DNA from: Chryseosolibacter histidinae
GTDB taxonomy: Bacteria; Bacteroidota; Bacteroidia; Cytophagales; Cyclobacteriaceae
Assembly: GCF_018598225.1 (NCBI RefSeq)
Contig: NZ_JAHESF010000057.1
Coordinates: 1 to 33,789, forward strand
DNA: 33,789 nucleotides
Direction of reading: 5' to 3'
How positions within the stretch are numbered: position 1 is the stretch's first letter; the number at the start of each line of letters is the position of its first letter. The position numbers were made by a program, and so were the translations under genes. Below the pieces are notes generated by a model. It saw only the letters and a list, made by a program, of their open reading frames with translations. It made no database searches and had not been told where the DNA came from. Positions 1 to 33,789 of this stretch are shown one piece after another.

Positions 1-582
1 AATGGAGACCTTGAATCATCAGCCAGCTATTGCCGCATTGTTAACGAGCGACACTTTCTTCGCCTGAACGAGCTGGTGCAGGACGCGGTGCAGACTGGTG
101 CCACCGCTGCATGGAGTGGAAAGACAGACCTTGCTACCCGATTTTTCCATCCCGTGATACTCACCAACGTGCCCATGCATGCCCGCCTGATGAACGAAGA
201 GATCTTTGGCCCGGTATTGCCTGTGATCACCTATCGCAACCTGGACGAGGCCATAGCCATTGTCAACAGCAAACCGAAACCCCTGGCATTGTATGTGTTC
301 ACCCAACAAAGTGCCGTGCGCGATAAAGTGCTGCAGCAAACCTCCTCCGGCGGGGTGTGCGTGAATGACTGTGGCATCCATTTTTTGCACCATCATTTAC
401 CTTTCGGAGGGGTGAACAACAGCGGCCTTGGAAAATCGCACGGCCATTACGGATTTATGGCATTCTCGCACGAAAAACCGGTTTTGAAACAGAAAAATGG
501 ATTTACGTCGGTAAAAGCATTTTATCCTCCCTATACCTCGTTATCAGCCCGCTTAATGGACTGGTTTTTGAAGCTCTTTTAA
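1..582 (+). CDS. Aldehyde dehydrogenase (ALDH3-like), 3' part only
   Basis: Reading frame 1 is open from the first base to a TAA at 580-582 and gives the last 193 residues of an NAD(P)-dependent aldehyde dehydrogenase, which oxidises aldehydes to acids. The start and the catalytic Cys lie outside the window. Visible family marks are YCRIVNERHF near the left edge, the NEEIFGPVLPV segment, the SSGGVCVNDCGIHFLHHHLPFGG segment and NNSGLGKSHGHYGF. The H-rich segment and the aromatic, hydrophobic end (DWFLKLF) resemble ALDH family 3, the fatty/long-chain aldehyde dehydrogenases, which are often membrane-associated. The substrate cannot be told. GTG at 76 is internal and not the start. Confidence 0.93.
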   Translation, partial: NGDLESSASYCRIVNERHFLRLNELVQDAVQTGATAAWSGKTDLATRFFHPVILTNVPMHARLMNEEIFGPVLPVITYRNLDEAIAIVNSKPKPLALYVFTQQSAVRDKVLQQTSSGGVCVNDCGIHFLHHHLPFGGVNNSGLGKSHGHYGFMAFSHEKPVLKQKNGFTSVKAFYPPYTSLSARLMDWFLKLF

Positions 583-636
583 CCTTGACATAACGCAGGG
601 TTCTGCAAAAAGCTGAAAATTCAATCGGCCGTTTTG

Positions 637-644
637 TAAATTTG
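637..644 (+). promoter_or_regulatory. Candidate Bacteroidota -7 element (TAAATTTG)
   Basis: TAAATTTG fits the Bacteroidota -7 consensus TAnnTTTG exactly and sits 48 nt before the asmA-like start codon in the 110-bp gap after the ALDH gene. I see no convincing -33 TTTG at the usual spacing. Confidence 0.45.
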
Positions 645-692
645 CGTCCTTTAATTCCGTTATCTAACAAACTCGAAAAAACTCGCTGAGTC

Positions 693-3600
693 ATGAAAAA
701 AGCACTGAAATGGTTTCTGATAATTTTTGGCGGACTGATCGTTCTGATCCTGCTTGCGGCCTTTATCCTGCCCATTGTCTTCAAAGACGATATCAAGGCA
801 GCGATCGATAAAGAGCTGGCCAAGTCAGTGAACGCAGACGTGATCTTTGATGTCAATGATTTCAACCTCTCCCTCTTCTCCAATTTCCCGAACATTACTG
901 CCGAGATGAAAAACCTTGGTGTGGTGAACCGCGCCCCCTTTGAAGGTCAGGTGCTTTTTGCCACTGAAAAATTCGAAGTGGAAGTGAACCTGAAGGATAT
1001 TCTCTTTGGCGATCAGCTTCGTGTAAAAGGAATTTCGCTGGTGCGTCCCGTGATCAACATCAAAGTGCTGGCCGACGGAAAAGCGAACTACGATATCGCT
1101 ATCCCTTCTGCCGACACCACCACTACTACTGAAGAAGGCGGTGATTTTTCATTCGGCATAGACCACTGGGAGGTTGTGGATGCAGACGTGACTTACGATG
1201 ACAAGTCATTGCCGTATAACCTCACCGTGAAAGGACTGAACCACTCCGGCAGCGGCGACTTCACGCAGGATGTATTCGACCTCAGAACAAAAACCACCGC
1301 AGACACTGTAACCACTTCTTTTGATGGTGTGGAGTATCTCACCGACAAACGTGTGGATATAGACGCCGTTGTGAGCATCAGTGAAGAATATACCAAGTAT
1401 ACTTTCAAGGAGAATACCGCCAAGGTCAACGATTTTGTGATGCAATTCGATGGCTGGTTTAAAATGAACGAGAACGACTTCGGCATGGACCTCACGTTCA
1501 GCAGCCCCGACAACTCATTCAAGAGCTTGCTCTCGCTGGTGCCGGGCGTTTACTCGAAAGACTTCGGCAGCATCAAGACCTCGGGCGACCTCGCCTTCAA
1601 AGGTTTTGTAAAAGGTACCTACAGCGAAAAGCAGATGCCGGCATTCAACCTCAATCTGCTGGTGAAGGATGCCATGTTCCAGTATCCCGATCTTCCTACT
1701 GCCATCAATAACATCAATGTAGACCTGCTGGTAGACAATAAAGATGGCGTGATAGACAACACCGTTATCGACCTGAAAAAGCTTCACCTCGATTTCGGCT
1801 CGAACCCGGTGGATGCCAGGGCGCTTATCACCAAAATATATCCCACCAATGTCGATGCAAACCTTGCTGCCAAGCTGAACCTCGCAGAGCTTACCAAGAT
1901 GTTCCCCATGGAAGGCCTGGAAATGAAAGGAAGCTACGCGGTGAATCTTACAGCAAAAGGTGTTTATGACAGCCTGAAGAAAGTGATCCCCGCCATCGAC
2001 GCGAAGATGTCACTGAACGACGGCTTCGTAAAATCGAAAGAGTTCCCCGTGCCGATGGATGACATGCACTTCACTTCTACCATCAAGAACACTTCCGGAA
2101 AAATGGCCGAGACGTTCATTGACGTGAACGACTTCACCGTGCTGATGGATGGCGAAAAGCTGAAGGCAGACCTGCACCTCGAAAACCTCGACAATTACAC
2201 CTGGGATCTTAAAGTGAACGGTGGCATCGACCTGGAGAAAATGACCAAAGTATTCCCGCTCGAAGGCATGACCCTGGCAGGAAAAGTGAAGGCCAACATC
2301 GAGACCAAAGGAAAGTATTCAGATGTGCAGGCTGAAAAATACGACCGCCTGCCTACCAGCGGCACAGCTTCGCTTACAGATTTCAAATACATTACCAAAG
2401 ACCTGCCGCAGGTAACGCTGAGCCAGGCCGCCATGACCTTCGACCCACGCAAGATCGAGCTGCAAAAACTGAACGGAACAGTAGGCAAAAGCGACTTCAA
2501 TGTAACGGGCTCCGTGCTCAACTACCTGGGCTATGTGTTCGGCGAGAACGAGACCATCAAAGGCAACGTGAACTTCTCTTCGAACCTGTTTGATCTGAAC
2601 GAGTTCATGACCGAAGAGGAAGCGCCCGCCACAGCAGAAGACACTACCTCGTTTGGTGTGATCCCTGTGCCGAACAACATCGACTTTGTGCTGAACTCCA
2701 ACATCAAGGCGGTGAAGATGATGGACTTCAACATCACCAATGCCACCGGTGACATTGTGGTGAAAGACGGCATTGCCAACCTGCGTGGCCTGAAGTTCAA
2801 CATGCTGGGCGGAACTTTTGTGGTGGATGGAAGCTACAACGCCAAAGACCTGGCGCATCCCAAATATGATATGGCCCTGAAGATCGAGAACGTGTCTATG
2901 AAAGACGCTGCCAGCGCCTCTTCGATCGTTCAGACCTATGCACCCATCGCGGGCCTGGTGAACGGCAAGTTCTCTACCGACTTCTCCCTCAAGGGAGAGC
3001 TTGGCCAGGACATGATGCCGAACCTTGCTACCGTCAACGGCGGCGGACTTGTGAAGATCGCGCAGGCTGCCCTGAAGCAATCGAAGCTCATCTCTGGCAT
3101 TACTTCGCTTACCAAGCTTGACGATACCGATGAAGTAACCCTGAAAGATGTGCTGATGTCGGCCCAGCTTACAGATGGCAAGCTGAGCGTGAAACCTTTC
3201 GATGTGAAGTTCGGCAACTACAAGACCACGGTAGCCGGTGCCACAAGCCTTGACGGAACCATCGATTATACGCTGAAGATGGATGTACCCGCAGGCAAGC
3301 TGGGCTCTGAGTTCAACAGCTTTGTTTCAAAATACAGCGGAAACAAGAGCGATGGCAACACCAACATTCCGCTTACCATCGGCGTAGGCGGCAAATACGA
3401 CAGCCCTGTACCGAAGCTGCTGATGGATTCGCAGAAAGAACAAGCTAAAGAGGCCGCCGTGAATGCAGCCAAAGAAGAAGGTACCAAAGCCCTTCAGAAG
3501 GCTGTGAAAGGCACGGATGCTGAAAAGGCGCTGAATAAGATCCTGGGCGGCAACAAAAAGGATACAACTGCTTCGGCAGATACGGCGAAAGCTACCACGC

Positions 3601-3704
3601 CAGCCATCCCTACCAAGGAAGAAGTGAAAGAAGAGGTGCAGAAAAAGGTAGAAGATGAGGCCAAAAAGAAGATCGAAGGCCTGCTGAAGAGAAAGAAAAA
3701 CTAG
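693..3704 (+). CDS. AsmA family envelope protein, 1003 aa
   Basis: A large AsmA-like protein. Residues 5-30 form one strongly hydrophobic segment after MKKALKW, so the protein is probably anchored in the inner membrane with a very long periplasmic part. The body has the repeated pattern of AsmA/TamB-like beta-rich proteins (segments such as GDLAFKGFVKGTYS, LEMKGSYAVNLTAKGVY and LAGKVKANIETKGKY). The last roughly 100 residues are rich in Lys, Ala and Glu and look helical or coiled-coil. The family is known for roles in outer-membrane assembly and, for some members, phospholipid transport between membranes; a specific role here is inference. ATG at 693 is the natural start. A heptad repeat array begins 7 nt after its stop. 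Confidence 0.9.
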   Translation: MKKALKWFLIIFGGLIVLILLAAFILPIVFKDDIKAAIDKELAKSVNADVIFDVNDFNLSLFSNFPNITAEMKNLGVVNRAPFEGQVLFATEKFEVEVNLKDILFGDQLRVKGISLVRPVINIKVLADGKANYDIAIPSADTTTTTEEGGDFSFGIDHWEVVDADVTYDDKSLPYNLTVKGLNHSGSGDFTQDVFDLRTKTTADTVTTSFDGVEYLTDKRVDIDAVVSISEEYTKYTFKENTAKVNDFVMQFDGWFKMNENDFGMDLTFSSPDNSFKSLLSLVPGVYSKDFGSIKTSGDLAFKGFVKGTYSEKQMPAFNLNLLVKDAMFQYPDLPTAINNINVDLLVDNKDGVIDNTVIDLKKLHLDFGSNPVDARALITKIYPTNVDANLAAKLNLAELTKMFPMEGLEMKGSYAVNLTAKGVYDSLKKVIPAIDAKMSLNDGFVKSKEFPVPMDDMHFTSTIKNTSGKMAETFIDVNDFTVLMDGEKLKADLHLENLDNYTWDLKVNGGIDLEKMTKVFPLEGMTLAGKVKANIETKGKYSDVQAEKYDRLPTSGTASLTDFKYITKDLPQVTLSQAAMTFDPRKIELQKLNGTVGKSDFNVTGSVLNYLGYVFGENETIKGNVNFSSNLFDLNEFMTEEEAPATAEDTTSFGVIPVPNNIDFVLNSNIKAVKMMDFNITNATGDIVVKDGIANLRGLKFNMLGGTFVVDGSYNAKDLAHPKYDMALKIENVSMKDAASASSIVQTYAPIAGLVNGKFSTDFSLKGELGQDMMPNLATVNGGGLVKIAQAALKQSKLISGITSLTKLDDTDEVTLKDVLMSAQLTDGKLSVKPFDVKFGNYKTTVAGATSLDGTIDYTLKMDVPAGKLGSEFNSFVSKYSGNKSDGNTNIPLTIGVGGKYDSPVPKLLMDSQKEQAKEAAVNAAKEEGTKALQKAVKGTDAEKALNKILGGNKKDTTASADTAKATTPAIPTKEEVKEEVQKKVEDEAKKKIEGLLKRKKN

Positions 3705-3711
3705 TCTTTTA

Positions 3712-3800
3712 GTCCACAGTCGACTGTCCACGGTCCACAGTAGGGAGTGTTTTCGTTTTACACTGTTCTGCTGTGGACCGTTGTCTGTGGACCCGTGGAC
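3712..3800. repeat. GTCCACN heptad arrays in inverted orientation
   Basis: The left arm 3712-3739 is four exact 7-bp units (GTCCACA, GTCGACT, GTCCACG, GTCCACA). The right arm 3772-3800 holds the same unit on the other strand (TGTGGAC, CGTTGTC, TGTGGAC, then CGTGGAC after one extra base). The stretch 3731-3740 pairs perfectly with 3771-3780 (10 bp), so the 417-bp gap can fold into a hairpin. The array starts 7 nt after the asmA-like stop. The same GTCCACN unit recurs in the same orientation after gldE at 10067. No transposase is nearby. Confidence 0.85.
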
Positions 3801-3924
3801 TCCTTAACCCCGTAACTACACTTTATCGTCATTATTCTGCGGTTTGGCGCTGGCTTAATCAGCTCAGGCCGGCTTTGTGTGCGGACACCCACACGGGCGT
3901 ATTCATGGCAGCTAAAACCAATAA

Positions 3925-4002
3925 ATGGCTATGAAAACGTTCATCAGGGTCCTGTTCATTGTGCTGCCTTTTTTATGGTCAATTTTTATAATGCTGGGAT
4001 AA
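3925..4002 (+). CDS. Possible 25-residue single-span membrane peptide
   Basis: ATG at 3925 (or the second ATG at 3931) opens a short frame that ends with TAA at 4000-4002. The product has a short basic start (MKTFIR) followed by an unbroken run of Leu, Ile, Val, Phe and Trp, so it is one transmembrane helix and little else. A further ATG at 3905 opens a 9-codon frame (MAAKTNKWL) whose stop overlaps the ATG at 3931, which would allow translational coupling. The bias to hydrophobic residues is what suggests a real gene; there is no clear promoter or SD, and chance is possible. A strong hairpin terminator follows at 4074. The rest of 3801-4073 shows nothing I recognise. Confidence 0.3.
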   Translation: MAMKTFIRVLFIVLPFLWSIFIMLG

Positions 4003-4073
4003 ACCGGCATTTAATTCGAACGAGAAAGTACGATTGTAATTGGAGCCAGACCCAAAACCAATCCCTTTAAACC

Positions 4074-4103
4074 AAAAAAGGCCAGTGTTTGCTGGCCTTT
4101 TTT
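4074..4103. terminator. Intrinsic terminator, usable on both strands
   Basis: Positions 4074-4085 (A6 then GGCCAG) pair perfectly with 4092-4103 (CTGGCC then T6) around a 6-nt loop. On the minus strand it lies 18 nt after the RNase G stop and would end that operon; on the plus strand it would stop reading from the 3925 region. Confidence 0.88.
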
Positions 4104-4121
4104 AATGGTAATACTTTTCGT

Positions 4122-5678
4122 CTAGTTAGTGAGCTGGATCTCTTCACCTTCCTTGTTCAGGAACTTGTATTCTGTGATGGCCATGGAAGTATCTTTCACC
4201 AGGCTGATCCAGGTCTTGTATTTGAAATACCAACGCATGCGCTGGGAGATGAGCCCCTTGGTGTAGAAGGCATGCAGGTATGGATGCAGGGCCAGCACGA
4301 GGTTCTTCTCGTTCTGCTTCACCAGCAAATGTTCGATGTTCTTTTCGATGAGGTCAGAGACCAGGATAGACGCAGTGATCTTGCCCGTGCCGTTGCAGGT
4401 AGGACATACCTCGCGGGTTACGATGTTCATCTGCGGGCGAACGCGCTCACGCGTGATCTGCATGAGCCCGAACTTTGAAAGCGGCAGCACGGTAGACTTG
4501 GCTTTGTCATCCATCATCTCCTCTTTCATCACTTTATAGATCAGCTTTTTGTTGTCGAGGTTCTTCATGTCGATGAAGTCGATAACAATGATCCCACCCA
4601 TATCGCGCAGGCGGAGCTGACGTGCTATTTCCTTGGCAGCTTCGACGTTTACTGAAAGCGCTGTGGTTTCCTGGTTCTCTTCGCGGTTCGATTTGTTGCC
4701 ACTGTTCACGTCTATCACGTGCAGGGCTTCGGTATGCTCGATGATCAGGTATCCGCCACCCTTGAGGCTCACGGTTTGGCCGAATGCCGATTTGATCTGC
4801 TTCTCGATGCCGTAATGCTCGAAGATCTTGGCTTTTCCGGCGTAGTATTTTACGATCTTCTCTTTATCAGGCGCAATGGTCTTGATGTAGGTGCGCACCT
4901 CCTCGAACATCTTCTTGTCGTCAACATGCACATTGTCGAACGATTCGTTCAGCATGTCGCGCAATAAAGAAGAGGTTTTGTCGAGCTCGCCGATCACTTT
5001 GTCACGCGGGGCGGCCACGGGCAGGCGGGTCATGCCTTCTTCCCATGTTTTTACCAGGTTGCGGAGGTCGCGGTCGAGCTCGGCCACTTCCTTGTTCTCG
5101 GCTACGGTGCGGATGATCACACCGAAATTTTCAGGCTTGATAGATTGGATCAGGCGAAGCAGGCGTTTGCGTTCTTCGCTGCTGGTGATCTTTTTCGATA
5201 CGCTGACTGCATTGGAAAAAGGTACCAATACCAGGTACCTCCCAGCCAGGGATAACTCGCAGGACAATCGTGGCCCTTTGGTTGAGATCGGCTCTTTTAC
5301 AATTTGGACCGGTATAAGCTGATTCTTCGACAATTGCTGGGTGATCTTCCCGTGCTTGTCGATGTCCGGTTCAAGATTGAATTTGTCCAGTCTTCCACCA
5401 TTCATCTTTTTACCACGGACCAGCTTCGTAAACTTTTGAAGTGAACTGAACTGCGGTCCGAGATCGAGATAGTGCAGGAAAGCATCCTTGTCGTACCCAA
5501 CATCAATAAAGGCAGCATTTAAACCGGGCACCACTTTCTTAACAGTGCCCAGGTAGATATCCCCTACGGTAAATTTGCTTCCTTCTGCTTCCTGGTGGAA
5601 TTCAACCAGCGTCTTGTCTTTAAGAAGGGCTATACGACATCCGTCCTGAGTTGTACTAATTATTAGTTCGTTACTCAA
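4122..5678 (-). CDS. rng: Ribonuclease E/G family endoribonuclease (RNase G)
   Basis: The 518-residue product is a cytoplasmic single-strand endoribonuclease of the RNase E/G family, acting in rRNA 5'-end processing and mRNA decay. An S1-type RNA-binding region spans about residues 36-130 (VGDIYLGTVKKVVPGLNAAFIDVG). The Mg2+-binding acidic residues expected of the catalytic core are D323 (HVIDVNSGN) and D367 (IVIDFIDM); C425 and C428 (CPTCNGTG) form the Zn-link used for oligomerisation. It lacks the long RNase E C-terminal scaffold, so it is G-like. The start is TTG at 5676-5678, giving MSNELI; the frame is closed by TAA only five codons upstream and no ATG is available. It is the last gene of a minus-strand run with HU, TPR and the small basic protein. 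Confidence 0.95.
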   Translation of the reverse strand: MSNELIISTTQDGCRIALLKDKTLVEFHQEAEGSKFTVGDIYLGTVKKVVPGLNAAFIDVGYDKDAFLHYLDLGPQFSSLQKFTKLVRGKKMNGGRLDKFNLEPDIDKHGKITQQLSKNQLIPVQIVKEPISTKGPRLSCELSLAGRYLVLVPFSNAVSVSKKITSSEERKRLLRLIQSIKPENFGVIIRTVAENKEVAELDRDLRNLVKTWEEGMTRLPVAAPRDKVIGELDKTSSLLRDMLNESFDNVHVDDKKMFEEVRTYIKTIAPDKEKIVKYYAGKAKIFEHYGIEKQIKSAFGQTVSLKGGGYLIIEHTEALHVIDVNSGNKSNREENQETTALSVNVEAAKEIARQLRLRDMGGIIVIDFIDMKNLDNKKLIYKVMKEEMMDDKAKSTVLPLSKFGLMQITRERVRPQMNIVTREVCPTCNGTGKITASILVSDLIEKNIEHLLVKQNEKNLVLALHPYLHAFYTKGLISQRMRWYFKYKTWISLVKDTSMAITEYKFLNKEGEEIQLTN

Positions 5679-5716
5679 AAGACAAAGATTAAATTAAAAA
5701 AAATGATGTGTATAGG

Positions 5717-5744
5717 CTGGCAGCACTAGTTGTGATGCTGCCAG
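5717..5744 (-). other. Hairpin between the small basic protein gene and rng
   Basis: CTGGCAGCA at 5717-5725 pairs perfectly with TGCTGCCAG at 5736-5744 around a 10-nt loop. On the minus strand it follows the small gene's stop, and a run of eight T lies about 12 nt further on. It may be a partial terminator, an RNA-processing site or an mRNA end stabiliser that sets rng expression; the T run is too distant for a standard terminator. Confidence 0.5.
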
Positions 5745-5754
5745 AGAAATAAGA

Positions 5755-5844
5755 TTATTTCTTCTTATGTCTGTTCTTCCTGAGACGCTTCTTACGCTTG
5801 TGCGTAGCCATTTTGTGCTTCTTTCTTTTCTTTCCGCTAGGCAT
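5755..5844 (-). CDS. AURKAIP1/COX24-type basic protein (bS22/mS38-like), 29 aa
   Basis: ATG at 5842-5844 opens a 29-residue protein of almost only Lys, Arg and His, starting MPSGKKRKKHKMATHKRKKR. This is the sequence type annotated in Bacteroidota as AURKAIP1/COX24 domain protein, related to mitochondrial ribosomal protein mS38 and mycobacterial bS22, both bound to rRNA of the small subunit. The KMATHKRKKRLRKNRHKKK core is the recognisable part. Its place directly before the RNase G gene (76 bp) and after the TPR gene (49 bp) fits a ribosome or rRNA role. That it is a ribosomal subunit here is inference from family. Confidence 0.85.
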   Translation of the reverse strand: MPSGKKRKKHKMATHKRKKRLRKNRHKKK

Positions 5845-5893
5845 AGTAATGTTTTAGATTTTATCCGCGAGCGGGCGGATGGTTTAAACAACT

Positions 5894-6709
5894 TTATTTT
5901 AAATCCTTCAGATATGAATCAACCGTTGCCTGAACAGCGGGATCCTTATCCATTTGTTTCACTTTTTCAAATTGCGCCCGGGCCTTCTCCTTGTCTCCCT
6001 TGTTCATCCAGGCCAGTCCTAACAACAGGTGTCCCTGTATGTGGCCGGGATTCACCGTTACCAGCTCCTCCAGTCTTTCAATCGCCCGGTCGTACTGGCC
6101 CGACTGGATCGACAGCATGCCCATATTAAAAAGGGCCAGCTCGTTCTTCGGGTCTTTCGCCAGCACTTCCCTCAGCATAGTGATACCCTGCATGGGGTTC
6201 GACGATGTGAGGTACGTCATGGCCATCTTGGTCTTTATTTCGAGGTTGCCAGGGTTGTCCCGCAGCACCTTTCCATAAAACTCCTGGGTCTTCGCGGCCA
6301 GCGTTTTCTGCTTTGCCGGATCCAGCGCCAGGGTGTAAGCCTGATAGTAACTTTCACCTGCTTTTGCCCAGCTTTCAACGTTATTAAAGAACTTCGACGA
6401 CTCTTCAGCAAACCATGCCGCGCTATCGAACTGATTAGCAATCCGGTACAGGCCGGCTAAAGAGTCGGCAAAGATAGCATTTTTTTCCTTTTCTGTACCT
6501 GATGCAAATTTTGCCCTGAAATCACTGATCCGGGTCCGTACGTTTTCAGGGGTTTGTGTATGGGTTTCGATGTGCGAAGACACGGTATCGGCACCACCGC
6601 CTGCCGAAGCAGCATCCCGCTCATTCTCCACCACTACCTTGGGCAACTGAAAGAGCAACAGGATGACCACGGCACAGCCGCCGATCAATAAAAGACGTGT
6701 TTTAAGCAT
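5894..6709 (-). CDS. Membrane-anchored TPR protein, 271 aa
   Basis: Residues about 4-24 (TRLLLIGGCAVVILLLFQLP) are a single N-terminal membrane segment; the rest is soluble and helical. From about residue 100 to the end there are tandem tetratricopeptide repeats, visible as WAKAGESYYQAYTLALDPAK, AMTYLTSSNPMQGITMLREV, LALFNMGMLSIQSGQYDRAI and GHLLLGLAWMNKGDKEKARA. TPRs are protein-protein docking surfaces. The gene lies between HU and the small ribosomal-type protein, a neighbourhood I recognise as recurrent in Bacteroidota, but the partner is not known to me. ATG 6707-6709 precedes a normal TM segment and is a confident start. Confidence 0.88.
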   Translation of the reverse strand: MLKTRLLLIGGCAVVILLLFQLPKVVVENERDAASAGGGADTVSSHIETHTQTPENVRTRISDFRAKFASGTEKEKNAIFADSLAGLYRIANQFDSAAWFAEESSKFFNNVESWAKAGESYYQAYTLALDPAKQKTLAAKTQEFYGKVLRDNPGNLEIKTKMAMTYLTSSNPMQGITMLREVLAKDPKNELALFNMGMLSIQSGQYDRAIERLEELVTVNPGHIQGHLLLGLAWMNKGDKEKARAQFEKVKQMDKDPAVQATVDSYLKDLK

Positions 6710-6762
6710 AAAAGCCTGATGTGCGAGTGATGAGCGACAGTATTAGAAGCACACCGGTAGAT

Positions 6763-7068
6763 TTATTTTTCAGCAAGCTGCTTCACTTTTTCGCTGTTCT
6801 TGATCTTGTTGATGAAGATCTTCGCCGGCTTAAAGCTGGGGATGTAATGCTCGTCAATAACCAGCGCCGTGTTGCGGGAAATATTCCGTGCTATCTTCTT
6901 TTTCCTTTTCTTGTTGATAAAGCTGCCAAAACCACGGATATAAATGTTATTGCCATTTGACATCGATGACTTCACTACGCTGAAGAACGCTTCCACCGAT
7001 GCGGTCACATCCGCCTTGTCTACTCCGGTCTTTTCAGCGATCTCGTTGATAATATCTGCTTTGGTCAC
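6763..7068 (-). CDS. HU/IHF family DNA-binding protein
   Basis: A 101-residue histone-like nucleoid protein that binds and bends DNA as a dimer. TKADIINEIAEKTGVDKADV is the typical helical start, GNNIYIRGFGSF the family signature before the DNA-binding arm, and ARNISRNTALVIDEHYIPSFKPAK the arm and final strand. GTG at 7066-7068 is chosen because it gives the family's usual start (xTKADI); an extension to 7221 would run across the mutY start and add unrelated residues. A good -7 element lies 40 nt upstream. The Lys-rich insert INKKRKKKIA is typical of Bacteroidota members. Confidence 0.93.
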   Translation of the reverse strand: MTKADIINEIAEKTGVDKADVTASVEAFFSVVKSSMSNGNNIYIRGFGSFINKKRKKKIARNISRNTALVIDEHYIPSFKPAKIFINKIKNSEKVKQLAEK

Positions 7069-7107
7069 TGTAGTATATTTAGAGGTCTCAAAATTCTTAC
7101 GGGAGGG

Positions 7108-7115
7108 CAAATTTA
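7108..7115 (-). promoter_or_regulatory. -7 promoter element for the HU gene
   Basis: On the minus strand 7115-7108 reads TAAATTTG, a perfect TAnnTTTG. Its start site would fall about 30 nt before the GTG start and just inside the short gap shared with the divergent mutY. No clear -33 element is seen. Confidence 0.5.
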
Positions 7116-7168
7116 GTTTGCCTTGCCAGATTAAAAAATGAATATTGAAAAAATTGATTATCAAGGGG

Positions 7169-8227
7169 ATGGACAAACGATATTTTCCAGATAAAATCGT
7201 TAAGTGGTACGAGAGCAACAAAAGAAGCCTGCCCTGGCGCGATACCCGCGACCCATATAAAATATGGCTGTCTGAAATTATCCTTCAGCAAACGAGGGTA
7301 AGTCAGGGGTTGCCTTACTACCTGAGGTTCATCGAAGCGTATCCAACCGTGCGTGCATTGGCGGCTGCGCCCGAGCAGGAAGTGCTGCGGCTGTGGCAGG
7401 GACTGGGCTACTATACACGCGCCCGTAACCTGCACAAGTGCGCCAAAGCCGTGGTCAGCTTGCATAACGGCGAGTTTCCCCGAACCTATGAAACCCTGCT
7501 TAGCCTGCCGGGCATAGGTGAATATACGGCTGCTGCCATTGCGTCCATCGCTTTTAAGCAGGCCGTGGCGGTGGTGGATGGAAACGTTTTCAGGGTGCTT
7601 TCCAGGATCTTTGGCATCGATACGCCCATCAATTCGCCGGAAGGAAAAAAACAGTTCACCGCCCTTGCAAACGAGCTGGTGCCGACTGCCCAACCGGATG
7701 CCCATAACCAGGCGGTGATGGAGTTCGGAGCGCTTTTCTGCACGCCCCAAAATCCGCAGTGCGATACCTGTATCTTTCAAAAAAACTGTTTTGCCTTCAG
7801 CCGCAAAATGCAACAGGCACTGCCGGTGAAGCTCAAGCTGAAAGCAAGCCGCAAGCGGTACTTCTATTATATTGTGCTGGAACACCGGAATTCGCTGCTG
7901 ATGCGAAAGCGGGAACAGAAAGATATCTGGCTGGGATTATTCGATTTTCACCTGGTGGAAAAAAACCGGCCGGTAAAACCCGAAAAGATCCTGGAAGAAG
8001 AGGCTGTGAAAAAAATGGTTGGAAACGATGCCAGCATTACGATATCGAAGAATTACAAGCATATTCTCACGCACCAGACCATCTTTTCAAGATTTATCAT
8101 TGTAAAAAGTGACAAAAAGATCAAACATGTTCACCAAAACCATTCCTTCTATTCTTTGCCGCAGATCGCTGCGTTACCCAAACCGGTGTTGGTGAGTCGT
8201 TTTCTCCAGGAGCATTACGTTTTATAA
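7169..8227 (+). CDS. mutY: A/G-specific adenine DNA glycosylase
   Basis: MutY removes adenine mispaired with 8-oxoguanine, preventing G:C to T:A mutation. The 352-residue frame has the catalytic E36 (LSEIILQQTRV), the helix-hairpin-helix LPGIGEYTAAAI at about 113-124, the catalytic D137 (VVDGNVFRVLSR) and a complete [4Fe-4S] loop C191-X6-C198-X2-C201-X5-C207. The C-terminal third (from about residue 225) is the NUDIX-like domain that reads 8-oxoG. ATG 7169 is preferred over TTG 7145: it gives the usual MutY start and follows directly on AAGGGG. It is the first gene of a plus-strand block, divergent from HU. Confidence 0.96.
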   Translation: MDKRYFPDKIVKWYESNKRSLPWRDTRDPYKIWLSEIILQQTRVSQGLPYYLRFIEAYPTVRALAAAPEQEVLRLWQGLGYYTRARNLHKCAKAVVSLHNGEFPRTYETLLSLPGIGEYTAAAIASIAFKQAVAVVDGNVFRVLSRIFGIDTPINSPEGKKQFTALANELVPTAQPDAHNQAVMEFGALFCTPQNPQCDTCIFQKNCFAFSRKMQQALPVKLKLKASRKRYFYYIVLEHRNSLLMRKREQKDIWLGLFDFHLVEKNRPVKPEKILEEEAVKKMVGNDASITISKNYKHILTHQTIFSRFIIVKSDKKIKHVHQNHSFYSLPQIAALPKPVLVSRFLQEHYVL

Positions 8228-8250
8228 TTTTATAGTTGGCCGAAAGGTGG

Positions 8251-8258
8251 TACTTTTG
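8251..8258 (+). promoter_or_regulatory. -7 promoter element for ssb
   Basis: TACTTTTG matches TAnnTTTG, placing transcription start about 25-30 nt before the ssb ATG, so ssb has its own promoter after mutY. A TTG at 8236-8238 is closer than the usual -33 spacing, so the -33 box is unclear. Confidence 0.55.
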
Positions 8259-8292
8259 TTTCCTTACGCTGTAACCAAAACGAACTGAATAT

Positions 8293-8739
8293 ATGTCTGG
8301 AGTAAATAAAGTAATTCTGGTAGGCCGCCTGGGAAAGGAGCCTGAAGTACGCAACCTTGACAACGGAGCAGTGGTTGCCAACTTCTCAATTGCTACTTCT
8401 GAATCTTATAAAGACCGTACCACTGGTGAGAAGAAAGAGATCACCGAGTGGCACAACATCGTTTTGTGGAGAGGTCTGGCGGAGATCGCACAAAAATATG
8501 TTCATAAAGGTGACCTCGTCTATATTGAGGGCAAGCTGCGCACGCGCTCATGGGAAAAAGACGGTGTTACAAGATATACCACTGAAGTTGTGGCCGATAA
8601 TATGACGATGCTGGGTTCGCGGGGTGGCGGAGGAGGAAACTCTTCTTCCAATGAATATGGGTCACGCAGTACGGAACGTGCCTCCAGTGAAAGCTACAAT
8701 ACGCCGGCAGATAACAGCACCGATGATCTGCCTTTCTGA
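8293..8739 (+). CDS. ssb: Single-stranded DNA-binding protein
   Basis: A 148-residue SSB that coats single-stranded DNA during replication, repair and recombination. The OB fold covers about residues 1-105 ([20 protein letters not shown], then [30 protein letters not shown]). A Gly/Ser-rich flexible linker follows and the protein ends in the acidic tip DDLPF, the docking site for partner enzymes. Length is normal. ATG at 8293 gives the standard start. It lies between mutY and gldE, a common Bacteroidota order. Confidence 0.97.
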
Positions 8740-8759
8740 GGACCTAATGTTTACACTGC

Positions 8760-10064
8760 TTGGACGAGCCTCCCGGTTTTAGTTTACTGGTAATTTTATC
8801 CGATAGGAGCCTGCTGTATCTTTTCTTTATGGCAGTGTTCCTGTTTTTTTCTGCATGGGCTTCTGCAGTAGAGGCTGCGTTTTTTTCACTTCACAACGAT
8901 GACGTTGAGCGCTTACGGAATAGCGCCGATGAACGCGAGAAGGTGGCGGCTATACTGGTGATCGATCCGCGCCTGCTGCTAAGCGTGCTCACCACGTGCA
9001 AATACGCCATGCTGCTGTCGGCGGCTGTGATGTCTGTATCATCGCTCGCCTATGAACAATCGCGTTATACACTCTTCGATGTATCGGCGGGCACAGCGTT
9101 GCTGGTGCTTACCATACTCTTCGCCCTGGGAGGTGTGATCCTGCCGAAGATCTACGGCTCTTCGCGCAGCATCGGCATCGCCCGGGCCAACAGCAAATTG
9201 TGCTACCGGCTGATCCTTTTTTTAAGACCGCTGCTACGCCCCCTGTTGAGAGCGTCGATCGCTGTTGAAAAAAAGCTGGACGCCACCAAAGAGCAGAAGT
9301 CGGTGGAGCATCTCACCAAAGCGCTTCAGCTGGCAACGGTTGACAATGAACCGATCGAAGGAGAAAAAGAGATCCTTGAAGGTATTGTGAATTTCGGAAC
9401 ACTCACCGTGCGGCAGGTGATGAAACCCCGCACGGAGATCTCGTACACCGATGTTTCGCTCGACTTTCACCAGCTGATGGAATTTGTGAAACGTTCAGGA
9501 TTTTCGAGGGTACCGGTATGCCGGGAGTCGCTCGACAGCGTGCAGGGATTCCTTTATATCAAAGACCTGCTGCCCTTTCTCGAAGAAGGACGCGATTTTG
9601 GATGGCAGCGACTGCTCAGGCCCGGATACTTCGTTCCTGAAACAAAAAAAATAGACCTGCTGCTCAAAGATTTCCAGGAGAAAAGAGTGCACATGGCGCT
9701 GGTGGTCAACCATCATGGCAATACCACCGGACTGATCACGTTAGAAGATATCATCGAAGAGATCATCGGCGACTTCAATGACGAGTTCGATGAGGTGGGT
9801 GCCCGCTTTCAAAAGCTCAGCGATGGAACTTTTGTGTTTGATGGTAAAACCTCGCTGTATGAGTTCTGTAAGGTGCTGCATGTAGACCCGTCACTTTTTC
9901 ACCGCGTGAAAGGCATCAATGAGTCACTGAGCGGCGTGCTGACGGAGTTCAATGGAACCCTCCCGGCGGTTGGCGATGAAATTGTGATCAGCCCGTTCAC
10001 CTTTGTGATCGAATCAGTGGATCATAAACGGATCAAAAAAGTTAAAGTAAAGAGAAATGGTTAA
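8760..10064 (+). CDS. gldE: Gliding motility-associated protein GldE
   Basis: A 434-residue membrane protein of the CNNM/HlyC/CorC type. Three to four hydrophobic segments in the first 170 residues form the CNNM (DUF21) part; from about residue 200 a CBS pair follows ([14 protein letters not shown], then [24 protein letters not shown]), and the end (from about 345) is the CorC/HlyC-type domain. GldE is known next to GldD and can support GldD function in gliding. The start is TTG 8760 giving MDEPPGF; no in-frame ATG occurs before MAVFLFF at 8829, which would cut the first membrane segment. Its last 8 nt overlap gldD. Confidence 0.93.
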
Positions 10065-10728
10065 GAGTCCACTGTCCACTGTCCACAGTCCACGGCAGAG
10101 TCGTACCCGGCGGGCGCAGCGTACCTCGTACCTCGTACTTCGTACCTGTTCACTAGCCTTGTTAGTATTGACACTCTTCTCGTCCTGCGATCGTGAGTAC
10201 CTCCCCAAACCTCTTGGTTATAACCGGCTCGATCTGCCGGAGCCCGCGTATCGCCCGTTGCCCGATACATTTCCGTACCGCTTCGAATATTCCACGCACG
10301 CAAAGCTGCTCGACGATTCCTCCGGCTTCAGCGAGCGTTACTGGATCGAGATCTATTATCCGCTGCTGAAGTCTAATGTGCACATCACCTACAAGCCGCT
10401 GCGCGAAAATCAGAAGTTGCTCAAAGAATTTTTGGACGATGCCTACAAGCTCACCGCCAAACACCAGATCAAAGCCTATGCCATCAACGAGGTGATCACC
10501 ACCACGCCCAGTGGAAAAACCGCAGTGATTGCCGAGCTCGAAGGCGAAGTACCGAGCCAGTTTCAGTTCACCATCACCGACTCTACACGACATTTTCTGC
10601 GGGGTGCGCTTTATTTCAACACCAAAGTTCAGAATGACTCGCTGGCGCCGGCCATTGAGTACATGAAGAAGGATATTATGCACTTGATCAATACGCTGGA
10701 GTGGAGAGGAGGAAGAATTAAGAATTAA
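10057..10728 (+). CDS. gldD: Gliding motility lipoprotein GldD with repeat-built N-terminus
   Basis: GldD is a lipoprotein essential for gliding and linked to type IX secretion. The mature part is recognisable ([22 protein letters not shown], then [12 protein letters not shown]). The lipobox is LFSSC with the lipidated Cys at residue 44. Unusually, 43 residues precede it instead of about 20, because two heptad arrays (10067-10094 and 10121-10148) are read as residues 4-13 and 22-31. ATG 10057 overlaps the gldE stop; no ATG or GTG lies between it and the hydrophobic core, and TTG codons within the core would leave too short a signal. So the repeats seem to serve as a long, Arg-rich n-region. 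The stop codon is also inside a repeat. Confidence 0.93.
10067..10094 (+). repeat. Four GTCCACN heptads after the gldE stop
   Basis: Exact units GTCCACT, GTCCACT, GTCCACA and GTCCACG begin 2 nt after the gldE stop and lie inside gldD. It is the same unit and orientation as at 3712. Confidence 0.9.
10121..10148 (+). repeat. Four GTACCTC-type heptads inside gldD
   Basis: Units GTACCTC, GTACCTC, GTACTTC and GTACCTG form an exact 28-bp array, a second unrelated heptad family 26 bp after the first. A lone related GTACCCG sits at 10103. Confidence 0.88.
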
Positions 10729-10794
10729 GGAGTAAGGAGTAAGGAGTAAGGAGTAAGGAGGAGAAGCCAGGAGTCAGGAGCCAGAAGTCAGAAG
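10726..10794 (+). repeat. TAAGGAG x5 and YCAGRAG x4 heptads at the gldD stop
   Basis: Five exact TAAGGAG units fill 10726-10760; the TAA of the first is the gldD stop codon. After 6 nt come four units CCAGGAG, TCAGGAG, CCAGAAG and TCAGAAG at 10767-10794. The change from one family to the other within one array suggests stepwise growth. Between 10795 and 10875 I see nothing else. Confidence 0.9.
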
Positions 10795-10875
10795 GGGTAC
10801 TTTATTTAAAAACATTAGGTTGTCTTGAGAGAAAAGTCGTTAGTTTTAAATGACTAGGATCAATAGTATTAAGTT

Positions 10876-10928
10876 AGCCCTGAAGGGGCTTAATGTTCAT
10901 AACCCATGGTGAAGCCGTGGGTTATGAA
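10876..10928. repeat. REP-like pair of hairpins, both with TGAAG loops
   Basis: AGCCC at 10876-10880 pairs with GGGCT at 10886-10890 around loop TGAAG. Just downstream 10896-10909 pairs with 10915-10928 (14 bp, one G-T pair) around the same loop TGAAG. The motif CATAACCCAYGG with its inverse is of a kind I know as a scattered intergenic palindrome in Bacteroidota genomes. It has no T run, so a terminator role is doubtful; a REP-type element moved by a RAYT transposase elsewhere is a possibility. 10935-11062 holds nothing further that I recognise. Confidence 0.75.
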
Positions 10929-11062
10929 TGTTGGAAGGGAACAAGCGCCAAGCACAATGGCGATCTGTGCGGTGCATGTTCATGGCGCATCATAGCAGTA
11001 CCCGTGATCGGGTGCGTGCATCACGTGCTCTTGTAATGTTTTTCGTGATCAGTAATATACGT

Positions 11063-11809
11063 ATGAATAAAACAATGATCTTTGCGGCGATAGTGCTGCT
11101 GTGGGCCTGTACACCTGCGAAGGTTGAAACCACTTCTTCACAGGATACCACATCATCTGATGCAACTAAAGCACCGATCGCCGGAAACTTTCCTCAGCTC
11201 GATGTCGAGCACTTCACGATCCTTGATACAACAGATATCTTTTTTGTAAAAATGACAGGTCCCGGCGATTCGGTTAAGATCGTTACCATGGAAGAAGGTG
11301 AGAAGCGCGCGTTGCAACAAGATACCAGGGTGATGCGAACCCCGGAAGGCCTCCAGTTCAAGCTGAAGAATGGCGAAACCAAATTGCTGAAAGAGAATAA
11401 GGATACCGAGGGAGAAGATTTTGCGTCGTATAATTTTATCGAGCCAATGGATAGCATCGGTCAATGGCTGCTGATGGGCGGATATTATGAGGCGTGGGAC
11501 TACGTGCTGGTTGACCAGCAGGATGGAAATGAAAATCACCTCTGGGGACAACCTGTGATGTCTCCTGACGGAAAATATTTTCTTACGGGCATGGTAGACC
11601 TCGAAGCGGCTTTCGTTCCCACCGGATTTCAGCTGTGGAGCTTCGAGAACAACAAGCCGGTGCTGCGCTGGGAAAAGGAGCTTACCGACTGGGGCTCGGA
11701 TCATTTTATCTGGACGAAAAACAACACCGTCATCGCCGAGCAAACCTACCGCGATGAGAACGCCGCCGAACTGAGGACGCGCATCATCAAAATGAAAATC
11801 TCGCAATAA
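11063..11809 (+). CDS. Lipoprotein of unknown function, 248 aa
   Basis: ATG 11063 starts a clear lipoprotein signal (MNKTMIFAAIVLLWAC, lipidated Cys at 16), followed by a Ser/Thr-rich linker and a globular part from about residue 40. Segments GQPVMSPDGKYFLTGMVD and GFQLWSFENNKPVLRWEKEL look like beta-propeller or WD-type strands, but I do not recognise the family. The frame is open upstream to 10928, yet that part is REP-like DNA and would bury the signal peptide, so it is excluded. It probably sits on the periplasmic side of a membrane. Confidence 0.82.
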   Translation: MNKTMIFAAIVLLWACTPAKVETTSSQDTTSSDATKAPIAGNFPQLDVEHFTILDTTDIFFVKMTGPGDSVKIVTMEEGEKRALQQDTRVMRTPEGLQFKLKNGETKLLKENKDTEGEDFASYNFIEPMDSIGQWLLMGGYYEAWDYVLVDQQDGNENHLWGQPVMSPDGKYFLTGMVDLEAAFVPTGFQLWSFENNKPVLRWEKELTDWGSDHFIWTKNNTVIAEQTYRDENAAELRTRIIKMKISQ

Positions 11810-11898
11810 ATAGATCGCCGCGGAGAAGAAAATTCTGCCTTTTAAATTTTCCCTTTGAACGGTGCAACAACTGTTGCGCTGCGTGAGTATACTTGTAC

Positions 11899-13047
11899 AT
11901 GCTTACCTGCAAACATTCCAAGTTCACGCTGCCTCCGCGCATCACCTATCTGAATTGCAGCTACCTCTCGCCCATGCTGAAGAGTGTGGAAAAGGTGGGG
12001 GTGCGCTCACTCCGTTTAAAAAGAAATCCCGCTGGCATTGCCGCGCAGGATTTTTTCAAAGACAGTGAAACACTGCGCGCGGCGTACGCAAAGCTTATTC
12101 ATGTGAAAGACCCGAAGCGGATCGTGATCATTCCTTCCGTGTCGTACGGCATGGCCAACGTTGCGGCCAACATGAAGCTCAGCAAAGGCCAGCATGTGCT
12201 GGTGGCGGCCGAGCAGTTTCCAAGTAACTATTACGCCTGGCAGCGCGCCTGCAGCGAAGCTGGCGCAGAAGTGAAAGCCATATCACCACCTGCCACGTTG
12301 CAGGGCAGAGGAAAGATCTGGAACGAAAGGATCCTGGAAGGCATTGACAAAAATACGAGGGCTGTTGCCATCGCGCATACGCATTGGGCCGATGGAACAA
12401 AGTTCGACCTTGAAGCCATCCGCAAAAGAACAAAGGAAGTGAACGCGCTGTTGATCGTAGACGGAACACAGTCTGTGGGTGCCATGCCTTTTGATGTTCA
12501 GAAGATCCAGCCCGACGCGCTGGTGTGTGCCGGCTACAAATGGTTGCTGGGTCCGTACGGCATCGGGCTTGCCTACTATGGCGAATACTTCAACGATGGC
12601 AAACCCATTGAAGAGAACTGGATCAACCGACTCAACAGCGAAGATTTTACAGGACTTATCAACTATCAGTCCGAGTATCAACCCGGCGCCCTTCGTTACG
12701 AAGTGGGTGAGCACAGCAGCTTTATCCACGTGCCCATGATGCTGAAGGCCGTGGAGCAGCTCGGCAAATGGGGCGTTGAAAACGTTCAGGCTTATTGCGC
12801 ATTCATCACCAAGGAGGCCGTATATAAACTTCGCGAGCGCGACTTCTGGATCGAAGAAGAAAATTACCGCGGTCATCACCTGCTGGGTATCCGCCTGCCA
12901 CAACACATGGATCTTCAGAAAGTAAAAGATGACCTTGCCAAAAACAGGATCTACGTTTCTTTCAGGGGCAATGCCATCAGGGTAGCACCCAACGTGTATA
13001 ACGACGAGAAGGATCTGAAAAAACTGGTGAAGGTGCTGGGACGCTGA
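11899..13047 (+). CDS. Class V aminotransferase-fold PLP enzyme, 382 aa
   Basis: A PLP-dependent enzyme of the class V group, which includes cysteine desulfurases, isopenicillin N epimerase-like and kynureninase-like enzymes. The cofactor-binding Lys is K214 in VCAGYKWLLGPYG; D188 in LIVDGTQSVG would hold the pyridine nitrogen. The start of the fold (PPRITYLNCSYLSPML) and the end (NRIYVSFRGNAIRVAPNVYN) are intact. The reaction cannot be told; no SufE, NifU or tRNA-thiolation gene is nearby to indicate a desulfurase. ATG 11899 is used; TTG 11893 adds only two residues. A DMT permease gene follows after 3 nt, so the two are surely co-transcribed. Confidence 0.88.
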   Translation: MLTCKHSKFTLPPRITYLNCSYLSPMLKSVEKVGVRSLRLKRNPAGIAAQDFFKDSETLRAAYAKLIHVKDPKRIVIIPSVSYGMANVAANMKLSKGQHVLVAAEQFPSNYYAWQRACSEAGAEVKAISPPATLQGRGKIWNERILEGIDKNTRAVAIAHTHWADGTKFDLEAIRKRTKEVNALLIVDGTQSVGAMPFDVQKIQPDALVCAGYKWLLGPYGIGLAYYGEYFNDGKPIEENWINRLNSEDFTGLINYQSEYQPGALRYEVGEHSSFIHVPMMLKAVEQLGKWGVENVQAYCAFITKEAVYKLRERDFWIEEENYRGHHLLGIRLPQHMDLQKVKDDLAKNRIYVSFRGNAIRVAPNVYNDEKDLKKLVKVLGR

Positions 13048-13050
13048 GTA

Positions 13051-13971
13051 ATGAGAAGCCCAGGCAAACAGTCGTACTTTATTGGCGGAATTGTGATCTG
13101 TCTCTTCGGGGCAATCTGCTTTTCCACGAAGGCTATCTTCGTAAAACTTGCGTACAGGGATACTGCTGTGGATGCGGTGGCACTGCTCGCCCTGCGCATG
13201 ATCTTTTCGCTCCCGTTCTTTATTGTCTCCGCGTGGATTGCCTCCAGCAAAACTGATAATGTGAAGTTCACTTTCAGGCAGTGGGTTGCCGTTGCACTGG
13301 TAGGTTGCCTGGGATATTACATCAGCAGCCTGCTTGATTTTCTGGGGCTCCAGTATGTATCGGCGGGCATCGAGCGATTGGTGCTTTTTGTTTACCCCAC
13401 GTTGGTGCTGCTGATCTCGGCCGTTGTGTTCAAGGAAAAAATTGAACGATTTCAGTGGATCGCCGTAGCTGTCACTTATGCGGGACTGCTGTTGGCCTTT
13501 GTCAGCGAAGCGAAACTGAACGATGCACAGGGCCCCGATTTTTATCTCGGTGCCGCGTTGATCTTTGCCTGTGCCATAACTTATGCCATGTACATTGTGG
13601 GCAGCGGGCGACTGATCCCATCGGTAGGCGCGGCCAAGTTCAACAGCTATGCCATGAGCTTTGCCTGCGTGGCGGTGCTGCTTCATTTTTTCATCACCAG
13701 TAATGTTTCGCTGCTCGATCTTCCGGCGCAAACATACACGTACAGCATTGCCATGGCGCTGCTGTCAACGGTCATACCTTCGTATCTCGTAACGGAAGGC
13801 ATCAAACGCATCGGGTCAGACAATGCCGCCATCGTAGGAAGCGTTGGCCCTGTTTCAACCATCATCCAGGCGAATATCTTTTTGCACGAGCCCGTTCTGG
13901 CAGCACAGGTTGCCGGCACAGCACTGATCCTGGTAGGTGTGTTGCTCATCGGCAGAGGTAAGCGCAAATGA
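13051..13971 (+). CDS. EamA/DMT family permease, 306 aa
   Basis: An inner-membrane permease of the drug/metabolite transporter superfamily. Ten hydrophobic segments fall into two EamA halves (about residues 10-142 and 158-300). The first half has CFSTKAIFVKLAYRD and the conserved segment before the fifth helix (IERLVLFVYPTLVLLISAVVFKEKI); the second has STVIPSYLVTEGIKRIGSDNAAIVGSVGPV. Such proteins usually export amino acids or related metabolites. The close link to the PLP enzyme (3 nt) suggests its substrate or product is an amino-acid-like compound; that is inference. Confidence 0.92.
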   Translation: MRSPGKQSYFIGGIVICLFGAICFSTKAIFVKLAYRDTAVDAVALLALRMIFSLPFFIVSAWIASSKTDNVKFTFRQWVAVALVGCLGYYISSLLDFLGLQYVSAGIERLVLFVYPTLVLLISAVVFKEKIERFQWIAVAVTYAGLLLAFVSEAKLNDAQGPDFYLGAALIFACAITYAMYIVGSGRLIPSVGAAKFNSYAMSFACVAVLLHFFITSNVSLLDLPAQTYTYSIAMALLSTVIPSYLVTEGIKRIGSDNAAIVGSVGPVSTIIQANIFLHEPVLAAQVAGTALILVGVLLIGRGKRK

Positions 13972-14072
13972 TCAATGGCGCCGGTTGATACGTGTTTTTT
14001 TCCGGTTGAGCATTCTTTCGCACAGTAGCGCGTTTTTTCTTAGTAAGTTGTATACACTAAATTTTCCGTCGC

Positions 14073-14720
14073 ATGAAAAACCTGCTGATCCTGTTAAGCT
14101 TTTTTCTGATCGGTACAGCCTGTGCCCAGTCCCCGTACACTTTTGTGTTCCTCAATAAAAAACCCGATGCCGATCAGTTGCCGAAAGAAGAAATTTCGAA
14201 GATCATGGAAGGCCATATGGCGAACATCGAACGGCTGGCGAAGGAGGGAAAGCTTGTGGCCGCGGGACCGTTCCAGGGCGGTGGTGGAATTTTTATTCTG
14301 AAGACTTCCAATGTTGAGGAGGCCAAAACGTGGCTCAGCACAGACCCCGGCATCAAAGCCAAACGATGGGATGTTGAGCTGTATCTATACAAGCCACGCC
14401 AGGGCTCGGTTTGTGCCGTTTCAGAACCTTATGAAATGGTAGAGTATTCTTTTGTGAGGTTCGATGCCGTGGTGAGCAAATTCACAGCATCAACCTATCC
14501 GCAGATCATCAGGAAGCACGACGAGTATCTGAAGAAGCTGGCCAATACCGGCAACGTGGTAACAGAAGGCATTTTCGGTGACCATGATGGCGGCATTCTT
14601 ATCATGAAGGGTGAGGTTCAGCGCGACATCTTCGAAACCGATCCGGGTGTGCAGGAGGGACTGCTGGAGCTCGAGATCAAAAAACTCTACATCGCCAAAG
14701 GAAGCTTTTGCGAAAAATAA
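14073..14720 (+). CDS. Secreted protein with two YCII-type domains
   Basis: MKNLLILLSFFLIGTACAQS is a signal peptide; C17 could be lipidated, or cleavage may fall at ACAQ. Two similar halves follow (about residues 22-105 and 120-205). Each has the ferredoxin-like alpha/beta pattern of YciI proteins: HMANIERLAKEGKLVAAGPF and HDEYLKKLANTGNVVTEGIF, then GGGIFILKTSN and DGGILIMKGEV, then TDPGIKAKRWDVELYLY and TDPGVQEGLLELEIKKLYI. The family is related to muconolactone isomerase-like dimers, so one chain may form an internal pseudo-dimer. Function is unknown. A CAGGAT array starts 2 nt after its stop. Confidence 0.83.
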   Translation: MKNLLILLSFFLIGTACAQSPYTFVFLNKKPDADQLPKEEISKIMEGHMANIERLAKEGKLVAAGPFQGGGGIFILKTSNVEEAKTWLSTDPGIKAKRWDVELYLYKPRQGSVCAVSEPYEMVEYSFVRFDAVVSKFTASTYPQIIRKHDEYLKKLANTGNVVTEGIFGDHDGGILIMKGEVQRDIFETDPGVQEGLLELEIKKLYIAKGSFCEK

Positions 14721-14722
14721 AT

Positions 14723-14820
14723 CAGGATTATCAGGATTACAGGATTTTCAGGATTACGGGATTTTCAGGATGAGCAGGATTTTGACCAGGATTATGCAGG
14801 ATTTTCGGGATGGACAGGAT
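14723..14820 (+). repeat. CAGGAT array, mostly 8-9 bp spacing
   Basis: CAGGAT occurs at 14723, 14732, 14740, 14749, 14766, 14775, 14787, 14797 and 14815, with the variant CGGGAT at 14757-14758 and 14806. Spacing is mostly 8 or 9 bp with one of 12. It fills almost the whole 122-bp gap between the stops of the two convergent genes. Unlike the other arrays it has no 7-bp period and no inverted arm. Confidence 0.88.
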
Positions 14821-14842
14821 TAACAGCCTTTGATTCGAAGAT

Positions 14843-15457
14843 TTAGCCTTCTGTGGTGGCAAGGGCGCTGGTGTTGTCTGTTGAGTAGGACGATTCCAGG
14901 TTGAAATCCTTAAAGGCGTGCCAGCGTTTGCCGTCGTGCTTCAGCAGCGTGAGCTTGTCTGCCATGAACTCGGCCTTGAACTCCTTCGTTTTGAATTCTT
15001 CCCAGGCATCTTTGTAAGCAGCTTTTTTCAGATCGCGGAAAGCCAGCGTCAGGTGTGGATGGTAAGGGTCTTCCCTGTAATTAGCATTGAAGATGTTCAG
15101 CTCCGTTTTACAATACCGCTGCAGGCGTTTCTGAAAATCGTTCAGCGCTACGTTGGTCACCACATTGATGAAGATCACCCGCGGTGGAAATGACGCAAAG
15201 TTGTCGAGGCAGAGCTTGATCGGATCAAAATCTCTTACAAACTGCTGAAGCTTTTGAATGAGCTCGTGCTCTTTGGTCTCCTTCCACCGGAAGGGCATGT
15301 GCAGGGTGATGTGCGGCGGAGAGTTGAGCGCTGCCTTGCTGTTGTAGTTTTCACGGAAATAGTGCTTCAGGCTCAAAGCTTCTTCATACACCGGTTCCGG
15401 CGGAATGAATGCAATGAAGTACTGTTTTGACGCGTCGTCTTTTCTTGGATTTCCCAT
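14843..15457 (-). CDS. 2'-5' RNA ligase superfamily (2H phosphoesterase) protein
   Basis: The 204-residue product has both signature motifs of the 2H phosphoesterase fold: HITLHMPF near residue 49 and HPHLTLAF near residue 134, supplying the two catalytic HxT pairs. Family members cleave 2',5' or cyclic phosphodiesters in RNA or nucleotides; the ligase name is historical. The core runs from KQYFIAFIPPEPVYEE to about residue 180, and the last 30 residues are polar and variable. ATG 15455-15457 follows a short palindrome-rich gap (GGAAATTTCC at 15482). The exact substrate is unknown. Confidence 0.88.
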   Translation of the reverse strand: MGNPRKDDASKQYFIAFIPPEPVYEEALSLKHYFRENYNSKAALNSPPHITLHMPFRWKETKEHELIQKLQQFVRDFDPIKLCLDNFASFPPRVIFINVVTNVALNDFQKRLQRYCKTELNIFNANYREDPYHPHLTLAFRDLKKAAYKDAWEEFKTKEFKAEFMADKLTLLKHDGKRWHAFKDFNLESSYSTDNTSALATTEG

Positions 15458-15513
15458 AGCAGCTTTTCTATCTGAAAATTCGGAAATTTCCTGCAGTCCG
15501 GAAAGCGGCAGTG

Positions 15514-15546
15514 AAGGATGACATCCTTCAAAAGGATGTCACCCTT
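15514..15546. repeat. Compact palindromic repeat (AAGGATG heptads)
   Basis: 15514-15528 pairs with 15532-15546 (15 bp with one wobble) around a 3-nt CAA loop. Each arm is itself a palindrome: AAGGATG, one base, then CATCCTT or CACCCTT. The unit length of 7 matches the other intergenic arrays. It lies 7 nt below the stop of the minus-strand gene at 15554 and has no T run, so it is REP-like and not a standard terminator. Confidence 0.8.
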
Positions 15547-15553
15547 GATGGGA

Positions 15554-15916
15554 TCAGATCCTGGCGACGCCCTGTTGCGCCTTTTTTCTCAGGCTAAAGA
15601 GGATGAAAAGGTTGAAGAAGTGCATGGCACCGAGCACAAGGATGATCCACCCGATCTTGGTGCTGAGCGTTTCAATTACCGCCTGTGTTGTGGCTATGTC
15701 TCCCATTATTTTAAGTGTATACACGGCGTATCCGATGTTGATCAGGTAAAAACCTACCAGCAAAAGTTTGTTCACACTGTCTGCCAGGACCTCGTCTTTA
15801 TGAAAGATCTCCACAAGAAACACTCTTCCGTTGCTGAACAATGTTCTGGCTACCCAGATGGTTAACAAAATTGTAACGGGCAGGTAGATGCTGTAAGATA
15901 AAACGGTGAAGTTCAT
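15554..15916 (-). CDS. Small membrane protein, three segments, 120 aa
   Basis: ATG 15914-15916 starts MNFTVLSYSIYLPVTILLTI. Hydrophobic segments lie at about 5-24, 48-70 and 87-108, with a charged loop (NGRVFLVEIFHKDEVLADSV) after the first and a basic tail (SLRKKAQQGVARI). Upstream in-frame sequence runs through the neighbouring gene and is not protein-like. I recognise no family. It follows the four-segment protein by 23 nt and is the last gene of the regulator/diiron set. Confidence 0.75.
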   Translation of the reverse strand: MNFTVLSYSIYLPVTILLTIWVARTLFSNGRVFLVEIFHKDEVLADSVNKLLLVGFYLINIGYAVYTLKIMGDIATTQAVIETLSTKIGWIILVLGAMHFFNLFILFSLRKKAQQGVARI

Positions 15917-15939
15917 ATACGATTTGTTTAAGTGATTGA

Positions 15940-16335
15940 TCAAAAGCTGAGGTTGGGCAGAAAGTTTCCACCTTTTCGGATGCGAGGGAAAACCCATTGC
16001 CAGGTAAGGATATAGTAGAAGATGGCCAGCGCCCATGCCGGCACGGTGAGCAGTATGCTGAAGAAGCGCCCGGAAATACTCACACCGCTCATGTTGCCAC
16101 ACGCATATAACACTATCAGATACACGGCGGCAAGCAACAGATGCAGTCTCTTTTTCCTGTGAAACGGAGCCTTTGCTATAACCGAAACAATAGAGCTGGT
16201 CATTTGCCACGGCCCCAGCAGCGCCTGTGCATAAAGAATGGCAAAGGGCCAGTCCGCTTCGCCCCAGGAAACAAAAAGCATCACCATTCCGAAGACGAAA
16301 ATGATGGTCTGTATGGCGAGATCGAGATATTTCAT
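15940..16335 (-). CDS. Small membrane protein, four segments, 131 aa
   Basis: ATG 16333-16335 starts MKYLDLAIQTIIFVFGMVML. About four hydrophobic segments are seen (roughly 7-25, 33-52, 70-88 and 95-120), with a basic loop AKAPFHRKKRLH and the tail FPRIRKGGNFLPNLSF. I do not recognise a family. A TTG start at 16359 would place the codon inside the 18-bp palindrome 16354-16371, so ATG is preferred and the palindrome is left as an operator in the leader. It is probably co-expressed with the three-segment protein after it. Confidence 0.75.
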   Translation of the reverse strand: MKYLDLAIQTIIFVFGMVMLFVSWGEADWPFAILYAQALLGPWQMTSSIVSVIAKAPFHRKKRLHLLLAAVYLIVLYACGNMSGVSISGRFFSILLTVPAWALAIFYYILTWQWVFPRIRKGGNFLPNLSF

Positions 16336-16353
16336 GTTCTGTATATTTAGAAG

Positions 16354-16371
16354 TTTCAATAAATATTGAAA
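16354..16371. promoter_or_regulatory. Operator palindrome, copy 2 (TTTCAATA-N2-TATTGAAA)
   Basis: A perfect 8-2-8 inverted repeat lies 18 nt before the ATG of the four-segment membrane protein, in the 43-nt gap after the ferritin-like gene. The same 8-mer arms occur at 17511-17528 before the regulator gene; only the two central bases differ. Confidence 0.75.
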
Positions 16372-16378
16372 GATACGC

Positions 16379-16957
16379 TCAAAAAAAATGTTTTCCGTTG
16401 TTGCAGTAATGGCCTGACTCCTCTACCGGATGTTTTTTATCGAGGTCGATATTATTAAAGCTTTGTTTGGCGCTCCACGAGAACAGCTTTTCAAAAAATG
16501 GAAGCAGCTTGCTGTTGCTGACCCTTTCGGCGAAATACACTTCGTGCTCTTTTTCCTTGATGCCCATCTCGTAGAGAACGGTATCGTGCTCGGTAATGCC
16601 CATGGTGTTGAAGAATTGTTTCATACGGAAGTATTCGCACACATTTCCGCTTTCGAGGCGTCCTGCAAAGTAGAAGGGCATAAAACGCCCGATCACAAAA
16701 CAGCTCCAGGAGATCATTTTGCCGATGATGTGAAACCGCAGCTCATAGTATTTTGATACGGGCACTTCATATTGCTTCATGATGGCCAGCACTTCATGGC
16801 GGTGATTCCACTCGTCAATTTCGATCTGGTGCACAGCCTTTTTTTCTTCTTCGGTTTTTAACGAAGCCGCATGTCCCTGGTAGGCAAACGCTGCCGCTTT
16901 TTCAGCCGAGTATGCCTGTTGCAAAAGGTCGATCAATTCAGGATGATGCAGTTTCAT
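16379..16957 (-). CDS. Diiron ferritin-like / COQ7-type protein, 192 aa
   Basis: A helical protein with the residues of a carboxylate-bridged diiron site: E19 (YSAEKAAAFAY), E49-x-x-H52 (EIDEWNHRHEV), E108 (NVCEYFRM) and E135-x-x-H138 (KEKEHEVYF). This two-fold E plus ExxH layout is that of the ferritin-like superfamily and closely that of COQ7-type hydroxylases. A more hydrophobic stretch at about 80-98 (KMISWSCFVIGRFMPFYFAG) could bind a membrane surface, as COQ7 does. A quinone hydroxylase, a lipid oxidase or an oxidant-handling role are all possible. It follows the regulator gene by 19 nt. Expression control by the regulator is inferred from the operators. Confidence 0.75.
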   Translation of the reverse strand: MKLHHPELIDLLQQAYSAEKAAAFAYQGHAASLKTEEEKKAVHQIEIDEWNHRHEVLAIMKQYEVPVSKYYELRFHIIGKMISWSCFVIGRFMPFYFAGRLESGNVCEYFRMKQFFNTMGITEHDTVLYEMGIKEKEHEVYFAERVSNSKLLPFFEKLFSWSAKQSFNNIDLDKKHPVEESGHYCNNGKHFF

Positions 16958-16976
16958 ATATGTTTTCTGTTTTGGC

Positions 16977-17480
16977 CTACTTCATCATTTTCAGCACGGT
17001 ATTCCAGAACCAGCTTTCTTCCGCTTTGATAAAGGTCTCCAGCAACCCGTCTGATTTCTCCGCAAAGTTTTTCAGTTCCTTGACCACTTTTTTAAATTCC
17101 TTTGCTTCTTCGGAGCCGTCGGTCTGCACGTCGTTCACTTCCTTCAGCACTTTCAGGATCGGCTCCAGCTCACGCTTTCTTCTTTCTTTTGCCACCTGCC
17201 TGGCCAATGCCCACACGTCTTTTTCTGACTTGAAGAACTCCTTACGTTCGCCAGCCACAGACACCCTCGAAATGATCCCCCAATCGAGCAGCGCCCTGAC
17301 GTTCATGTTGGCATTGCCCCGGGAGATCGACAGCTCCTGCATGATCTCTTCTGTAGACAACGCTTTCGGTGAAACCATCAGCAGCGCATGGATCTGCGCC
17401 ATCGTTTTATTCAGTCCCCAGCTATAGCCCAGGTTGCCCCAGGCCTGTATCAGTTCTTCTTTGGCTTCTGTGTATTTCAT
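16977..17480 (-). CDS. GbsR/MarR-type winged-helix transcription regulator
   Basis: From ATG 17478-17480 the product is 167 residues: MKYTEAKEELIQAWGNLGYS, then the winged helix-turn-helix at about 30-85 (LSTEEIMQELSISRGNANMNVRALLDWGIISRV), then a Lys/Glu-rich helical dimerisation part. This is the GbsR-like branch of the MarR superfamily, usually repressors that respond to small molecules. Its promoter (17487-17516) carries an 18-bp palindrome on the -33 element, so negative autoregulation is likely. The diiron gene follows at 19 nt. A second copy of the palindrome precedes the two membrane-protein genes. The effector is not known. Confidence 0.85.
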   Translation of the reverse strand: MKYTEAKEELIQAWGNLGYSWGLNKTMAQIHALLMVSPKALSTEEIMQELSISRGNANMNVRALLDWGIISRVSVAGERKEFFKSEKDVWALARQVAKERRKRELEPILKVLKEVNDVQTDGSEEAKEFKKVVKELKNFAEKSDGLLETFIKAEESWFWNTVLKMMK

Positions 17481-17486
17481 ACGTAA

Positions 17487-17528
17487 CAAAGATAGAGATA
17501 GTTTCGAAACTTTCAATACTTATTGAAA
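17487..17528 (-). promoter_or_regulatory. Regulator promoter with operator copy 1 on its -33 box
   Basis: On the minus strand the -7 element is TATCTTTG (17494-17487), a perfect TAnnTTTG, and a TTG lies 19 nt upstream at 17516-17514. That TTG is part of the palindrome TTTCAATA-CT-TATTGAAA at 17511-17528. A protein bound there would cover the -33 contact. An extra GTTTCGAAAC palindrome lies between the two boxes at 17501-17510. Confidence 0.72.
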
Positions 17529-17536
17529 ATTCATAT

Positions 17537-17606
17537 TTCCCGCAGATCACGCTGATTTTCGCAGATTTAGTGCATGATCTGCGTTCATCTGCGTAATCCG
17601 CGGGAA
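17537..17606. repeat. CGCAGAT palindromic repeat
   Basis: Direct CGCAGAT-type units at 17541, 17550 (CGCTGAT) and 17560 face inverse units ATCTGCG at 17577 and 17587, closed outside by TTCCCGC and GCGGGAA. The whole 70 bp can fold into one hairpin. It ends 7 nt below the stop of the peptidase gene and separates it from the regulator promoter. I know CGCAGAT/ATCTGCG repeats of this type from many intergenic regions of Bacteroidota. Confidence 0.82.
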
Positions 17607-17613
17607 CCTGCAT

Positions 17614-19776
17614 TTAAAGATTTCGAAGCACGAACTCCATCATCAGGGTATATAGGTGCAGTTGGGTTTTCGCGCCGGGAATGCGGTGGTTCTTATCAGG
17701 ATAATAGAACGACTCGAACTGTTTGCCGGCATTGATCAGCGCTTCCTGGAACACCACTGAGTTCTGAAAGTGCACGTTGTCATCGCCCGTACCGTGAATG
17801 AGCAGGAATTTTCCCTGCAACTTGTCAGCATACGTCAAAGGAGAATTATCATCATATCCGCTAGCATTGAGCTGCGGGGTTTGCATGTATCGCTCTGTGT
17901 AAATGTTATCATAAAAACGCCAGTTGGTGACCGGCGACACCGCGATGCCAGCCTTGAACACGCCACCGCCCCGGGTCATCACCAATGACGACATGTAGCC
18001 GCCATAGCTCCAACCCCAGATGCCCAGCCTGGACCCATCCACGTAGTTCAGCGATGCAAAATATTTTCCTGCTGAGATCAGGTCCTCCAGCTCATACTTG
18101 CCGAGTTGTTTATAGGTGAGCTTCTTGAATTTTTCTCCCCGGCTTCCGGTGCCGCGCGTATCGATCACGGCCACGATGTATCCCTTTTGTGTGAGCAGCT
18201 GGTGAAAGTAGAAATGTTTCCCACCCCAGTCGTTGGCGGCATTCTGTGAACCAGGCCCGCTGTACTGGTAGATCATTACGGGATATTTTTTGGCGGCATC
18301 GAAGTTCCGGGGTTTGAGCATGTAACCGTTCAGTTGGGTGCCGTCGTTGCCGCTGAAGGTGAAGAACTCTTTGGTTGCGAGGCCATATTCTTCGCTGGCA
18401 CGTACAAGGCCTTCGTTCTTCTCCAGCACTTTGATCATGCTGTTGCCTTTGGTGCGGTAGAGATTTACCACCGGCGCCTGACTGGCACTGCTGTAATAAT
18501 CAATGTAGAACTGGAAGTCGTTGCTCATGTTCACGGTATGTGTACCCGCAGCCTGTGAAAGCCGGGTCTTCTTTTTACCGTCGAGGCCAATGGAGTAAAA
18601 ATGTTTCTCGAGCGGCGACACTTCCGTGGAGGTGAAATAAAGTGTTTTATTTTTTTCATCGAGGCCCACATATTTCAACACTTCGAAATTGCCCGTGGTG
18701 ATCTGGCGCACGAGCTTTCCGTCTATCGTATAAAGATACAGGTGCTTGTAACCATCGGACTCAGAGCTATAAATAAACTGCTTGCCATCATCCAGGTAAG
18801 TGAGGTCGTCCATGCCTTCGATATCAACATAGGCCTCGTCTTTCTCCGTGAACACGGTCTTCGATTCGCCCGTGGTGGCGTTGGTGTGAATGAGGTCAAA
18901 ATGGTTTTGAAGACGGTTGAGCTTGCAGATAGACAACATGTTCGGGTCTGTCGTCCATTTCACCCGGGGAATGTAAATATCCGTTTCAGTACCGATGTCG
19001 GCTTTTACCTTTTTGCCTGTAGCTACATCGTAAACCCAGATCTCAATCACGGAATTCGCCTCGCCGGGTTTGGGATATTTGTATTTGTAATCTTTGGGAT
19101 AAAGTTGTCCGTTCCACACCTGCATGTTGTATTCCTTCACGGCAGATTCGTCGAAACGATAGTAGGCGATCTTTTTTCCGTCGGGCGACCAGAAGAACGC
19201 GTCAACAAAACCGAACTCTTCTTCATAGACCCAGTCAGTGGTGCCGTTGATGATGGCGTTGAACTTCCCATCGGCCGTTACCTGCGTTTCACTTTTATCG
19301 GCCAGGTTCACCATAAAGAGATTGTTGCTCCTTACAAAAGCCACGCGGCTGGCATCGGGAGAGAAGGCGGCGTAAGACTGCTTGCCACCGCTGGAAAGTT
19401 TGCTCACAGATCGTGAGGGAATATCGTATACATAATACTCCGCTGAATAAGACCGGCGGTAAATGCCTTTATAGTCCGTGCGCAGCAAGAGTTTTTTCTC
19501 ATCGGCGCTGAGCGAATAGCTGTGGATCTCAATTCGGGGATTCAGGGCGGCGCCATCAACGATCGTTTCAACGGCCTGGCCAGTGGTGATATCGTACCGG
19601 ATCACTTTGTTGTCGTCAAGTGCCGAGTAGTACTTGCCGTCGTTCATCCAGTTGATGCCGGTAACCGTGCGGGCCGTAAAAGTGTTTTTGGTGGTGAAGT
19701 CGTCAACGGTGATCATCTTCTGCGAAAATACTGTGGCGGATGAGATGAGCAACAGCATGGATAGTACCTTCTTCAT
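17614..19776 (-). CDS. S9 family dipeptidyl peptidase IV
   Basis: A 720-residue secreted serine peptidase that removes X-Pro or X-Ala dipeptides from peptide N-termini. MKKVLSMLLLISSATVFSQ is a signal peptide. The first two thirds form the DPPIV beta-propeller, including TTDWVYEEEFG, whose Glu pair binds the substrate's amino end. The alpha/beta-hydrolase domain carries the nucleophile S590 (GWSYGGY), D665 or D666 (GTGDDNVHF) and H697 (DKNHRIPG). Length and motifs are complete. It probably acts in the periplasm or at the surface in peptide use. It follows the amidase gene by 45 nt on the same strand. Confidence 0.95.
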   Translation of the reverse strand: MKKVLSMLLLISSATVFSQKMITVDDFTTKNTFTARTVTGINWMNDGKYYSALDDNKVIRYDITTGQAVETIVDGAALNPRIEIHSYSLSADEKKLLLRTDYKGIYRRSYSAEYYVYDIPSRSVSKLSSGGKQSYAAFSPDASRVAFVRSNNLFMVNLADKSETQVTADGKFNAIINGTTDWVYEEEFGFVDAFFWSPDGKKIAYYRFDESAVKEYNMQVWNGQLYPKDYKYKYPKPGEANSVIEIWVYDVATGKKVKADIGTETDIYIPRVKWTTDPNMLSICKLNRLQNHFDLIHTNATTGESKTVFTEKDEAYVDIEGMDDLTYLDDGKQFIYSSESDGYKHLYLYTIDGKLVRQITTGNFEVLKYVGLDEKNKTLYFTSTEVSPLEKHFYSIGLDGKKKTRLSQAAGTHTVNMSNDFQFYIDYYSSASQAPVVNLYRTKGNSMIKVLEKNEGLVRASEEYGLATKEFFTFSGNDGTQLNGYMLKPRNFDAAKKYPVMIYQYSGPGSQNAANDWGGKHFYFHQLLTQKGYIVAVIDTRGTGSRGEKFKKLTYKQLGKYELEDLISAGKYFASLNYVDGSRLGIWGWSYGGYMSSLVMTRGGGVFKAGIAVSPVTNWRFYDNIYTERYMQTPQLNASGYDDNSPLTYADKLQGKFLLIHGTGDDNVHFQNSVVFQEALINAGKQFESFYYPDKNHRIPGAKTQLHLYTLMMEFVLRNL

Positions 19777-19821
19777 AAAATATATAAGCTACAGTTGTTT
19801 AATGCGATAAGTTACGACAGA

Positions 19822-21480
19822 TCAATGGAACAGCGGCGGATGCTTTTCATCCCACTCCGAAGCTTCCTGGTACGCCCTGGCCATTGAAAGGATAGCCGCC
19901 TCGCCATACAGCTTCCCGATGAACGAGATGCTTGTAGGCGAACCGTTGGCATTGAATCCGTTTGGCACCACGGCACAGGGATGACCGGTCAGGTTGGTGG
20001 TCAGCAGCTGTGTGCCGCCAAAGCTGGGCGAAACGATCACATCAAAATCTTTGGTGGCCTGGTGATATTGTTCGATCAGCGTTTGCCGGATGCGCGATGC
20101 GTTGATATAATCTACAGCAGGAATGAACCGCGCCGTTCTGAAGATATTGGGCCACGCGCCTTTGCGCTGATTCGACAACAGGCTGTCGCGGTTGGAGCGG
20201 GTAAGCTCATCGAAGGCAGCGGCAGCTTCGGCCGTAAGCATCAGCCTCACCGCACCTACAGGAATACCGGTGGGCATTTCCACGGCCGTCAGTTGTATGC
20301 CCATCGATCGCAGCACCTCAAGCGCTTTAGCATCGTTGGCTTTGGTGCCATAATCGGCATCGAACGCCGACTTGATGTATCCTACCTTTAATTTTTTCAG
20401 ATCGGTTTTTGCGTTATAGTTGAAGGCCGCGTTGTGCACGGTCTGGTCGAGTCCATCTTCACCCCTGATCGCATTGAACACCAGCGCGCAGTCGAACGCC
20501 GAGCGGCAGATGGGCCCGATCTTGTCCATGCTCCAGCTCAATGCCATGGCACCATGCCTGCTTACGGCACCGAACGTGGGTCGCAGTCCGCTGGCGCCAC
20601 ACCGGGTAGATGGTGACACGATGGAGCCGAGTGTTTCCGTGCCGATGGTAAAGCCGACGAGTCCTGCTACCGTTGCAGAAGCGGATCCGGCAGAAGAACC
20701 ACTGGAGCCTTCTTTCAGGTTCCAGGGATTTTTAGTGACACCACCATACCAGATATCTCCCATCGCCAGCGCGCCCATGGTGAGCTTCACGGTGAGCACC
20801 GCGCCAGCCTCTTCCAGTTTTTTCACCACAGTAGCCACGGTGTTGATGGTTTGATCTTTATACGGTTCTGCACCCCATGTGGTCTTGGTACCTTCTACCG
20901 CCAGCAGGTCTTTGATGCCGTACGGAATGCCGTGCAGCGGACCGCGGTATTTTCCTTTCGTAATTTCTTCATCGGCTTTGCGCGCTTGTGCCAGGGCGGT
21001 TGCCTCCAGCACGGAGATAACACACTTGAGCGTGTCGCCGTATTTTTTGATCCTGTCGAGGTAAAGCTGTGTCAGCTCCAGTGAGGTGATCTTTTTAGCT
21101 TTGATCAGCGAAGCGAGCTTGTACACAGGATAGAAGGCAAGCTCCGAGCGGTCTGATGGCAGGGTTACATCTTTGGGTAAGCCCCAGTCGATGGACTTCT
21201 GCGTGGTCTCGATGCTGAATCCGTGCGGCAGCGGATTGAACAGCAGCGACATGGGCACGCTGTTATCGAGCTTGTACTGGTGCAGGGCAGTGATAGACTT
21301 CTGGTACTCCTGCAGGCCCGTGAGCAGCGAGTCGCGCTCGGCCGGTGTAAAGCGGAGATCGAAGAAGGGTTCGATATCCGCGGTCGGGAATTTCTGCTGC
21401 GCCTGCGATGTGGATATCGTGATGAGCGCAATGAGTATAATAAAAAGCTTGTAAATTGACTGCGGTTTTTTCGACAGCAT
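19822..21480 (-). CDS. Secreted amidase-signature enzyme, 552 aa
   Basis: An amidase-signature hydrolase cleaving amide bonds. The catalytic triad is K190 (GIPYGIKDLL), the cis-Ser S262 in GSSGSSAGSASA and the nucleophile S286 (GTETLGSIVSPS), with the usual spacings. MLSKKPQSIYKLFIILIALI and the following STSQAQQ make a signal peptide, so it is exported, unlike GatA; no GatB or GatC is nearby. ATG 21478-21480 is chosen because the earlier ATG at 21525 would put 15 hydrophobic residues in front of the signal. The substrate is unknown; with the DPPIV gene next to it, peptide or amide scavenging is plausible. Confidence 0.92.
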   Translation of the reverse strand: MLSKKPQSIYKLFIILIALITISTSQAQQKFPTADIEPFFDLRFTPAERDSLLTGLQEYQKSITALHQYKLDNSVPMSLLFNPLPHGFSIETTQKSIDWGLPKDVTLPSDRSELAFYPVYKLASLIKAKKITSLELTQLYLDRIKKYGDTLKCVISVLEATALAQARKADEEITKGKYRGPLHGIPYGIKDLLAVEGTKTTWGAEPYKDQTINTVATVVKKLEEAGAVLTVKLTMGALAMGDIWYGGVTKNPWNLKEGSSGSSAGSASATVAGLVGFTIGTETLGSIVSPSTRCGASGLRPTFGAVSRHGAMALSWSMDKIGPICRSAFDCALVFNAIRGEDGLDQTVHNAAFNYNAKTDLKKLKVGYIKSAFDADYGTKANDAKALEVLRSMGIQLTAVEMPTGIPVGAVRLMLTAEAAAAFDELTRSNRDSLLSNQRKGAWPNIFRTARFIPAVDYINASRIRQTLIEQYHQATKDFDVIVSPSFGGTQLLTTNLTGHPCAVVPNGFNANGSPTSISFIGKLYGEAAILSMARAYQEASEWDEKHPPLFH

Positions 21481-21656
21481 AAGTTCAGGTTTAACAACAA
21501 TAAAGCTAAATAAAGTAAGAACCATTTCAGCAGCTTAAGTGATGAAAGGCAGTAAACTCACCCTTAGTCCCCCTCTTGGGAAGAGAGCGATAGCTGTACC
21601 TGCAGCGTTTGAGCATAGGGGATCATTTGTACAATTTTAAAGAAGCGGGGCATACC

Positions 21657-22643
21657 ATGAGCGAAGACAGCACACACTACGATCTGATCATTATCGGCGC
21701 CGGTCCCATTGGCCTGGCCTGTGGCATTGAAGCGAGCAAAGCAGGTCTCCGCTACCTCATCCTGGAAAAGGGCTGCCTCGTAAATTCACTGTATCATTAT
21801 CCTTTGGGTATGACGTTCTTCTCCACCTCTGAACGGCTGGAGATAGGCGGTGTGCCTTTTATTTCTCACGGGCCGAAGCCCAACCGTTTCGAGGCGCTGG
21901 AATATTATCGCCGGGTGTGCATAAGCTGGCAGCTGAACGTGAAGCTGTACGAGGCTGTAACATCGTCTGTGATCGAGCAGGGCATCCACCAGGTAACGAC
22001 CACGCGTGGCAGGTATAGAGCAAAGGCGCTGGTGCTGGCGTTGGGATTTTATGACCTGCCTTATCTGCTAAACGTGCCGGGAGAAGATCTTCCAAAGGTC
22101 CGGCATTACTACGACGAGCCCCATCCTTATTTCGGCCAGAAGATCATTGTGGTGGGCGCCGCTAACTCTGCCGTTGACGTGGCCCTTGAAACGTGGCGGA
22201 AGGGTGCCGATGTTACCATGGTGATCCGCGAGCAGGGCATCCGCGAAAGCGTCAAGTACTGGGTGAAGCCCGACATCGAGAACAGGATCAAGGAAGGATC
22301 GATCAGAGCGCTCTTCAACTCAAAGGTGCTGAAGATCGATGAACATACCGTAGACATTCGCACACCCGAGGGAGATATAATCCTCGACAATGATTTTGTG
22401 CTGGCGATGACCGGCTATCAGCCACCGTTCGATTTTATGGGATCGCTGGGCATCAAATTTCACGACGACGAATTTCACACCCCTGTATACGATGCGCAAA
22501 CCATGGAGACCAATGTGCCGAGCCTTTACCTGGCCGGCGTGGTTTGCGGAGGATTGAAGACCAACAAGTGGTTCATTGAAAATTCACGCGTGCATGCCGA
22601 GCTGATCATGGCGAACCTCACGCTTAAAAATGGACAGAAATAA
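21657..22643 (+). CDS. ypdA: YpdA-family FAD/NAD(P)H thiol-disulfide reductase
   Basis: A 328-residue flavoprotein. The FAD site is GAGPIGLACGIEASKAG after DLIII, and NAD(P)H binds at VVGAANSAVDVALETWRKG; VLAMTGYQPPFDFM and LYLAGVVCGGLKTNKWFIEN complete the fold. NSLYHYPLGMTFFSTSERLE marks the YpdA (BdrA) group, reductases of bacillithiol disulfide in Firmicutes and present in many Bacteroidota. It has no CxxC pair of the thioredoxin reductase type. ATG 21657 gives the natural start; TTG 21609 adds 16 residues without family support. It stands alone on the plus strand between minus-strand blocks. Confidence 0.88.
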   Translation: MSEDSTHYDLIIIGAGPIGLACGIEASKAGLRYLILEKGCLVNSLYHYPLGMTFFSTSERLEIGGVPFISHGPKPNRFEALEYYRRVCISWQLNVKLYEAVTSSVIEQGIHQVTTTRGRYRAKALVLALGFYDLPYLLNVPGEDLPKVRHYYDEPHPYFGQKIIVVGAANSAVDVALETWRKGADVTMVIREQGIRESVKYWVKPDIENRIKEGSIRALFNSKVLKIDEHTVDIRTPEGDIILDNDFVLAMTGYQPPFDFMGSLGIKFHDDEFHTPVYDAQTMETNVPSLYLAGVVCGGLKTNKWFIENSRVHAELIMANLTLKNGQK

Positions 22644-22644
22644 A

Positions 22645-22672
22645 AGGAGGTTGCCTTTGATGACAACCTCCT
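22645..22672. terminator. Terminator hairpin after the ypdA-like gene
   Basis: AGGAGGTTG at 22645-22653 pairs perfectly with CAACCTCCT at 22664-22672 around a 10-nt loop, followed by GAATTTTAAAA. It begins 1 nt after the ypdA-like stop, and the convergent lipoprotein gene ends about 40 nt further on, so it may serve both. The T run is modest. Confidence 0.7.
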
Positions 22673-22711
22673 GAATTTTAAAACTGGTAATTTATCTTTC
22701 TCTATGAACGA

Positions 22712-23269
22712 TTAATTGTTCAACGCGTTGGCTACAATGGTAGCGTCCACGGTAAATTCTGCTGTGAATTTTACAGGGGTTTTGGTAAGCGATCCATTCA
22801 GGTATAATGTAATGGACAGATTATTTTTCAGAATGGCAGCCATGGCCTGGAGGTCGGTATTGGACACAACCAGCTCTGTTTCTGTTCCAGCATCGGCAGC
22901 AGCCTTGATATTGAAATTAGTGATGCTGGCGATCTCGATGGCGTTAGCCGCACTTCCTGTAGCAGAATAGCTCACCTTTGAAAGCGGTGTAGTAGCAGCT
23001 TCGCCACTGTAATTCTTGATCTTGAAGGTGATCTTGTTCACAGTGAAGCTCTTCAGGTTGTCTTTGTACTTCTCGATCTCTGCGTTTGAGGTAGCATCTA
23101 CTACCAGTGATTTGCTATACGTCACATTTTGATTTGTGCCCGTTTCATCTACAGTAATTGAAGTGGTTACGGGTTCATTGATGGTGACGTCACCGAGTTC
23201 ATCGCAGCTTGTGAGCACTACAGCTGTAAAAATGAAGATAGCCAACGATCTTAAGACAAGGTTTTTCAT
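22712..23269 (-). CDS. Lipoprotein of unknown function, 185 aa
   Basis: MKNLVLRSLAIFIFTAVVLT leads to SC with the lipidated Cys at residue 22 (VLTSC lipobox). The mature part is about 163 residues, rich in Thr, Ser, Ala and Asn with alternating hydrophobic residues, so probably a beta-sandwich domain; segments are SKSLVVDATSNAEIEKYKDN, NKITFKIKNYSG and VKFTAEFTVDATIV. No family is recognised. It is transcribed alone toward the terminator at 22645. The aspartates after the Cys (SCDELGD) may act as a surface-export signal as in some Bacteroidota; that is inference. Confidence 0.8.
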   Translation of the reverse strand: MKNLVLRSLAIFIFTAVVLTSCDELGDVTINEPVTTSITVDETGTNQNVTYSKSLVVDATSNAEIEKYKDNLKSFTVNKITFKIKNYSGEAATTPLSKVSYSATGSAANAIEIASITNFNIKAAADAGTETELVVSNTDLQAMAAILKNNLSITLYLNGSLTKTPVKFTAEFTVDATIVANALNN

Positions 23270-23305
23270 AAAATAAATAGGGGTTTAATAGATGATTTGA
23301 TTTTT

Positions 23306-23332
23306 GAAAGTTATGCGTGTATAAAAGGGCAA
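23306..23332 (-). promoter_or_regulatory. Possible promoter of the lipoprotein gene
   Basis: On the minus strand 23313-23306 reads TAACTTTC (7 of 8 to the fixed -7 positions counted with its two free bases), with TTG at 23332-23330 spaced 16 nt upstream. The spacing is a little short, so this is a weak call. Confidence 0.35.
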
Positions 23333-23360
23333 CTAAGGTAAAGAAAAATTACCAATCGGT

Positions 23361-24233
23361 TTATACCCATTGCCGCAGAATGGAAACCACTTGTGAGACA
23401 TATCCACCGCCAAAAAGATTTACATGCACCATCAAAGGATACAGGTTATAAATATCGAAACGTTCTGCATATCCCGGTGCAAGTGCAAAAGCCTCGTGGT
23501 AACTGTTATAAAATTCATCTGAAAAACCTCCAAAAAGTGTTGTAAACGCAATTTCTGCTTCGCGATGGCCATAATACACCGCCGGGTCGATCAGGCAGGG
23601 TCTTCCTTTATCATTTGTGATGAGATTCCCACTCCACAGGTCCCCGTGCAGCAGGCAGGGCTTTTCTTCCGGAAGCAGATCACCCAGTTTGTTGTACAAT
23701 ATGCTGAACAGCATGACCGTGTCCACGTTGATCTTACCACGATCCAGGGCCAGCTTTACCTGAGCTTCCAGGCGTTGCGTGATAAAAAAATCCGTCCATT
23801 TTTCTGTGCGTGTATTTTGCTGTGGCAGTGAGCCGATGTAGTTGGCGTGATCCAGTCCATAAGTGGGCGCTGTGTGTTTATGCAGGTTGGCGAGCTGCTG
23901 CCCGAGGTCTGTCCAGTAAGTGCCAGCCTGCGGGTGCTCTTCCACAAACTCCAGCACCAGAAATTGCAAAGACCCGGCCACCCCTTCAGTGATCACTTCG
24001 GGTATGTATATGTCTCCCGCGTTGCGCAGCAGCTTCAATCCTTTTGCTTCCGCGATAAACATGCCCGGAAATTTTGCTGCGTCATTCCATTTCAGAAAAA
24101 GATCACCAGTCCGGGTCTTCAATCGTCCGCCATGGTTGATGCATCCGCCACCGCAAAAAGAAAAATCCGTGGGGTTGCTACTCACGGACTCTTCCAGTTG
24201 TTTTAGAATGACCGATGGAACTGACGAGAGCAT
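23361..24233 (-). CDS. Fructosamine kinase family protein, 290 aa
   Basis: A kinase-like protein of the fructosamine-3-kinase/ketosamine kinase family, which phosphorylates sugars attached to protein amines so they fall off. The family core is visible: FCGGGCINHGGRLKTRTGDLFLKWN at the start (nucleotide loop and Lys), the catalytic HGDLWSGN and the metal-binding DPAVYYGHREAE. Length is typical. ATG 24231-24233 follows 2 nt after the TonB receptor stop; GTG 24239 would overlap it. The two genes are therefore coupled, though their functional link is not obvious. Confidence 0.93.
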   Translation of the reverse strand: MLSSVPSVILKQLEESVSSNPTDFSFCGGGCINHGGRLKTRTGDLFLKWNDAAKFPGMFIAEAKGLKLLRNAGDIYIPEVITEGVAGSLQFLVLEFVEEHPQAGTYWTDLGQQLANLHKHTAPTYGLDHANYIGSLPQQNTRTEKWTDFFITQRLEAQVKLALDRGKINVDTVMLFSILYNKLGDLLPEEKPCLLHGDLWSGNLITNDKGRPCLIDPAVYYGHREAEIAFTTLFGGFSDEFYNSYHEAFALAPGYAERFDIYNLYPLMVHVNLFGGGYVSQVVSILRQWV

Positions 24234-24235
24234 GG

Positions 24236-26293
24236 TCACATCCCTAAAGTAAACCTTGCGCCGACGTAAAAATTCCTGGGTACTGCCGCGTTGAAATATC
24301 TACCCGCTGGGGGCGCTGCATTGAGGTCGTTGCCAAGGCTGTATTTTTTATCCAGCGCATTGTCAACGCCGGCGAAAATATCCAGCAGGTGTGTGTTGTT
24401 TATCTTCGTTCTGAAACCGGCGCGACTTCCCAGCAGAAAATATTCGTTTGCAAAAACAGTATTGGCATCGTTGAGCGGAATGTGATCGACATAGCTGGCC
24501 GTGATGTTCAGATAAACCTTGTGCTTCATCACCAGGTCGGCGCCTGTTGTGTTCACAGAAGCAGGAACACCGGTGAGCTTGTTGCCCGAGTAGTTTGTGC
24601 CGTCGTTCACGTATTCGGCAAAGCGATAGTGGTTATAGGCATAGCTGTTCCACACTTTGAGGTCAGAGATAAAACTTCCGGCGTTCTGCAGGGCATTCAG
24701 CGATAACACTGCTTCAATGCCGCGCTGTGTTGTTTTGCCAGCATTCACAAAATATTCTGCATTGTCTGCCAGCCGTTGGGTGATGATGGTTTGCCTCAGC
24801 CTGAAATCGTAAAGCGTTACATCGTACGTGAGCTTCCGGAATGCTGTGCCCCGCCCGCCGATCTCGTAGTTCACACCACGCTCGGCCTGCAGACTGCTGT
24901 TGAAAGCATTGGTGGAAGGCCTGACCTCCGCCAGCGATGGAGGAGAAAAGCCCCGGCTCACGTTGGCATAGAGCGAAAAATTATCAGACATCTTTTTCAG
25001 CAGTGCTACACGCGGCGCGAATTCAGCATCGAAATTTTTGTCTTGCTTGGTAACGGGGAACGGTTCTTTTCGGGTGAAGTCATAGTTAAGAAAGCTCACG
25101 CTGCCACCAACGGTAACAAAGAACCGGAGCGGCAGCTCGAACTCGGCCTGGCCAAAGAAGACCAGCATTGATGAAGACAGATCGTCACTCACCTGCACGG
25201 CACCTTTCTCGCCGCCATTGTTATCCCAGTTCGTTATCGGCGAACTGAACACCTGGTATTCGCCGCCCAGCGTGATCTTGTTTTTACTGGCCTTTCCAAA
25301 ATGATATTGTGTTTCTGTGCGGGCGCCGGCGTTGCGCTCTTTCCGCTCTTCGTAGTTTCTGATAGCGAGGTTTGTGAAGGTTGATTGCGAGCCGAAGATG
25401 CCCACGCGAGTCGACCACCGGTCGTTCCACTCATGATCGTAAGACAAACCAAGGTAAGGTGTTTTGTTGTAGATAGTGGCCTTCTGTTCAACGGCTCCGG
25501 GAATGGCTCCCGCTGTTGGCCTTGCCTGCCGGGGGTTTTCGTCATACTGTGCCTTTGTGAGTCCGCCTGGGGTCTCATAGAACATATCTGTATAAAAGAA
25601 GGTAGAAGACAACGTGCTTTTTTCACTGAGCTTAGCCACGAGGTCTGCATTCACGGCATGGCGACCCATGGCTGTTTGCACGCGATAGCCATCCGACGCC
25701 TGATAAGCATACTGGATGCGCACATTCAACCTGTCGGTATGGAACTGCTGGCCGATGCTGTAACGTTGCAAGCCATAACTTCCGCCGAGCGCAGAAACGT
25801 CCAGCTGTGTTTGTTTGATCAGCGCACTGTTCAGCAGCACCACGCCACCGGTACCTGCCCCATAAAGGCTTCCGCCCGGGCCGCGGATGATCTCCAGGTT
25901 GCCCACTGAGTTGAAGTCGAGCAGGTTGAGATAGGTGTTCCCACCGCCGTCAGTCAATGGAAGGCCGTTCCAGTACATCTTCACATTCCGCACGCCAAAA
26001 GGTGAGCGGAGCAGGCTGCCGCGGATCGAGAACCGGTAACTTCCCGGCGAACGTTCTTCCATCCGCACGCCCGGAATGGCGTTGACGGCCGGAAGAATGG
26101 ATGTATTGCTGAACCGCTGAAGATCCTGGCTACCGATATAGGCAACAGCAGCGGGGATCTCGTTCAGGGGCCGGCCCGAAGCATAAGCCTGGATCAACAC
26201 GGGTTGTAGTGTTTTAGCGGTATCGGCAGGAGATTCCTGGGCAGCCGCCACGAAGGGCATGCTCAGGAGCAGGAAGCAGAGGACGTTTCTCAT
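24236..26293 (-). CDS. TonB-dependent outer-membrane receptor, 685 aa
   Basis: MRNVLCFLLLSMPFVAAAQ is the signal peptide. The plug domain follows at about 35-150 (LQPVLIQAYASGRPLNEIPA, then NAIPGVRMEERSPGSYRFSI and LEIIRGPGGSLYGAGTGGVV), then the beta-barrel to the end with the usual aromatic close (NFYVGARFTLGM). It has no carboxypeptidase-like N-terminal domain and no SusD partner, so it resembles siderophore, haem or metal receptors more than SusC glycan importers. The ligand is unknown. ATG 26293 is chosen over TTG 26299. It is co-transcribed with the fructosamine kinase gene. Confidence 0.93.
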   Translation of the reverse strand: MRNVLCFLLLSMPFVAAAQESPADTAKTLQPVLIQAYASGRPLNEIPAAVAYIGSQDLQRFSNTSILPAVNAIPGVRMEERSPGSYRFSIRGSLLRSPFGVRNVKMYWNGLPLTDGGGNTYLNLLDFNSVGNLEIIRGPGGSLYGAGTGGVVLLNSALIKQTQLDVSALGGSYGLQRYSIGQQFHTDRLNVRIQYAYQASDGYRVQTAMGRHAVNADLVAKLSEKSTLSSTFFYTDMFYETPGGLTKAQYDENPRQARPTAGAIPGAVEQKATIYNKTPYLGLSYDHEWNDRWSTRVGIFGSQSTFTNLAIRNYEERKERNAGARTETQYHFGKASKNKITLGGEYQVFSSPITNWDNNGGEKGAVQVSDDLSSSMLVFFGQAEFELPLRFFVTVGGSVSFLNYDFTRKEPFPVTKQDKNFDAEFAPRVALLKKMSDNFSLYANVSRGFSPPSLAEVRPSTNAFNSSLQAERGVNYEIGGRGTAFRKLTYDVTLYDFRLRQTIITQRLADNAEYFVNAGKTTQRGIEAVLSLNALQNAGSFISDLKVWNSYAYNHYRFAEYVNDGTNYSGNKLTGVPASVNTTGADLVMKHKVYLNITASYVDHIPLNDANTVFANEYFLLGSRAGFRTKINNTHLLDIFAGVDNALDKKYSLGNDLNAAPPAGRYFNAAVPRNFYVGARFTLGM

Positions 26294-26352
26294 ACACAAT
26301 ACTACTGAGAAAGCGTGATAACCGCGAGGGCTGTGTGAAGAGTTAGTAATCT

Positions 26353-26528
26353 GTTGCCAGTTGCCAGTTACCGGTTGCCAGTTTGTTGCGGGTGTTAATT
26401 ATCACTGTTGTATTTCAATTCTGGTGAAGAACTTCGCTTATCTCAAATCTCACGTGTCACCCGATCGGAGCAGGCCAGTGAAAGTGTACCCCACTTAAAC
26501 CGGCAACTGGCAACCGGTAACCGGAAAC
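26353..26528. repeat. Two inverted arms of four GTTGCCR heptads each
   Basis: The left arm 26353-26380 has GTTGCCA, GTTGCCA, GTTACCG and GTTGCCA. The right arm 26501-26528 has CGGCAAC, TGGCAAC, CGGTAAC and CGGAAAC, the same unit on the other strand. Both have exactly four 7-bp units and lie 120 bp apart. The right arm begins 4 nt after the ispH stop. Between the arms (26381-26500) I find no gene or promoter that I can support. Confidence 0.88.
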
Positions 26529-26532
26529 AGTT

Positions 26533-27750
26533 TCACAACTTCGCCAGAACTTCCTCCACCGATCTTGATCCCGGAAAGTATTCTAACACCCGTAGCATGA
26601 CACGGTCTACGAGGGTATCGGGGCAGGAGGCGCCGCTGGTGAGCACAATCTTCACAGGGGTTTTGGCAGGCAGGAAATCGCGGGTGACGATCTTCTCTTT
26701 TCTGTCGTAATTAAAATGATGGATCTCACTGGCAGATTTTATCTCACGGTCGGAGTTGATAAAATACGTGGGGAATTTACGCTCACATAGTTCCACAATA
26801 TGCGATGTGTTGGAGCTGTTGTAACCGCCCACTACAATGGCCAGGTCTGCATCGGTTTCCAATAGCTGGTAGGTGGCGTCCTGGTTATCATTGGTGGCGT
26901 AGCACAATGTATCGCGGGTGTCGGCAAAATGTTCTTTCAGGTTTTCGGCGCCATACTTCAGTAACATGAGCTGCCTGAAATAATCGGCGATGGCCTGGGT
27001 TTCGGTGGCAAGCATGGTTGTCTGGTTCACAACACCTACCCGCTGCAGGTCGCGGTGCGGATCGAACCCTTCGGAATGTTTCCAGGCGAACTCTTCGAAA
27101 AATTCTTCCTGGCTTTTGTCATGGGTAATGTATTCGCCCAGGCGTTTCGCTTCTTCTATGTCGCGCACGATCACCGCCGGGGCGCCCTGTGCGCTGTGCG
27201 AGAACGTGGCCCTCGTCTCTTCGTGTTTCGGCTTGCCGTGAATGATCACGGTATAGTTCTCTTTGCCCAGCTTGTCAGCCCGGTTCCAGACCTTTTCAAC
27301 AAACGGACAGGTGGTATTGTATTTCTGCACTTCAACACCTTTGTCGAGCAGGAGCTGTTCGATCTCAACGGTGGTTCCAAAGGCGGGAATGATGACCACA
27401 TCGTCCTGATGGATCTGATCCCATGAAATGAATTGCCGGCCGTCTGTATCCATGATGAATTTGATGCCACGGCCCTGCAGGTCGTTATTCACTTCCTGGT
27501 TATGGATCATCTGGCTCAATAAAAACACCCGCTTGCCCGCATTTTCTTCCAGAGCCCTGTAGCTGATCTCAATGGCGTTCTCTACGCCGTAGCAGAAGCC
27601 GAAATGGCGGGCGATGTAGAATTTTACAGGACCGAAATCCAGCACCGTAGGGGTAAAATCCTGCTTGCGAAGGTCTTTGATCCTGCGAAGCTCTTTGATC
27701 TTTCCGGTAACGGATGACCGGTAATAAGCGGGGATATCAAATTTTTTGAT
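26533..27750 (-). CDS. ispH: 4-hydroxy-3-methylbut-2-enyl diphosphate reductase, apparent ATC start
   Basis: IspH makes IPP and DMAPP in the last step of the MEP isoprenoid pathway using a [4Fe-4S] cluster. The three cluster Cys are in FGFCYGVENA, NTTCPFVEKVW and SGASCPDTLVD; EETRATFSH and GGYNSSNTSH are also conserved. In Bacteroidota the protein has an extra N-terminal stretch of about 35 residues, and here the frame continues upstream of GTG 27645 as KKFDIPAYYRSSVTGKIKEL with no stop until 27763. That stretch has no ATG, GTG or TTG. Homologues as I recall them begin MKKF, and the matching codon here (27750-27748) is ATC. A perfect -7 element lies 25 nt upstream. GTG 27645 (371-codon form) is the conservative alternative. 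Confidence 0.9.
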   Translation of the reverse strand: MKKFDIPAYYRSSVTGKIKELRRIKDLRKQDFTPTVLDFGPVKFYIARHFGFCYGVENAIEISYRALEENAGKRVFLLSQMIHNQEVNNDLQGRGIKFIMDTDGRQFISWDQIHQDDVVIIPAFGTTVEIEQLLLDKGVEVQKYNTTCPFVEKVWNRADKLGKENYTVIIHGKPKHEETRATFSHSAQGAPAVIVRDIEEAKRLGEYITHDKSQEEFFEEFAWKHSEGFDPHRDLQRVGVVNQTTMLATETQAIADYFRQLMLLKYGAENLKEHFADTRDTLCYATNDNQDATYQLLETDADLAIVVGGYNSSNTSHIVELCERKFPTYFINSDREIKSASEIHHFNYDRKEKIVTRDFLPAKTPVKIVLTSGASCPDTLVDRVMLRVLEYFPGSRSVEEVLAKL

Positions 27751-27774
27751 AACGGCGTGTTTTTAAATCAGGCA

Positions 27775-27782
27775 CAAAGGTA
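27775..27782 (-). promoter_or_regulatory. ispH: -7 promoter element for ispH
   Basis: On the minus strand 27782-27775 reads TACCTTTG, a perfect TAnnTTTG. The start site would fall close to 27768, about 18 nt before the ATC codon, which supports translation from near 27750 and not from GTG 27645. Confidence 0.55.
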
Positions 27783-27867
27783 AGACAAATCGGAGTTTGA
27801 GACCTGATTTGAAAATAAAAGGTGAGTGAAGGCGCCGTAATTGCGTCTGGCGGTGAAAGAAAATAAG

Positions 27868-27902
27868 AAAACCTGCAGCCACGTTTAATAGCCGCAGGTT
27901 TC
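27868..27902 (-). terminator. Terminator of the HtrA operon
   Basis: On the minus strand AAACCTGC (27901-27894) pairs with GCAGGTTT (27876-27869), followed by TTCTTATTTTC. It lies 8 nt after the stop of the 57-residue gene and separates it from the ispH promoter region. Confidence 0.7.
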
Positions 27903-27909
27903 AAATGCT

Positions 27910-28083
27910 TTATGCTGCCTTGGAAAGCTTATCTTCTTCTATCGTGTTTTTGCGGGGCTCTTTCTTTTCCATGTCGAACCACATCACTTCAACGAGGTTC
28001 TTTTTAATGTACTTGAGAACTTCCACCACTTTTCCATCAATTTTACTGCGAACGCGTTCGCCTTTCCTGAACAGTCTTCTCAT
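27910..28083 (-). CDS. Small basic protein, DUF2158/YodC-like, 57 aa
   Basis: ATG 28081-28083 to TAA 27910 encodes a highly charged 57-residue protein. The start RRLFRKGERVRSKIDGKVVE and the centre VEVMWFDMEKKEP resemble the short beta-barrel of YodC-like (DUF2158) proteins, which have the pattern G-x-x-V then W-F; the match is by eye only. It is 14 nt after the HtrA gene on the same strand and before a terminator, so it is the second gene of that operon. Function is unknown. Confidence 0.75.
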   Translation of the reverse strand: MRRLFRKGERVRSKIDGKVVEVLKYIKKNLVEVMWFDMEKKEPRKNTIEEDKLSKAA

Positions 28084-28097
28084 AATATTACTACAAT

Positions 28098-29579
28098 TTA
28101 CATTCTGAAAGCGTAGTTGTACTCCCTCAGGGAATTTTCGTATCGGCCTGAGAGAATCACAAGCTCACCAGCTTTCTTTCTTTTCAAGAGCTCATTGAAT
28201 TCTTTAACGGATTTTACAGGAGTTTCGTTGACCTTGGTGATGATGAACCCTTCACGGATATCCGTGTAACGGGCCAGTTTGCCATTGCCGAGGTCTTTGA
28301 TCCTCACTCCATTTTCAATATCAAGATTTTTAAGAACTTTTGCATCTACATCTTCCAATTCCATGCCGAGTGATGCAAATCCGCTGCGATCTTCAGCTTT
28401 GATAGCAGTGGTTGCGCCTTCGCGTGTTTTCAGCACTACAGGGAACGTCAGCTCTTTACCTTTGCGGTTTACAGTAACGTCGAGCTTATCGCCGGGACGA
28501 TGTCTTCCAATATACTCAATTAATGCAGTATTGGAACGAATCGTTGTATTATCAATTTTTGTCACTACATCACCTTCCCTTAATCCAGCTTCTTTTGCAG
28601 AGCTCGATTCGGCAAAAGCTGCGATGTAAGCACCTTCGCGAACAGAAAGATCATATTGTTTGGCAAGCTGGCTGTTCACAGGCTGGATGGAAACACCGAG
28701 CCAGCCGCGCTGAACCACGCCGAACTTCAGCAGGTCTTCAACGATTTTGCTTACTATATCAGACGGAACCGCGAAACCATACCCTGAATAAGCACCGGTA
28801 GGACTTGCAATGGCCGTGTTGATACCCAGCAAACCTCCCTGGAGATCTACCAACGCGCCACCACTGTTACCGGGGTTGATGGCCGCGTCTGTCTGAATAA
28901 AAGACTCGATGGCCGTGCTGCCCTGCTCAGAGTTTCTGCTCAGGATGTTGATGCTTCTTCCCTTCGCGCTGATAATACCAGCTGTTACAGTAGAGTTGAG
29001 GTTGAATGGATTTCCTACAGCCAAAACCCACTCGCCAACCTTCGCATTGTCTGAGTCTACGAAAGAAAGATAAGGCAATCCTTTTTCCTGGATCTTGATC
29101 AATGCAATATCCGTGTCGGGATCAGTACCCACTACTTCGGCTTTGTAGGTTCTGTTGTCGAGCAGTGAAACTTCGATGTCGTCTGCATCCTGCACCACGT
29201 GATTGTTGGTTACAATGTAGCCGTCTGCGTTAATGATCACACCTGAACCTGCGCTCTGGCTGGGACCGGGTTGCTGAAAACGCGGTCCGAAAAATTCTCT
29301 GAAAGGATCATTCTCCTGCGTCTCTTCTCTCCTGTTACCGTCTTGTGACGATTTGATGTGCACCACCGCCGGCATTACTTTTTCTGCCGCGCCGGTAAAA
29401 TCAAGCGGCACTGCTTTTCCGTCTGCATTCACCGTATACGCTACCTTGCTGGCAGGTACGTTGGCCGTATATTCTATCGCCGCTTTCCCCTGGTTATCTT
29501 CCTCCAAAAACTGGTAGGATGCAACTGTACAGACGCTTCCCAGAACAGCTGCGAGAAATAATGAACTGAATCTTCTCAT
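28098..29579 (-). CDS. Periplasmic serine protease, HtrA/DegP family
   Basis: A 493-residue Do-like protease for envelope protein quality control. Residues 1-24 (MRRFSSLFLAAVLGSVCTVA) are a signal peptide or anchor. The trypsin-like triad is H127 (TNNHVV), D157 (DTDIALIKI) and S239 (NPGNSGGAL). Two PDZ domains follow, at about 285-385 (GWLGVSIQPVNSQLAKQYDL) and 395-490. ATG 29577-29579 is preferred; TTG 29591 adds only four residues. The leader is 250 bp and divergent from the AraC-type gene. The 57-residue gene follows in the operon. Confidence 0.96.
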   Translation of the reverse strand: MRRFSSLFLAAVLGSVCTVASYQFLEEDNQGKAAIEYTANVPASKVAYTVNADGKAVPLDFTGAAEKVMPAVVHIKSSQDGNRREETQENDPFREFFGPRFQQPGPSQSAGSGVIINADGYIVTNNHVVQDADDIEVSLLDNRTYKAEVVGTDPDTDIALIKIQEKGLPYLSFVDSDNAKVGEWVLAVGNPFNLNSTVTAGIISAKGRSINILSRNSEQGSTAIESFIQTDAAINPGNSGGALVDLQGGLLGINTAIASPTGAYSGYGFAVPSDIVSKIVEDLLKFGVVQRGWLGVSIQPVNSQLAKQYDLSVREGAYIAAFAESSSAKEAGLREGDVVTKIDNTTIRSNTALIEYIGRHRPGDKLDVTVNRKGKELTFPVVLKTREGATTAIKAEDRSGFASLGMELEDVDAKVLKNLDIENGVRIKDLGNGKLARYTDIREGFIITKVNETPVKSVKEFNELLKRKKAGELVILSGRYENSLREYNYAFRM

Positions 29580-29741
29580 ATCATTGAACAATTTATTTAA
29601 CTGTATTTTGAATTAATGAACAAATGTTTTGCAAAAACTACGCAGGTAGATGTTTACAGGAAATTTTGTCAGTTTCTGGCCCCCCGTTTCTAACTTTTTT
29701 CTGCCGCCCTCTGCCTAAACGTAGGTTTTGTAATCTAAGTA

Positions 29742-29753
29742 CGAAATATTTCG
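29742..29753. promoter_or_regulatory. Perfect 12-bp palindrome in the htrA/araC divergent gap
   Basis: CGAAATATTTCG is fully self-complementary and lies 85-96 bp before the AraC-type start codon in the 258-bp gap between divergent genes. It may be an operator for either gene. No perfect TAnnTTTG element could be placed with confidence next to it, and the rest of the gap shows nothing else I can name. Confidence 0.4.
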
Positions 29754-29837
29754 GACTTTGTTTCCGGCTATTCCCTGAACGGTAAATTGTACCTCCCGGA
29801 ATGCTGAAATAAGCTTACCTTAGAGAATAATCTAACG

Positions 29838-30632
29838 ATGGAATACTCAACATTCGTTCCAAATCCACAGCTTCAGCATGTTGTTGAATGCTACTGGATT
29901 GTTGAGGGTTCTGACACCGTAACGCAGAAGATCATTCCCGACGGCAGCAGCGAGCTGGTGTTTCATTTCGGTGATCGTTACAAAGTTCATAGGAAAGGCG
30001 CTCCGGAAACACTTCAAAGTTTCGCGATCGCCGCAGGCCAGCTCAATAAACCTATTTTTCTTACACCCACAGGCAACAGCGGTGTGCTCGGTGTGAAGCT
30101 TCGGCCGCTCGGTATGTGGCGGCTGCTTGGCTGCGATATGCATCTGCTCACCAACGAGACCTATGCGCTGGGAGATGTGTTGGATCGGGAGACAGAAGAT
30201 CTCGCTGAGAAGATCCGAAGTGCTGGCAACAACCAGGAAAGGATCCGTATGGTTGAAACATTTATGTTGCACCGTGTCAAGCGAAAGGATCCTTCTGCCA
30301 TCGAGCCACTGATCAGCGAGATCCATCAGCATCAGGGCCAGGTTTCTATCAGCGAGCTCTCGGGGAAGTTTAAGGTCTCGGGCCGGAAAGTAGAGCGGCT
30401 TTTTCTGCAGCAGGTGGGCGTATCAGCAAAACTGTATTCAAGGCTCGTGCGGTTTGCGCATGTTTACAGGTTGGTGCAGCAGCCCGAGCTTACAAAAGCG
30501 GAGGCGACGTATTTGTGCGGATATTTCGACCAGGCACACTTCAACAAGGAATTCAGGGAGTTTACAGGTGAGAATCCTGAATCGTATTTCAGTCAGAACC
30601 ATGCGTTCTCGAATTTTTTTCTGAACCGATAG
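29838..30632 (+). CDS. AraC family transcription regulator, 264 aa
   Basis: The C-terminal part (about 160-255) is the AraC/XylS double helix-turn-helix: VSISELSGKFKVSGRKVERL for the first and LCGYFDQAHFNKEFREFTGE for the second, with the family's FDQAHF-x(3)F pattern. The N-terminal part (LQHVVECYWIVEGSD, then PDGSSELVFHFGD and LGVKLRPLGMW) is the DUF6597-type sensor common in this group, whose ligand is not known. ATG 29838 fits the domain start. Its target is unclear; the divergent htrA gene is one candidate. Confidence 0.9.
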   Translation: MEYSTFVPNPQLQHVVECYWIVEGSDTVTQKIIPDGSSELVFHFGDRYKVHRKGAPETLQSFAIAAGQLNKPIFLTPTGNSGVLGVKLRPLGMWRLLGCDMHLLTNETYALGDVLDRETEDLAEKIRSAGNNQERIRMVETFMLHRVKRKDPSAIEPLISEIHQHQGQVSISELSGKFKVSGRKVERLFLQQVGVSAKLYSRLVRFAHVYRLVQQPELTKAEATYLCGYFDQAHFNKEFREFTGENPESYFSQNHAFSNFFLNR

Positions 30633-30668
30633 TCGTGTAGCTGGTTAAAGTTCTAGTGTGCATTAGGA

Positions 30669-30984
30669 GGCTCGCAAGGAGCCGAAAAATGTGTTGTACA
30701 ATGTTCTAGAGACAGGCTGCTCCTGACGGAGCTTTTAAGAGCCATTGGGACGACAATGTATGGAGGGGATATTATCACTGAACAGAAGCCAAAGGAATGT
30801 ATCGAGCAATTTCTAAAGGCAACGGCTCATGAAGGGCGCTTTAGTGATATATCGCGAGGCAATTTGTTCTGAGCGAAATGTATCCAGGGACTTATTTCTA
30901 AACTCCGTTAGGAGTTCCCTGTCTCTAGCTACGAAATGCCAATTTGCGGCATGGCTCCGTAGGAGCCGCCTGAAATGCAGGCCC
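30669..30984. repeat. Cluster of REP-like hairpins (CTCC-TNAC-GGAG)
   Basis: The 501-bp gap 30633-31133 has no gene I can support. It has four small hairpins: GGCTC/GAGCC at 30669-30683, GCTCC-TGAC-GGAGC at 30719-30732, AACTCC-GTTA-GGAGTT at 30901-30916 and GGCTCC-GTA-GGAGCC at 30953-30967, plus ATGCC/GGCAT around 30936-30952. All share the core CTCC-NNN-GGAG. They look like a decayed array of REP-type palindromes. 30985-31133 shows nothing further apart from the leader of the next gene. Confidence 0.75.
30706..30928. mobile_element. Candidate MITE/BIME-like unit with about 30-bp terminal inverted repeats
   Basis: CTAGAGACAGG at 30706-30716 is the exact inverse of CCTGTCTCTAG at 30918-30928. 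The similarity continues inward on both sides through CTCCTGACGGAG (left) and, read inward on the minus strand, CTCCTAACGGAG (right), so the inverted repeats are about 30 bp with few mismatches. The 223-bp unit has no coding frame. It may be a small non-autonomous element or a pair of inverted REPs. Confidence 0.5.
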
Positions 30985-31133
30985 CAGTGATTAGGGAAGT
31001 GAGATCTGGTACGAACACATGCTGGGCGCAGAATACCGAGACAGTGGCATTTTCAAGTGACGGTTTGATAGTCGTGTCGTTTTTTTACAAGACATTGATG
31101 TGACACTGTCTGTTCTTTGATCAAAAAAAATAT

Positions 31134-31583
31134 ATGAAAAAACAAATCATGATCATGAGTGTATGCCTGCTGATCGCGGGCGCATCGCAAGCACAGGTGA
31201 AAGAATTCGCATGGCTGGTAGGCACCTGGAAAATAAAAGACAAGATGGTCTTTGAAAGGTGGAAACCTGCGCGCGATGGCAAAGCGCTCGAAGGTTTTTC
31301 TTTCAGGATAAAGGGCACCGATACCGTTGCGATGGAACAGATCCGTTTCATATATGAGGGAAATTCATTTCACTACATTCCAGATCTTGCGGGAGATCAG
31401 CCGCCGGTAGATTTCAAGCTCACACAACACAACGCGCAGGGTTTTGTAGCCGAAAATCCGCAACATGATTTCCCGAAGGTCATCCGTTACAAACTGATCC
31501 GTAAAGAAAATGCAGATGTGATCGAGGCGTCTATTGAAGGTGATGGTAAAGTCATTCCATACCACTTCGAAAGGGTGAAATAA
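31134..31583 (+). CDS. Secreted DUF6265-like protein, 149 aa
   Basis: MKKQIMIMSVCLLIAGASQAQ is a signal peptide. The mature part begins EFAWLVGTWKIKDKMVFERW and continues GKALEGFSFRIKGTDTVAME, ENPQHDFPKVIRYKLI and a final strand; this is the pattern of DUF6265/lipocalin-like small beta-barrels whose first motif is W-x-x-G-x-W. The function is unknown, with binding of a small hydrophobic ligand possible. ATG 31134 is the natural start for the signal peptide. Confidence 0.83.
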   Translation: MKKQIMIMSVCLLIAGASQAQVKEFAWLVGTWKIKDKMVFERWKPARDGKALEGFSFRIKGTDTVAMEQIRFIYEGNSFHYIPDLAGDQPPVDFKLTQHNAQGFVAENPQHDFPKVIRYKLIRKENADVIEASIEGDGKVIPYHFERVK

Positions 31584-31684
31584 AATCACCCCCAATACGG
31601 TATTTCTTGTTTTTGAGAAACTTTTTATAAAAATGACGCATCTGACGTAAAACAAGAGTAGTCATTATCACGTAAGTGAGGGTA

Positions 31685-31843
31685 ATGGAAAACTTATACT
31701 CAGCCTGGCCCGAAAATTCGAATGAAGACAACAAGCATGAAGAAGCCTATCGTTTGTTGCGCAAGCTGAAGTATGCCCTGGTGTTCTGGCTTGTAGCTTT
31801 TCTGGGTACCATCATTTGGTTTACCAATTCTCCCGCATTCTGA
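31685..31843 (+). CDS. Single-span membrane protein, 52 aa
   Basis: ATG 31685 to TGA 31841-31843 encodes 52 residues: an acidic soluble start (MENLYSAWPENSNEDNKHEE), a basic turn (AYRLLRKLKYA), then one membrane helix (LVFWLVAFLGTIIWF) and a short end. The ordered acidic-basic-hydrophobic layout is not what random DNA gives. It lies 48 nt before the rlmI-like gene on the same strand. I do not recognise a family. Confidence 0.65.
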   Translation: MENLYSAWPENSNEDNKHEEAYRLLRKLKYALVFWLVAFLGTIIWFTNSPAF

Positions 31844-31865
31844 GTTACCCCATGATAGTTTTTGA

Positions 31866-31873
31866 TACTTTTG
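31866..31873 (+). promoter_or_regulatory. -7 promoter element for the rlmI-like gene
   Basis: TACTTTTG, a perfect TAnnTTTG and identical to the element before ssb, lies 18 nt before the ATG. The -33 element is not clear. Confidence 0.5.
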
Positions 31874-31891
31874 CGTTCTTGACGCAGCAGT

Positions 31892-33076
31892 ATGACCATC
31901 CCCGGTAAAATCACACTTAAGAAAGGTAAAGAAATCTCGATCCGTCGCTTGCATCCGTGGATCTTTTCAGGGGCCATTCAGAAAATGGAAGGCGAAGCAG
32001 CGGATGGTGGCTGGGTAGAAATCCAGGATGCCCGCGCCTCAACGCTGGGGTTCGGCCACTATCAGAACGGTAGCATTGCCGTGAGGATGCTCTCCTTTGA
32101 AAACACACCGCCATCAGAAAATTTTTGGGAAGAAAAACTTCAGCGTGCCTGTCAGCTGCGCGCCGCTGCCGGCCTGCCCTCTGCTGCCACCAACGCCATG
32201 AGGCTGATCCACGGAGAGGGTGATGGCTTACCCGGCCTGATCATCGATTACTACGACGGCATTGCCATTATCCAGGCCCACTCGGTGGGTATGCATCACG
32301 ACCGGCTGCATATTGCCGCTGCGTTGCAAAAAGTGATGGAAGGCACCAAAGCCATTTATTATAAAAGTCAGTCGACCCTGCCCGGCAAGATGCGCGATGC
32401 CAAACAAGACGAATACCTGCTGGGCATGGGCATTGTGCCGCACATTGTGCTGGAATACAACAACAAGTTTTATATCGACTGGGAAGAAGGTCAGAAGACA
32501 GGATTTTTTCTCGATCAGCGTGAGAACCGGAGGCTGCTGGGCGATTTCTCCAAAGGCAAAAATGTGCTGAACACGTTCTGTTATACCGGCGGATTTTCCG
32601 TGTATGCCCTCAACGCCGGCGCCGCGCTGGTACATTCCGTCGATGCTTCTGAAAGGGCCATCGACCTCACGCGCAAGAACCTGGAGCTGAACGGCTTCAG
32701 TCCCAACATCCACCAGTGTTATGCTGTAGATACCTTCGATTTCCTGAAAGACAAACAGGACGTTTATGATGTGATCGTGCTCGATCCGCCAGCTTTTGCC
32801 AAACACCGCGATGCCCGGCACCAGGCTGTGCGTGGCTACCAGCGGCTCAACGCCGAGGCCATGCGCGTGATCAAACCCGGCGGCGTGATCTTCACCTTCT
32901 CGTGCTCGCAGGTGGTTGACCGCCAGCTGTTCTACGATACCGTAGTCTCCGCCGCCATCCAGGCCGGCCGCCAGATCAAGGTCCTCCACCACCTCTCACA
33001 ACCCGCTGACCATCCGGTGTCGATCTTTCACCCTGAGGGGGAATATTTGAAGGGGCTGGTTTTGTATGTAGAGTGA
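31892..33076 (+). CDS. rlmI: RlmI-like 23S rRNA (cytosine-5) methyltransferase
   Basis: A 394-residue SAM-dependent methyltransferase of the RlmI/COG1092 group. The N-terminal PUA domain is at about 1-75 (LKKGKEISIRRLHPWIFSGA, then GGWVEIQDA); a central linker domain follows with IHGEGDGLPGLIIDYYDG; the Rossmann domain starts at about 205 with FFLDQRENRRLL and NTFCYTGGFSVYA (SAM binding), then VLDPPAFAK and FTFSCSQ, where the Cys is the expected nucleophile. In E. coli RlmI methylates C1962 of 23S rRNA; the same site here is inference. A heptad repeat array starts 5 nt after the stop. Confidence 0.9.
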   Translation: MTIPGKITLKKGKEISIRRLHPWIFSGAIQKMEGEAADGGWVEIQDARASTLGFGHYQNGSIAVRMLSFENTPPSENFWEEKLQRACQLRAAAGLPSAATNAMRLIHGEGDGLPGLIIDYYDGIAIIQAHSVGMHHDRLHIAAALQKVMEGTKAIYYKSQSTLPGKMRDAKQDEYLLGMGIVPHIVLEYNNKFYIDWEEGQKTGFFLDQRENRRLLGDFSKGKNVLNTFCYTGGFSVYALNAGAALVHSVDASERAIDLTRKNLELNGFSPNIHQCYAVDTFDFLKDKQDVYDVIVLDPPAFAKHRDARHQAVRGYQRLNAEAMRVIKPGGVIFTFSCSQVVDRQLFYDTVVSAAIQAGRQIKVLHHLSQPADHPVSIFHPEGEYLKGLVLYVE

Positions 33077-33081
33077 GCAAT

Positions 33082-33234
33082 AATTGACAATTGACAAAAT
33101 GGCAATTGACAATGGGAGAGCTTCGGCTAACCCGACAGTGCGCTGATTCGAATTGACAACATATCCGTAAAAGTGAGTCCAACCGTTGTCAACTGCTCCG
33201 ATAGCTTGCTATCGGAATTTGTCAATTGTCAACT
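33082..33234. repeat. AATTGAC heptads at both convergent gene ends, with a central hairpin
   Basis: After the rlmI stop come AATTGAC at 33082 and 33089 and again at 33104; after the stop of the opposite gene the inverse units GTCAATT (33221-33227) and GTCAACT (33228-33234) appear. Single copies lie between, at 33151. TCCGATAG (33197-33204) pairs with CTATCGGA (33209-33216) around loop CTTG. Read along each gene, the unit has the same orientation after each stop. The paired arms may act as a two-way terminator. Confidence 0.85.
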
Positions 33235-33237
33235 TCC

Positions 33238-33678
33238 CTACAGGTGCCACTCTTCCGTAGTCCGGTGGGAGATCAATTGCCAGGTCTTCTTTCGAAGCGC
33301 GTAAACCCGTACATAACGCAGGGCGTATCGTTTTGTTTCTTTGGGCGTGAGTCGCACTGCTGAAAGTTTGCCGGTGATGATGGCAATGTCGCCGTGAAGC
33401 TCCACTTGCGTTGAGTCGTGCTCACGTGAGGTGAACCGGTTGTCGTCTGTGAGCTTTTGAATGCTCTTCATCCAGCTTTCTTTCGAGTCTACAGTGCCGG
33501 TACCGTGTGTGAACACAAAATCTTCACCATAGTGCTTCTGAAGGATAGCGAGGTCACGGTTCACCACCGCCCGGTCTATGGCGCGGTTAAGGTCATCGAT
33601 CACTTTTGATGTGCCATCGGTTTGGGCGTGGGTGGTAGCTGCGAATAGAATGCAGAGGATGAGGAGGAGTGGTTTCAT
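33238..33678 (-). CDS. Secreted NTF2-like (DUF4440/SnoaL-type) protein, 146 aa
   Basis: MKPLLLILCILFAATTHAQ is a signal peptide. The mature part has the NTF2 cone-like fold pattern: VIDDLNRAIDRAVVNRDLAI helices, LQKHYGEDFVFTHGTGTVDS, SKESWMKSIQKL, then strands TQVELHGDIAIITGKLSAVR and RYVRVYALRKKTWQLISHRT. Such DUF4440/SnoaL-like domains bind small molecules or act as enzymes; the role is not known. ATG 33676-33678 is the start; any extension to 33711 would run into adapter sequence. The upstream region is lost at the contig end. Confidence 0.85.
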   Translation of the reverse strand: MKPLLLILCILFAATTHAQTDGTSKVIDDLNRAIDRAVVNRDLAILQKHYGEDFVFTHGTGTVDSKESWMKSIQKLTDDNRFTSREHDSTQVELHGDIAIITGKLSAVRLTPKETKRYALRYVRVYALRKKTWQLISHRTTEEWHL

Positions 33679-33694
33679 GTAAACAAGATAGGGA

Positions 33695-33789
33695 CTGGCC
33701 CGTATACACATCTCCGAGCCCCCCAGACAAGAGGCAATCGCGTATGCCGGCGTGAGCGTGCAAAAAAACGGGGGGGGGGGGGGGGGGGG
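33695..33789. other. Illumina Nextera adapter read-through and poly-G artefact, not genomic
   Basis: 33703-33720 reads TATACACATCTCCGAGCC, the end of the Nextera transposase sequence; 33695-33702 fits the preceding bases with T misread as G or C. Then comes a degraded CCACGAGAC, the 8-mer AAGAGGCA (a standard Nextera i7 index), a P7-like stretch (ATCGCGTATGCCGGCGTGAG, the expected T often read as G), an A run and 20 G at 33770-33789. That is the order of read-through on a two-colour instrument. Genomic sequence ends near 33694. Confidence 0.95.

Follow-up and report, generated by a model that had tools for sequence, protein, structure and literature searches.

Inverted arms of tandem heptads behind stop codons in Chryseosolibacter histidinae: a candidate class of 3'-end stem-loop

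Why do short tandem arrays, mostly of heptads that differ from site to site, begin directly behind the stop codons of different genes? The question is raised by a contig of Chryseosolibacter histidinae (NZ_JAHESF010000057.1), all 33,789 nt of which are referred to here as the window. A preliminary description of the window had placed repeats near the stops of eight genes. Re-reading of the coordinates confirmed all eight, and the gene names were checked with Pfam. The features are as follows:

3711..3740, plus strand: left arm, GTC family, four heptads, 6 nt past the asmA-like stop (3704)
3772..3801, minus strand: right arm, GTC family, inverted, of the asmA element, with a 31-nt loop between the arms
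10067..10093, plus strand: GTC-family arm, four heptads, 2 nt past the gldE stop (10064)
10120..10147, minus strand: AGGTACG-family arm, four heptads (CGTACCT on the plus strand), facing the gldE arm
10713..10760, plus strand: AAGGAGT array, with the gldD stop codon (10726-10728) inside it
10762..10794, plus strand: second array, AGAAGCC type, immediately behind the AAGGAGT array
14723..14826, plus strand: CAGGAT repeats, 2 nt past the stop of a YCII-domain gene (14720), not of strict 7-bp period
17539..17604, minus strand: CGCAGAT copies in inverted arrangement with irregular spacing, past the DPPIV stop (17614, minus strand)
26353..26383, plus strand: GTTGCC-family arm, four heptads, left arm of the ispH-side element
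26498..26528, minus strand: GTTGCC-family arm, 4 nt past the ispH stop (26533, minus strand)
33082..33113, plus strand: AATTGAC arm with one imperfect unit, 5 nt past the rlmI-like stop (33076)
33220..33234, minus strand: AATTGAC arm, inverted, 3 nt past the stop of a DUF4440/SnoaL (NTF2-like) gene (33238, minus strand)

The strict 7-bp period ascribed to most of these arrays holds at six of the eight gene ends. The exceptions are the CAGGAT run, which a tandem-repeat scan scored at periods 9, 17, 40 and partly 12, and the CGCAGAT copies, which are covered by no row of that scan. These copies are present behind DPPIV as described, but at 9 nt from the stop instead of 7. At the gldE junction, the GTC arm and the AGGTACG arm facing it form a pair of different families. 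If gldD starts at the ATG at 10057, the same GTC arm would also provide N-terminal codons of gldD.

Period and position of the arrays

The arrays were followed in a 1.18-Mb sample of contigs from the same genome, the window's contig included. Since these contigs were picked for holding GTC matches, densities in the sample are not genome averages. Genes came from a home-made caller. Seven family patterns were used; six gave arms of at least three units, and the AATTGAC pattern gave none in the 1.18-Mb sample. Because the patterns had been defined on the same data on which they were tested, a family-free run was made as well, and a congener carrying mostly other words (JP3-4, here G002) was run family-free alongside.

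The family-free run returned 121 arrays of period 7 and at most 7 of any other period from 4 to 13. Within 159.7 kb of intergenic sequence, 114 period-7 arrays reached a score of at least 12, against 0-6 for other periods between 2 and 30 except 14, 21 and 28, and first-order Markov shuffles gave none. The congener holds 54 period-7 arrays, with at most 6 for other periods from 4 to 13. Among relatives, the phenomenon is patchy: 80 related loci (1.41 Mb) contain only 12 period-7 arrays, next to 8 of period 6 and 9 of period 12, and the arrays of three further genomes, G066 and G073 (200 kb each) and G001 (144 kb), were too few for tests of the rules.

The groups of exactly four units seen in the window correspond to 73 of 95 GTC chains, the claim of exactness failing for 20 chains with three units and 2 with five. 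Taking any family, the array span is 28-34 nt in 98 of the 197 arrays of the own-genome sample. This peak is weak in the congener (28-34 nt in 18/70 arrays and 35-41 nt in 20/70), and AGTTTMA chains have 3 to 9 units. The same words recur at many loci (AAACTTT in 23, ACAGTCC in 21 and ACCTCGT in 20 of the 197 arrays); the broad spread of unit numbers and the locus-private words of slippage-type simple repeats are not what was found.

Most arms (319/356) lie outside called genes, with 37/356 inside. The outer edges of the arrays fall within 10 nt of the stop at 117 of 206 gene 3' ends, compared to 53.8±3.8 by chance, and within 20 nt at 130 of them. At 5' ends there is no excess (15/172 versus 18.5±3.5). 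The stop rule is repeated in the congener, with 33/62 ends against 16.9±2.0 by chance. Thus, both regularities to which the window had pointed, an excess of the 7-bp period and arrays closer to stops than chance, are present in the 1.18-Mb sample and in G002. Arrays occupy 46 of 131 convergent, 26 of 132 divergent and 95 of 574 co-directional gaps. In the 26 convergent gaps with at least two arms, a median of 7.5 nt lies outside the arms, whereas the median for convergent gaps without an element is 70.5 nt. The idea that the heptads supply a stop codon in every frame was dropped because inspection by eye showed none of the stop triplets within the GTC and AGGTACG words in the direction of reading.

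Inverted pairs, unit order and exchange between families

The inverted arms that had been noticed for some arrays are in fact the prevailing arrangement. Of 140 neighbouring arm pairs, 105 are inverted, that is, facing, and 85 of these 105 join arms of the same family, where 23.3 would be expected; G002 has 22 inverted pairs, 5 direct and 2 ties. For same-family pairs with loops below 200 nt, the predicted folds place 69-86% of arm bases in arm-to-arm pairs, in register or often shifted by 7, and single arms have predicted fold energies averaging -1.6 to -5.0 kcal/mol. Complementarity within a pair does not significantly exceed that between arms taken from different pairs of the same family (permutation p 0.09-0.98), and therefore this comparison gives no sign of compensatory pairing within a locus or of fine-tuned stem selection. 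G-quadruplexes were considered and rejected, as none of the 356 arms has four G3 or C3 tracts. A core shared by all families was likewise discarded: GTGTT occurs inside versus outside in 11 versus 3 of 44 for GTTRCC and in 10 versus 4 of 102 for GTC, with no clear excess inside in the other four families.

Loop length is typical of the family and loop sequence is mostly unique. A homologous interior between copies, by which a MITE is recognized, was not found, as only 16 of 74 loops resemble another loop at all, and most of these over just a portion of the sequence. Some AGGTACG-family loops of about 20 nt look alike by eye. None of the 74 loops compared belongs to a recent full-length copy, unlike what an active MITE or REPIN would leave. 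In the search for target-site duplications, no pair of filled and empty sites was close enough, and the nearest pair is a replacement, not an insertion.

The order of units within arms carries further information. Identical GTC orders at different loci form 16 pairs among all 78 arms versus 3.1 under free assortment, and 15 versus 8.2 (p 0.03) in the 51 arms without CCAT or CGAT units; AGGTACG gives 12 pairs versus 2.9 expected. Such recurrence is absent in AGRAGYM (1 versus 0.1, p 0.11) and GTTRCC (0 versus 0.3), so that free assortment is ruled out for two families and not for the other two. It follows that arms of the first two seem copied, or held to a pattern, instead of being fresh products of slippage. 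One central variant per arm was seen in 91 of the 100 GTC arms listed: GTCGAC usually fills one middle unit and not the other. In pairs, GTCGAC takes opposite middle positions in the two arms, and GTC pairs carry a unit-order signal (27 pairs, permutation p <0.0001). This middle-unit rule of the GTC family, which is new, was noticed post hoc and then checked on 7 pairs from contigs outside the sample. A unit-order signal within pairs is absent in GTTRCC (6 pairs) and AGGTACG (10 pairs) and borderline in AGRAGYM (5 pairs, p 0.05), and the one-variant rule fails when other genera are considered (22 four-unit arms). Within a GTC element, the arms differ in unit order, but their inner and outer flanks do not differ (p 0.31, 0.32), and descent as a polar element therefore lacks support.

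Comparison of relatives shows elements in place of other sequence. Behind asmA, the position of the GTC hairpin is taken in C. indicus by a terminator with a T tract, and alignable sequence comes after it, as judged by eye. Two sister species of another genus (G066 and G122) differ at one gap whose two sides are conserved: one species has a GTC element there, the other an ATGACCG element. Of the 19 gaps compared, 6 bear arrays, and this is the only one with a clear change of family. Unit number differs as well, both between these sister species and, at the gldE junction, between two MAGs that resemble each other, where one locus (L117) has 4 units and the other (L126) has 7.

Heptad and REP elements in other bacteria

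Tandem heptads have precedents, and those of Calothrix are known as STRR. Several tandem heptanucleotides in one Calothrix genome are mentioned in PMC4692102, and it has been noted since 2007 that, among longer simple repeats, heptads are the most frequent class in many genomes of bacteria (cited in PMC4679880, PMC4692102). A close likeness is to the GGGAATC and GGGGA(C/T)T heptads of Xanthomonas and Nostoc, which repeat with period 7, usually in four units, form inverted pairs, and are intergenic and near or overlapping stops (PMC4692102). For GGGAATC of Xanthomonas, the account in PMC4692102 already gives stop proximity, four units and inverted pairs, links them to G-quadruplexes and, for two species, counts 70 and 75 inverted pairs with arms close together. 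All three features are found here, the four-unit peak being weak in G002. Consequently, the stop-codon rule, which the preliminary description had taken to be unusual, is already published, and REP elements are similar (PMC12306157). In contrast to the one G-rich word of Xanthomonas and Nostoc described in PMC4692102, there are here six families plus minor ones, and a family swap at one site. No earlier report of many families sharing this layout within one genome, or of family swaps, was found among the literature matches listed.

REPs and REPINs are also dispersed extragenic inverted pairs with conserved arms, a less conserved spacer and several groups per genome (PMC3116915, PMC12306157). 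For E. coli, PMC12306157 cites a proposal that 260 of 496 REPs act from positions no more than 15 nt away from a stop; its own, larger set has 446/4,072. The present elements resemble them in their extragenic inverted pairs with conserved arms and in the large share near stops; they differ in having arms built of tandem heptads in place of palindromic REPs, a REP arm being an imperfect palindrome with a conserved foot tetranucleotide. TAACTGA of Beggiatoaceae, cyanobacteria and Bacteroidetes is another mostly intergenic heptad that is patchy across phyla, although in BOGUAY it forms mostly direct sets before start codons, and not inverted pairs after stops (PMC4679880). Geobacter metallireducens has 49 elements with four GGACCGG heptads and, at other sites, tandem heptads or octads. 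They have been interpreted as regulatory RNA or as regulator sites, both inside genes and in intergenic DNA, and the available part of that description names no stop-codon rule (PMC2700814).

Possible nature of the elements

The reading that we prefer, with a probability of about one half, is that dispersed, REPIN-like hairpin elements fill a slot at gene 3' ends and probably act there as RNA stem-loops. An element would consist of two inverted arms of about four tandem heptads each around a loop, with several word families per genome. It would occupy the gap from the stop to the next conserved feature, either an opposite stop or the next promoter region, replacing the usual 3' UTR. In favour of this reading, canonical terminators in co-directional gaps occur at 0 of 60 ends with a stop-adjacent element, 9 of 48 with an element further off and 25 of 316 without one; the deficit is not significant once convergent gaps are included (7/142 versus 39/422, p 0.11). 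In the mRNA, the arms may pair to form a 20-30-bp stem immediately after the stop, which could end or protect the transcript. Alternatively, the stem may slow ribosome release, an effect that E. coli REPs are reported to have. Given the 7-nt period of the arms, the stem could re-form one unit further in while the terminating ribosome covers the first unit. Elements may have been spread or swapped as cassettes by some copying route.

Of the first proposal, the one architecture, the different words and the tie to 3' ends are upheld; a single process that makes heptad arrays is not supported as worded, since most arrays belong to inverted elements as their arms and unit orders recur in two families. 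If the heptads were products of polymerase slippage, as Mrazek proposed in 2007 (cited in PMC4679880, PMC4692102), they would arise in place, 7 nt being a favoured slip length, and would be tolerated only in the free space past stops. The varying unit number at the gldE junction and between sister species fits such an origin, which is nevertheless unlikely given words common to many loci, unit orders that recur in two of four families tested, inverted same-family pairs, the GTC peak at four units and the single central variant per GTC arm. Four-unit arms with position-specific variants would also suit a protein with four binding modules 7 nt apart, the families corresponding to paralogues, and the Geobacter heptad and octad sets are annotated as putative global regulator sites, mostly paired (PMC2700814). 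A place after stops and not at promoters is odd for a regulator, and we consider modular protein sites improbable.

About as improbable are ordinary intrinsic terminators that are repetitive by accident, a function that had been tentatively suggested for the window's arrays. The predicted hairpin, the excess in convergent gaps and the terminator replaced at asmA speak for them. A T tract, as an intrinsic terminator would have, follows only 6 of 35 stop-adjacent elements in co-directional gaps, making a classical terminator unlikely. Moreover, canonical terminators start at a median of 27 nt past the stop (5/35 within 10 nt) while the arms mostly lie within 10 nt, where the terminating ribosome should interfere (PMC4824070). 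Least probable of all are true REPINs, non-autonomous transposons moved by Y1 (RAYT) transposases. They would account for inverted pairs in several families; Y1_Tnp genes number 4 in this genome and are present in 121 of 148 family genomes, and at one Y1 locus of this genome (L010) an AGGTACG element lies about 460 nt from the Y1 match. Against this, no young full-length copies were seen, and no RAYT linkage emerged from the 31 Y1 loci inspected (8 genomes have 46 Y1 matches): 4 arrays at 3 loci, or 3.9 per 100 kb.

A bolder extension of our preferred reading is tentative, and we hold it to be possible without expecting it. On this view, inverted elements of four heptads would form one widespread type of 3'-end structure in bacteria, so far described case by case and by various names in several phyla, and their function would lie in the 7-nt period and the layout, whatever the word. 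The stem would be able to slide by whole units beside a terminating ribosome and would be kept imperfect on purpose, and families would replace one another at a site as complete cassettes.

G-quadruplexes have been offered for one heptad case, and no reason for heptads has been accepted since 2007. The presence of several families that are not G-rich and share one layout means that the G-quadruplex reason is not general, and it directs attention to period and pairing. Should mRNA 3' ends be set by the elements, the expression of many genes would be shaped by them, and they would constitute a fast-evolving, swappable end signal. The GTC middle-unit rule gives a sharp handle for mutational tests, and the old puzzle of bacterial heptad repeats becomes testable.

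Period and anatomy of the elements

The presence of heptad arrays at gene ends is confirmed in the genome of 8.04 Mb that holds the window, which is one complete contig (G000:C75, 33,789 bases). Repeats are found at all eight gene ends named in the preliminary description (asmA-like, gldE, gldD, YCII, DPPIV, ispH, rlmI-like and NTF2-like), and the 7-bp period holds at six, being absent from the CAGGAT and CGCAGAT runs. The suspected excess of this period is borne out in a 1.18-Mb sample of the genome (nine contigs picked for GTC hits, genes called by script). Here, 159.7 kb of intergenic sequence contains 114 arrays of period 7 at a score of at least 12. Multiples of 7 follow, with 82, 29 and 12 arrays of periods 14, 21 and 28, while all remaining periods from 2 to 30 yield 0 to 6 arrays each and shuffled sequence yields zero period-7 arrays at the same score. 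A looser threshold gives 197 arrays of many word families, 98 of which span 28–34 nt (all families pooled).

These arrays are mostly arms, that is, tandem runs of heptads, two of which form an element when inverted around a loop. A search with seven family patterns, each family sharing one heptad word, produced 356 arms of at least three units from six families, 37 of them within called genes. The inverted arms noticed originally are typical: among 140 neighbouring arm pairs no more than 450 nt apart, 105 face each other, 4 are back-to-back and 31 share a direction. A common family is present in 85 of the 105 facing pairs (23.3 expected), and arm-to-arm pairing occurs in 167 of 168 predicted folds, either in register or with an offset, which is often a whole number of units. 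Groups of exactly four units are characteristic of the GTC family (73/95 chains) but not of AGTTTMA, whose chains range from 3 to 9 units. Loop length tracks family: 13–34 nt in 15 of 17 AGGTACG loops, 1–53 nt for GGTAATC, 44–208 nt for GTC (74–84 nt in 13/31) and 82–122 nt for GTTRCC. Loop sequences are mostly unrelated, with any match for 16 of the 74 loops of at least 30 nt, and no young copies are apparent among them.

By eye, three loci contain concentric elements (L222 from 7473, L224 at 5768–6200, L229 at 1001–1252), in which an outer GTC arm pair surrounds an inner pair, GTCCAC lying outside GTCCAT or the reverse. These look like nested or loop-replacing insertions. Separately, several heptad loops contain another repeat, also dispersed and palindromic in form (GTCATYCTGAACG-like ... 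GAAGGATC):
C11:228890, genome of the window
C35:73427, genome of the window
C35:64342, genome of the window
gap 65 of G122, a genome of the comparison collection

The GTC family also has an internal rule. Exactly one GTCGAY unit occurs in 60 of 78 four-unit arms (36.6 expected for independent units), almost always as unit 2 or 3 and never as unit 4. Genome-wide, in a list that overlaps the sampled contigs, GTCGAY is at exactly one middle unit in 91 of 100 arms among the matches listed (136 match), against 52 expected. Each arm carries one such unit in 22 of 31 inverted GTC pairs: 16 have unit 3 in one arm and unit 2 in the other, 1 has the same unit (2,2), and the other 5 have positions (1,2), (2,1) or (3,1), with the outer unit doubtful in some. 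Seven further pairs, from contigs not previously sampled, all obey. Opposite middle positions make the arms A-P-Q-A and A-Q-P-A, so that an in-register stem keeps central mismatches. The rule, which was not demonstrated in other families and fails in other genera, may arise because perfect palindromes are avoided, or for another reason. No polarity was found in the GTC flanks.

Placement at gene 3' ends

The proposed closeness of arrays to stop codons is well above chance in the 1.18-Mb sample. Of 206 gene 3' ends, 117 have the outermost arm edge no more than 10 nt from the stop, compared to 53.8±3.8 when the same element is placed randomly within its own gap; 5' ends give 15/172 versus 18.5±3.5. 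Family-free detection gives 92/187 versus 41.8±3.3 at 3' ends and a deficit at 5' ends (8/147 versus 16.5±3.1). Where a convergent gap contains two arms or more (n=26), a median of 7.5 nt lies outside the arms, and the median of element-free convergent gaps is 70.5 nt.

Canonical T-tract terminators begin a median of 27 nt past the stop in this sample. Among co-directional ends, those with a stop-adjacent element have none (0/60), compared with 9/48 of those whose element is more distant and 25/316 of element-free ends. The deficit is weaker once convergent gaps are added (7/142 versus 39/422, p 0.11).

At several sites, arrays and coding sequence are close or possibly overlapping. In L231 (G094:C295), at 2278–2640, a 60-bp unit made up of the final codons and TAG stop of a gene plus a GTC arm is repeated six times in tandem and is followed by ACTTACC-type heptads; the gene is presumably GDP-fucose synthase-like, by sequence type. 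By eye, ATG 10057, which lies within gldE, is a possible start of gldD (window 10057–10165); this start would make the GTC and AGGTACG arms gldD N-terminal codons ahead of the lipoprotein signal. In locus L104, also by eye, the signal peptide would be encoded partly by TGCCTAC heptads.

Turnover and replication

The GTC hairpin of the window genome at the asmA end corresponds in position to a T-tract terminator in C. indicus, with alignable sequence beyond (by eye). In the gap past the rlmI-like gene, the congener G002 has another long inverted repeat at the place taken by an AATTGAC element in the window genome (by eye). The gap at 30633–31133 of the window is 501 nt long, its counterpart in G002 only 62 nt. 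The run of 20 G that closes the contig (33770–33789) is probably a sequencing or assembly artefact. The GTCCACNGTCSACNGTCSAC pattern has 286 matches in the window genome. Neither of the two congeners has any, whereas 13 further genomes have some (148 family genomes searched); the reversed control matched once over the whole search.

The sister species G066 and G122, whose aligned blocks are mostly 79–94% identical (one 74%), have 19 comparable gaps, 6 with arrays in at least one species. In one of the six, the element is of the GTC type in G066 and of the ATGACCG type in G122, and both borders are conserved: the end of the preceding gene and the 5' leader of the following one. The remaining array-bearing gaps keep similar words or differ in unit number, with one array gain in G122.

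Replication rests on G002, as arrays in G001, G066 and G073 are too few for rule tests. Although its words are mostly different (GGAACCT, GAATGAC, AAGCTTC and more) and the GTC pattern has no match, period, stop proximity and inverted pairing all recur. Period 7 has 54 arrays and other periods from 4 to 13 at most 6; 33 of 62 3' ends have an array within 10 nt (16.9±2.0 by chance); neighbouring arrays are inverted in 22 cases, direct in 5 and tied in 2; and arrays occupy 17/93 convergent and 2/94 divergent gaps. The four-unit length is less sharp, with 18 of 70 arrays at 28–34 nt and 20 at 35–41 nt. Related loci around gldE (n=80, 1.41 Mb) have only 12 arrays at a score of at least 11, six of which lie behind gldE, in five loci and with four different words; a looser scan of this junction flagged 6 of 80 loci. 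Arrays at this position can fall within N-terminal codons of gldD.

Known heptad systems and a proposed action

As described in PMC4692102, the Xanthomonas GGGAATC repeats resemble the present arms in period, in having four units, in inverted pairing and in closeness to stop codons. That source connects them with G-quadruplexes; in contrast, a G-quadruplex is possible in 0 of our 356 arms and cannot be the general reason for heptads. The four-heptad elements of Geobacter (PMC2700814) and the TAACTGA sets (PMC4679880), as those accounts present them, may be the same theme. No literature uniting these systems was among the matches listed, in a search lying mostly outside subscription journals.

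The heptad elements are most likely REPIN-like and occupy a 3'-end slot. Y1 (RAYT-type) transposases, considered as possible movers, showed no linkage to elements at 31 loci examined. The stem directly past the stop codon would act in the RNA, possibly as an end or brake of transcription or decay. Alternatively, it might slow ribosome release, by analogy with those REPs of E. coli that lie no more than 15 nt from a stop, for which this effect is cited in PMC12306157. With a ribosome over the first unit, the repeated units would allow the stem to re-form further in. The stop-codon rule is real and now quantified, but not new; what is new is a variant of known heptad/REP-like repeats, in which inverted arms of four heptads come in multiple families, are swappable and follow an internal rule in the GTC family.
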